A stretch of 64,000 nucleotides of DNA from Crossaster papposus (lineage: Eukaryota; Echinodermata; Asteroidea; Velatida; Solasteridae): assembly GCA_037893245.1 (NCBI GenBank), contig JBAIAA010000668.1:124001-188000 (forward strand), given 5' to 3'. Below, in pieces: positions 1 to 64,000 of the stretch. The translations under genes were made by a program, and so were the position numbers. The notes under the pieces were generated by a model. The model saw nothing but the letters and a program-made list of their open reading frames with translations. It had not been told where the DNA came from and searched no databases. Every line of letters begins with the position of its first letter. Position 1 is the stretch's first letter.

Positions 1-31
1 AAGAAGTGTGCATAAGAAATATGTAAAGGGA
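1..31 (+). repeat. 31-bp core monomer (reference copy)
   Basis: This copy is the consensus. It contains GTGTGCATAAG near the start, AAATATG in the middle and TAAAGGGA at the end, and the next copy begins at base 32. Composition is 15 A, 9 G, 6 T and 1 C, so 32% GC, 77% purine and no CpG. The end of one copy and the start of the next form a 13-base purine run (AAAGGGAAAGAAG). TAA occurs twice per copy on the + strand, in different frames, so all + frames close quickly; the minus strand has no TAA, TAG or TGA. The first base is chosen arbitrarily. Confidence 0.97.
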
Positions 32-454
32 AAGAAGTGTGCATAAGAAATATGTAAAGGGAAAGAAGTGTGCATAAGAAATATGTAAAGGGAAAGAAGT
101 GTGCATAAGAAATATGTAAAGGGAAAGAAATGTGCATAAGAAATATGTAAAGGGAAAGAAGTGTGCATAAGAAATATGTAAAGGGAAAGAAGTGTGCATA
201 ATAAATATGTAAAGGGAAAGAAGTGTGCATAAGAAATATGTAAAGGGAAAGAAGTGTGCATAAGAAATATGTAAAGGGAAAGAAGTGTGCATAAGAAATA
301 TGTAAAGGGAAAGAAGTGTGCATAAGAAATATGTAAAGGGAAAGAAGTGTGCATAAGAAATATGTAAAGGGAAAGAAGTGTGCATAAGAAACATGTAAAG
401 GGAAAGAAGTGTGCATAAGAAATATGTAAAGGGAAAGAAGTGTGCATAAGAAAT
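1..454. repeat. Leading cassette-free tract
   Basis: Fourteen cores plus the first 20 bases of the fifteenth precede the first cassette. Point variants include GAAATGTGC near 128, CATAATAAAT near 188 and AAACATGTAAAG near 389. It is probably the tail of a longer tract that begins outside the window. Confidence 0.93.
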
Positions 455-1141
455 AAACACATGATGTGGGAACAAGCCCTCGAGTTAAATATGTAAAGGG
501 AAAGAAGTGTGCATAATAAATATGTAAAGGGAAAGAAGTGTGCATAATAAATATGTAAAGGGAAAGAAGTGTGCATAAGAAATATGTAAAGGGAAAGAAG
601 TGTGCATAAGAAATATGTAAAGGGAAAGAAGTGTGCATAAGAAATATGTAAAGGGAAAGAAGTGTGCATAAGAAATATGTAAAGGGAAAGAAGTGTGCAT
701 AAGAAATATGTAAAGGGAAAGAAGTGTGCATAAGAAATATGTAAAGGGAAAGAAGTGTGCATAAGAAATATGTAAAGGGAAAGAAGTGTGCATAAGAAAT
801 ATGTAAAGGGAAAGAAGTGTGCATAAGAAATATGTAAAGGGAAAGAAGTGTGCATAAGAAATATGTAAAGGGAAATAAGTGTGCATAAGAAATATGTAAA
901 GGGAAAGAAGTGTGCATAAGAAATATGTAAAGGGAAATAAGTGTGCATAAGAAATATGTAAAGGGAAAGAAGTGTGCATAAGAAATATGTAAAGGGAAAG
1001 AAGTGTGCATATGAAATATGTAAAGGGAAAGAAGTGTGCATAAGAAATATGTAAAGGGAAAGAAGTGTGCATAAGAAATATGTAAAGGGAAAGAAGTGTG
1101 CATAAGAAATATGTAAAGGGAAAAAAGTGTGCATAAGAAAT
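455..1141. repeat. HOR-I block, copy 1 (687 bp)
   Basis: One cassette core plus 20 plain cores. Diagnostic variants in order are CATAATAAAT twice just after the cassette, GGAAATAAGTG twice (about 873 and 935), CATATGAAAT (about 1008) and GGAAAAAAGTG (about 1120). The same ordered variants recur in the blocks starting at 1829, 4937, 6094, 8898, 10773 and 13820, which makes this a true higher-order repeat. Confidence 0.92.
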
Positions 1142-1828
1142 AAACACATGATGTGGGAACAAGCCCTCGAGTTAAATATGTAAAGGGAAAGAAGTGTGCA
1201 TAAGAAATATGTAAAGGGAAAGAAGTGTGCATAAGAAATATGTAAAGGGAAAGAAGTGTGCATAAGAAATATGTAAAGGGAAAGAAGTGTGCATAAGAAA
1301 AATGTAAAGGGAAAGAAGTGTGCATAAGACATATGTAAAGGGAAAGAAGTGTGCATAAGAAATATGTAAAGGGAAAGAAGTGTGCATAAGAAATATGTAA
1401 AGGGAAAGAAGTGTGCATAAGAAATATGTAAAGGGAAAGAAGTGTGCATAAGAAATATGTAAAGGGAAAGAAGAGTGCATAAGAAATATGTAAAGGGAAA
1501 GAAGTGTGCATAAGAAATATGTAAAGGGAAAGAAGTGTGCATAAGAAATATGTAAAGGGAAAGAAGTGTGCATAAGAAATATGTAAAGGGAAAGAAGTGT
1601 GCATAAGAAATATGTAAAGGGAAAGAAGTGTGCATAAGAAATATGTAAAGGGAAAGAAGTGTGCATAAGAAATATGTAAAGGGAAAGAAGTGTGCATAAG
1701 AAATATGTAAAGGGAAAGAAGTGTGCATAAGAAATATGTAAAGGGAAAGAAGTGTGCATAAGAAATATGTAAAGGGAAAAAAGTGTGCATAAGAAATATG
1801 TAAAGGGAAAGAAGTGTGCATAAGAAAT
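1142..1828. repeat. HOR-II block, short copy (687 bp)
   Basis: One cassette core plus 20 plain cores with the HOR-II variants: AAAAATGTAAAG (about 1299, where the other copies have AAACATG), AGACATATG (about 1328), AAGAGTGC (about 1472) and GGAAAAAAGTG late in the block. It is four cores shorter than the 811-bp copies from 2515, 6781 and 11460, and it lacks the AATGTGTAAAG variant that they carry. Confidence 0.88.
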
Positions 1829-2514
1829 AAACACATGATGTCGGGACAAGCCCTCGAGTTAAATATGTAAAGGGAAAGAAGTGTGCATAATAAATATGTA
1901 AAGGGAAAGAAGTGTGCATAATAAATATGTAAAGGGAAAGAAGTGTGCATAAGAAATATGTAAAGGGAAAGAAGTGTGCATAAGAAATATGTAAAGGGAA
2001 AGAAGTGTGCATAAGAAATATGTAAAGGGAAAGAAGTGTGCATAAGAAATATGTAAAGGGAAAGAAGTGTGCATAAGAAATATGTAAAGGGAAAGAAGTG
2101 TGCATAAGAAATATGTAAAGGGAAAGAAGTGTGCATAAGAAATATGTAAAGGGAAAGAAGTGTGCATAAGAAATATGTAAAGGGAAAGAAGTGTGCATAA
2201 GAAATATGTAAAGGGAAAGAAGTGTGCATAAGAAATATGTAAAGGGAAATAAGTGTGCATAAGAAATATGTAAAGGGAAAGAAGTGTGCATAAGAAATAT
2301 GTAAAGGGAAATAAGTGTGCATAAGAAATATGTAAAGGGAAAGAAGTGTGCATAAGAAATATGTAAAGGAAAGAAGTGTGCATATGAAATATGTAAAGGG
2401 AAAGAAGTGTGCATAAGAAATATGTAAAGGGAAAGAAGTGTGCATAAGAAATATGTAAAGGGAAAGAAGTGTGCATAAGAAATATGTAGAGGGAAAAAAG
2501 TGTGCATAAGAAAT
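1829..2514. repeat. HOR-I block, copy 2 (686 bp)
   Basis: It has the same variant order as the block at 455. It opens with a TCGGGAC-type cassette, and one core near 2370 has lost a G, giving 686 instead of 687 bp. A GTAGAGGG variant occurs near 2488. Confidence 0.9.
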
Positions 2515-3325
2515 AAACACATGATGTGGGAACAAGCCCTCGAGTTAAATATGTAAAGGGAAAGAAGTGTGCATAAGAAATATGTAAAGGGAAAGAAGTG
2601 TGCATAAGAAATATGTAAAGGGAAAGAAGTGTGCATAAGAAATATGTAAAGGGAAAGAAGTGTGCATAAGAAACATGTAAAGGGAAAGAAGTGTGCATAA
2701 GACATATGTAAAGGGAAAGAAGTGTGCATAAGAAATATGTAAAGGGAAAGAAGTGTGCATAAGAAATATGTAAAGGGAAAGAAGTGTGCATAAGAAATAT
2801 GTAAAGGGAAAGAAGTGTGCATAAGAAATATGTAAAGGGAAAGAAGAGTGCATAAGAAATATGTAAAGGGAAAGAAGTGTGCATAAGAAATATGTAAAGG
2901 GAAAGAAGTGTGCATAAGAAATATGTAAAGGGAAAGAAGTGTGCATAAGAAATATGTAAAGGGAAAGAAGTGTGCATAAGAAATATGTAAAGGGAAAGAA
3001 GTGTGCATAAGAAATATGTAAAGGGAAAGAAGTGTGCATAAGAAATATGTAAAGGGAAAGAAGTGTGCATAAGAAATGTGTAAAGGGAAAGAAGTGTGCA
3101 TAAGAAATATGTAAAGGGAAAGAAGTGTGCATAAGAAATATGTAAAGGGAAAGAAGTGTGCATAAGAAATATGTAAAGGGAAAGAAGTGTGCATAAGAAA
3201 TATGTAAAGGGAAAGAAGTGTGCATAAGAAATATGTAAAGGGAAAGAAGTGTGCATAAGAAATATGTAAAGGGAAAAAAGTGTGCATAAGAAATATGTAA
3301 AGGGAAAGAAGTGTGCATAAGAAAT
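2515..3325. repeat. HOR-II block (811 bp)
   Basis: One cassette core plus 24 plain cores. Ordered variants are AAACATG (about 2672), AGACATATG (about 2701), AAGAGTGC (about 2845), AATGTGTAAAG (about 3076) and GGAAAAAAGTG (about 3273). It is followed directly by a six-cassette cluster, as are the matching blocks from 6781 and 11460. Confidence 0.9.
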
Positions 3326-3372
3326 AAACACATGATGTCGGGACAAGCCCTCGAGTTAAATATGTAAAGGGA

Positions 3373-3439
3373 AAGAAGTGTGCATAAGAAATAAACACAT
3401 GATGTGGGAACAAGCCCTCGAGTTAAATATGTAAAGGGA
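3373..3439 (+). repeat. 67-bp long monomer (core plus cassette, reference copy)
   Basis: This copy is the core split after its 20th base by a 36-bp cassette; the remaining 11 core bases follow. All 148 long monomers have the cassette at this position and in this orientation. Tandem runs of long monomers give exact 67-bp steps, for example cassettes at 3393, 3460, 3527, 3594 and 3661. Since 67 and 31 both leave remainder 1 on division by 3, reading frames rotate by one with every unit of either kind. Confidence 0.96.
3393..3428 (+). repeat. 36-bp cassette inside the long monomer
   Basis: The cassette carries an 11-bp inverted repeat CACATGATGTG (3396-3406; 5-bp arms, one central G), a GGGAACAAGCCC stretch, an XhoI site CTCGAG (3417-3422) and ends in TTAAAT. 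Its CpG is the only one in consensus satellite sequence. It also holds the TAA that closes one minus-strand frame. The sequence AAATA occurs at both junctions, so cassette loss (or gain) by recombination between 5-bp direct repeats is possible. Recurrent variants include TCGGGAC for TGGGAAC, GTGCGAAC, and CCCGAGAG, CCCTCTAG or CCCCAGAG in place of CCCTCGAG. I recognise no protein-binding motif or transposon in it. Confidence 0.95.
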
Positions 3440-3696
3440 AAGAAGTGTGCATAAGAAATAAACACATGATGTGGGAACAAGCCCTCGAGTTAAATATGTA
3501 AAGGGAAAGAAGTGTGCATAAGAAATAAACACATGATGTGGGAACAATCCCTCGAGTTAAATATGTAAAGGGAAAGAAGTGTGCATAAGAAATAAACACA
3601 TGATGTGGGAACAAGCCCTCGAGTTAAATATGTAACGGGAAAGAAGTGTGCATAAGAAATAAACACATGATGTGGGAACAAGCCCTCGAGTTAAAT

Positions 3697-4936
3697 ATGT
3701 AAAGGGAAAGAAGTGTGCATAAGAAATATGTAAAGGGAAAGAAGTGTGCATAAGAAATATGTAAAGGGAAAGAAGTGTGCATAAGAAATATGTAAAGGGA
3801 AAGAAGTGTGCATAAGAAATATGTAAAGGGAAAGAAGTGTGCATAAGAAATATGTAAAGGGAAAGAAGTGTGCATAAGAAATATGTAAAGGGAAAGAAGT
3901 GTGCATAAGAAATATGTAAAGGGAAAGAAGTGTGCATAAGAAATATGTAAAGGGAAAGAAGTGTGCATAAGAAATATGTAAAGGGAAAGAAGTGTGCATA
4001 AGAAATATGTAAAGGGAAAGAAGTGTGCATAAGAAATATGTAAAGGGAAAGAAGTGTGCATAAGAAATATGTAAAGGGAAAGAAGTGTGCATAAGAAATA
4101 TGTAAAGGGAAAGAAGTGTGCATAAGAAATATGTAAAGGGAAAGAAGTGTGCATAAGAAATATGTAAAGGGAAAGAAGTGTGCATAAGAAATATGTAAAG
4201 GGAAAGAAGTGTGCATAAGAAATATGTAAAGGGAAAGAAGTGTGCATAAGAAATATGTAAAGGGAAAGAAGTGTGCATAAGAAATATGTAAAGGGAAAGA
4301 AGTGTGCATAAGAAATATGTAAAGGGAAAGAAGTGTGCATAAGAAATATGTAAAGGGAAAGAAGTGTGCATAAGAAATATGTAAAGGGAAAGAAGTGTGC
4401 ATAAGAAATATGTAAAGGGAAAGAAGTGTGCATAAGAAATATGTAAAGGGAAAGAAGTGTGCATAAGAAATATGTAAAGGGAAAGAAGTGTGCATAAGAA
4501 ATATGTAAAGGGAAAGAAGTGTGCATAATAAATATGTAAAGGGAAAGAAGTGTGCATAAGAAATATGTAAAGGGAAAGAAGTGTGCATAAGAAATATGTA
4601 AAGGGAAAGAAGTGTGCATAAGAAATATGTAAAGGGAAAGAAGTGTGCATAAGAAATATGTAAAGGGAAAGAAGTGTGCATAAGAAATATGTAAAGGGAA
4701 AGAAGTGTGCATAAGAAATATGTAAAGGGAAAGAAGTGTGCATAAGAAATATGTAAAGGGAAAGAAATGTGCATAAGAAATATGTAAAGGGAAAGAAGTG
4801 TGCATAAGAAATATGTAAAGGGAAAGAAGTGTGCATAAGAAATATGTAAAGGGAAAGAAGTGTGCATAAGAAATATGTAAAGGGAAAGAAGTATGCATAA
4901 GAAATATGTAAAGGGAAAGAAGTGTGCATAAGAAAT
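3697..4936. repeat. Cassette-free tract of 39 cores
   Basis: Plain cores with few variants: CATAATAAAT near 4527, GAAATGTGC near 4766 and AAGTATGCATAAG near 4890. The tracts from 7963 (14 cores) and 12642 (37 cores) occupy the same place after their clusters, so this segment differs in core number between otherwise similar blocks. The 12642 tract carries the same three variants near its end. Confidence 0.92.
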
Positions 4937-5623
4937 AAACACATGATGTGGGAACAAGCCCTCGAGTTAAATATGTAAAGGGAAAGAAGTGTGCATAATA
5001 AATATGTAAAGGGAAAGAAGTGTGCATAATAAATATGTAAAGGGAAAGAAGTGTGCATAAGAAATATGTAAAGGGAAAGAAGTGTGCATAAGAAATATGT
5101 AAAGGGAAAGAAGTGTGCATAAGAAATATGTAAAGGGAAAGAAGTGTGCATAAGAAATATGTAAAGGGAAAGAAGTGTGCATAAGAAATATGTAAAGGGA
5201 AAGAAGTGTGCATAAGAAATATGTAAAGGGAAAGAAGTGTGCATAAGAAATATGTAAAGGGAAAGAAGTGTGCATAAGAAATATGTAAAGGGAAAGAAGT
5301 GTGCATAAGAAATATGTAAAGGGAAAGAAGTGTGCATAAGAAATATGTAAAGGGAAATAAGTGTGCATAAGAAATATGTAAAGGGAAAGAAGTGTGCATA
5401 AGAAATATGTAAAGGGAAATAAGTGTGCATAAGAAATATGTAAAGGGAAAGAAGTGTGCATAAGAAATATGTAAAGGGAAAGAAGTGTGCATATGAAATA
5501 TGTAAAGGGAAAGAAGTGTGCATAAGAAATATGTAAAGGGAAAGAAGTGTGCATAAGAAATATGTAAAGGGAAAGAAGTGTGCATAAGAAATATGTAAAG
5601 GGAAAAAAGTGTGCATAAGAAAT
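4937..5623. repeat. HOR-I block, copy 3 (687 bp)
   Basis: It carries the HOR-I variant order (two CATAATAAAT, two GGAAATAAGTG, CATATGAAAT, GGAAAAAAGTG) at the same internal offsets as the block from 455. Minus-strand translations of the two are identical over 225 residues. Confidence 0.93.
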
Positions 5624-6093
5624 AAACACATGATGTGGGAACAAGCCCTCGAGTTAAATATGTAAAGGGAAAGAAGTGTGCATAAGAAATATGTAAAGGG
5701 AAAGAAGTGTGCATAAGAAATATGTAAAGGGAAAGAAGTGTGCATAAGAAATATGTAAAGGGAAAGAAGTGTGCATAAGAAATATGTAAAGGGAAAAAAG
5801 TGTGCATAAGAAATATGTAAAGGGAAAGAAGTGTGCATAAGAAATATGTAAAGGGAAAGAAGTGTGCATAAGAAATATGTAAAGGGAAAGAAGTGTGCAT
5901 AAGAAATATGTAAAGGGAAAGAAGTGTGCATAAGAAATATGTAAAGGGAAAGAAGTGTGCATAAGAAATATGTAAAGGGAAAGAAGTGTGCATAAGAAAT
6001 ATGTAAAGGGAAAGAAGTGTGCATAAGAATTATGTAAAGGGAAAGAAGTGTGCATAAGAAATATGTAAAGGGAAAGAAGTGTGCATAAGAAAT
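5624..6093. repeat. HOR-III block, copy 1 (470 bp)
   Basis: One cassette core plus 13 plain cores. Diagnostic variants are GGAAAAAAGTG (about 5794) and AGAATTATG (about 6028). The second puts a TAA on the minus strand. The blocks from 8428 and 10303 have both variants at the same offsets, and each of the three is followed by a HOR-I block. Confidence 0.92.
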
Positions 6094-6780
6094 AAACACA
6101 TGATGTGGGAACAAGCCCTCGAGTTAAATATGTAAAGGGAAAGAAGTGTGCATAATAAATATGTAAAGGGAAAGAAGTGTGCATAATAAATATGTAAAGG
6201 GAAAGAAGTGTGCATAAGAAATATGTAAAGGGAAAGAAGTGTGCATAAGAAATATGTAAAGGGAAAGAAGTGTGCATAAGAAATATGTAAAGGGAAAGAA
6301 GTGTGCATAAGAAATATGTAAAGGGAAAGAAGTGTGCATAAGAAATATGTAAAGGGAAAGAAGTGTGCATAAGAAATATGTAAAGGGAAAGAAGTGTGCA
6401 TAAGAAATATGTAAAGGGAAAGAAGTGTGCATAAGAAATATGTAAAGGGAAAGAAGTGTGCATAAGAAATATGTAAAGGGAAAGAAGTGTGCATAAGAAA
6501 TATGTAAAGGGAAATAAGTGTGCATAAGAAATATGTAAAGGGAAAGAAGTGTGCATAAGAAATATGTAAAGGGAAATAAGTGTGCATAAGAAATATGTAA
6601 AGGGAAAGAAGTGTGCATAAGAAATATGTAAAGGGAAAGAAGTGTGCATATGAAATATGTAAAGGGAAAGAAGTGTGCATAAGAAATATGTAAAGGGAAA
6701 GAAGTGTGCATAAGAAATATGTAAAGGGAAAGAAGTGTGCATAAGAAATATGTAAAGGGAAAAAAGTGTGCATAAGAAAT
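6094..6780. repeat. HOR-I block, copy 4 (687 bp)
   Basis: It has the HOR-I variant order at unchanged offsets, preceded by HOR-III and followed by HOR-II. This III-I-II succession recurs from 8428 and from 10303. Confidence 0.93.
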
Positions 6781-7591
6781 AAACACATGATGTGGGAACA
6801 AGCCCTCGAGTTAAATATGTAAAGGGAAAGAAGTGTGCATAAGAAATATGTAAAGGGAAAGAAGTGTGCATAAGAAATATGTAAAGGGAAAGAAGTGTGC
6901 ATAAGAAATATGTAAAGGGAAAGAAGTGTGCATAAGAAACATGTAAAGGGAAAGAAGTGTGCATAAGACATATGTAAAGGGAAAGAAGTGTGCATAAGAA
7001 ATATGTAAAGGGAAAGAAGTGTGCATAAGAAATATGTAAAGGGAAAGAAGTGTGCATAAGAAATATGTAAAGGGAAAGAAGTGTGCATAAGAAATATGTA
7101 AAGGGAAAGAAGAGTGCATAAGAAATATGTAAAGGGAAAGAAGTGTGCATAAGAAATATGTAAAGGGAAAGAAGTGTGCATAAGAAATATGTAAAGGGAA
7201 AGAAGTGTGCATAAGAAATATGTAAAGGGAAAGAAGTGTGCATAAGAAATATGTAAAGGGAAAGAAGTGTGCATAAGAAATATGTAAAGGGAAAGAAGTG
7301 TGCATAAGAAATATGTAAAGGGAAAGAAGTGTGCATAAGAAATGTGTAAAGGGAAAGAAGTGTGCATAAGAAATATGTAAAGGGAAAGAAGTGTGCATAA
7401 GAAATATGTAAAGGGAAAGAAGTGTGCATAAGAAATATGTAAAGGGAAAGAAGTGTGCATAAGAAATATGTAAAGGGAAAGAAGTGTGCATAAGAAATAT
7501 GTAAAGGGAAAGAAGTGTGCATAAGAAATATGTAAAGGGAAAAAAGTGTGCATAAGAAATATGTAAAGGGAAAGAAGTGTGCATAAGAAAT
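6781..7591. repeat. HOR-II block (811 bp), copy 2
   Basis: It matches the block from 2515 in length and in variant order (AAACATG, AGACATATG, AAGAGTGC, AATGTGTAAAG, GGAAAAAAGTG), and is likewise followed by a six-cassette cluster. Confidence 0.92.
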
Positions 7592-7962
7592 AAACACATG
7601 ATGTCGGGACAAGCCCTCGAGTTAAATATGTAAAGGGAAAGAAGTGTGCATAAGAAATAAACACATGATGTGGGAACAAGCCCTCGAGTTAAATATGTAA
7701 AGGGAAAGAAGTGTGCATAAGAAATAAACACATGATGTGGGAACAAGCCCTCGAGTTAAATATGTAAAGGGAAAGAAGTGTGCATAAGAAATAAACACAT
7801 GATGTGGGAACAATCCCTCGAGTTAAATATGTAAAGGGAAAGAAGTGTGCATAAGAAATAAACACATGATGTGGGAACAAGCCCTCGAGTTAAATATGTA
7901 ACGGGAAAGAAGTGTGCATAAGAAATAAACACATGATGTGGGAACAAGCCCTCGAGTTAAAT
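7592..7962. repeat. Six-cassette cluster, copy 2
   Basis: Cassettes start at 7592, 7659, 7726, 7793, 7860 and 7927. The TCGGGAC first member, ACAATCCCTCGAG fourth member and GTAACGGG core sit in the same positions as in the cluster from 3326. Confidence 0.93.
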
Positions 7963-8427
7963 ATGTAAAGGGAAAGAAGTGTGCATAAGAAATATGTAAA
8001 GGGAAAGAAGTGTGCATAAGAAATATGTAAAGGGAAAGAAGTGTGCATAAGAAATATGTAAAGGGAAAGAAGTGTGCATAAGAAATATGTAAAGGGAAAG
8101 AAGTGTGCATAAGAAATATGTAAAGGGAAAGAAGTGTGCATAAGAAATATGTAAAGGGAAAGAAGTGTGCATAAGAAATATGTAAAGGGAAAGAAGTGTG
8201 CATAAGAAATATGTAAAGGGAAAGAAGTGTGCATAAGAAATATGTAAAGGGAAAGAAGTGTGCATAAGAAATATGTAAAGGGAAAGAAGTGTGCATAAGA
8301 AATATGTAAAGGGAAAGAAGTGTGCATAAGAAATATGTAAAGGGAAAGAAGTGTGCATAAGAAATATGTAAAGGGAAAGAAGTGTGCATAAGAAATATGT
8401 AAAGGGAAAAAAGTGTGCATAAGAAAT
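7963..8427. repeat. Cassette-free tract of 14 cores
   Basis: Plain cores ending in a GGAAAAAAGTG variant near 8408. It is much shorter than the equivalent tracts from 3697 and 12642. Confidence 0.92.
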
Positions 8428-8897
8428 AAACACATGATGTGGGAACAAGCCCTCGAGTTAAATATGTAAAGGGAAAGAAGTGTGCATAAGAAATATGTAA
8501 AGGGAAAGAAGTGTGCATAAGAAATATGTAAAGGGAAAGAAGTGTGCATAAGAAATATGTAAAGGGAAAGAAGTGTGCATAAGAAATATGTAAAGGGAAA
8601 AAAGTGTGCATAAGAAATATGTAAAGGGAAAGAAGTGTGCATAAGAAATATGTAAAGGGAAAGAAGTGTGCATAAGAAATATGTAAAGGGAAAGAAGTGT
8701 GCATAAGAAATATGTAAAGGGAAAGAAGTGTGCATAAGAAATATGTAAAGGGAAAGAAGTGTGCATAAGAAATATGTAAAGGGAAAGAAGTGTGCATAAG
8801 AAATATGTAAAGGGAAAGAAGTGTGCATAAGAATTATGTAAAGGGAAAGAAGTGTGCATAAGAAATATGTAAAGGGAAAGAAGTGTGCATAAGAAAT
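8428..8897. repeat. HOR-III block, copy 2 (470 bp)
   Basis: It has GGAAAAAAGTG (about 8598) and AGAATTATG (about 8831) at the same offsets as the block from 5624. Confidence 0.92.
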
Positions 8898-9584
8898 AAA
8901 CACATGATGTGGGAACAAGCCCTCGAGTTAAATATGTAAAGGGAAAGAAGTGTGCATAATAAATATGTAAAGGGAAAGAAGTGTGCATAATAAATATGTA
9001 AAGGGAAAGAAGTGTGCATAAGAAATATGTAAAGGGAAAGAAGTGTGCATAAGAAATATGTAAAGGGAAAGAAGTGTGCATAAGAAATATGTAAAGGGAA
9101 AGAAGTGTGCATAAGAAATATGTAAAGGGAAAGAAGTGTGCATAAGAAATATGTAAAGGGAAAGAAGTGTGCATAAGAAATATGTAAAGGGAAAGAAGTG
9201 TGCATAAGAAATATGTAAAGGGAAAGAAGTGTGCATAAGAAATATGTAAAGGGAAAGAAGTGTGCATAAGAAATATGTAAAGGGAAAGAAGTGTGCATAA
9301 GAAATATGTAAAGGGAAATAAGTGTGCATAAGAAATATGTAAAGGGAAAGAAGTGTGCATAAGAAATATGTAAAGGGAAATAAGTGTGCATAAGAAATAT
9401 GTAAAGGGAAAGAAGTGTGCATAAGAAATATGTAAAGGGAAAGAAGTGTGCATATGAAATATGTAAAGGGAAAGAAGTGTGCATAAGAAATATGTAAAGG
9501 GAAAGAAGTGTGCATAAGAAATATGTAAAGGGAAAGAAGTGTGCATAAGAAATATGTAAAGGGAAAAAAGTGTGCATAAGAAAT
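8898..9584. repeat. HOR-I block, copy 5 (687 bp)
   Basis: It has the full HOR-I variant series. It follows HOR-III and precedes a shortened HOR-II. Confidence 0.93.
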
Positions 9585-10302
9585 AAACACATGATGTGGG
9601 AACAAGCCCTCGAGTTAAATATGTAAAGGGAAAGAAGTGTGCATAAGAAATATGTAAAGGGAAAGAAGTGTGCATAAGAAATATGTAAAGGGAAAGAAGT
9701 GTGCATAAGAAATATGTAAAGGGAAAGAAGTGTGCATAAGAAACATGTAAAGGGAAAGAAGTGTGCATAAGACATATGTAAAGGGAAAGAAGTGTGCATA
9801 AGAAATATGTAAAGGGAAAGAAGTGTGCATAAGAAATATGTAAAGGGAAAGAAGTGTGCATAAGAAATATGTAAAGGGAAAGAAGTGTGCATAAGAAATA
9901 TGTAAAGGGAAAGAAGAGTGCATAAGAAATATGTAAAGGGAAAGAAGTGTGCATAAGAAATATGTAAAGGGAAAGAAGTGTGCATAAGAAATATGTAAAG
10001 GGAAAGAAGTGTGCATAAGAAATATGTAAAGGGAAAGAAGTGTGCATAAGAAATATGTAAAGGGAAAGAAGTGTGCATAAGAAATATGTAAAGGGAAAGA
10101 AGTGTGCATAAGAAATATGTAAAGGGAAAGAAGTGTGCATAAGAAATGTGTAAAGGGAAAGAAGTGTGCATAAGAAATATGTAAAGGGAAAGAAGTGTGC
10201 ATAAGAAATATGTAAAGGGAAAGAAGTGTGCATAAGAAATATGTAAAGGGAAAGAAGTGTGCATAAGAAATATGTAAAGGGAAAAAAGTGTGCATAAGAA
10301 AT
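9585..10302. repeat. HOR-II block, 718-bp variant
   Basis: It carries AAACATG, AGACATATG, AAGAGTGC, AATGTGTAAAG and GGAAAAAAGTG but is three cores shorter than the 811-bp copies. No six-cassette cluster follows it; a HOR-III block follows directly, so a cluster and tract are absent here relative to the neighbouring repeats. Confidence 0.9.
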
Positions 10303-10772
10303 AAACACATGATGTGGGAACAAGCCCTCGAGTTAAATATGTAAAGGGAAAGAAGTGTGCATAAGAAATATGTAAAGGGAAAGAAGTGTGCATAAGAAAT
10401 ATGTAAAGGGAAAGAAGTGTGCATAAGAAATATGTAAAGGGAAAGAAGTGTGCATAAGAAATATGTAAAGGGAAAAAAGTGTGCATAAGAAATATGTAAA
10501 GGGAAAGAAGTGTGCATAAGAAATATGTAAAGGGAAAGAAGTGTGCATAAGAAATATGTAAAGGGAAAGAAGTGTGCATAAGAAATATGTAAAGGGAAAG
10601 AAGTGTGCATAAGAAATATGTAAAGGGAAAGAAGTGTGCATAAGAAATATGTAAAGGGAAAGAAGTGTGCATAAGAAATATGTAAAGGGAAAGAAGTGTG
10701 CATAAGAATTATGTAAAGGGAAAGAAGTGTGCATAAGAAATATGTAAAGGGAAAGAAGTGTGCATAAGAAAT
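10303..10772. repeat. HOR-III block, copy 3 (470 bp)
   Basis: GGAAAAAAGTG (about 10473) and AGAATTATG (about 10706) lie at the standard offsets. Confidence 0.92.
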
Positions 10773-11459
10773 AAACACATGATGTGGGAACAAGCCCTCG
10801 AGTTAAATATGTAAAGGGAAAGAAGTGTGCATAATAAATATGTAAAGGGAAAGAAGTGTGCATAATAAATATGTAAAGGGAAAGAAGTGTGCATAAGAAA
10901 TATGTAAAGGGAAAGAAGTGTGCATAAGAAATATGTAAAGGGAAAGAAGTGTGCATAAGAAATATGTAAAGGGAAAGAAGTGTGCATAAGAAATATGTAA
11001 AGGGAAAGAAGTGTGCATAAGAAATATGTAAAGGGAAAGAAGTGTGCATAAGAAATATGTAAAGGGAAAGAAGTGTGCATAAGAAATATGTAAAGGGAAA
11101 GAAGTGTGCATAAGAAATATGTAAAGGGAAAGAAGTGTGCATAAGAAATATGTAAAGGGAAAGAAGTGTGCATAAGAAATATGTAAAGGGAAATAAGTGT
11201 GCATAAGAAATATGTAAAGGGAAAGAAGTGTGCATAAGAAATATGTAAAGGGAAATAAGTGTGCATAAGAAATATGTAAAGGGAAAGAAGTGTGCATAAG
11301 AAATATGTAAAGGGAAAGAAGTGTGCATATGAAATATGTAAAGGGAAAGAAGTGTGCATAAGAAATATGTAAAGGGAAAGAAGTGTGCATAAGAAATATG
11401 TAAAGGGAAAGAAGTGTGCATAAGAAATATGTAAAGGGAAAAAAGTGTGCATAAGAAAT
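10773..11459. repeat. HOR-I block, copy 6 (687 bp)
   Basis: It has the standard HOR-I variant series at unchanged offsets, between HOR-III and an 811-bp HOR-II. Confidence 0.93.
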
Positions 11460-12270
11460 AAACACATGATGTGGGAACAAGCCCTCGAGTTAAATATGTA
11501 AAGGGAAAGAAGTGTGCATAAGAAATATGTAAAGGGAAAGAAGTGTGCATAAGAAATATGTAAAGGGAAAGAAGTGTGCATAAGAAATATGTAAAGGGAA
11601 AGAAGTGTGCATAAGAAACATGTAAAGGGAAAGAAGTGTGCATAAGACATATGTAAAGGGAAAGAAGTGTGCATAAGAAATATGTAAAGGGAAAGAAGTG
11701 TGCATAAGAAATATGTAAAGGGAAAGAAGTGTGCATAAGAAATATGTAAAGGGAAAGAAGTGTGCATAAGAAATATGTAAAGGGAAAGAAGAGTGCATAA
11801 GAAATATGTAAAGGGAAAGAAGTGTGCATAAGAAATATGTAAAGGGAAAGAAGTGTGCATAAGAAATATGTAAAGGGAAAGAAGTGTGCATAAGAAATAT
11901 GTAAAGGGAAAGAAGTGTGCATAAGAAATATGTAAAGGGAAAGAAGTGTGCATAAGAAATATGTAAAGGGAAAGAAGTGTGCATAAGAAATATGTAAAGG
12001 GAAAGAAGTGTGCATAAGAAATGTGTAAAGGGAAAGAAGTGTGCATAAGAAATATGTAAAGGGAAAGAAGTGTGCATAAGAAATATGTAAAGGGAAAGAA
12101 GTGTGCATAAGAAATATGTAAAGGGAAAGAAGTGTGCATAAGAAATATGTAAAGGGAAAGAAGTGTGCATAAGAAATATGTAAAGGGAAAGAAGTGTGCA
12201 TAAGAAATATGTAAAGGGAAAAAAGTGTGCATAAGAAATATGTAAAGGGAAAGAAGTGTGCATAAGAAAT
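11460..12270. repeat. HOR-II block (811 bp), copy 3
   Basis: It has the same length and ordered variants as the blocks from 2515 and 6781, and is again followed by a six-cassette cluster. Confidence 0.92.
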
Positions 12271-12641
12271 AAACACATGATGTCGGGACAAGCCCTCGAG
12301 TTAAATATGTAAAGGGAAAGAAGTGTGCATAAGAAATAAACACATGATGTGGGAACAAGCCCTCGAGTTAAATATGTAAAGGGAAAGAAGTGTGCATAAG
12401 AAATAAACACATGATGTGGGAACAAGCCCTCGAGTTAAATATGTAAAGGGAAAGAAGTGTGCATAAGAAATAAACACATGATGTGGGAACAATCCCTCGA
12501 GTTAAATATGTAAAGGGAAAGAAGTGTGCATAAGAAATAAACACATGATGTGGGAACAAGCCCTCGAGTTAAATATGTAACGGGAAAGAAGTGTGCATAA
12601 GAAATAAACACATGATGTGGGAACAAGCCCTCGAGTTAAAT
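12271..12641. repeat. Six-cassette cluster, copy 3
   Basis: Cassettes start at 12271, 12338, 12405, 12472, 12539 and 12606, with the same three position-specific variants as the clusters from 3326 and 7592. Confidence 0.93.
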
Positions 12642-13819
12642 ATGTAAAGGGAAAGAAGTGTGCATAAGAAATATGTAAAGGGAAAGAAGTGTGCATAAGA
12701 AATATGTAAAGGGAAAGAAGTGTGCATAAGAAATATGTAAAGGGAAAGAAGTGTGCATAAGAAATATGTAAAGGGAAAGAAGTGTGCATAAGAAATATGT
12801 AAAGGGAAAGAAGTGTGCATAAGAAATATGTAAAGGGAAAGAAGTGTGCATAAGAAATATGTAAAGGGAAAGAAGTGTGCATAAGAAATATGTAAAGGGA
12901 AAGAAGTGTGCATAAGAAATATGTAAAGGGAAAGAAGTGTGCATAAGAAATATGTAAAGGGAAAGAAGTGTGCATAAGAAATATGTAAAGGGAAAGAAGT
13001 GTGCATAAGAAATATGTAAAGGGAAAGAAGTGTGCATAAGAAATATGTAAAGGGAAAGAAGTGTGCATAAGAAATATGTAAAGGGAAAGAAGTGTGCATA
13101 AGAAATATGTAAAGGGAAAGAAGTGTGCATAAGAAATATGTAAAGGGAAAGAAGTGTGCATAAGAAATATGTAAAGGGAAAGAAGTGTGCATAAGAAATA
13201 TGTAAAGGGAAAGAAGTGTGCATAAGAAATATGTAAAGGGAAAGAAGTGTGCATAAGAAATATGTAAAGGGAAAGAAGTGTGCATAAGAAATATGTAAAG
13301 GGAAAGAAGTGTGCATAAGAAATATGTAAAGGGAAAGAAGTGTGCATAAGAAATATGTAAAGGGAAAGAAGTGTGCATAAGAAATATGTAAAGGGAAAGA
13401 AGTGTGCATAATAAATATGTAAAGGGAAAGAAGTGTGCATAAGAAATATGTAAAGGGAAAGAAGTGTGCATAAGAAATATGTAAAGGGAAAGAAGTGTGC
13501 ATAAGAAATATGTAAAGGGAAAGAAGTGTGCATAAGAAATATGTAAAGGGAAAGAAGTGTGCATAAGAAATATGTAAAGGGAAAGAAGTGTGCATAAGAA
13601 ATATGTAAAGGGAAAGAAGTGTGCATAAGAAATATGTAAAGGGAAAGAAATGTGCATAAGAAATATGTAAAGGGAAAGAAGTGTGCATAAGAAATATGTA
13701 AAGGGAAAGAAGTGTGCATAAGAAATATGTAAAGGGAAAGAAGTGTGCATAAGAAATATGTAAAGGGAAAGAAGTATGCATAAGAAATATGTAAAGGGAA
13801 AGAAGTGTGCATAAGAAAT
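12642..13819. repeat. Cassette-free tract of 37 cores
   Basis: Plain cores with CATAATAAAT (about 13410), GAAATGTGC (about 13649) and AAGTATGCATAAG (about 13774). These match variants in the tract from 3697 in order and spacing, so the two tracts are homologous and differ by two cores. Confidence 0.92.
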
Positions 13820-14506
13820 AAACACATGATGTGGGAACAAGCCCTCGAGTTAAATATGTAAAGGGAAAGAAGTGTGCATAATAAATATGTAAAGGGAAAG
13901 AAGTGTGCATAATAAATATGTAAAGGGAAAGAAGTGTGCATAAGAAATATGTAAAGGGAAAGAAGTGTGCATAAGAAATATGTAAAGGGAAAGAAGTGTG
14001 CATAAGAAATATGTAAAGGGAAAGAAGTGTGCATAAGAAATATGTAAAGGGAAAGAAGTGTGCATAAGAAATATGTAAAGGGAAAGAAGTGTGCATAAGA
14101 AATATGTAAAGGGAAAGAAGTGTGCATAAGAAATATGTAAAGGGAAAGAAGTGTGCATAAGAAATATGTAAAGGGAAAGAAGTGTGCATAAGAAATATGT
14201 AAAGGGAAAGAAGTGTGCATAAGAAATATGTAAAGGGAAATAAGTGTGCATAAGAAATATGTAAAGAAAAAGAAGTGTGCATAAGAAATATGTAAAGGGA
14301 AATAAGTGTGCATAAGAAATATGTAAAGGGAAAGAAGTGTGCATAAGAAATATGTAAAGGGAAAGAAGTGTGCATATGAAATATGTAAAGGGAAAGAAGT
14401 GTGCATAAGAAATATGTAAAGGGAAAGAAGTGTGCATAAGAAATATGTAAAGGGAAAGAAGTGTGCATAAGAAATATGTAAAGGGAAAAAAGTGTGCATA
14501 AGAAAT
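13820..14506. repeat. HOR-I block, copy 7 (687 bp)
   Basis: Standard HOR-I series, with one diverged core near 14271 (AAAGAAAAAGAAG). It is the last HOR-I copy in the window; the family stops at about 15.4 kb. Confidence 0.92.
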
Positions 14507-15440
14507 AAACACATGATGTGGGAACAAGCCCTCGAGTTAAATATGTAAAGGGAAAGAAGTGTGCATAAGAAATATGTAAAGGGAAAGAAGTGTGCATAAG
14601 AAATATGTAAAGGGAAAGAAGTGTGCATAAGAAATATGTAAAGGGAAAGAAGTGTGCATAAGAAATATGTAAAGGGAAAGAAGTGTGCATAAGAAATATG
14701 TAAAGGGAAAGAAGTGTGCATAAGAAATATGTAAAGGGAAAGAAGTGTGCATAAGAAATATGTAAAGGGAAAGAAGTGTGCATAAGAAATATGTAAAGGG
14801 AAAGAAGTGTGCATAAGAAATATGTAAAGGGAAAGAAGTGTGCATATGAAATATGTAAAGGGAAAGAAGTGTGCATAAGAAATATGTAAAGGGAAAGAAG
14901 TGTGCATAAGAAATATGTAAAGGGAAAGAAGTGTGCATAAGAAATATGTAAAGGGAAAGAAGTGTGCATAATAAATATGTAAAGGGAAAGAAGTGTGCAT
15001 AAGAAATATGTAAAGGGAAAGAAGTGTGCATAAGAAATATGTAAAGGGAAAGAAGTGTGCATAAGAAATATGTAAAGGGAAAGAAGTGTGCATAAGAAAT
15101 ATGTAAAGGGAAAGAAGTGTGCATAAGAAATATGTAAAGGGAAAGAAGTGTGCATAAGAAATATGTAAAGGGAAAGAAGTGTGCATAAGAAATATGTAAA
15201 GGGAAAGAAGTGTGCATAAGAAATATGTAAAGGGAAAGAAGTGTGCTTAAGAAATAATAAAGGGAAAGAAGTGTGCATAAGAAATATGTAAAGGGAAAGA
15301 AGTGTGCATAAGAAATATGTAAAGGGAAAGAAGTGTGCATAAGAAATATGTAAAGGGAAAGAAGTGTGCATAAGAAATATGTAAAGGGAAAGAAGTGTGC
15401 ATAAGAAATATGTAAAGGGAAAGAAGTGTGCATAAGAAAT
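14507..15440. repeat. Cassette-free tract of 28 cores at the zone 1/2 boundary
   Basis: It includes CATATGAAAT (about 14853), CATAATAAAT (about 14969) and a 30-bp core near 15,250 with both GCTTAAG and AAATAATAAAG. Cores with AAATAATAAAG occur only four times in the window, all between 15.2 and 21.2 kb, so this tract already has the zone 2 signature. Confidence 0.9.
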
Positions 15441-15935
15441 AAACACATGATGTGGGAACAAGCCCTCGAGTTTAATATGTAAAGGGAAAGAAGTGTGCAT
15501 AAGAAATAAACACATGATGTGCGAACAAGCCCTCGAGTTAAATATGTAAAGGGAAAGAAGTGTGCATAAGAAATAAACACATGATGTGGGAACAAGCCCT
15601 CGAGTTAAATATGTAAAGGGAAAGAAGTGTGCATAAGAAATATGTAAAGGGAAAGAAGTGTGCATAAGAAATATGTAAAGGGAAAGAAGTGTGCATAAGA
15701 AATATGTAAAGGGAAAGAAGTGTGCATACGAAATATGTAAAGGGAAAGAAGTGTGCATAAGAAATAAACACATGATGTGGGAACAAGCCCTCGAGTTTAA
15801 TATGTAAAGGGAAAGAAGTGTGCATAAGAAATAAACACATGATGTGCGAACAAGCCCTCGAGTTAAATATGTAAAGGGAAAGAAGTGTGCATAAGAAATA
15901 AACACATGATGTGGGAACAAGCCCTCGAGTTAAAT
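15441..15935. repeat. Double triplet of cassettes, copy 1
   Basis: Cassettes start at 15441, 15508, 15575, then after four plain cores at 15766, 15833, 15900. In each triplet the first member ends CTCGAGTTTAAT, the second has GTGCGAAC and the third is consensus. The double triplets from 17237 and 21345 repeat this order. Confidence 0.93.
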
Positions 15936-17236
15936 ATGTAAAGGGAAAGAAGTGTGCATAAGAAATATGTAAAGGGAAAGAAGTGTGCATAAGAAATATG
16001 TAAAGGGAAAGAAGTGTGCATAATAAATATGTAAAGGGAAAGAAGTGTGCATAAGAAATATGTAAAGGGAAAGAAGTGTGCATACGAAATATGTAAAGGG
16101 AAAGAAGTGTGCATAAGAAATATGTAAAGGGAAAGAAGTGTGCATAAGAAATATGTAAAGGGAAAGAAGTGTGCATAAGAAATATGTAAAGGGAAAGAAG
16201 TGTGCATAAGAAATATGTAAAGGGAAAGAAGTGTGCATAAGAAATATGTAAAGGGAAAGAAGTGTGCATAAGAAATATGTAAAGGGAAAGAAGTGTGCAT
16301 AAGAAATATGTAAAGGGAAAGAAGTGTGCATAAGAAATATGTAAAGGGAAAGAAGTGTGCATAAGAAATATGTAAAGGGAAAGAAGTGTGCATAAGAAAT
16401 ATGTAAAGGGAAAGAAGTGTGCATAAGAAATATGTAAAGGGAAAGAAGTGTGCATAAGAAATATGTAAAGGGAAAGAAGTGTGCATAAGAAATATGTAAA
16501 GGGAAAGAAGTGTGCATAAGAAATATGTAAAGGGAAAGAAGTGTGCATAAGAAATATGTAAAGGGAAAGAAGTGTGCATAAGAAATATGTAAAGGGAAAG
16601 AAGTGTGCATAAGAAATATGTAAAGGGAAAGAAGTGTGCATAAGAAATATGTAAAGGGAAAGAAGTGTGCATAAGAAATATGTAAAGGGAAAGAAGTGTG
16701 CATACGAAATATGTAAAGGGAAAGAAGTGTGCATAAGAAATATGTAAAGGAAAAGAAGTGTGCATATGAAATATGTAAAGGGAAAGAAGTGTGCATAAGA
16801 AATATGTAAAGGGAAAGAAGTGTGCATAAGAAATATGTAAAGGGAAAGAAGTGTGCATAAGAAATATGTAAAGGGAAAGAAGTGTGCATAAGAAATATGT
16901 AAATGGAAAGAAGTGTGCATAAGAAATATGTAAAGGGAAAGAAGTGTGCATAAGAAATATGTAAAGTAAAAGAAGTGTGCATAAGAAATATGTAAAGGGA
17001 AAGAAGTGTGCATAAGAAATATGTAAAGGGAAAGAAGTGTGCATAAGAAATAATAAAGGGAAAGAAGTGTGCATAAGAAATATGTAAAGGGAAAGAAGTG
17101 TGCATAAGAAATATGTAAAGGGAAAGAAGTGTGCATAAGAAATATGTAAAGGGAAAGAAGTGTGCATAAGAAATATGTAAAGGGAAAGAAGTGTGCATAA
17201 GAAATATGTAAAGGGAAAGAAGTGTGCATAAGAAAT
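15936..17236. repeat. Cassette-free tract of 41 cores
   Basis: Variants include CATACGAAAT (about 16083 and 16703), AAATGGAAAG (about 16901), AAAGTAAAAG (about 16965) and a 30-bp AAATAATAAAG core near 17,050. Confidence 0.92.
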
Positions 17237-17731
17237 AAACACATGATGTGGGAACAAGCCCTCGAGTTTAATATGTAAAGGGAAAGAAGTGTGCATAAGA
17301 AATAAACACATGATGTGCGAACAAGCCCTCGAGTTAAATATGTAAAGGGAAAGAAGTGTGCATAAGAAATAAACACATGATGTGGGAACAAGCCCTCAAG
17401 TTAAATATGTAAAGGGAAAGAAGTGTGCATAAGAAATATGTAAAGGGAAAGAAGTGTGCATAAGAAATATGTAAAGGGAAAGAAGTGTGCATAAGAAATA
17501 TGTAAAGGGAAAGAAGTGTGCATACGAAATATGTAAAGGGAAAGAAGTGTGCATAAGAAATAAACACATGATGTGGGAACAAGCCCTCGAGTTTAATATG
17601 TAAAGGGAAAGAAGTGTGCATAAGAAATAAACACATGATGTGCGAACAAGCCCTCGAGTTAAATATGTAAAGGGAAAGAAGTGTGCATAAGAAATAAACA
17701 CATGATGTGGGAACAAGCCCTCGAGTTAAAT
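17237..17731. repeat. Double triplet of cassettes, copy 2
   Basis: Cassettes start at 17237, 17304, 17371, 17562, 17629 and 17696, with the same internal variant order as the copy from 15441. The third cassette has CCCTCAAG, which removes its XhoI site. This copy opens a segment of about 2.75 kb that recurs from 21345. Confidence 0.93.
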
Positions 17732-19715
17732 ATGTAAAGGGAAAGAAGTGTGCATAAGAAATATGTAAAGGGAAAGAAGTGTGCATAAGAAATATGTAAA
17801 GGGAAAGAAGTGTGCATACGAAATATGTAAAGGGAAAGAAGTGTGCATAAAAAATATGTAAAGGGAAAGAAGTGTGCATAAGAAATATGTAAAGGGAAAG
17901 AAGTGTGCATAAGAAATATGTAAAGGGAAAGAAGTGTGCATAAGAAATATGTAAAGGGAAAGAAGTGTGCATAAGAAATATGTAAAGGGAAAGAAGTGTG
18001 CATAAGAAATATGTAAAGGGAAAGAAGTGTGCATAAGAAATATGTAAAGGGAAAGAAGTGTGCATAAGAAATATGTAAAGGGAAAGAAGTGTGCATAAGA
18101 AATATGTAAAGGGAAAGAAGTGTGCATAAGAAATATGTAAAGGGAAAGAAGTGTGCATAAGAAATATGTAAAGGGAAAGAAGTGTGCATAAGAAATATGT
18201 AAAGGGAAAGAAGTGTGCATAAGAAATATGTAAAGGGAAAGAAGTGTGCATAAGAAATATGTAAAGGGAAAGAAGTGTGCATAAGAAATATGTAAAAGGA
18301 AAGAAGTGTGCATAAGAAATATGTAAAGGGAAAGAAGTGTGCATAAGAAATATGTAAAGGGAAAGAAGTGTGCATAAGAAATATGTAAAGGGAAAGAAGT
18401 GTGCATAAGAAATATGTAAAGGGAAAGAAGTGTGCATAAGAAATATGTAAAGGGAAAGAAGTGTGCATAAGAAATATGTAAAGGAAAAGAAGTGTGCATA
18501 AGAAATATGTAAAGGGAAAGAAGTGTGCATAAGAAATATGTAAAGGGAAAGAAGTGTGCATAAGAAATATGTAAAGGGAAATAAGTTTGCATAAGAAATA
18601 TGTAAAGGGAAAGAAGTGTGCATAAGAAATATGTAAAGGGAAAGAAGTGTGCATAAGAAATATGTAAAGGGAAAGAAGTGTGCATAAGAAATATGTAAAG
18701 GGAAAGAAGTGTGCATAAGAAATATGTAAAGGGAAAGAAGTGTGCATAAGAAATATGTAAAGGGAAAGAAGTGTGCATAAGAAATATGTAAAGGGAAAGA
18801 TGTGTGCATAAGAAATATGTAAAGGGAAAGAAGTGTGCATAAGAAATATGTAAAGGGAAAGAAGTGTGCATAAGAAATATGTAAAGGGAAAGAAGTGTGC
18901 ATAAGAAATATGTAAAGGGAAAGAAGTGTGCATAAGAAATATGTAAAGGGAAAGAAGTGTGCATAAGAAATATGTAAAGGGAAAGAAGTGTGCATAAGAA
19001 ATATGTAAAGGGAAAGAAGTGTGCATAAGAAATATGTAAAGGGAAAGAAGTGTGCATAAGAAATATGTAAAGGGAAAGAAGTGTGCATAAGAAATATGTA
19101 AAGGGAAAGAAGTGTGCATAAGAAATATGTAAAGGGAAAGAAGTGTGCATAAGAAATATGTAAAGGGAAAGAAGTGTGCATAAGAAATATGTAAAGGGAA
19201 AGAAGTGTGCATAAGAAATATGTAAAGGGAAAGAAGTGTGCATAAGAAATATGTAAAGGGAAAGAAGTGTGCATAAAAAATATGTAAAGGGAAAGAAGTG
19301 TGCATAAGAAATATTTAAAGGGAAAGAAGTGTGCATAAGAAATATGCAAAGGGAAAGAAGTGTGCATAAGAAATATGTAAAGGGAAAGAAGTGTGCATAA
19401 GAAATATGTAAAGGGAAAGAAGTGTGCATAAGAAATATGTAAAGGGAAAGAAGTGTGCATAAGAAATATGTAAAGGGAAAGAAGTGTGCATAAGAAATAT
19501 GTAAAGGGAAAGAAGTGTGCATAAGAAATATGTAAAGGGAAAGAAGTGTGCATAAGAAATATGTAAAGGGAAAGAAGTGTGCATAAGAAATATGTAAAGG
19601 GAAAGAAGTGTGCATAAGAAATATGTAAAGGGAAAGAAGTGTGCATAAGAAATATGTAAAGGGAAAGAAGTGTGCATAAGAAATATGTAAAGGGAAAGAA
19701 GTGTGCATAAGAAAT
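17732..19715. repeat. Cassette-free tract of 63 cores
   Basis: Ordered markers are AAGGAAAAGAAG (about 18482), GGAAATAAGTTTGC (about 18578), GATGTGTGC (about 18799), CATAAAAAATATG (about 19272) and ATATTTAAAGG (about 19311). The tract from 21840 has the same markers in the same order, with small differences in core number. Confidence 0.92.
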
Positions 19716-20019
19716 AAACACATGATGTCGGGACAAGCCCTCGAGTTAAATATGTAAAGGGAAAGAAGTGTGCATAAGAAATAAACACATGATGTGGGAA
19801 CAAGCCCTCGAGTTAAATATGTAAAGGGAAAGAAGTGTGCATAAGAAATAAACACATGATGTGGAAACAAGCCCTCGAGTTAAATATGTAAAGGGAAAGA
19901 AGTGTGCATAAGAAATAAACACATGATGTGGGAACAAGCCCTCGAGTTAAATATGTAAAGGGAAAGAAGTGTGCATAAGAAATAAACACATGATGTGGGA
20001 ACAAGCCCTCGAGTTAAAT
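19716..20019. repeat. Five-cassette cluster (zone 2, copy 1)
   Basis: Cassettes start at 19716, 19783, 19850, 19917 and 19984. The first is TCGGGAC type and the third has TGGAAAC. The cluster from 23793 has the same two variants at the same places. Confidence 0.92.
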
Positions 20020-20824
20020 ATGTAAAGGGAAAGAAGTGTGCATAAGAAATATGTAAAGGGAAAGAAGTGTGCATAAGAAATATGTAAAGGGAAAGAAGTG
20101 TGCATAAGAAATATGTAAAGGGAAAGAAGTGTGCATAAGAAATATGTAAAGGGAAAGAAGTGTGCATAAGAAATATGTAAAGGGAAAGAAGTGTGCATAA
20201 GAAATATGTAAAGGGAAAGAAGTGTGCATAAGAAATATGTAAAGGGAAAGAAGTGTGCATAAGAAATATGTAAAGGGAAAGAAGTGTGCATAAGAAATAT
20301 GTAAAGGGAAAGAAGTGTGCATAAGAAATATGTAAAGGGAAAGAAGTGTGCATAAGAAATATGTAAAGGGAAAGAAGTGTGCATAAGAAATATGTAAAGG
20401 AAAAGAAGTGTGCATAAGAAATATGTAAAGGGAAAGAAGTGTGCATAAGAAATAATAAAGGGAAAGAAGTGTGCATAAGAAATATGTAAAGGGAAATAAG
20501 TGTGCATAAGAAATATGTAAAGGGAAAGAAGTGTGCATAAGAAATATGTAAAGGGAAAGAAGTGTGCATAAGAAATATGTAAAGGGAAAGAAGTGTGCAT
20601 AAGAAATATGTAAAGGGAAAGAAGTGTGCATAAGAAATATGTAAAGGGAAAGAAGTGTGCATAAGAAATATGTAAAGGGAAAGAAGTGTGCTGAAGAAAT
20701 ATGTAAAGGGAAAGAAGTGTGCATAAGAAATATGTAAAGGGAAAGAAGTGTGCATAAGAAATATGTAAAGGGAAAGAAGTGTGCATAAGAAATATGTAAA
20801 GGGAAAGAAGTGTGCATAAGAAAT
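20020..20824. repeat. Cassette-free tract of 25 cores
   Basis: It contains a 30-bp AAATAATAAAG core near 20,450, GGAAATAAGTG near 20488 and a GCTGAAG variant near 20690. Confidence 0.92.
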
Positions 20825-21128
20825 AAACACATGATGTCGGGACAAGCCCTCGAGTTAAATATGTAAAGGGAAAGAAGTGTGCATAAGAAATAAACACATG
20901 ATGTGGGAACAAGCCCTCGAGTTAAATATGTAAAGGGAAAGAAGTGTGCATAAGAAATAAACACATGATGTGGGAACAAGCCCTCGAGTTAAATATGTAA
21001 AGGGAAAGAAGTGTGCATAAGAAATAAACACATGATGTGGGAACAAGCCCTCGAGTTAAATATGTAAAGGGAAAGAAGTGTGCATAAGAAATAAACACAT
21101 GATGTGGGAACAAGCCCTCGAGTTAAAT
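20825..21128. repeat. Five-cassette cluster (zone 2, copy 2)
   Basis: Cassettes start at 20825, 20892, 20959, 21026 and 21093. The first is TCGGGAC type; the third lacks the TGGAAAC variant found in the clusters from 19716 and 23793. Confidence 0.92.
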
Positions 21129-21344
21129 ATGTAAAGGGAAAGAAGTGTGCATAAGAAATAATAAAGGGAAAGAAGTGTGCATAAGAAATATGTAAAGGGA
21201 AAGAAGTGTGCATAAGAAATATGTAAAGGGAAAGAAGTGTGCATAAGAAATATGTAAAGGGAAAGAAGTGTGCATAAGAAATATGTAAAGGGAAAGAAGT
21301 GTGCATAAGAAATATGTAAAGGGAAAGAAGTGTGCATAAGAAAT
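21129..21344. repeat. Short tract of 6 cores
   Basis: It includes a 30-bp AAATAATAAAG core near 21,155 that shifts the 31-bp register by one base before the next triplet. Confidence 0.92.
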
Positions 21345-21839
21345 AAACACATGATGTGGGAACAAGCCCTCGAGTTTAATATGTAAAGGGAAAGAAGTGT
21401 GCATAAGAAATAAACACATGATGTGCGAACAAGCCCTCGAGTTAAATATGTAAAGGGAAAGAAGTGTGCATAAGAAATAAACACATGATGTGGGAACAAG
21501 CCCTCGAGTTAAATATGTAAAGGGAAAGAAGTGTGCATAAGAAATATGTAAAGGGAAAGAAGTGTGCATAAGAAATATGTAAAGGGAAAGAAGTGTGCAT
21601 AAGAAATATGTAAAGGGAAAGAAGTGTCAATACGAAATATGTAAAGGGAAAGAAGTGTGCATAAGAAATAAACACATGATGTGGGAACAAGCCCTCGAGT
21701 TTAATATGTAAAGGGAAAGAAGTGTGCATAAGAAATAAACACATGATGTGCGAACAAGCCCTCGAGTTAAATATGTAAAGGGAAAGAAGTGTGCATAAGA
21801 AATAAACACATGATGTGGGAACAAGCCCTCGAGTTAAAT
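21345..21839. repeat. Double triplet of cassettes, copy 3
   Basis: Cassettes start at 21345, 21412, 21479, 21670, 21737 and 21804, with the same internal variant order as the copies from 15441 and 17237. A core near 21628 reads GTGTCAATACG. This copy opens the second version of the duplicated segment. Confidence 0.93.
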
Positions 21840-23792
21840 ATGTAAAGGGAAAGAAGTGTGCATAAGAAATATGTAAAGGGAAAGAAGTGTGCATAAGAAA
21901 TATGTAAAGGGAAAGAAGTGTGCATAAGAAATATGTAAAGGGAAAGAAGTGTGCATACGAAATATGTAAAGGGAAAGAAGTGTGCATACGAAATATGTAA
22001 AGGGAAAGAAGTGTGCATAAGAAATATGTAAAGGGAAAGAAGTGTGCATAAGAAATATGTAAAGGGAAAGAAGTGTGCATAAGAAATATGTAAAGGGAAA
22101 GAAGTGTGCATAAGAAATATGTAAAGGGAAAGAAGTGTGCATAAGAAATATGTAAAGGGAAAGAAGTGTGCATAAGAAATATGTAAAGGGAAAGAAGTGT
22201 GCATAAGAAATATGTAAAGGGAAAGAAGTGTGCATAAGAAATATGTAAAGGGAAAGAAGTGTGCATAAGAAATATGTAAAGGGAAAGAAGTGTGCATAAG
22301 AAATATGTAAAGGGAAAGAAGTGTGCATAAGAAATATGTAAAGGGAAAGAAGTGTGCATAAGAAATATGTAAAGGGAAAGAAGTGTGCATAAGAAATATG
22401 TAAAGGGAAAGAAGTGTGCATAAGAAATATGTAAAGGGAAAGAAGTGTGCATAAGAAATATGTAAAGGGAAAGAAGTGTGCATAAGAAATATGTAAAGGG
22501 AAAGAAGTGTGCATAAGAAATATGTAAAGGGAAAGAAGTGTGCATAAGAAATATGTAAAGGGAAAGAAGTGTGCATAAGAAATATGTAAAGGGAAAGAAG
22601 TGTGCATAAGAAATATGTAAAGGGAAAGAAGTGTGCATAAGAAATATGTAAAGGAAAAGAAGTGTGCATAAGAAATATGTAAAGGGAAAGAAGTGTGCAT
22701 AAGAAATATGTAAAGGGAAAGAAGTGTGCATAAGAAATATGTAAAGGGAAATAAGTTTGCATAAGAAATATGTAAAGGGAAAGAAGTGTGCATAAGAAAT
22801 ATGTAAAGGGAAAGAAGTGTGCATAAGAAATATGTAAAGGGAAAGAAGTGTGCATAAGAAATATGTAAAGGGAAAGAAGTGTGCATAAGAAATATGTAAA
22901 GGGAAAGAAGTGTGCATAAGAAATATGTAAAGGGAAAGAAGTGTGCATAAGAAATATGTAAAGGGAAAGATGTGTGCATAAGAAATATGTAAAGGGAAAG
23001 AAGTGTGCATAAGAAATATGTAAAGGGAAAGAAGTGTGCATAAGAAATATGTAAAGGGAAAGAAGTGTGCATAAGAAATATGTAAAGGGAAAGAAGTGTG
23101 CATAAGAAATATGTAAAGGGAAAGAAGTGTGCATAAGAAATATGTAAAGGGAAAGAAGTGTGCATAAGAAATATGTAAAGGGAAAGAAGTGTGCATAAGA
23201 AATATGTAAAGGGAAAGAAGTGTGCATAAGAAATATGTAAAGGGAAAGAAGTGTGCATAAGAAATATGTAAAGGGAAAGAAGTGTGCATAAGAAATATGT
23301 AAAGGGAAAGAAGTGTGCATAAGAAATATGTAAAGGGAAAGAAGTGTGCATAAGAAATATGTAAAGGGAAAGAAGTGTGCATAAAAAATATGTAAAGGGA
23401 AAGAAGTGTGCATAAGAAATATTTAAAGGGAAAGAAGTGTGCATAAGAAATATGTAAAGGGAAAGAAGTGTGCATAAGAAATATGTAAAGGGAAAGAAGT
23501 GTGCATAAGAAATATGTAAAGGGAAAGAAGTGTGCATAAGAAATATGTAAAGGGAAAGAAGTGTGCATAGGAAATATGTAAAGGGAAAGAAGTGTGCATA
23601 AGAAATATGTAAAGGGAAAGAAGTGTGCATAAGAAATATGTAAAGGGAAAGAAGTGTGCATAAGAAATATGTAAAGGGAAAGAAGTGTGCATAAGAAATA
23701 TGTAAAGGGAAAGAAGTGTGCATAAGAAATATGTAAAGGGAAAGAAGTGTGCATAAGAAATATGTAAAGGGAAAGAAGTGTGCATAAGAAAT
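21840..23792. repeat. Cassette-free tract of 62 cores
   Basis: It has the same ordered markers as the tract from 17732, including GGAAATAAGTTTGC (about 22748), GATGTGTGC (about 22969), CATAAAAAATATG (about 23381) and ATATTTAAAGG (about 23420). The offset between matching markers changes between 4,170, 4,108 and 4,077 bp along the tract, always by whole cores. Confidence 0.92.
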
Positions 23793-24096
23793 AAACACAT
23801 GATGTCGGGACAAGCCCTCGAGTTAAATATGTAAAGGGAAAGAAGTGTGCATAAGAAATAAACACATGATGTGGGAACAAGCCCTCGAGTTAAATATGTA
23901 AAGGGAAAGAAGTGTGCATAAGAAATAAACACATGATGTGGAAACAAGCCCTCGAGTTAAATATGTAAAGGGAAAGAAGTGTGCATAAGAAATAAACACA
24001 TGATGTGGGAACAAGCCCTCGAGTTAAATATGTAAAGGGAAAGAAGTGTGCATAAGAAATAAACACATGATGTGGGAACAAGCCCTCGAGTTAAAT
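23793..24096. repeat. Five-cassette cluster (zone 2, copy 3)
   Basis: Cassettes start at 23793, 23860, 23927, 23994 and 24061; the first is TCGGGAC type and the third TGGAAAC. It matches the cluster from 19716 and ends zone 2. Confidence 0.92.
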
Positions 24097-24964
24097 ATGT
24101 AAAGGGAAAGAAGTGTGCATAAGAAATATGTAAAGGGAAAGAAGTGTGCATAAGAAATATGTAAAGGGAAAGAAGTGTGCATAAGAAATATGTAAAGGGA
24201 AAGAAGTGTGCATAAGAAATATGTAAAGGGAAAGAAGTGTGCATAAGAAATATGTAAAGGGAAAGAAGTGTGCATAAGAAATATGTAAAGGGAAAGAAGT
24301 GTGCATAAGAAATATGTAAAGGGAAAGAAGTGTGCATAAGAAATATGTAAAGGGAAAGAAGTGTGCATAAGAAATATGTAAAGGGAAAGAAGTGTGCATA
24401 AGAAATATGTAAAGGGAAAGAAGTGTGCATAAGAAATATGTAAAGGGAAAGAAGTGTGCATAAGAAATATGTAAAGGGAAAGAAGTGTGCATAAGAAATA
24501 TGTAAAGGGAAAGAAGTGTGCATAAGAAATATGTAAAGGGAAAGAAGTGTGCATAAGAAATATGTAAAGGGAAAGAAGTGTGCATAAGAAATATGTAAAG
24601 GGAAAGAAGTGTGCATAAGAAATATGTAAAGGGAAAGAAGTGTGCATAAGAAATATGTAAAGGGAAAGAAGTGTGCATAAGAAATATGTAAACGGAAAGA
24701 AGTGTGCATAAGAAATATGTAAAGGGAAAGAAGTGTGCATAAGAAATATGTAAAGGGAAAGAATTGTGCATAAGAAATATGTAAAGGGAAAGAAGTGTGC
24801 ATAAGAAATATGTAAAGGGAAAGAAGTGTGCATAAGAAATATGTAAAGGGAAAGAAGTGTGCATAAGAAATATGTAAAGGGAAAGAAGTGTGCATAAGAA
24901 ATATGTAAAGGGAAAGAAGTGTGCATAAGAAATATGTAAAGGGAAAGAAGTGTGCATAAGAAAT
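24097..24964. repeat. Cassette-free tract of 27 cores
   Basis: Low divergence, with AAACGGAAAG near 24690 and GAATTGTGC near 24762. Confidence 0.92.
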
Positions 24965-25000
24965 AAACACATGATGTGGGAACAAGCCCTCGAGTTAAAT
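24965..25000 (+). repeat. Isolated cassette
   Basis: A consensus cassette with XhoI site, flanked by 27 plain cores on the left and 11 on the right; the 11-core spacer (25001-25372) begins with a CATAATAAAT core. Confidence 0.93.
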
Positions 25001-25372
25001 ATGTAAAGGGAAAGAAGTGTGCATAATAAATATGTAAAGGGAAAGAAGTGTGCATAAGAAATATGTAAAGGGAAAGAAGTGTGCATAAGAAATATGTAAA
25101 GGGAAAGAAGTGTGCATAAGAAATATGTAAAGGGAAAGAAGTGTGCATAAGAAATATGTAAAGGGAAAGAAGTGTGCATAAGAAATATGTAAAGGGAAAG
25201 AAGTGTGCATAAGAAATATGTAAAGGGAAAGAAGTGTGCATAAGAAATATGTAAAGGGAAAGAAGTGTGCATAAGAAATATGTAAAGGGAAAGAAGTGTG
25301 CATAAGAAATATGTAAAGGGAAAGAAGTGTGCATAAGAAATATGTAAAGGGAAAGAAGTGTGCATAAGAAAT

Positions 25373-25630
25373 AAACACATGATGTGGGAACAAGCCCTCG
25401 AGTTAAATATGTAAAGGGAAAGAAGTGTGCATAAGAAATATGTAAAGGGAAAGAAGTGTGCATAAGAAATATGTAAAGGGAAAGAAGTGTGCATAAGAAA
25501 TATGTAAAGGGAAAGAAGTGTGCATACGAAATATGTAAAGGGAAAGAAGTGTGCATAAGAAATATGTAAAGGGAAAGAAGTGTGCATAAGAAATAAACAC
25601 ATGATGTGGGAACAAGCCCTCGAGTTAAAT
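25373..25630. repeat. Spaced cassette doublet, copy 1
   Basis: Cassettes at 25373 and 25595 are separated by five plain cores. A CATACGAAAT core near 25524 lies between them. The doublet from 27057 has the same spacing and the same CATACGAAAT marker exactly 1,684 bp downstream. Confidence 0.92.
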
Positions 25631-27056
25631 ATGTAAAGGGAAAGAAGTGTGCATAAGAAATATGTAAAGGGAAAGAAGTGTGCATAAGAAATATGTAAAG
25701 GGAAAGAAGTGTGCATAAGAAATATGTAAAGGGAAAGAATTGTGCATAAGAAATATGTAAAGAGAAAGAAGTGTGCATAAGAAATATGTAAAGGGAAAGA
25801 AGTGTGCATAATAAATATGTAAAGGAAAAGAAGTGTGCATAAGAAATATGTAAAGGAAAAGAAGTGTGCATAAGAAATATGTAAAGGGAAAGAAGTGTGC
25901 ATAAGAAATATGTAAAGGGAAGGAAGTGTGCATAAGAAATAAGTAAAGGGAAAGAAGTGTGCATAAGAAATATGTAAAGGGAAAGAAGTGTGCATAAGAA
26001 ATATGTAAAGAGAAAGAAGTGTGTATAAGAAATATGTAAAGGGAAAGAAGTGTGCATAAGAAATATGTAAAGGGAAAGAAGTGTGCATAAGAAATATGTA
26101 AAGGGAAAGAAGTGTGCATAAGAAATATGTAAAGGGAAAGAAGTGTGCATAAGAAATATGTAAAGGGAAGGAAGTGTGCATAAGAAATAAGTAAAGGGAA
26201 AGAAGTGTGCATAAGAAATATGTAAAGGGAAAGAAGTGTGCATAAGAAATATGTAAAGGGAAAGAAGTGTGTATAAGAAATATGTAAAGGGAAAGAAGTG
26301 TGCATAAGAAATATGTAAAGGGAAAGAAGTGTGCATAAGAAATATGTAAAGGGAAAGAAGTGTGCATAAGAAATATGTAAAGGGAAAGAAGTGTGCATAA
26401 GAAATATGTAAAGGGAAAGAAGTGTGCATAAGAAATATGTAAAGGGAAAGAAGTGTGCATAAGAAATATGTAAAGGGAAAGAAGTGTGCATAAGAAATAT
26501 GTAAAGGGAAAGAAGTGTGCATAAGAAATATGTAAAGGGAAAGAAGTGTGCATAAGAAATATGTAAAGGGAAAGAAGTGTGCATAAGAAATATGTAAAGG
26601 GAAAGAAGTGTGCATAAGAAATATGTAAAGGGAAAGAAGTGTGCATAAGAAATATGTAAAGGGAAAGAAGTGTGCATAAGAAATATGTAAAGGGAAAGAA
26701 GTGTGCATAAGAAATATGTAAAGGGAAAGAAGTGTGCATAAGAAATATGTAAAGGGAAAGAAGTGTGCATAAGAAATATGTAAAGGGAAAGAAGTGTGCA
26801 TAAGAAATATGTAAAGGAAAAGAAGTGTGCATAAGAAATATGTAAAGGGAAAGAAGTGTGCATAAGAAATATGTAAAGGGAAAGAAGTGTGCATAAGAAA
26901 TATGTAAAGGGAAAGAAGTGTGCATAAGAAATATGTAAAGGGAAAGAAGTGTGCATAAGAAATATGTAAAGGGAAAGAAGTGTGCATAAGAAATATGTAA
27001 AGGGAAAGAAGTGTGCATAAGAAATATGTAAAGGGAAAGAAGTGTGCATAAGAAAT
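25631..27056. repeat. Cassette-free tract of 45 cores with a local 8-core HOR
   Basis: Markers GGAAGGAAG (about 25919), AAATAAGTAAAG (about 25938) and GTGTATAAG (about 26022) recur exactly 248 bp (eight cores) downstream, at about 26167, 26186 and 26270, so an eight-core block is tandemly duplicated. Other variants are AAAGAGAAAG and AAAGGAAAAG. Confidence 0.9.
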
Positions 27057-27314
27057 AAACACATGATGTGGGAACAAGCCCTCGAGTTAAATATGTAAAG
27101 GGAAAGAAGTGTGCATAAGAAAAATGTAAAGGGAAAAAAGTGTGCATAAGAAATATGTAAAGGGGAAGAAGTGTGCATAAGAAATATGTAAAGGGAAAGA
27201 AGTGTGCATACGAAATATGTAAAGGGAAAGAAGTGTGCATAAGAAATATGTAAAGGGAAAGAAGTGTGCATAAGAAATAAACACATGATGTGGGAACAAG
27301 CCCTCGAGTTAAAT
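27057..27314. repeat. Spaced cassette doublet, copy 2
   Basis: Cassettes at 27057 and 27279 are five cores apart. The spacer has AAAAATGTAAAG (about 27120), GGAAAAAAGTG and AAAGGGGAAG variants not seen in the doublet from 25373, plus the shared CATACGAAAT core. Confidence 0.92.
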
Positions 27315-29236
27315 ATGTAAAGGGAAAGAAGTGTGCATAAGAAATATGTAAAGGGAAAGAAGTGTGCATAAGAAATATGTAAAGGGAAAGAAGTGTGCAT
27401 AAGAAATATGTAAAGGGAAAGAAGTGTGCATAAGAAATATGTAAAGGAAAAGAAGTGTGCATAAGAAATATGTAAAGGGAAGGAAGTGTGCATAAGAAAT
27501 ATGTAAAGGGAAAGAAGTGTGCATAAGAAATATGTAAAGGGAAAGAAGTGTGCATAAGAAATATGTAAAGGGAAAGAAGTGTGCATAATAAATATGTAAA
27601 GGAAAAGAAGTGTGCATAAGAAATATGTAAAGGGAAGGAAGTGTGCATAAGAAATATGTAAAGGGAAAGAAGTGTGCATAAGAAATATGTAAAGGGAAAG
27701 AAGTGTGCATAAGAAATATGTAAAGGGAAAGAAGTGTGCATAAGAATTATGTAAAGGGAAAGAAGTGTGCATAAGAAATATGTAAAGGGAAAGAAGTGTG
27801 CATAAGAAATATGTAAAGGGAAAGAAGTGTGCATAAGAAATATGTAAAGGGAAAGAAGTGTGCATAAGAAATATGTAAAGGGAAAGAAGTGTGCATAAGA
27901 AATATGTAAAGGGAAAGAAGTGTGCATAAGAAATATGTAAAGGGAAAGAAGTGTGCATAAGAAATATGTAAAGGGAAAGAAGTGTGCATAAGAAATATGT
28001 AAAGGGAAAGAAGTGTGCATAAGAAATATGTAAAGGGAAAGAAGTGTGCATAAGAAATATGTAAAGGGAAAGAAGTGTGCATAAGAAATATGTAAAGGGA
28101 AAGAAGTGTGCATAAGAAATATGTAAAGGGAAAGAAGTGTGCATAAGAAATATGTAAAGGGAAAGAAGTGTGCATAAGAAATATGTAAAGGGAAAGAAGT
28201 GTGCATAAGAAATATGTAAAGGGAAAGAAGTGTGCATAAGAAATATGTAAAGGGAAAGAAGTGTGCATAAGAAATATGTAAAGGAAAAGAAGTGTGCATA
28301 AGAAATATGGAAAGGGAAAGAAGTGTGCATAAGAAATATGTAAAGGGAAAGAAGTGTGCATAAGAAATATGTAAAGGGAAAGAAGTGTGCATAGGAAATA
28401 TGTAAAGGGAAAGAAGTGTGCATAAGAAATATGTAAAGGGAAAGAAGTGTGCATAAGAAATATGTAAAGGGAAAGAAGTGTGCATAAGAAATATGTAAAG
28501 GGAAAGAAGTGTGCATAAGAAATATGTAAAGGGAAAGAAGTGTGCATAAGAAATATGTAAAGGGAAAGAAGTGTGCATAAGAAATATGTAAAGGGAAAGA
28601 AGTGTGCATAAGAAATATGTAAAGGGAAAGAAGTGTGCATAAGAAATATGTAAAGGGAAAGAAGTGTGCATAAGAAATATGTAAAGGGAAAGAAGTGTGC
28701 ATAAGAAATATGTAAAGGGAAAGAAGTGTGCATAAGAAATATGTAAAGGGAAAGAAGTGTGCATAAGAAATATGTAAAGGGAAAGAAGTGTGCATAAGAA
28801 ATATGTAAAGGGAAAGAAGTGTGCATAAGAAATATGTAAAGGGAAAGAAGTGTGCATAAGAAATATGTAAAGGGAAAGAAGTGTGCATAAGAAATATGTA
28901 AAGGGAAAGAAGTGTGCATAAGAAATATGTAAAGGGAAAGAAGTGTGCATAAGAAATATGTAAAGGGAAAGAAGTGTGCATAAGAAATATGTAAAGGGAA
29001 AGAAGTGTGCATAAGAAATATGTAAAGGGAAAGAAGTGTGCATAAGAAATATGTAAAGGGAAAGAAGTGTGCATAAGAAATATGTAAAGGGAAAGAAGTG
29101 TGCATAAGAAATATGTAAAGGGAAAGAAGTGTGCATAAGAAATATGTAAAGGGAAAGAAGTGTGCATAAGAAATATGTAAAGGGAAAGAAGTGTGCATAA
29201 GAAATATGTAAAGGGAAAGAAGTGTGCATAAGAAAT
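27315..29236. repeat. Cassette-free tract of 61 cores
   Basis: AAAGGAAAAG followed by GGAAGGAAG occurs near 27441 and again 155 bp (five cores) later near 27596, a small tandem duplication. AGAATTATG (about 27744), ATATGGAAAGG (about 28306) and CATAGGAAAT (about 28391) are further variants. Confidence 0.92.
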
Positions 29237-29711
29237 AAACACATGATGTGGGAACAAGCCCTCGATTTAAATATGTAAAGGGAAAGAAGTGTGCATAAGA
29301 AATATGTAAAGGGAAAGAAGTGTGCATAAGAAATATGTAAAGGGAAAGAAGTGTGCATAAGAAATATGTAAAGGGAAAGAAGTGTGCATAAGAAATATGT
29401 AAAGGGAAAGAAGTGTGCATAAGCAATATGTAAAGGGAAAGAAGTGTGCATAAGAAATATGTAAAGGGAAAGAAGTGTGCATAAGAAATATGTAAAGGGA
29501 AAGAAGTGTGCATAAGAAATATGTAAAGGGAAAGAAGTGTGCATAAGAAATATGTAAAGGGAAAGAAGTGTGCATAAGAAATATGTAAAGGGAAAGAAGT
29601 GTGCATAAGAAATATGTAAAGGGAAAGAAGTGTGCATAAGAAATATGTAAAGGGAAAGAAGTGTGCATAAGAAATAAACACATGATGTGGGAACAAGCCC
29701 TCGAGTTAAAT
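29237..29711. repeat. Spaced cassette doublet with 12-core spacer, copy 1
   Basis: Cassettes at 29237 and 29676. The first reads CCCTCGATTTAAAT, which destroys the XhoI site. The second is followed by an ATTTGTAAAG core, and the spacer has AAGCAATATG near 29422. The doublet from 31324 repeats the last two features 2,087 bp downstream. Confidence 0.92.
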
Positions 29712-31323
29712 TTGTAAAGGGAAAGAAGTGTGCATAAGAAATATGTAAAGGGAAAGAAGTGTGCATAAGAAATATGTAAAGGGAAAGAAGTGTGCATAAG
29801 AAATATGTAAAGGGAAAGAAGTGTGCATAAGAAATATGTAAAGGGAAAGAAGTGTGCATAAGAAATATGTAAAGGGAAAGAAGTGTGCATAAGAAATATG
29901 TAAAGGGAAAGAAGTGTGCATAAGAAATATGTAAAGGGAAAGAAGTGTGCATAAGAAATATGTAAAGGGAAAGAAGTGTGCATAAGAAATATGTAAAGGG
30001 AAAGAAGTGTGCATAAGAAATATGTAAAGGGAAAGAAGTGTGCATAAGAAATATGTAAAGGGAAAGAAGTGTGCATAAGAAATATGTAAAGGGAAAGAAG
30101 TGTGCATAAGAAATATGTAAAGGGAAAGAAGTGTGCATAAGAAATATGTAAAGGGAAAGAAGTGTGCATAAGAAATATGTAAAGGGAAAGAAGTGTGCAT
30201 AAGAAATATGTAAAGGGAAAGAAGTGTGCATAAGAAATATGAAAAGGGAAAGAAGTGTGCATAAGAAATATGTAAAGGGAAAGAAGTGTGCATAAGAAAT
30301 ATGTAAAGGGAAAGAAGTGTGCATAAGAAATATGTAAAGGGAAAGAAGTGTGCATAAGAAATATGTAAAGGGAAAAAAGTGTGCATAAGAAATATGTAAA
30401 GGGAAAGTAGTGTGCATAAGAAATATGTAAAGGGAAAGAAGTGTGCATAAGAAATATGTAAATGGAAAGAAGTGTGCATAAGAAATATGTAAAGGGAAAG
30501 AAGTGTGCATAAGAAATATGTAAAGGGAAAGAAGTGTGCATAAGAAATATGTAAAGGGAAAGAAGTGTGCATAAGAAATATGTAAAGGGAAAGAAGTGTG
30601 CATAAGAAATATGTAAAGGGAAAGAAGTGAGCATAAGAAATATGTAAAGGGAAAGAAGTGTGCATAAGAAATATGTAAAGGGAAAGAAGTGAGCATAAGA
30701 AATATGTAAAGGGAAAGAAGTGTGCATAAGAAATATGTAAAGGGAAAGAAGTGTGCATAAGAAATATGTAAAGGGAAAGAAGTGTGCATAAGAAATATGT
30801 AAAGGGAAAGAAGTGTGCATAAGAAATATGTAAAGGGAAAGAAGTGTGCATAAGAAATATGTAAAGGGAAAGAAGTGTGCATAAGAAATATGTAAAGGGA
30901 AAGAAGTGTGCATAAGAAATATGTAAAGGGAAAGAAGTGTGCATAAGAAATATGTAAAGGGAAAGAAGTGTGCATAAGAAATATGTAAAGGGAAAGAAGT
31001 GTGCATAAGAAATATGTAAAGGGAAAGAAGTGTGCATAAGAAATATGTAAAGGGAAAGAAGTGTGCATAAGAAATATGTAAAGGGAAAGAAGTGTGCATA
31101 AGAAATATGTAAAGGGAAAGAAGTGTGCATAAGAAATATGTAAAGGGAAAGAAGTGTGCATAAGAAATATGTAAAGGGAAAGAAGTGTGCATAAGAAATA
31201 TGTAAAGGGAAAGAAGTGTGCATAAGAAATATGTAAAGGGAAAGAAGTGTGCATAAGAAATATGTAAAGGGAAAGAAGTGTGCATAAGAAATATGTAAAG
31301 GGAAAGAAGTGTGCATAAGAAAT
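29712..31323. repeat. Cassette-free tract of 51 cores
   Basis: Variants include ATATGAAAAGG (about 30238), GGAAAGTAGTG (about 30405), AAATGGAAAG and GTGAGCATAAG (about 30628 and 30690). Several reappear in the tract from 31799, in keeping with duplication of this part of zone 3. Confidence 0.92.
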
Positions 31324-31798
31324 AAACACATGATGTGGGAACAAGCCCTCGAGTTAAATATGTAAAGGGAAAGAAGTGTGCATAAGAAATATGTAAAGGG
31401 AAAGAAGTGTGCATAAGAAATATGTAAAGGGAAAGAAGTGTGCATAAGAAATATGTAAAGGGAAAGAAGTGTGCATAAGAAATATGTAAAGGGAAAGAAG
31501 TGTGCATAAGCAATATGTAAAGGGAAAGAAGTGTGCATAAGAAATATGTAAAGGGAAAGAAGTGTGCATAAGAAATATGTAAAGGGAAAGAAGTGTGCAT
31601 AAGAAATATGTAAAGGGAAAGAAGTGTGCATAAGAAATATGTAAAGGGAAAGAAGTGTGCATAAGAAATATGTAAAGGGAAAGAAGTGTGCATAAGAAAT
31701 ATGTAAAGGGAAAGAAGTGTGCATAAGAAATATGTAAAGGGAAAGAAGTGTGCATAAGAAATAAACACATGATGTGGGAACAAGCCCTCGAGTTAAAT
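31324..31798. repeat. Spaced cassette doublet with 12-core spacer, copy 2
   Basis: Cassettes at 31324 and 31763. It shares the AAGCAATATG spacer core (about 31509) and the ATTTGTAAAG core after the second cassette with the doublet from 29237, but keeps the intact CTCGAG in its first cassette. Confidence 0.92.
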
Positions 31799-34700
31799 TT
31801 GTAAAGGGAAAGAAGTGTGCATAAGAAATATGTAAAGGGAAAGAAGTGTGCATAAGAAATATGTAAAGGGAAAGAAGTGTGCATAAGAAATATGTAAAGG
31901 GAAAGAAGTGTGCATAAGAAATATGTAAAGGGAAAGTAGTGTGCATAAGAAATATGTAAAGGGAAAGAAGTGTGCATAAGAAATATGTAAAGGGAAAGAA
32001 GTGTGCATAAGAAATATGTAAAGGGAAAGAAGTGTGCATAAGAAATATGTAAAGGGAAAGTAGTGTGCATAAGAAATATGTAAAGGGAAAGAAGTGTGCA
32101 TAAGAAATATGTAAAGGGAAAGAAGTGTGCATAAGAAATATGTAAAGGGAAAGTAGTGTGCATAAGAAATATGTAAAGGGAAAGAAGTGTGCATAAGAAA
32201 TATGTAAAGGGAAAGAAGTGTGCATAAGAAATATGTAAAGGGAAAGAAGTGTGCATAAGAAATATGTAAAGGGAAAGAAGTGTGCATAAGAAATATGTAA
32301 AGGGAAAGAAGTGTGCATAAGAAATATGTAAAGGGAAAGAAGTGTGCATAAGAAATATGTAAAGGGAAAGAAGTGTGCATAAGAAATATGTAAAGGGAAA
32401 GAAGTGTGCATAAGAAATATGTAAAGGGAAAGAAGTGTGCATAAGAAATATGTAAAGGGAAAGAAGTGTGCATAAGAAATATGTAAAGGGAAAGAAGTGT
32501 GCATAAGAAATATGTAAAGGGAAAGAAGTGTGCATAAGAAATATGTAAAGGGAAAGAAGTGTGCATAAGAAATATGAAAAGGGAAAGAAGTGTGCATAAG
32601 AAATATGTAAAGGGAAAGAAGTGTGCATAAGAAATATGTAAAGGGAAAGAAGTGTGCATAAGAAATATGTAAAGGGAAAGAAGTGTGCATAAGAAATATG
32701 TAAAGGGAAAAAAGTGTGCATAAGAAATATGTAAAGGGAAAGTAGTGTGCATAAGAAATATGTAAAGGGAAAGAAGTGTGCATAAGAAATATGTAAAGGG
32801 AAAGAAGTGTGCATAAGAAATATGTAAAGGGAAAGAAGTGTGCATAAGAAATATGTAAAGGGAAAGAAGTGTGCATAAGAAATATGTAAAGGGAAAGAAG
32901 TGTGCATAAGAAATATGTAAAGGGAAAGAAGTGTGCATAAGAAATATGTAAAGGGAAAGAAGTGTGCATAAGAAATATGTAAAGGGAAAGAAGTGTGCAT
33001 AAGAAATATGTAAAGGGAAAGAAGTGAGCATAAGAAATATGTAAAGGGAAAGAAGTGTGCATAAGAAATATGTAAAGGGAAAGAAGTGTGCATAAGAAAT
33101 ATGTAAAGGGAAAGAAGTGTGCATAAGAAATATGTAAAGGGAAAGAAGTGTGCATAAGAAATATGTAAAGGGAAAGAAGTGTGCATAAGAAATATGTAAA
33201 GGGAAAGAAGTGTGCATAAGAAATATGTAAAGGGAAAGAAGTGTGCATAAGAAATATGTAAAGGGAAAGAAGTGTGCATAAGAAATATGTAAAGGGAAAG
33301 AAGTGTGCATAAGAAATATGTAAAGGGAAAGAAGTGTGCATAAGAAATATGTAAAGGGAAAGAAGTGTGCATAAGAAATATGTAAAGGGAAAGAAGTGTG
33401 CATAAGAAATATGTAAAGGGAAAGAAGTGTGCATAAGAAATATGTAAAGGGAAAGAAGTGTGCATAAGAAATATGTAAAGGGAAAGAAGTGTGCATAAGA
33501 AATATGTAAAGGGAAAGAAGTGTGCATAAGAAATATGTAAAGGGAAAGAAGTGTGCATAAGAAATATGTAAAGGGAAAGAAGTGTGCATAAGAAATATGT
33601 AAAGGGAAAGAAGTGTGCATAAGAAATACGTAAAGGGAAAGAAGTGTGCATAAGAAATATGTAAAGGGAAAGAAGTGTGCATAAGAAATATGTAAAGGGA
33701 AAGAAGTGTGCATAAGAAATATGTAAAGGGAAATAAGTGTGCATAAGAAATATGTAAAGGGAAAGAAGTGTGCATAAGAAATATGTAAAGGGAAAGAAGT
33801 GTGCATAAGAAATATGTAAAGGGAAAGAAGTGTGCATAAGAAATATGTAAAGGGAAAGAAGTGTGCATAAGAAATATGTAAAGGGAAAGAAGTGTGCATA
33901 AGAAATATGTAAAGGGAAAGAAGTGTGCATAAGAAATATGTAAAGGGAAAGAAGTGTGCATAAGAAATATGTAAAGGGAAAGAAGTGTGCATAAGAAATA
34001 TGTAAAGGGAAGAAGTGTGCATAAGAAATATGTAAAGGGAAAGAAGTGTGCATAAGAAATATGTAAAGGGAAAGAAGTGTGCATAAGAAATATGTAAAGG
34101 GAAAGAAGTGTGCATAAGAAATATGTAAAGGGAAAGAAGTGTGCATAAGAAATATGTAAAGGGAAAGAAGTGTGCATAAGAAATATGTAAAGGGAAAGAA
34201 GTGTGCATAAGAAATATGTAAAGGGAAAGAAGTCTGCATAAGAAATATGTAAAGGGAAAGAAGTGTGCATAAGAAATATGTAAAGGGAAAGAAGTGTGCA
34301 TAAGAAATATGTAAAGGGAAAGAAGTGTGCATTAGAAATATGTAAAGGGAAAGAAGTGTGCATAAGAAATATGTAAAGGGAAAGAAGTGTGCATAAGAAA
34401 TATGTAAAGGGAAAGAAGTGTGCATAAGAAATATGTAAAGGGAAAGAAGTGTGCATAAGAAATATGTAAAGGGAAAGAAGTGTGCATTAGAAATATGTAA
34501 AGGGAAAGAAGTGTGCATAAGAAATATGTAAAGGGAAAGAAGTGTGCATAAGAAATATGTAAAGGGAAAGAAGTGTGCATAAGAAATATGTAAAGGGAAA
34601 GAAGTGTGCATAAGAAATATGTAAAGGGAAAGAAGTCTGCATAAGAAATATGTAAAGGGAAAAAAGTGTGCATAAGAAATATGTAAAGGGAAAGAAGTGT

Positions 34701-36261
34701 GAATAAGAAATATGTAAAGGGAAAGAAGTGTGCATAAGAAATATGTAAAGGGAAAGAAGTGTGCATAAGAAATATGTAAAGGGAAAGAAGTGTGCATAAG
34801 AAATATGTAAAGGGAAAGAAGTGTGCATAAGAAATATGTAAAGGGAAATAAGTGTGCATACGAAATATGTAAAGGGAAAGAAGTGTGCATAAGAAATATG
34901 TAAAGGGAAGGAAGTGTGCATAAGAAATATGTAAAGGGAAAGAAGTGTGCATAAGAAATATGTAAAGGGAAAGAAGTGTGCATAAGAAATATGTAAAGGG
35001 AAAGAAGTGTGCATAAGAAATATGTAAAGGGAAAGAAGTGTGCATAAGAAATATGTAAAGGGAAAGAAGTGTGCATAAGAAATATGTAAAGGGAAAGAAG
35101 TGTGCATAAGAAATATGTAAAGGGAAAGAAGTGTGCATAAGAAATATGTAAAGGGAAAGAAGTGTGCATAAGAAATATGTAAAGGGAAAGAAGTGTGCAT
35201 AAGAAATATGTAAAGGGAAAGAAGTGTGCATAAGAAATATGTAAAGGGAAAGAGGTGTGCATAAGAAATATGTAAAGGGAAAGTGGTGTGCATAAGAAAT
35301 ACATAAAGGGAAAGAGGTGTGCATAAGAAATATGTAAAGGGAAAGAGGTGTGCATAAGAAATACGTAAAGGGAAAGAAGTGTGCATAAGAAATATGTAAA
35401 GGGAAAGAAGTGTGCATAAGAAATATGTAAAGGGAAAGAAGTGTGCATAAGAAATATGTAAAGGGAAAGAAGTGTGCATAAGAAATATGTAAAGGGAAAG
35501 AAGTGTGCATAAGAAATATGTAAAGGGAAAGAAGTGTGCATAAGAAATATGTAAAGGGAAAGAAGTGTGCATAGGAAATATGTAAAGGGAAAGAAGTGTG
35601 CATAAGAAATATGTAAAGGGAAAGAAGTGTGCATAAGAAATATGTAAAGGGAAAGAAGTGTGCATAAGAAATATGTAAAGGGAAAGAAGTGTGCATTAGA
35701 AATATGTAAAGGGAAAGAAGTGTGCATAAGAAATATGTAAAGGGAAAGAAGTGTGCATAAGAAATATGTAAAGGGAAAGAAGTGTGCATAAGAAATATGT
35801 AAAGGGAAAGAAGTGTGCATAAGAAATATGTAAAGGGAAAGAAGTGTGCATAAGAAATATGTAAAGGGAAAGAAGTGTGCATAAGAAATATGTAAAGGGA
35901 AAGAAGTGTGCATAAGAAATATGTAAAGGGAAAGAAGTGTGCATAAGAAATATGTAAAGGGAAAGAAGTGTGCATAAGAAATATGTAAAGGGAAAGAAGT
36001 GTGCATAAGAAATATGTAAAGGGAAAGAAGTGTGCATAAGAAATATGTAAAGGGAAAGAAGTGTGCATACAAAATATGTAAAGGGAAAGAAGTGTGCATA
36101 AGAAATATGTAAAGGGAAGGAAGTGTGCATAAGAAATATGTAAAGGGAAAGAAGTGTGCATAAGAAATATGTAAAGGGAAAGAAGTGTGCATAAGAAATA
36201 TGTAAAGGGAAAGAAGTGTGCATAAGAAATATGTAAAGGGAAAGAAGTGTGCATAAGAAAT
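31799..36261. repeat. Cassette-free tract of 143 cores
   Basis: About 4.46 kb without a cassette. It includes one 30-bp core near 34,010, GGAAAGTAGTG variants in the first kilobase, CATTAGAAAT cores near 34331, 34486 and 35695, and a run of GAGGTGTG cores near 35250-35350 with an AAATACATAAAG core. The stretch from about 34,700 to 35,360 resembles the 744-bp HOR found from 37,206. Confidence 0.92.
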
Positions 36262-36565
36262 AAACACATGATGTCGGGACAAGCCCTCGAGTTAAATATG
36301 TAAAGGGAAAGAATTGTGCATAAGAAATAAACACATGATGTGGGAACAAGCCCTCGAGTTAAATATGTAAAGGGAAAGAAGTGTGCATAAGAAATAAACA
36401 CATGATGTGGGAACAAGCCCTCGAGTTAAATATGTAAAAGGAAAGAAGTGTGCATAAGAAATAAACACATGATGTGGGAACAAGCCCTCGAGTTAAATAT
36501 GTAAAGGAAAAGAAGTGTGCATAAGAAATAAACACATGATGTGGGAACAAGCCCGAGAGTTAAAT
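36262..36565. repeat. Five-cassette cluster (zone 4, copy 1)
   Basis: Cassettes start at 36262, 36329, 36396, 36463 and 36530. In order: first TCGGGAC, then a GAATTGTGC core, an AAAAGGAAAG core, an AAAGGAAAAG core, and a last cassette with CCCGAGAG followed by AAATGGAAAG. The clusters from 40223 and 44137 repeat the whole series. Confidence 0.94.
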
Positions 36566-37205
36566 ATGTAAATGGAAAGAAGTGTGCATAAGAAATATGT
36601 AAAGGGAAAGAAGTGTGCATAGGAAATATGTAAAGGGAAAGAAGTGTGCATAAGAAATATGTAAAGGGAAAGAAGTGTGCATAAGAAATATGTAAAGGGA
36701 AAGAAGTGTGCATAAGAAATATGTAAAGGGAAAGAAGTGTGCATAAGAAATATGTAAAGGGAAAGAAGTGTGCATAAGAAATATGTAAAGGGAAAGAAGT
36801 GTGCATAAGAAATATGTAAAGGGAAAGAAGTGTGCATTAGAAATATGTAAAGGGAAAGAAGTGTGCATAAGAAATATGTAAAGGGAAAGAAGTGTGCATA
36901 AGAAATATGTAAAGGGAAAGAAGTGTGCATAAGAAATATGTAAAGGGAAAGAAGTGTGCATAATAAATATGTAAAGGGAAAGAAGTGTGCATTAGAAATA
37001 TGTAAAGGGAAAGAAGTGTGCATAAGAAATATGTAAAGGGAAAGAAGTGTGCATAAGAAATATGTAAAGGGAAAGAAGTGTGCATAAGAAATATGTAAAG
37101 GGAAAGAAGTGTGCATAAGAAATATGTAAAGGGAAAGAAGTGTGCATAAGAAATATGTAAAGGGAAAAAAGTGTGCATAAGAAATATGTAAAGGGAAAGA
37201 AGTGT

Positions 37206-37949
37206 GAATAAGAAATATGTAAAGGGAAAGAAGTGTGCATAAGAAATACGTAAAGGGAAAGGAGTGTGCATAAGAAATATGTAAAGGGAAAGAAGTGTGC
37301 ATAAGAAATATGTAAAGGGAAAGAAGTGTGCATAAGAAATATGTAAAGGGAAATAAGTGTGCATACGAAATATGTAAAGGGAAAGAAGTGTGCATAAGAA
37401 ATATGTAAAGGGAAGGAAGTGTGCATAAGAAATATGTAAAGGGAAAGAAGTGTGCATAAGAAATATGTAAAGGGAAAGAAGTGTGCATAAGAAATATGTA
37501 AAGGGAAAGAAGTGTGCATAAGAAATATGTAAAGGGAAAGAAGTGTGCATAAGAAATATGTAAAGGGGAAGAAGTGTGCATAAGAAATATGTAAAGGGAA
37601 AGAAGTGTGCATAAGAAATATGTAAAGGGAAAGAAGTGTGCATAAGAAATATGTAAAGGGAAAGAAGTGTGCATAAGAAATATGTAAAGGGAAAGAAGTG
37701 TGCATAAGAAATATGTAAAGGGAAAGAAGTGTGCATAAGAAATATGTAAAGGGAAAGAGGTGTGCATAAGAAATATGTAAAGGGAAAGAGGTGTGCATAA
37801 GAAATACATAAAGGGAAAGAGGTGTGCATAAGAAATATGTAAAGGGAAAGAGGTGTGCATAAGAAATACGTAAAGGGAAAGAAGTGTGCATAAGAAATAT
37901 GTAAAGGGAAAGAAGTGTGCATAAGAAATATGTAAAGGGAAAGAAGTGT
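37206..37949. repeat. 744-bp HOR (24 cores), copy 1
   Basis: Ordered markers are TGTGAATAAG (37206), AAATACGTAAAG followed by AAAGGAGTG (about 37250), GGAAATAAGTGTGCATACG (about 37350), AAAGGGGAAG (about 37563) and a run of GAGGTGTG cores with AAATACATAAAG (about 37804). Every marker recurs 744 bp downstream. The boundary is set arbitrarily at the GAATAAG marker. Confidence 0.88.
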
Positions 37950-38693
37950 GAATAAGAAATATGTAAAGGGAAAGAAGTGTGCATAAGAAATACGTAAAGG
38001 GAAAGGAGTGTGCATAAGAAATATGTAAAGGGAAAGAAGTGTGCATAAGAAATATGTAAAGGGAAAGAAGTGTGCATAAGAAATATGTAAAGGGAAATAA
38101 GTGTGCATACGAAATATGTAAAGGGAAAGAAGTGTGCATAAGAAATATGTAAAGGGAAGGAAGTGTGCATAAGAAATATGTAAAGGGAAAGAAGTGTGCA
38201 TAAGAAATATGTAAAGGGAAAGAAGTGTGCATAAGAAATATGTAAAGGGAAAGAAGTGTGCATAAGAAATATGTAAAGGGAAAGAAGTGTGCATAAGAAA
38301 TATGTAAAGGGGAAGAAGTGTGCATAAGAAATATGTAAAGGGAAAGAAGTGTGCATAAGAAATATGTAAAGGGAAAGAAGTGTGCATAAGAAATATGTAA
38401 AGGGAAAGAAGTGTGCATAAGAAATATGTAAAGGGAAAGAAGTGTGCATAAGAAATATGTAAAGGGAAAGAAGTGTGCATAAGAAATATGTAAAGGGAAA
38501 GAGGTGTGCATAAGAAATATGTAAAGGGAAAGAGGTGTGCATAAGAAATACATAAAGGGAAAGAGGTGTGCATAAGAAATATGTAAAGGGAAAGAGGTGT
38601 GCATAAGAAATACGTAAAGGGAAAGAAGTGTGCATAAGAAATATGTAAAGGGAAAGAAGTGTGCATAAGAAATATGTAAAGGGAAAGAAGTGT
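37950..38693. repeat. 744-bp HOR (24 cores), copy 2
   Basis: It has all the markers of copy 1 at an offset of 744 bp, for example AAATACATAAAG near 38548 against 37804. A diverged relative appears to lie at about 34,700-35,440, where GTGTGAATAAG and AAATACATAAAG are again 600 bp apart. Confidence 0.88.
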
Positions 38694-40222
38694 GCATAAG
38701 AAATATGTAAAGGGAAAGAAGTGTGCATAAGAAATATGTAAAGGGAAAGAAGTGTGCATAAGAAATATGTAAAGGGAAAGAAGTGTGCATAAGAAATATG
38801 TAAAGGGAAAGAAGTGTGCATAGGAAATATGTAAAGGGAAAGAAGTGTGCATAAGAAATATGTAAAGGGAAAGAAGTGTGCATAAGAAATATGTAAAGGG
38901 AAAGAAGTGTGCATAAGAAATATGTAAAGGGAAAGAAGTGTGCATAAGAAATACGTAAAGGGAAAGAAGTGTGCATAAGAAATATGTAAAGGGAAAGAAG
39001 TGTGCATAAGAAATATGTAAAGGGAAAGAAGTGTGCATAAGAAATATGTAAAGGGAAAGAAGTGTGCATAAGAAATATGTAAAGGGAAAGAAGTGTGCAT
39101 AAGAAATATGTAAAGGGAAAGAAGTGTGCATAAGAAATATGTAAAGGGAAAGAAGTGTGCATAAGAAATATGTAAAGGGAAAGAAGTGTGCATAAGAAAT
39201 ATGTAAAGGGAAAGAAGTGTGCATAAGAAATATGTAAAGGGAAAGAAGTGTGCATAAGAAATATGTAAAGGGAAAGAAGTGTGCATAAGAAATATGTAAA
39301 GGGAAAGAAGTGTGCATAAGAAATATGTAAAGGGAAGAAGTGTGCATAAGAAATATGTAAAGGGAAAGAAGTGTGCATAAGAAATATGTAAAGGGAAAGA
39401 AGTGTGCATAAGAAATATGTAAAGGGAAAGAAGTGTGGATAAGAAATATGTAAAGGGAAAGAAGTGTGGATAAGAAATATGTAAAGGGAAAGAAGTGTGC
39501 ATAAGAAATATGTAAAGGGAAAGAAGTGTGCATAAGAAATATGTAAAGGGAAAGAAGTCTGCATAAGAAATATGTAAAGGGAAAGAAGTGTGCATAAGAA
39601 ATATGTAAAGGGAAAGAAGTGTGCATAAGAAATATGTAAAGGGAAAGAAGTGTGCATTAGAAATATGTAAAGGGAAAGAAGTGTGCATAAGAAATATGTA
39701 AAGGGAAAGAAGTGTGCATAAGAAATATGTAAAGGGAAAGAAGTGTGCATAAGAAATATGTAAAGGGAAAGAAGTGTGCATAAGAAATATGTAAAGGGAA
39801 AGAAGTGTGCATAAGTAATATGTAAAGGGAAAGAAGTGTGCATAAGAAATATGTAAAGGGAAAGAAGTGTGCATAAGAAATATGTAAAGGGAAAGAAGTG
39901 TGCATAAGAAATATGTAAAGGGAAAGAAGTGTGCATAAGAAATATGTAAAGGGAAAGAAGTGTGCATAAGAAATATGTAAAGGGAAAGAAGTGTGCATAA
40001 GAAATATGTAAAGGGAAAGAAGTGTGCATACAAAATATGTAAAGGGAAAGAAGTGTGCATAAGAAATATGTAAAGGGAAGGAAGTGTGCATAAGAAATAT
40101 GTAAAGGGAAAGAAGTGTGCATAAGAAATATGTAAAGGGAAAGAAGTGTGCATAAGAAATATGTAAAGGGAAAGAAGTGTGCATAAGAAATATGTAAAGG
40201 GAAAGAAGTGTGCATAAGAAAT

Positions 40223-41099
40223 AAACACATGATGTCGGGACAAGCCCTCGAGTTAAATATGTAAAGGGAAAGAATTGTGCATAAGAAATAAACACATGAT
40301 GTGGGAACAAGCCCTCGAGTTAAATATGTAAAGGGAAAGAAGTGTGCATAAGAAATAAACACATGATGTGGGAACAAGCCCTCGAGTTAAATATGTAAAA
40401 GGAAAGAAGTGTGCATAAGAAATAAACACATGATGTGGGAACAAGCCCTCGAGTTAAATATGTAAAGGAAAAGAAGTGTGCATAAGAAATAAACACATGA
40501 TGTGGGAACAAGCCCGAGAGTTAAATATGTAAATGGAAAGAAGTGTGCATAAGAAATATGTAAAGGGAAAGAAGTGTGCATAGGAAATATGTAAAGGGAA
40601 AGAAGTGTGCATAAGAAATATGTAAAGGGAAAGAAGTGTGCATAAGAAATATGTAAAGGGAAAGAAGTGTGCATAAGAAATATGTAAAGGGAAAGAAGTG
40701 TGCATAAGAAATATGTAAAGGGAAAGAAGTGTGCATAAGAAATATGTAAAGGGAAAGAAGTGTGCATAAGTAATAAACACATGATGTGGGAACAAGCCCT
40801 CGAGTTAAATATGTAAAGGGAAAGAAGTGTGCATAAGAAATAAACACATGATGTGGGAACAAGCCCTCGAGTTAAATATGTAAAGGGAAAGAAGTGTGCA
40901 TAAGAAATATGTAAAGGGAAAGAAGTGTGCATAATAAATATGTAAAGGGAAAGAAGTGTGCATAAGAAATATGTAAAGGGAAAGAAGTGTGCATAAGAAA
41001 TATGTAAAGGGAAAGAAGTGTGCATAAGAAATATGTAAAGGGAAAGAAGTGTGCATAAGAAATAAACACATGATGTGGGAACAAGCCCTCGAGTTAAAT
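40223..41099. repeat. Cassette module, eight cassettes in 877 bp (copy 1)
   Basis: Cassettes start at 40223, 40290, 40357, 40424, 40491, 40775, 40842 and 41064, with 0, 0, 0, 0, 7, 0 and 5 plain cores between. The first five repeat the cluster from 36262. CATAGGAAAT (about 40578) and AAGTAATAAACAC before the sixth cassette are further markers. The module from 44137 shows the same spacing and markers exactly 3,914 bp later. Confidence 0.94.
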
Positions 41100-44000
41100 A
41101 TGTAAAGGGAAAGAAGTGTGCATAAGAAATATGTAAAGGGAAAGAAGTGTGCATAAGAAATATGTAAAGGGAAAGAAGTGTGCATAAGAAATATGTAAAG
41201 GGAAAGAAGTGTGCATAAGAAATATGTAAAGGGAAAGAAGTGTGCATAAGAAATATGTAAAGGGAAAGAAGTGTGCATAAGAAATATGTAAAGGGAAAGA
41301 AGTGTGCATAAGAAATATGTAAAGGGAAAGAAGTGTGCATAAGAAATATGTAAAGGGAAAGAAGTGTGCATAAGAAATATGTAAAGGGAAAGAAGTGTGC
41401 ATAAGAAATATGTAAAGGGAAAGAAGTGTGCATAAGAAATATGTAAAGGGAAGAAGTGTGCATAAGAAATATGTAAAGGGAAAGAAGTGTGCATAAGAAA
41501 TATGTAAAGGGAAAGAAGTGTGCATAAGAAATATGTAAAGGGAAAGAAGTGTGCATAAGAAATATGTAAAGGGAAAGAAGTGTGCATAAGAAATATGTAA
41601 AGGGAAAGAAGTGTGCATAAGAAATATGTAAAGGGAAAGAAGTGTGCATAAGAAATATGTAAAGGGAAAGAAGTCTGCATAAGAAATATGTAAAGGGAAA
41701 GAAGTGTGCATAAGAAATATGTAAAGGGAAAGAAGTGTGCATAAGAAATATGTAAAGGGAAAGAAGTGTGCATTAGAAATATGTAAAGGGAAAGAAGTGT
41801 GCATAAGAAATATGTAAAGGGAAAGAAGTGTGCATAAGAAATATGTAAAGGGAAAGAAGTGTGCATAAGAAATATGTAAAGGGAAAGAAGTGTGCATAAG
41901 AAATATGTAAAGGGAAAGAAGTGTGCATAAGAAATATGTAAAGGGAAAGAAGTGTGCATAAGAAATATGTAAAGGGAAAGAAGTGTGCATAAGAAATATG
42001 TAAAGGGAAAGAAGTGTGCATAAGAAATATGTAAAGGGAAAGAAGTCTGCATAAGAAATATGTAAAGGGAAAGAAGTGTGCATAAGAAATATGTAAAGGG
42101 AAAGAAGTGTGCATAAGAAATATGTAAAGGGAAAGAAGTGTGCATTAGAAATATGTAAAGGGAAAGAAGTGTGCATAAGAAATATGTAAAGGGAAAGAAG
42201 TGTGCATAAGAAATATGTAAAGGGAAAGAAGTGTGCATAAGAAATATGTAAAGGGAAAGAAGTGTGCATAAGAAATATGTAAAGGGAAAGAAGTGTGCAT
42301 AAGAAATATGTAAAGGGAAAGAAGTGTGCATAAGAAATATGTAAAGGGAAAGAAGTGTGCATAAGAAATATGTAAAGGGAAAGAAGTGTGCATAAGAAAT
42401 ATGTAAAGGGAAAGAAGTGTGCATAAGAAATATGTAAAGGGAAAGAAGTGTGCATAAGAAATATGTAAAGGGAAAGAAGTGTGCATAAGAAATATGTAAA
42501 GGGAAATAAGTGTGCATACGAAATATGTAAAGGGAAAGAAGTGTGCATAAGAAATATGTAAAGGGAAGGAAGTGTGCATAAGAAATATGTAAAGGGAAAG
42601 AAGTGTGCATAAGAAATATGTAAAGGGAAAGAAGTGTGCATAAGAAATATGTAAAGGGAAAGAAGTGTGCATAAGAAATATGTAAAGGGAAAGAAGTGTG
42701 CATAAGAAATATGTAAAGGGAAAGAAGTGTGCATAAGAAATATGTAAAGGGAAAGAAGTGTGCATAAGAAATATGTAAAGGGAAAGAAGTGTGCATAAGA
42801 AATATGTAAAGGGAAAGATGTGTGCATAAGAAATATGTAAAGGGAAAGAAGTGTGCATAAGAAATATGTAAAGGGAAAGAAGTGTGCATAAGAAATATGT
42901 AAAGGGAAAGAAGTGTGCATAAGAAATATGTAAAGGGAAAGAAGTGTGCATAAGAAATATGTAAAGGAAAAGAAGTGTGCATAAGAAATATGTAAAGGGA
43001 AAGAAGTGTGCATAAGAAATATGTAAAGGGAAAGAAGTGTGCATAAGAAATATGTAAAGGGAAAGAAGTGTGCATAAGAAATATGTAAAGGAAAAGAAGT
43101 GTGCATAAGAAATATGTAAAGGGAAAGAAGTGTGCATAAGAAATATGTAAAGGGAAAGAAGTGTGCATAAGAAATATGTAAAGAGAAAGAAGTGTGCATA
43201 AGAAATATGTAAAGGGAAAGAAGTGTGCATAATAAATATGTAAAGGGAAAGAAGTGTGCATAAGAAATATGTAAAGGGAAAGAAGTGTGCATAAGAAATA
43301 TGTAAAGGGAAAGAAGTGTGCATAAGAAATATGTAAAGGGAAAGAAGTGTGCATAAGAAATATGTAAAGGGAAAGAAGTGTGCATAAGAAATACGTAAAG
43401 GGAAAGAAGTGTGCATAAGAAATATGTAAAGGGAAAGAAGTGTGCATAAGAAATATGTAAAGGAAAAGAAGTGTGCATAAGAAATATGTAAAGGGAAAGA
43501 AGTGTGCATAAGAAATATGTAAAGGGAAAGAAGTGTGCATAAGAAATATGTAAAGGGAAAGAAGTGTGCATAAGAAATATGTAAAGGAAAAGAAGTGTGC
43601 ATAAGAAATATGTAAAGGGAAAGAAGTGTGCATAAGAAATATGTAAAGGGAAAGAAGTGTGCATAAGAAATATGTAAAGAGAAAGAAGTGTGCATAAGAA
43701 ATATGTAAAGGGAAAGAAGTGTGCATAAGAAATATGTAAAGGGAAAGAAGTGTGCATAAGAAATATGTAAAGGGAAAGAAGTGTGCATAAGAAATATGTA
43801 AAGGGAAAGAAGTGTGCATAAGAAATATGTAAAGGGAAAGAAGTGTGCATAAGAAATATGTAAAGGGAAAGAAGTGTGCATAAGAAATACGTAAAGGGAA
43901 AGAAGTGTGCATAAGAAATACGTAAAGGGAAAGAAGTGTGCATAAGAAATATGTAAAGGGAAGGAAGTGTGCATAAGAAATATGTAAAGGGAAAGAAGTG

Positions 44001-44136
44001 TGCATAAGAAATATGTAAAGGGAAAGAAGTGTGCATAAGAAATATGTAAAGGGAAAGAAGTGTGCATAAGAAATATGTAAAGGGAAAGAAGTGTGCATAA
44101 GAAATATGTAAAGGGAAAGAAGTGTGCATAAGAAAT
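41100..44136. repeat. Cassette-free tract of 97 cores
   Basis: It contains a 30-bp core near 41,450, AAGTCTGCATAAG cores near 41671 and 42046, CATTAGAAAT cores near 41772 and 42144 (372 bp apart), GATGTGTGC near 42817 and paired AAATACGTAAAG cores near 43886 and 43917. Its beginning matches the start of the tract from 45014 at an offset of 3,914 bp. Confidence 0.92.
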
Positions 44137-45013
44137 AAACACATGATGTCGGGACAAGCCCTCGAGTTAAATATGTAAAGGGAAAGAATTGTGCATAAGA
44201 AATAAACACATGATGTGGGAACAAGCCCTCGAGTTAAATATGTAAAGGGAAAGAAGTGTGCATAAGAAATAAACACATGATGTGGGAACAAGCCCTCGAG
44301 TTAAATATGTAAAAGGAAAGAAGTGTGCATAAGAAATAAACACATGATGTGGGAACAAGCCCTCGAGTTAAATATGTAAAGGAAAAGAAGTGTGCATAAG
44401 AAATAAACACATGATGTGGGAACAAGCCCGAGAGTTAAATATGTAAATGGAAAGAAGTGTGCATAAGAAATATGTAAAGGGAAAGAAGTGTGCATAGGAA
44501 ATATGTAAAGGGAAAGAAGTGTGCATAAGAAATATGTAAAGGGAAAGAAGTGTGCATAAGAAATATGTAAAGGGAAAGAAGTGTGCATAAGAAATATGTA
44601 AAGGGAAAGAAGTGTGCATAAGAAATATGTAAAGGGAAAGAAGTGTGCATAAGAAATATGTAAAGGGAAAGAAGTGTGCATAAGTAATAAACACATGATG
44701 TGGGAACAAGCCCTCGAGTTAAATATGTAAAGGGAAAGAAGTGTGCATAAGAAATAAACACATGATGTGGGAACAAGCCCTCGAGTTAAATATGTAAAGG
44801 GAAAGAAGTGTGCATAAGAAATATGTAAAGGGAAAGAAGTGTGCATAATAAATATGTAAAGGGAAAGAAGTGTGCATAAGAAATATGTAAAGGGAAAGAA
44901 GTGTGCATAAGAAATATGTAAAGGGAAAGAAGTGTGCATAAGAAATATGTAAAGGGAAAGAAGTGTGCATAAGAAATAAACACATGATGTGGGAACAAGC
45001 CCTCGAGTTAAAT
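44137..45013. repeat. Cassette module, eight cassettes in 877 bp (copy 2)
   Basis: Cassettes start at 44137, 44204, 44271, 44338, 44405, 44689, 44756 and 44978. It has the same spacing and point markers as the module from 40223; I saw no difference between the two on reading. Confidence 0.94.
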
Positions 45014-45686
45014 ATGTAAAGGGAAAGAAGTGTGCATAAGAAATATGTAAAGGGAAAGAAGTGTGCATAAGAAATATGTAAAGGGAAAGAAGTGTGCATA
45101 AGAAATATGTAAAGGGAAAGAAGTGTGCATAAGAAATATGTAAAGGGAAAGAAGTGTGCATAAGAAATATGTAAAGGGAAAGAAGTGTGCATAAGAAATA
45201 TGTAAAGGGAAAGAAGTGTGCATAAGAAATATGTAAAGGGAAAGAAGTGTGCATAAGAAATATGTAAAGGGAAAGAAGTGTGCATAAGAAATATGTAAAG
45301 GGAAAGAAGTGTGCATAAGAAATATGTAAAGGGAAAGAAGTGTGCATAAGAAATATGTAAAGGGAAGAAGTGTGCATAAGAAATATGTAAAGGGAAAGAA
45401 GTGTGCATAAGAAATATGTAAAGGGAAAGAAGTGTGCATAAGAAATATGTAAAGGGAAAGAAGTGTGCATAAGAAATATGTAAAGGGAAAGAAGTGTGCA
45501 TAAGAAATATGTAAAGGGAAAGAAGTGTGCATAAGAAATATGTAAAGGGAAAGAAGTGTGCATAAGAAATATGTAAAGGGAAAGAAGTCTGCATAAGAAA
45601 TATGTAAAGGGAAAGAAGTGTGCATAAGAAATATGTAAAGGGAAAGAAGTGTGCATAAGAAATATGTAAAGGGAAAGAAGTGTGCA

Positions 45687-48134
45687 TTAGAAATATGTAA
45701 AGGGAAAGAAGTGTGCATAAGAAATATGTAAAGGGAAAGAAGTGTGCATAAGAAATATGTAAAGGGAAAGAAGTGTGCATAAGAAATATGTAAAGGGAAA
45801 GAAGTGTGCATAAGAAATATGTAAAGGGAAAGAAGTGTGCATAAGAAATATGTAAAGGGAAAGAAGTGTGCATAAGAAATATGTAAAGGGAAAGAAGTGT
45901 GCATAAGAAATATGTAAAGGGAAAGAAGTGTGCATAAGAAATATGTAAAGGGAAAGAAGTCTGCATAAGAAATATGTAAAGGGAAAGAAGTGTGCATAAG
46001 AAATATGTAAAGGGAAAGAAGTGTGCATAAGAAATATGTAAAGGGAAAGAAGTGTGCATTAGAAATATGTAAAGGGAAAGAAGTGTGCATAAGAAATATG
46101 TAAAGGGAAAGAAGTGTGCATAAGAAATATGTAAAGGGAAAGAAGTGTGCATAAGAAATATGTAAAGGGAAAGAAGTGTGCATAAGAAATATGTAAAGGG
46201 AAAGAAGTGTGCATAAGAAATATGTAAAGGGAAAGAAGTGTGCATAAGAAATATGTAAAGGGAAAGAAGTGTGCATAAGAAATATGTAAAGGGAAAGAAG
46301 TGTGCATAAGAAATATGTAAAGGGAAAGAAGTGTGCATAAGAAATATGTAAAGGGAAAGAAGTGTGCATAAGAAATATGTAAAGGGAAAGAAGTGTGCAT
46401 AAGAAATATGTAAAGGGAAATAAGTGTGCATACGAAATATGTAAAGGGAAAGAAGTGTGCATAAGAAATATGTAAAGGGAAGGAAGTGTGCATAAGAAAT
46501 ATGTAAAGGGAAAGAAGTGTGCATAAGAAATATGTAAAGGGAAAGAAGTGTGCATAAGAAATATGTAAAGGGAAAGAAGTGTGCATAAGAAATATGTAAA
46601 GGGAAAGAAGTGTGCATAAGAAATATGTAAAGGGAAAGAAGTGTGCATAAGAAATATGTAAAGGGAAAGAAGTGTGCATAAGAAATATGTAAAGGGAAAG
46701 AAGTGTGCATAAGAAATATGTAAAGGGAAAGATGTGTGCATAAGAAATATGTAAAGGGAAAGAAGTGTGCATAAGAAATATGTAAAGGGAAAGAAGTGTG
46801 CATAAGAAATATGTAAAGGGAAAGAAGTGTGCATAAGAAATATGTAAAGGGAAAGAAGTGTGCATAAGAAATATGTAAAGGAAAAGAAGTGTGCATAAGA
46901 AATATGTAAAGGGAAAGAAGTGTGCATAAGAAATATGTAAAGGGAAAGAAGTGTGCATAAGAAATATGTAAAGGGAAAGAAGTGTGCATAAGAAATATGT
47001 AAAGGAAAAGAAGTGTGCATAAGAAATATGTAAAGGGAAAGAAGTGTGCATAAGAAATATGTAAAGGGAAAGAAGTGTGCATAAGAAATATGTAAAGGGA
47101 AAGATGTGTGCATAAGAAATATGTAAAGGGAAAGAAGTGTGCATAAGAAATATGTAAAGGGAAAGAAGTGTGCATAAGAAATATGTAAAGGGAAAGAAGT
47201 GTGCATAAGAAATATGTAAAGGGAAAGAAGTGTGCATAAGAAATATGTAAAGGAAAAGAAGTGTGCATAAGAAATATGTAAAGGGAAAGAAGTGTGCATA
47301 AGAAATATGTAAAGGGAAAGAAGTGTGCATAAGAAATATGTAAAGGGAAAGAAGTGTGCATAAGAAATATGTAAAGGAAAAGAAGTGTGCATAAGAAATA
47401 TGTAAAGGGAAAGAAGTGTGCATAAGAAATATGTAAAGGGAAAGAAGTGTGCATAAGAAATATGTAAAGAGAAAGAAGTGTGCATAAGAAATATGTAAAG
47501 GGAAAGAAGTGTGCATAAGAAATATGTAAAGGGAAAGAAGTGTGCATAAGAAATATGTAAAGGGAAAGAAGTGTGCATAAGAAATATGTAAAGGGAAAGA
47601 AGTGTGCATAAGAAATATGTAAAGGGAAAGAAGTGTGCATAAGAAATATGTAAAGGGAAAGAAGTGTGCATAAGAAATATGTAAAGGGAAAGAAGTGTGC
47701 ATAAGAAATATGTAAAGGGAAAGAAGTGTGCATAAGAAATATGTAAAGGGAAAGAAGTGTGCATAAGAAATATGTAAAGGGAAAGAAGTGTGCATAAGAA
47801 ATATGTAAAGGGAAGAAGTGTGCATAAGAAATATGTAAAGGGAAAGAAGTGTGCATAAGAAATATGTAAAGGGAAAGAAGTGTGCATAAGAAATATGTAA
47901 AGGGAAAGAAGTGTGCATAAGAAATATGTAAAGGGAAAGAAGTGTGCATAAGAAATATGTAAAGGGAAAGAAGTGTGCATAAGAAATATGTAAAGGGAAA
48001 GAAGTGTGCATAAGAAATATGTAAAGGGAAAGAAGTCTGCATAAGAAATATGTAAAGGGAAAGAAGTGTGCATAAGAAATATGTAAAGGGAAAGAAGTGT
48101 GCATAAGAAATATGTAAAGGGAAAGAAGTGTGCA
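45687..48134. repeat. 2,448-bp tandem duplication, copy 1
   Basis: Markers CATTAGAAAT (about 45687 and 46059), GGAAATAAGTGTGCATACG (about 46416) and GATGTGTGC (46731) each recur 2,448 bp downstream. The length equals 79 cores less one base, the missing base being in the 30-bp core near 47,813. This copy holds an extra GATGTGTGC core 372 bp after the first (47103) that the second copy lacks. Confidence 0.87.
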
Positions 48135-50582
48135 TTAGAAATATGTAAAGGGAAAGAAGTGTGCATAAGAAATATGTAAAGGGAAAGAAGTGTGCATAAG
48201 AAATATGTAAAGGGAAAGAAGTGTGCATAAGAAATATGTAAAGGGAAAGAAGTGTGCATAAGAAATATGTAAAGGGAAAGAAGTGTGCATAAGAAATATG
48301 TAAAGGGAAAGAAGTGTGCATAAGAAATATGTAAAGGGAAAGAAGTGTGCATAAGAAATATGTAAAGGGAAAGAAGTGTGCATAAGAAATATGTAAAGGG
48401 AAAGAAGTCTGCATAAGAAATATGTAAAGGGAAAGAAGTGTGCATAAGAAATATGTAAAGGGAAAGAAGTGTGCATAAGAAATATGTAAAGGGAAAGAAG
48501 TGTGCATTAGAAATATGTAAAGGGAAAGAAGTGTGCATAAGAAATATGTAAAGGGAAAGAAGTGTGCATAAGAAATATGTAAAGGGAAAGAAGTGTGCAT
48601 AAGAAATATGTAAAGGGAAAGAAGTGTGCATAAGAAATATGTAAAGGGAAAGAAGTGTGCATAAGAAATATGTAAAGGGAAAGAAGTGTGCATAAGAAAT
48701 ATGTAAAGGGAAAGAAGTGTGCATAAGAAATATGTAAAGGGAAAGAAGTGTGCATAAGAAATATGTAAAGGGAAAGAAGTGTGCATAAGAAATATGTAAA
48801 GGGAAAGAAGTGTGCATAAGAAATATGTAAAGGGAAAGAAGTGTGCATAAGAAATATGTAAAGGGAAATAAGTGTGCATACGAAATATGTAAAGGGAAAG
48901 AAGTGTGCATAAGAAATATGTAAAGGGAAGGAAGTGTGCATAAGAAATATGTAAAGGGAAAGAAGTGTGCATAAGAAATATGTAAAGGGAAAGAAGTGTG
49001 CATAAGAAATATGTAAAGGGAAAGAAGTGTGCATAAGAAATATGTAAAGGGAAAGAAGTGTGCATAAGAAATATGTAAAGGGAAAGAAGTGTGCATAAGA
49101 AATATGTAAAGGGAAAGAAGTGTGCATAAGAAATATGTAAAGGGAAAGAAGTGTGCATAAGAAATATGTAAAGGGAAAGATGTGTGCATAAGAAATATGT
49201 AAAGGGAAAGAAGTGTGCATAAGAAATATGTAAAGGGAAAGAAGTGTGCATAAGAAATATGTAAAGGGAAAGAAGTGTGCATAAGAAATATGTAAAGGGA
49301 AAGAAGTGTGCATAAGAAATATGTAAAGGAAAAGAAGTGTGCATAAGAAATATGTAAAGGGAAAGAAGTGTGCATAAGAAATATGTAAAGGGAAAGAAGT
49401 GTGCATAAGAAATATGTAAAGGGAAAGAAGTGTGCATAAGAAATATGTAAAGGAAAAGAAGTGTGCATAAGAAATATGTAAAGGGAAAGAAGTGTGCATA
49501 AGAAATATGTAAAGGGAAAGAAGTGTGCATAAGAAATATGTAAAGAGAAAGAAGTGTGCATAAGAAATATGTAAAGGGAAAGAAGTGTGCATAAGAAATA
49601 TGTAAAGGGAAAGAAGTGTGCATAAGAAATATGTAAAGGGAAAGAAGTGTGCATAAGAAATATGTAAAGGGAAAGAAGTGTGCATAAGAAATATGTAAAG
49701 GGAAAGAAGTGTGCATAAGAAATATGTAAAGGGAAAGAAGTGTGCATAAGAAATACGTAAAGGGAAAGAAGTGTGCATAAGAAATATGTAAAGGGAAAGA
49801 AGTGTGCATAAGAAATATGTAAAGGAAAAGAAGTGTGCATAAGAAATATGTAAAGGGAAAGAAGTGTGCATAAGAAATATGTAAAGGGAAAGAAGTGTGC
49901 ATAAGAAATATGTAAAGGGAAAGAAGTGTGCATAAGAAATATGTAAAGGAAAAGAAGTGTGCATAAGAAATATGTAAAGGGAAAGAAGTGTGCATAAGAA
50001 ATATGTAAAGGGAAAGAAGTGTGCATAAGAAATATGTAAAGAGAAAGAAGTGTGCATAAGAAATATGTAAAGGGAAAGAAGTGTGCATAAGAAATATGTA
50101 AAGGGAAAGAAGTGTGCATAAGAAATATGTAAAGGGAAAGAAGTGTGCATAAGAAATATGTAAAGGGAAAGAAGTGTGCATAAGAAATATGTAAAGGGAA
50201 AGAAGTGTGCATAAGAAATATGTAAAGGGAAAGAAGTGTGCATAAGAAATACGTAAAGGGAAAGAAGTGTGCATAAGAAATACGTAAAGGGAAAGAAGTG
50301 TGCATAAGAAATATGTAAAGGGAAAGAAGTGTGCATAAGAAATATGTAAAGGGAAAGAAGTGTGCATAAGAAATATGTAAAGGGAAAGAAGTGTGCATAA
50401 GAAATATGTAAAGGGAAAGAAGTGTGCATAAGAAATATGTAAAGGGAAAGAAGTGTGCATAAGAAATATGTAAAGGGAAAGAAGTGTGCATAAGAAATAT
50501 GTAAAGGGAAAGAAGTGTGCATAAGAAATATGTAAAGGGAAAGAAGTGTGCATACGAAATATGTAAAGGGAAAGAAGTGTGC
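48135..50582. repeat. 2,448-bp tandem duplication, copy 2
   Basis: It begins at the CATTAGAAAT core near 48135, with the second near 48507, GGAAATAAGTGTGCATACG near 48864 and GATGTGTGC near 49179. The right boundary is only nominal: the copies diverge in core number after the GATGTGTGC marker. Confidence 0.72.
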
Positions 50583-51862
50583 ATAAGAAATATGTAAAGG
50601 GAAGGAAGTGTGCATAAGAAATATGTAAAGGGAAAGAAGTGTGCATAAGAAATATGTAAAGGGAAAGAAGTGTGCATAAGAAATATGTAAAGGGAAAGAA
50701 GTGTGCATAAGAAATATGTAAAGGGAAAGAAGTGTGCATAAGAAATATGTAAAGGGAAAGAAGTGTGCATAAGAAATATGTAAAGGGAAAGAAGTGTGCA
50801 TAAGAAATATGTAAAGGGAAAGAAGTGTGCATAAGAAATATGTAAAGGGAAAGAAGTGTGCATAAGAAATATGTAAAGGGAAAGAAGTGTGCATAAGAAA
50901 TATGTAAAGGGAAAGAAGTGTGCATAAGAAATATGTAAAGGGAAAGAAGTGTGCATAAGAAATATGTAAAGGGAAAGAAGTGTGCATAAGAAATATGTAA
51001 AGGGAAAGAAGTGTGCATAAGAAATATGTAAAGGGAAAGAAGTGTGCATAAGAAATATGTAAAGGGAAAGAAGTGTGCATAAGAAATATGTAAAGGGAAA
51101 GAAGTGTGCATACGAAATATGTAAAGGGAAAGAAGTGTGCATAAGAAATATGTAAAGGGAAAGAAGTGTGCATAAGAAATATGTAAAGGGAAAGAAGTGT
51201 GCCTAAGAAATATGTAAAGGGAAAGAAGTGTGCATACGAAATATGTAAAGGGAAAGAAGTGTGCATAAGAAATATGTAAAGGGAAAGAAGTGTGCATAAG
51301 AAATATGTAAAGGGAAAGAAGTGTGCATAAGAAATATGTAAAGGGAAAGAAGTGTGCATAAGAAATATGTAAAGGGAAAGAAGTGTGCATAAGAAATATG
51401 TAAAGGGAAAGAAGTGTGCATAAGAAATATGTAAAGGGAAAGAAGTGTGCATTAGAAATATGTAAAGGGAAAGAAGTGTGCATAAGAAATATGTAAAGGG
51501 AAAGAAGTGTGCATAAGAAATATGTAAAGGGAAAGAAGTGTGCATAAGAAATATGTAAAGGGAAAGAAGTGTGCATAAGAAATATGTAAAGGGAAAGAAG
51601 TGTGCATACGAAATATGTAAAGGGAAAGAAGTGTGCATAAGAAATATGTAAAGGGAAAGAAGTGTGCATACGAAATATGTAAAGGGAAAGAAGTGTGCAT
51701 AATAAATATGTAAAGGGAAGGAAGTGTGCATAAGAAATATGTAAAGGGAAAGAAGTGTGCATAAGAAATATGTAAAGGGAAAGAAGTGTGCATAAGAAAT
51801 ATGTAAAGGGAAAGAAGTGTGCATAAGAAATATATAAAGGGAAAGAAGTGTGCATAAGAAAT

Positions 51863-52166
51863 AAACACATGATGTCGGGACAAGCCCTCGAGTTAAATAT
51901 GTAAAGGGAAAGAAGTGTGCATAAGAAATAAACACATGATGTGGGAACAAGCCCTCTAGTTAAATATGTAAAGGGGAAGAAGTGTGCATAAGAAATAAAC
52001 ACATGATGTGGGAACAAGCCCTCGAGTTAAATATGTAAAGGGAAAGAAGTGTGCATAAGAAATAAACACATGATGTGGGAACAAGCCCTCGAGTTAAATA
52101 TGTAAAGGAAAAGAAGTGTGCATAAGAAATAAACACATGATGTGGGAACAAGCCCGAGAGTTAAAT
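51863..52166. repeat. Five-cassette cluster (zone 5, copy 1)
   Basis: Cassettes start at 51863, 51930, 51997, 52064 and 52131. In order: first TCGGGAC, second CCCTCTAG followed by AAAGGGGAAG, last CCCGAGAG. The clusters from 58802 and 59633 repeat this series. It opens the left copy of the terminal duplication. Confidence 0.94.
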
Positions 52167-52383
52167 ATGTAAAGGGAAAGAAGTGTGCATAAGAAATATG
52201 TAAAGGGAAAGAAGTGTGCATAAGAAATATGTAAAGGGAAAGAAGTGTGCATAAGAAATATGTAAAGGGAAAGAAGTGTGCATAAGAAATATGTAAAGGG
52301 AAAGAAGTGTGCATAAGAAATATGTAAAGGGAAAGAAGTGTGCATAAGAAATATGTAAAGGGAAAGAAGTGTGCATAAGAAAT

Positions 52384-52646
52384 AAACACATGATGTGGGA
52401 ACAAGCCCTCGAGTTAAATATGTAAAGGGAAAGAAGTGTGCATAAGAAATAAACACATGATGTGGGAACAAGCCCTCGAGTTAAATATGTAAAGGGAAAG
52501 AAGTGTGCATAATAAATATGTAAAGGGAAAGAAGTGTGCATAAGAAATATGTAAAGGGAAAGAAGTGTGCATAAGAAATATGTAAAGGGAAAGACGTGTG
52601 CATAAGAAATAAACACATGATGTGGGAACAAGCCCTCGAGTTAAAT
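52384..52646. repeat. Cassette pair plus single (zone 5, copy 1)
   Basis: Cassettes at 52384, 52451 and 52611; the gap before the last is three cores and includes a GACGTGTGC core. The set from 60154 has the same spacing and the same GACGTGTGC marker. Confidence 0.93.
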
Positions 52647-53266
52647 ATGTAAAGGGAAAGAAGTGTGCATAAGAAATATGTAAAGGGAAAGAAGTGTGCG
52701 TAAGAAATGTGTAAAGGGAAAGAAGTGTGCATAAGAAATATGTAAAGGGAAAGAAGTGTGCATAAGAAATATGTAAAGGGAAAGAAGTGTGCATAAGAAA
52801 TATGTAAAGGAAAATAAGTGTGCATAAGAAATATGTAAAGGGAAAGAAGTGTGCATGAGAAATATGTAAAGGGAAAGAAGTGTGCATAAGAAATATGTAA
52901 AGGGAAAGAAGTGTGCATAAGAAATATGTAAAGGGAAAGAAGTGTGCATAATAAATATGTAAAGGGAAAGAAGTGTGCATAAGAAATATGTAAAGGGAAA
53001 GAAGTGTGCATAAGAAATATGTAAAGGGAAAGAAGTGTGCATAAGAAATATGTAAAGGGAAAGAAGTGTGCATACGAAATATGTAAAGGGAAAGAAGTGT
53101 GCATAAGAAATATGTAAAGGGAAGGAAGTGTGCATAAGAAATATGTAAAGGGAAAGAAGTGTGCATAAGAAATATGTAAAGGGAAAGAAGTGTGCATAAG
53201 AAATATGTAAAGGGAAAGAAGTGTGCATAAGAAATATGTAAAGGGAAAGAAGTGTGCATAAGAAAT

Positions 53267-53868
53267 AAACACATGATGTCGGGACAAGCCCTCGAGTTAA
53301 ATATGTAAAGGGAAAGAAGTGTGCATAAGAAATAAACACATGATGTGGGAACAAGCCCTCGAGTTAAATATGTAAAGGGAAAGAAGTGTGCATATGAAAA
53401 ATAAACACATGATGTGGGAACAAGCCCTCGAGTTAAATATGTAAAGGGACAGAAGTGTGCATAAGAAATAAACACATGATGTGGGAACAAGCCCTCGAGT
53501 TAAATATGTAAAGGGAAAGAAGTGTGCATAAGAAATAAACACATGATGTGGGAACAAGCCCCAGAGTTAAATATGTAAAGGGAAAGAAGTGTGCATAAGA
53601 AATATGTAAAGGGAAAGAAGTGTGCATAAGAAATATGTAAAGGGAAAGAAGTGTGCATAAGAAATATGTAAAGGGAAAGAAGTGTGCATAAGAAAAATAA
53701 ACACATGATGTGGGAACAAGCCCTCGAGTTAAATATGTAAAGGGAAAGAAGTGTGCATAAGAAATAAACACATGATGTGGGAACAAGCCCTCGAGTTAAA
53801 TATGTAAAGGGAAAGAAGTGTGCATAAGAAATAAACACATGATGTGGGAACAAGCCCGAGAGTTAAAT
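53267..53868. repeat. Eight-cassette cluster, copy 1
   Basis: Cassettes start at 53267, 53334, 53403, 53470, 53537, 53699, 53766 and 53833. The first is TCGGGAC, the fifth CCCCAGAG and the eighth CCCGAGAG. GAAAAATAAACAC before the third and sixth cassettes adds 2 bp each time. Three plain cores separate the fifth and sixth; the copy from 61037 lacks those three cores. Confidence 0.93.
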
Positions 53869-54116
53869 ATGTAAAGGGAAAGAAGTGTGCATAAGAAATA
53901 TGTAAAGGGAAAGAAGTGTGCATAAGAAATATGTAAAGGGAAAGAAGTGTGCATAAGAAATATGTAAAGGGAAAGAAGTGTGCATAAGAAATATGTAAAG
54001 GGAAATAAGTGTGCATAAGAAATATGTAAAGGGAAAGAAGTGTGCATAAGAAATATGTAAAGGGAAAGAAGTGTGCATAATAAATATGTAAAGGGAAAGA
54101 AGTGTGCATAAGAAAT

Positions 54117-54379
54117 AAACACATGATGTGGGAACAAGCCCTCGAGTTAAATATGTAAAGGGAAAGAAGTGTGCATAAGAAATAAACACACGATGTGGGA
54201 ACAAGCCCTCGAGTTAAATATGTAAAGGGAAAGAAGTGTGCATAAGAAATATGTAAAGGGAAAGAAGTGTGCATAAGAAATATGTAAAGGGAAAGAAGTG
54301 TGCATAAGAAATATGTAAAGGGAAAGAAGTGTGCATAAGAAATAAACACATGATGTGGGAACAAGCCCTCGAGTTAAAT
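54117..54379. repeat. Cassette pair plus single, second set (zone 5, copy 1)
   Basis: Cassettes at 54117, 54184 and 54344. The second reads ACACGATG, which breaks the CACATGATGTG palindrome. Spacing matches the set from 61794. Confidence 0.93.
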
Positions 54380-55247
54380 ATGTAAAGGGAAAGAAGTGTG
54401 CATAAGAAATATGTAAAGGGAAAGAAGTGTGCATAAGAAATATGTAAAGGGAAAAAAGTGTGCATAAGAAATATGTAAAGGGAAAGAAGTGTGCATAAGA
54501 AATATGTAAAGGGAAAGAAGTGTGCATAAGAAATATGTAAAGGGAAAGAAGTGTGCATAAGAAATATGTAAAGGGAAAGAAGTGTGCATAAGAAATATGT
54601 AAAGGGAAAGAAGTGTGCATAAGAAATATGTAAAGGGAAAGAAGTGTGCATAAGAAATATGTAAAGGGACAGAAGTGTGCATAAGAAATATGTAAAGGGA
54701 AAGAAGTGTGCATAAGAAATATGTAAAGGGAAAGAAGTGTGCATAAGAAATATGTAAAGGGAAAGAAGTGTGCATAAGAAATATGTAAAGGGAAAGAAGT
54801 GTGCATAAGAAATATGTAAAGGGAAAGAAGTGTGCATAAGAAATATGTAAAGGAAAAGAAGTGTGCATAAGAAATATGTAAAGGGAAAGAAGTGTGCATA
54901 AGAAATATGTAAAGGGAAAGAAGTGTGCATAAGAAATATGTAAAGGGAAAGAAGTGTGCATAAGAAATATGTAAAGGGAAAGAAGTGTGCATAAGAAATA
55001 TGTAAAGGGAAAGAAGTGTGCATAAGAAATATGTAAAGGGAAAGAAGTGTGCAAAAGAAATATGTAAAGGGAAAGAAGTGTGCATAAGAAATATGTAAAG
55101 GGAAAGAAGTGTGCATAAGAAATATGTAAAGGGAAAGAAGTGTGCATAAGAAATATGTAAAGGGAAAGAAGTGTGCATAAGAAATATGTAAAGGGAAAGA
55201 AGTGTGCATAAGAAATATGTAAAGGGAAAGAAGTGTGCATAAGAAAT
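54380..55247. repeat. Cassette-free tract of 27 cores
   Basis: Variants include GGAAAAAAGTG (about 54452), GGGACAGAAG (about 54666), AAAGGAAAAG (about 54850) and GCAAAAG (about 55051). The tract 62057-62924 is the homologous copy with equal core number and keeps the first three. Confidence 0.92.
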
Positions 55248-55794
55248 AAACACATGATGTGGGAACAAGCCCTCGAGTTAAATATGTAAAGGGAAAGAAG
55301 TGTGCATATGAAATATGTAAAGGGAAAGAAGTGTGCATAAGAAATATGTAAAGGGAAAGAAGTGTGCATAAGAAATATGTAAAGGGAAAGAAGTGTGCAT
55401 AAGAAATATGTAAAGGGAAAGAAGTGTGCATAAGAAATATGTAAAGGGAAAGAAGTGTGCATAAGAAATATGTAAAGGGAAAGAAGTGTGCATAAGAAAT
55501 ATGTAAAGGGAAAGAAGTGTGCATAAGAAATAAACACATGATGTGGGAACAAGCCCTCGAGTTACATATGTAAAGGGAAAGAAGTGTGCATAAGAAATAA
55601 ACACATGATGTGGGAACAAGCCCTCGAGTTAAATATGTAAAGGGAAAGAAGTGTGCATAAGAAATATGTAAAGGGAAAGAAGTGTGCATAAGAAATATGT
55701 AAAGTGAAAGAAGTGTGCATAAGAAATATGTAAAGGGAAAGAAGTGTGCATCAGAAATAAACACATGATGTGGGAACAAGCCCTCGAGTTAAAT
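55248..55794. repeat. Four spaced cassettes closing the left duplication copy
   Basis: Cassettes at 55248, 55532, 55599 and 55759, with 7, 0 and 3 cores between. A GTTACATATG core follows the second, and a GCATCAG core precedes the fourth. The right copy has 8, 0 and 3 cores and shares the GTTACATATG core. Confidence 0.92.
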
Positions 55795-58700
55795 ATGTAA
55801 AGGGAAAGAAGTGTGCATAAGAAATATGTAAAGGGAAAGAAGTGTGCATAAGAAATATGTAAAGGGAAAGAAGTGTGCATAAGAAATATTTAAAGGGAAA
55901 TAAGTGTGCATAAGAAATATGTAAAGTGAAAGAAGTGTGCATAAGAAATATGTAAAGGGAAAGAAGTGTGCATAAGAAATATGTAAAGGGAAAGAAGTGT
56001 GCATAAGAAATATGTAAAGGGAAAGAAGTGTGCATAAGAAATATGTAAAGGGAAAGAAGTGTGCATAAGAAATATGTAAAGGGAAAGAAGTGTGCATAAG
56101 AAATATGTAAAGGGAAAGAAGTGTGCATAAGAAATATGTAAAGGGAAAGAAGTGTGCATAAGAAATATGTAAAGGGAAAGAAGTGTGCATAAGAAATATG
56201 TAAAGGGAAAGAAGTGTGCATAAGAAATATGTAAAGGGAAAGAAGTGTGCATAAGAAATATGTAAAGGGAAAGAAGTGTGCATAAGAAATATGTAAAGGG
56301 AAAGAAGTGTGCATAAGGAATATGTAAAGGGAAAGAAGTGTGCATAAGAAATATGTAAAGGGAAAGAAGTGTGCATAAGAAATATGTAAAGGGAAAGAAG
56401 TGTGCATAAGAAATATGTAAAGGGAAAGAAGTGTGCATAAGAAATATGTAAAGGGAAAGAAGTGTGCATAAGAAATATGTAAAGGGAAAGAAGTGTGCAT
56501 AAGAAATATGTAAAGGGAAAGAAGTGTGCATAAGAAATATGTAAAGGGAAAGAAGTGTGCATAAGAAATATGTAAAGGGAAAGAAGTGTGCATAAGAAAT
56601 ATGTAGAGGGAAAGAAGTGTGCATAAGAAATATGTAGAGGGAAAGAAATGTGCATAAGAAATATGTAAAGGGAAAGAAGTGTGCATAAGAAATATGTAAA
56701 GGAAAAGAAGTGTGCATAAGAAAAATGTAAAGGGAAAGAAGTGTGCATAAGAAATATGTAAAGGGAAAGAAGTGTGCATAAGAAATATGTAAAGGGAAAG
56801 AAGTGTGCATACGAAATATGTAAAGGGAAAGAAGTGTGCATAAGAAATATGTAAAGGGAAAGAAGTGTGCATAAGAAATATGTAAAGGGAAAGAAGTGTG
56901 CATAAGAAATATGTAAAGGGAAAGAAGTGTGCATAAGAAATATGTAAAGGGAAAGAAGTGTGCATAAGAAATATGTAAAGAGAAAGAAGTGTGCATAAGA
57001 AATATGTAAAGGGAAAGAAGTGTGCATAAGAAATATGTAAAGGGAAAGAAGTGTGCATAAGAAATATGTAAAGGGAAAGAAGTGTGCATAAGAAATATGT
57101 AAAGGGAAAGAAGTGTGCATAAGAAATATGTAAAGGGAAAGAAGTGTGCATAAGAAATATGTAAAGGGAAAGAAGTGTGCATAAGAAATACGTAAAGGGA
57201 AAGAAGTGTGCATAAGAAATACGTAAAGGGAAAGAAGTGTGCATAAGAAATATGTAAAGGGAAAGAAGTGTGCATAAGAAATATGTAAAGGGAAAGAAGT
57301 GTGCATAAGAAATATGTAAAGGGAAAGAAGTGTGCATAAGAAATATGTAAAGGGAAAGAAGTGTGCATAAGAAATATGTAAAGGGAAAGAAGTGTGCATA
57401 AGAAATATGTAAAGGGAAAGAAGTGTGCATAAGAAATATGTAAAGGGAAAGAAGTGTGCATACGAAATATGTAAAGGGAAAGAAGTGTGCATAAGAAATA
57501 TGTAAAGGGAAGGAAGTGTGCATAAGAAATATGTAAAGGGAAAGAAGTGTGCATAAGAAATATGTAAAGGGAAAGAAGTGTGCATAAGAAATATGTAAAG
57601 GGAAAGAAGTGTGCATAAGAAATATGTAAAGGGAAAGAAGTGTGCATAAGAAATATGTAAAGGGAAAGAAGTGTGCATAAGAAATATGTAAAGGGAAAGA
57701 AGTGTGCATAAGAAATATGTAAAGGGAAAGAAGTGTGCATAAGAAATATGTAAAGGGAAAGAAGTGTGCATAAGAAATATGTAAAGGGAAAGAAGTGTGC
57801 ATAAGAAATATGTAAAGGGAAAGAAGTGTGCATAAGAAATATGTAAAGGGAAAGAAGTGTGCATAAGAAATATGTAAAGGGAAAGAAGTGTGCATAAGAA
57901 ATATGTAAAGGGAAAGAAGTGTGCATAAGAAATATGTAAAGGGAAAGAAGTGTGCATAAGAAATATGTAAAGGGAAAGAAGTGTGCATAAGAAATATGTA
58001 AAGGGAAAGAAGTGTGCATACGAAATATGTAAAGGGAAAGAAGTGTGCATAAGAAATATGTAAAGGGAAAGAAGTGTGCATAAGAAATATGTAAAGGGAA
58101 AGAAGTGTGCCTAAGAAATATGTAAAGGGAAAGAAGTGTGCATACGAAATATGTAAAGGGAAAGAAGTGTGCATAAGAAATATGTAAAGGGAAAGAAGTG
58201 TGCATAAGAAATATGTAAAGGGAAAGAAGTGTGCATAAGAAATATGTAAAGGGAAAGAAGTGTGCATAAGAAATATGTAAAGGGAAAGAAGTGTGCATAA
58301 GAAATATGTAAAGGGAAAGAAGTGTGCATAAGAAATATGTAAAGGGAAAGAAGTGTGCATAAGAAATATGTAAAGGGAAAGAAGTGTGCATAAGAAATAT
58401 GTAAAGGGAAAGAAGTGTGCATAAGAAATATGTAAAGGGAAAGAAGTGTGCATAAGAAATATGTAAAGGGAAAGAAGTGTGCATAAGAAATATGTAAAGG
58501 GAAAGAAGTGTGCATAAGAAATATGTAAAGGGAAAGAAGTGTGCATACGAAATATGTAAAGGGAAAGAAGTGTGCATAAGAAATATGTAAAGGGAAAGAA
58601 GTGTGCATACGAAATATGTAAAGGGAAAGAAGTGTGCATAATAAATATGTAAAGGGAAGGAAGTGTGCATAAGAAATATGTAAAGGGAAAGAAGTGTGCA

Positions 58701-58801
58701 TAAGAAATATGTAAAGGGAAAGAAGTGTGCATAAGAAATATGTAAAGGGAAAGAAGTGTGCATAAGAAATATATAAAGGGAAAGAAGTGTGCATAAGAAA
58801 T
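55795..58801. repeat. Cassette-free tract of 96 cores
   Basis: Markers include ATATTTAAAGG (about 55887), CATAAGGAAT (about 56314), GTAGAGGG twice (about 56604 and 56635), paired AAATACGTAAAG (about 57187 and 57218) and GCCTAAG (58109). The second half matches the last part of the tract from 45014 at offsets of 6,939 and 6,908 bp. Confidence 0.92.
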
Positions 58802-59105
58802 AAACACATGATGTCGGGACAAGCCCTCGAGTTAAATATGTAAAGGGAAAGAAGTGTGCATAAGAAATAAACACATGATGTGGGAACAAGCCCTCTAGTT
58901 AAATATGTAAAGGGGAAGAAGTGTGCATAAGAAATAAACACATGATGTGGGAACAAGCCCTCGAGTTAAATATGTAAAGGGAAAGAAGTGTGCATAAGAA
59001 ATAAACACATGATGTGGGAACAAGCCCTCGAGTTAAATATGTAAAGGGAAAGAAGTGTGCATAAGAAATAAACGCATGATGTGGGAACAAGCCCGAGAGT
59101 TAAAT
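58802..59105. repeat. Five-cassette cluster (zone 5, copy 2)
   Basis: Cassettes start at 58802, 58869, 58936, 59003 and 59070. It shows the TCGGGAC, CCCTCTAG and CCCGAGAG series of the cluster from 51863. The last cassette also has AACGCATGATG, which breaks the palindrome. Confidence 0.94.
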
Positions 59106-59632
59106 ATGTAAAGGGAAAGAAGTGTGCATAAGAAATATGTAAAGGGAAAGAAGTGTGCATAAGAAATATGTAAAGGGAAAGAAGTGTGCATAAGAAATAT
59201 GTAAAGGGAAAGAAGTGTGCATAAGAAATATGTAAAGGGAAAGAAGTGTGCATAAGAAATATGTAAAGGGAAAGAAGTGTGCATAAGAAATATGTAAAGG
59301 GAAAGAAGTGTGCATAAGAAATATGTAAAGGGAAAGAAGTGTGCATAAGAAATATGTAAAGGGAAAGAAGTGTGCATACGAAATATGTAAAGGGAAAGAA
59401 GTGTGCATAAGAAATATGTAAAGGGAAAGAAGTGTGCATACGAAATATGTAAAGGGAAAGAAGTGTGCATAATAAATATGTAAAGGGAAGGAAGTGTGCA
59501 TAAGAAATATGTAAAGGGAAAGAAGTGTGCATAAGAAATATGTAAAGGGAAAGAAGTGTGCATAAGAAATATGTAAAGGGAAAGAAGTGTGCATAAGAAA
59601 TATATAAAGGGAAAGAAGTGTGCATAAGAAAT
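59106..59632. repeat. Tract of 16 cores between two copies of one cluster
   Basis: The last cores repeat those before the clusters from 51863 and 58802: CATACGAAAT twice, CATAATAAAT, GGAAGGAAG and ATATATAAAGG. Cluster plus tract (58802-59632, 831 bp) therefore looks like an extra partial copy of the unit. Confidence 0.92.
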
Positions 59633-59936
59633 AAACACATGATGTCGGGACAAGCCCTCGAGTTAAATATGTAAAGGGAAAGAAGTGTGCATAAGAAATA
59701 AACACATGATGTGGGAACAAGCCCTCTAGTTAAATATGTAAAGGGGAAGAAGTGTGCATAAGAAATAAACACATGATGTGGGAACAAGCCCTCGAGTTAA
59801 ATATGTAAAGGGAAAGAAGTGTGCATAAGAAATAAACACATGATGTGGGAACAAGCCCTCGAGTTAAATATGTAAAGGGAAAGAAGTGTGCATAAGAAAT
59901 AAACACATGATGTGGGAACAAGCCCGAGAGTTAAAT
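59633..59936. repeat. Five-cassette cluster (zone 5, copy 3)
   Basis: Cassettes start at 59633, 59700, 59767, 59834 and 59901, with the same TCGGGAC, CCCTCTAG and CCCGAGAG order. It opens the right copy of the terminal duplication. Confidence 0.94.
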
Positions 59937-60153
59937 ATGTAAAGGGAAAGAAGTGTGCATAAGAAATATGTAAAGGGAAAGAAGTGTGCATAATAAATAT
60001 GTAAAGGGAAAGAAGTGTGCATAAGAAATATGTAAAGGGAAAGAAGTGTGCATAAGAAATATGTAAAGGGAAAGAAGTGTGCATAAGAAATATGTAAAGG
60101 GAAAGAAGTGTGCATAAGAAATATGTAAAGGGAAAGAAGTGTGCATAAGAAAT

Positions 60154-60416
60154 AAACACATGATGTGGGAACAAGCCCTCGAGTTAAATATGTAAAGGGA
60201 AAGAAGTGTGCATAAGAAATAAACACATGATGTGGGAACAAGCCCTCGAGTTAAATATGTAAAGGGAAAGAAGTGTGCATAATAAATATGTAAAGGGAAA
60301 GAAGTGTGCATAAGAAATATGTAAAGGGAAAGAAGTGTGCATAAGAAATATGTAAAGGGAAAGACGTGTGCATAAGAAATAAACACATGATGTGGGAACA
60401 AGCCCTCGAGTTAAAT
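60154..60416. repeat. Cassette pair plus single (zone 5, copy 2)
   Basis: Cassettes at 60154, 60221 and 60381, lying 7,770 bp after those at 52384, 52451 and 52611, with the same GACGTGTGC core before the last. Confidence 0.93.
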
Positions 60417-61036
60417 ATGTAAAGGGAAAGAAGTGTGCATAAGAAATATGTAAAGGGAAAGAAGTGTGCATAAGAAATGTGTAAAGGGAAAGAAGTGTGC
60501 ATAAGAAATATGTAAAGGGAAAGAAGTGTGCATAAGAAATATGTAAAGGGAAAGAAGTGTGCATAAGAAATATGTAAAGGAAAATAAGTGTGCATAAGAA
60601 ATATGTAAAGGGAAAGAAGTGTGCATGAGAAATATGTAAAGGGAAAGAAGTGTGCATAAGAAATATGTAAAGGGAAAGAAGTGTGCATAAGAAATATGTA
60701 AAGGGAAAGAAGTGTGCATAATAAATATGTAAAGGGAAAGAAGTGTGCATAAGAAATATGTAAAGGGAAAGAAGTGTGCATAAGAAATATGTAAAGGGAA
60801 AGAAGTGTGCATAAGAAATATGTAAAGGGAAAGAAGTGTGCATACGAAATATGTAAAGGGAAAGAAGTGTGCATAAGAAATATGTAAAGGGAAGGAAGTG
60901 TGCATAAGAAATATGTAAAGGGAAAGAAGTGTGCATAAGAAATATGTAAAGGGAAAGAAGTGTGCATAAGAAATATGTAAAGGGAAAGAAGTGTGCATAA
61001 GAAATATGTAAAGGGAAAGAAGTGTGCATAAGAAAT

Positions 61037-61545
61037 AAACACATGATGTCGGGACAAGCCCTCGAGTTAAATATGTAAAGGGAAAGAAGTGTGCATAAGA
61101 AATAAACACATGATGTGGGAACAAGCCCTCGAGTTAAATATGTAAAGGGAAAGAAGTGTGCATATGAAAAATAAACACATGATGTGGGAACAAGCCCTCG
61201 AGTTAAATATGTAAAGGGAAAGAAGTGTGCATAAGAAATAAACACATGATGTGGGAACAAGCCCTCGAGTTAAATATGTAAAGGGAAAGAAGTGTGCATA
61301 AGAAATAAACACATGATGTGGGAACAAGCCCCAGAGTTAAATATGTAAAGGGAAAGAAGTGTGCATAAGAAAAATAAACACATGATGTGGGAACAAGCCC
61401 TCGAGTTAAATATGTAAAGGGAAAGAAGTGTGCATAAGAAATAAACACATGATGTGGGAACAAGCCCTCGAGTTAAATATGTAAAGGGAAAGAAGTGTGC
61501 ATAAGAAATAAACACATGATGTGGGAACAAGCCCGAGAGTTAAAT
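61037..61545. repeat. Eight-cassette cluster, copy 2
   Basis: Cassettes start at 61037, 61104, 61173, 61240, 61307, 61376, 61443 and 61510, all adjacent. It shares the TCGGGAC first member, CCCCAGAG fifth, CCCGAGAG eighth and both GAAAAATAAACAC 2-bp additions with the cluster from 53267, but has none of the three plain cores found there between the fifth and sixth cassettes. Confidence 0.93.
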
Positions 61546-61793
61546 ATGTAAAGGGAAAGAAGTGTGCATAAGAAATATGTAAAGGGAAAGAAGTGTGCAT
61601 AAGAAATATGTAAAGGGAAAGAAGTGTGCATAAGAAATATGTAAAGGGAAAGAAGTGTGCATAAGAAATATGTAAAGGGAAATAAGTGTGCATAAGAAAT
61701 ATGTAAAGGGAAAGAAGTGTGCATAAGAAATATGTAAAGGGAAAGAAGTGTGCATAATAAATATGTAAAGGGAAAGAAGTGTGCATAAGAAAT

Positions 61794-62056
61794 AAACACA
61801 TGATGTGGGAACAAGCCCTCGAGTTAAATATGTAAAGGGAAAGAAGTGTGCATAAGAAATAAACACATGATGTGGGAACAAGCCCTCGAGTTAAATATGT
61901 AAAGGGAAAGAAGTGTGCATAAGAAATATGTAAAGGGAAAGAAGTGTGCATAAGAAATATGTAAAGGGAAAGAAGTGTGCATAAGAAATATGTAAAGGGA
62001 AAGAAGTGTGCATAAGAAATAAACACATGATGTGGGAACAAGCCCTCGAGTTAAAT
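61794..62056. repeat. Cassette pair plus single, second set (zone 5, copy 2)
   Basis: Cassettes at 61794, 61861 and 62021. The second has an intact ACATGATG, unlike its counterpart at 54184. Confidence 0.93.
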
Positions 62057-62924
62057 ATGTAAAGGGAAAGAAGTGTGCATAAGAAATATGTAAAGGGAAA
62101 GAAGTGTGCATAAGAAATATGTAAAGGGAAAAAAGTGTGCATAAGAAATATGTAAAGGGAAAGAAGTGTGCATAAGAAATATGTAAAGGGAAAGAAGTGT
62201 GCATAAGAAATATGTAAAGGGAAAGAAGTGTGCATAAGAAATATGTAAAGGGAAAGAAGTGTGCATAAGAAATATGTAAAGGGAAAGAAGTGTGCATAAG
62301 AAATATGTAAAGGGAAAGAAGTGTGCATAAGAAATATGTAAAGGGACAGAAGTGTGCATAAGAAATATGTAAAGGGAAAGAAGTGTGCATAAGAAATATG
62401 TAAAGGGAAAGAAGTGTGCATAAGAAATATGTAAAGGGAAAGAAGTGTGCATAAGAAATATGTAAAGGGAAAGAAGTGTGCATAAGAAATATGTAAAGGG
62501 AAAGAAGTGTGCATAAGAAATATGTAAAGGAAAAGAAGTGTGCATAAGAAATATGTAAAGGGAAAGAAGTGTGCATAAGAAATATGTAAAGGGAAAGAAG
62601 TGTGCATAAGAAATATGTAAAGGGAAAGAAGTGTGCATAAGAAATATGTAAAGGGAAAGAAGTGTGCATAAGAAATATGTAAAGGGAAAGAAGTGTGCAT
62701 AAGAAATATGTAAAGGGAAAGAAGTGTGCATAAGAAATATGTAAAGGGAAAGAAGTGTGCATAAGAAATATGTAAAGGGAAAGAAGTGTGCATAAGAAAT
62801 ATGTAAAGGGAAAGAAGTGTGCATAAGAAATATGTAAAGGGAAAGAAGTGTGCATAAGAAATATGTAAAGGGAAAGAAGTGTGCATAAGAAATATGTAAA
62901 GGGAAAGAAGTGTGCATAAGAAAT
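62057..62924. repeat. Cassette-free tract of 27 cores (copy 2)
   Basis: It shares GGAAAAAAGTG (about 62129), GGGACAGAAG (about 62343) and AAAGGAAAAG (about 62527) with the tract from 54380, at a constant offset of 7,677 bp. Confidence 0.92.
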
Positions 62925-63502
62925 AAACACATGATGTGGGAACAAGCCCTCGAGTTAAATATGTAAAGGGAAAGAAGTGTGCATATGAAATATGTAAAGG
63001 GAAAGAAGTGTGCATAAGAAATATGTAAAGGGAAAGAAGTGTGCATAAGAAATATGTAAAGGGAAAGAAGTGTGCATAAGAAATATGTAAAGGGAAAGAA
63101 GTGTGCATAAGAAATATGTAAAGGGAAAGAAGTGTGCATAAGAAATATGTAAAGGGAAAGAAGTGTGCATAAGAAATATGTAAAGGGAAAGAAGTGTGCA
63201 TAAGAAATATGTAAAGGGAAAGAAGTGTGCATAAGAAATAAACACATGATGTGGGAACAAGCCCTCGAGTTACATATGTAAAGGGAAAGAAGTGTGCATA
63301 AGAAATAAACACATGATGTGGGAACAAGCCCTCGAGTTAAATATGTAAAGGGAAAGAAGTGTGCATAAGAAATATGTAAAGGGAAAGAAGTGTGCATAAG
63401 AAATATGTAAAGGGAAAGAAGTGTGCATAAGAAATATGTAAAGGGAAAGAAGTGTGCATAAGAAATAAACACATGATGTGGGAACAAGCCCTCGAGTTAA
63501 AT
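62925..63502. repeat. Four spaced cassettes closing the right duplication copy
   Basis: Cassettes at 62925, 63240, 63307 and 63467, with 8, 0 and 3 cores between. One core more than in the left copy separates the first two. Confidence 0.92.
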
Positions 63503-64000
63503 ATGTAAAGGGAAAGAAGTGTGCATAAGAAATATGTAAAGGGAAAGAAGTGTGCATAAGAAATATGTAAAGGGAAAGAAGTGTGCATAAGAAATATGTA
63601 AAGGGAAATAAGTGTGCATAAGAAATATGTAAAGTGAAAGAAGTGTGCATAAGAAATATGTAAAGGGAAAGAAGTGTGCATAAGAAATATGTAAAGGGAA
63701 AGAAGTGTGCATAAGAAATATGTAAAGGGAAAGAAGTGTGCATAAGAAATATGTAAAGGGAAAGAAGTGTGCATAAGAAATATGTAAAGGGAAAGAAGTG
63801 TGCATAAGAAATATGTAAAGGGAAAGAAGTGTGCATAAGAAATATGTAAAGGGAAAGAAGTGTGCATAAGAAATATGTAAAGGGAAAGAAGTGTGCATAA
63901 GAAATATGTAAAGGGAAAGAAGTGTGCATAAGAAATATGTAAAGGGAAAGAAGTGTGCATAAGAAATATGTAAAGGGAAAGAAGTGTGCATAAGAAATAT
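63503..64000. repeat. Trailing cassette-free tract, cut by the window end
   Basis: Fifteen complete cores and a 22-base partial core follow the last cassette. GGAAATAAGTG near 63607 and AAAGTGAAAG near 63630 resemble cores just after 55795, so the duplication probably continues past the window. Confidence 0.9.

Follow-up and report, generated by a model that had tools for sequence, protein, structure and literature searches.

A 64-kb tandem array with a 31-bp core and an optional 36-bp cassette, probably the interior of a satellite rebuilt by block-wise exchange

How does an array that repeats itself from end to end come to hold units of two lengths, the longer one always carrying its extra bases at the same place? 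We analysed a window of 64,000 bases (the whole stretch of DNA considered here), which an earlier note had read as a two-state satellite: one 31-bp core, with or without a 36-bp cassette inserted at an invariant site, an arrangement that it called unusual and possibly an undescribed family. The window is very probably the interior of a eukaryotic satellite array, in which a 36-bp gain or loss at AAATA was followed by block-wise unequal exchange.

Units and cassettes of the array

The following features define the array and its longer unit, the two units having been located by anchor spacing.

1..64000, + strand: tandem array of the 31-bp core AAGAAGTGTGCATAAGAAATATGTAAAGGGA, unbroken over the whole window, 1,892 units and a 22-base tail, with no flank in the window
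435..501, + strand: first unit with a cassette (unit index 14), the 36-bp cassette lying at 455-490
3373..3439, + strand: example of the 67-bp unit (core with cassette)

Units were anchored on AAGAAGTGTGCATAA, the first 15 bases of the core, with up to 3 substitutions allowed. This yielded 1,893 anchors in the window, with spacings of 31 bp (1,734 cases), 67 bp (144), 30 bp (10) and 69 bp (4), and a tail of 22 bases after the last full unit. The spacings bear out the 67-bp unit that the earlier note had placed at 3373-3439, as well as its accounting of 1,892 cores, a 22-base remainder, 148 cassettes and corrections of minus 10 and plus 8 bases, which is exact (1,892 x 31 + 148 x 36 - 10 + 8 + 22 = 64,000). 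The 30-bp units lack one base, and the 69-bp units have two additional A/T bases immediately left of the insert. The tandem-repeat finder TRF, proposed as a check, covers all 64,000 bases as one array (a single row over 1..64000, period 31, 2,040.7 copies); its remaining 31 rows (periods of 18, 36 or 67) all fall inside that array.

The description as two states holds for unit length but not for sequence, as there are 96 distinct full-unit types among the 1,892 units. The consensus is matched exactly by 1,416 of the 1,734 31-mers and by 64 of the 144 67-mers. Mean divergence from consensus is 0.66% for the 31-mers, while the 67-mers diverge by 0.81% in their core part and 1.47% in their cassette part. 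GC content per 2 kb is 32-35% across the window. The two strands are markedly asymmetric, with 75.8% purine on the plus strand and a GC skew per 2 kb of 0.58-0.80.

The 67-bp unit is laid out as core-AAATA-31 bp-AAATA-core, the 36-bp cassette thus consisting of a 31-bp insert and a single AAATA, a 5-bp direct repeat that the core already contains. The cassette occurs in 15 sequences among its 148 copies, with the commonest 36-bp form accounting for 94 of them. All 148 cassettes sit at one core site (four with the two extra bases beside it), and to this extent the site is invariant, although the presence of AAATA on each side of the insert leaves the exact point of insertion uncertain within 5 bases. 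That insert and core have the same length may be chance, since they share no convincing sequence similarity. On the forward strand, 330 of 500 shuffles reached the Smith-Waterman (SW) score of insert against core, and 418 of 500 did so for the best rotation. The reverse complement of the insert gave a best-rotation identity of 14/31, found in 37 of 500 shuffles, and an SW score found in 415 of 500, which is likewise unconvincing.

Block copying and the distribution of cassettes

For the block search, units were treated as letters and compared by local alignment with a cut-off score of 30. Twenty alignments reached the cut-off, with scores of 30.0-146.3. Three controls were used: units shuffled singly (5 shuffles; best scores 9.5-12.5), a lenient control in which cassette runs are broken up; shuffling with cassette runs left intact (20 shuffles; best score at most 27.7); and ten-unit blocks retained (20 shuffles; at most 30.7), in which real ten-unit duplications are preserved. 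All alignments except one, which scores 30.0, beat every shuffled control; 15 score at least 38, and the four at 30.9-31.2 lie only just above the controls. Three of the aligned blocks are given here.

51471..56270, + strand: 4.8-kb block with a duplicate at 59241-63978 (unit-level alignment 0)
435..8407, + strand: block aligned to the overlapping stretch 4917-13086 (unit-level alignment 1)
40048..43868, + strand: 3.8-kb block with a repeat at 43931-47658 (unit-level alignment 3)

The 4.8-kb block and its duplicate have 125 aligned units, 4 gapped, 9 differing and 38 shared non-consensus, with 23 cassette/cassette pairs and no mixed pair. The corresponding figures for the block at 435..8407 are 227 aligned, 18 gapped, 14 differing and 46 shared non-consensus units, and the 3.8-kb block aligns over 110 units with 5 gapped and only 1 differing. 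At 37197-38684, 24 units (744 bp per copy) are duplicated in tandem without differing units or gaps (alignment 9). A single fixed higher-order period was sought over lags 1-899 and rejected, as matches at any lag amounted to no more than 3% of the units departing from the consensus in either copy. Local matching, computed in 100-unit stretches at lags 5-699, rises to 81% (lag 117, units 1200-1299).

The 20 alignments contain 1,406 aligned unit pairs (1,292 core/core, 113 cassette/cassette and 1 mixed), so cassette state is equal in 1,405 of 1,406, the alignments overlapping and the pairs being non-independent. The mixed pair, unit 147 against unit 279 in the alignment of 435..8407 with 4917-13086, has unlike neighbours and is for that reason, in our judgement, probably an artefact of the alignment edge. 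A strict test, requiring at least 3 shared rare units on each side of a pair, left 164 pairs: 151 core/core, 13 cassette/cassette and none mixed. The cassette therefore travels with its neighbourhood; its state is copied in blocks, and toggling was not seen. Occasional gain or loss of a cassette may still occur, given just 13 cassette pairs in the strict test and 10 cassettes among the 79 gapped units of the 20 alignments. Because block copies keep the cassette state, the fixed site is accounted for by descent. This weakens the earlier claim that the arrangement is unusual: one founding event plus block duplication suffices for an invariant site, and the two-state reading reduces to a founding insertion or deletion, then block duplication.

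The cassettes are also strongly clustered, with 84 adjacent pairs against 11.6 expected under independent placement. They form 64 runs, of length 1 (35), 2 (8), 3 (7), 5 (10), 6 (3) and 8 (1). All 14 runs of at least five cassettes open with one common variant, and 14 of the 15 copies of this variant sit at the starts of such runs. The shared opening points to the long runs being many copies of one ancestral run that was copied repeatedly. A comparison of neighbours drew attention to one further unit.

1809..1875, + strand: unit 56, the only A-type cassette outside the runs of at least five cassettes, a candidate recombinant

Unit 56 shares both its cassette variant and an identical left neighbour with the three runs of six. 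On its right, the two adjacent units are identical to those that follow six single cassettes (units 14, 147, 182, 262, 319 and 408). Unit 56 thus looks like the outcome of an unequal crossover between a run of six and a single cassette.

Origin of the two unit lengths

The unit make-up, the block copies with their shared rare variants, the conservation of cassette state within blocks and the common first variant of the long runs are direct observations. A long head-to-tail array of near-identical units, the mark of a satellite, extends over all 64,000 bases, and block homogenisation or higher-order structure, which is common in satellites though not required, is present, with 19 of the 20 alignments above the controls. 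The low divergence (0.66% for the 31-mers and 1.5% for the cassettes) also counts for the satellite-array explanation. The array is very probably satellite DNA of a well-known kind, the basis for that name, in its sense of genomic abundance, being these 64 kb. We infer a eukaryotic origin. A 31-bp unit and its 67-bp derivative, or the reverse, would have diverged by the 36-bp gain or loss at AAATA, presumably in a single founding event, whose direction would take an outgroup to polarise. The array would then have grown and been homogenised by unequal exchange copying blocks of tens to hundreds of units, with cassettes carried along with their neighbours; unequal crossing-over is the likely copying process. 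The array presumably makes no product, and if it has a role, this would be a structural one, in the form of heterochromatin or of centromere-type DNA.

The strongest rival account takes the 67-bp unit as the original form, the 31-bp core having come about through loss of 36 bp between the two AAATA copies before it took over. Direct repeats favour exactly such a deletion, up to 8 cassette units stand in succession, and cassettes are more diverged than 31-mers (1.5% against 0.66%), although weaker homogenisation of a minority unit would also explain the last point. Frequent deletion should leave mixed pairs, but the strict test found 0 of 164; a single early deletion would not leave them. We regard an ancestral 67-bp unit as possible, at somewhat less than even chances.

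The cassette might instead be what is left of a very small mobile element, 31 bp long and with AAATA as its 5-bp target-site duplication, which later spread passively with the blocks. A 5-bp direct repeat does flank the 31-bp insert, and when 20,000 shuffled inserts were each set at a randomly chosen core site, 0.97% had a repeat as long as AAATA. However, slippage or deletion between short repeats also yields a 5-bp repeat in A-rich DNA. The insert has ends (AAC...GTT) with complementarity over 3 bases and at 4 of the first 5, which is weak as a terminal feature. There is no second site among the 148 cassettes, and the scanned GTDB contigs and IMG/VR hold no exact copy. We consider a mobile origin unlikely.

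A separate question concerns where the blocks end. The ends of exactly shared blocks were compared with two nulls, circular shifts and random ends inside the same blocks, the latter for the ends of the first copy only. Under circular shifts, unique ends at cassettes numbered 35 of 91, 31 of 61 and 24 of 44 at thresholds of at least 4, 5 and 7 rare units shared per block, against 19.1, 12.8 and 9.2 expected. With the within-block null, the corresponding counts were 18 of 49, 16 of 33 and 12 of 24, against 11.6, 8.5 and 4.8 expected. Overall, the number of block ends at cassettes is 1.5 to 2.6 times the expectation, the ends being non-independent. Because ends are related by descent and one ancestral junction is counted several times, the shuffle counts overstate the significance. 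Counted as junction types, again under circular shifts and at the three thresholds, 13 of 35, 11 of 23 and 8 of 16 coincide with a cassette, against an expected fraction of 0.21-0.22. These figures, together with the crossover-like unit 56, could suggest that the cassette is a favoured junction for unequal exchange, with blocks swapped from cassette to cassette and a minority unit steering the rebuilding of the satellite, a proposal that we find doubtful. If cassettes do attract exchange, they would offer a way to study what determines where satellites recombine; if not, the array is one further satellite for the catalogue. In either case, the length difference between units serves as an internal marker in this clean 64-kb array and makes block exchange traceable unit by unit.

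An assembly artefact is a far weaker candidate. The array is very even and without flanks, and the finished sequence is the only basis for it, but its nested blocks share rare variants and its copies differ slightly, as in real satellites, and we judge an artefact very improbable. The idea of a repetitive protein encoded by the minus strand of the array, where all 51 open reading frames of at least 400 aa (open ends included; up to 2,432 aa) are found, can be set aside almost entirely: minus-strand stops are also absent from 41% of shuffled cores, so the long frames are due to base composition, and they overlap in differing frames, the unit length being not divisible by three and hence favouring none.

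Known satellites and short motifs

Higher-order blocks and monomers carrying insertions are familiar in satellites. In human alpha satellite, variant monomers are copied together as blocks whose copies have diverged little. The present array likewise copies blocks of variant monomers with low divergence between copies. It differs from human alpha satellite in unit length and sequence, and its blocks are irregular and follow no one fixed period.

The satellite is possibly undescribed so far, as the earlier note had suggested. Nothing contradicts this, but the collections searched are prokaryotic or viral and hardly places to expect a eukaryotic satellite, so the absence of relatives in them carries little weight. 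Patterns of 20-32 bases had no exact match in GTDB genome contigs or in IMG/VR. A single stretch of 501 bases, searched by blastn with the low-complexity filter on, had no match among PLSDB plasmids or INPHARED phages. Full-text literature searches with core and cassette words, covering main text, returned no title on satellite DNA among the matches. One match to the sequence words is, in its matching excerpt, an oil-palm primer, and our guess is that the remaining ones are primers as well. Phrases naming satellites, monomers or repeat units of 31 bp or 67 bp had no match in the papers searched.

Two described satellites resemble the array in unit length. Satellite I of cervids and bovids, in the part of PMC7288315 that describes it, has 31-bp subrepeats and thus shares with the present array a 31-bp subunit and a higher-order organisation. 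Compared by description, the deer subrepeats form monomers of 0.8 kb or 1 kb, unlike the present array, and the cervid satellite I clones have 54% GC in the rows given there, against 32-35% here, composition being a usual feature and not a strict criterion (PMC7288315). RproSat29-31 of Rhodnius prolixus is listed with a 31-bp repeat unit in the relevant portion of PMC8199985, a likeness in unit length.

Searches of the window for other functional elements gave no Rfam family at gathering scores (3000-5000 and the entire window), no tRNA, no exact match to the 17-bp CENP-B box NTTCGNNNNANNCGGGN on either strand, and no doubled TTAGGG, the one telomere type scanned. Within the cassettes, for example at 455-490, occurs TGTGGGAAC, with 125 plus-strand matches in the window. 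It fits the RBPJ/Su(H) consensus, YGTGRGAAC; the match is probably chance, known motifs being so many. The common cassette additionally carries an XhoI site (CTCGAG), of which there are 133 in the window, and this would allow cassette spacing to be checked by restriction digestion.
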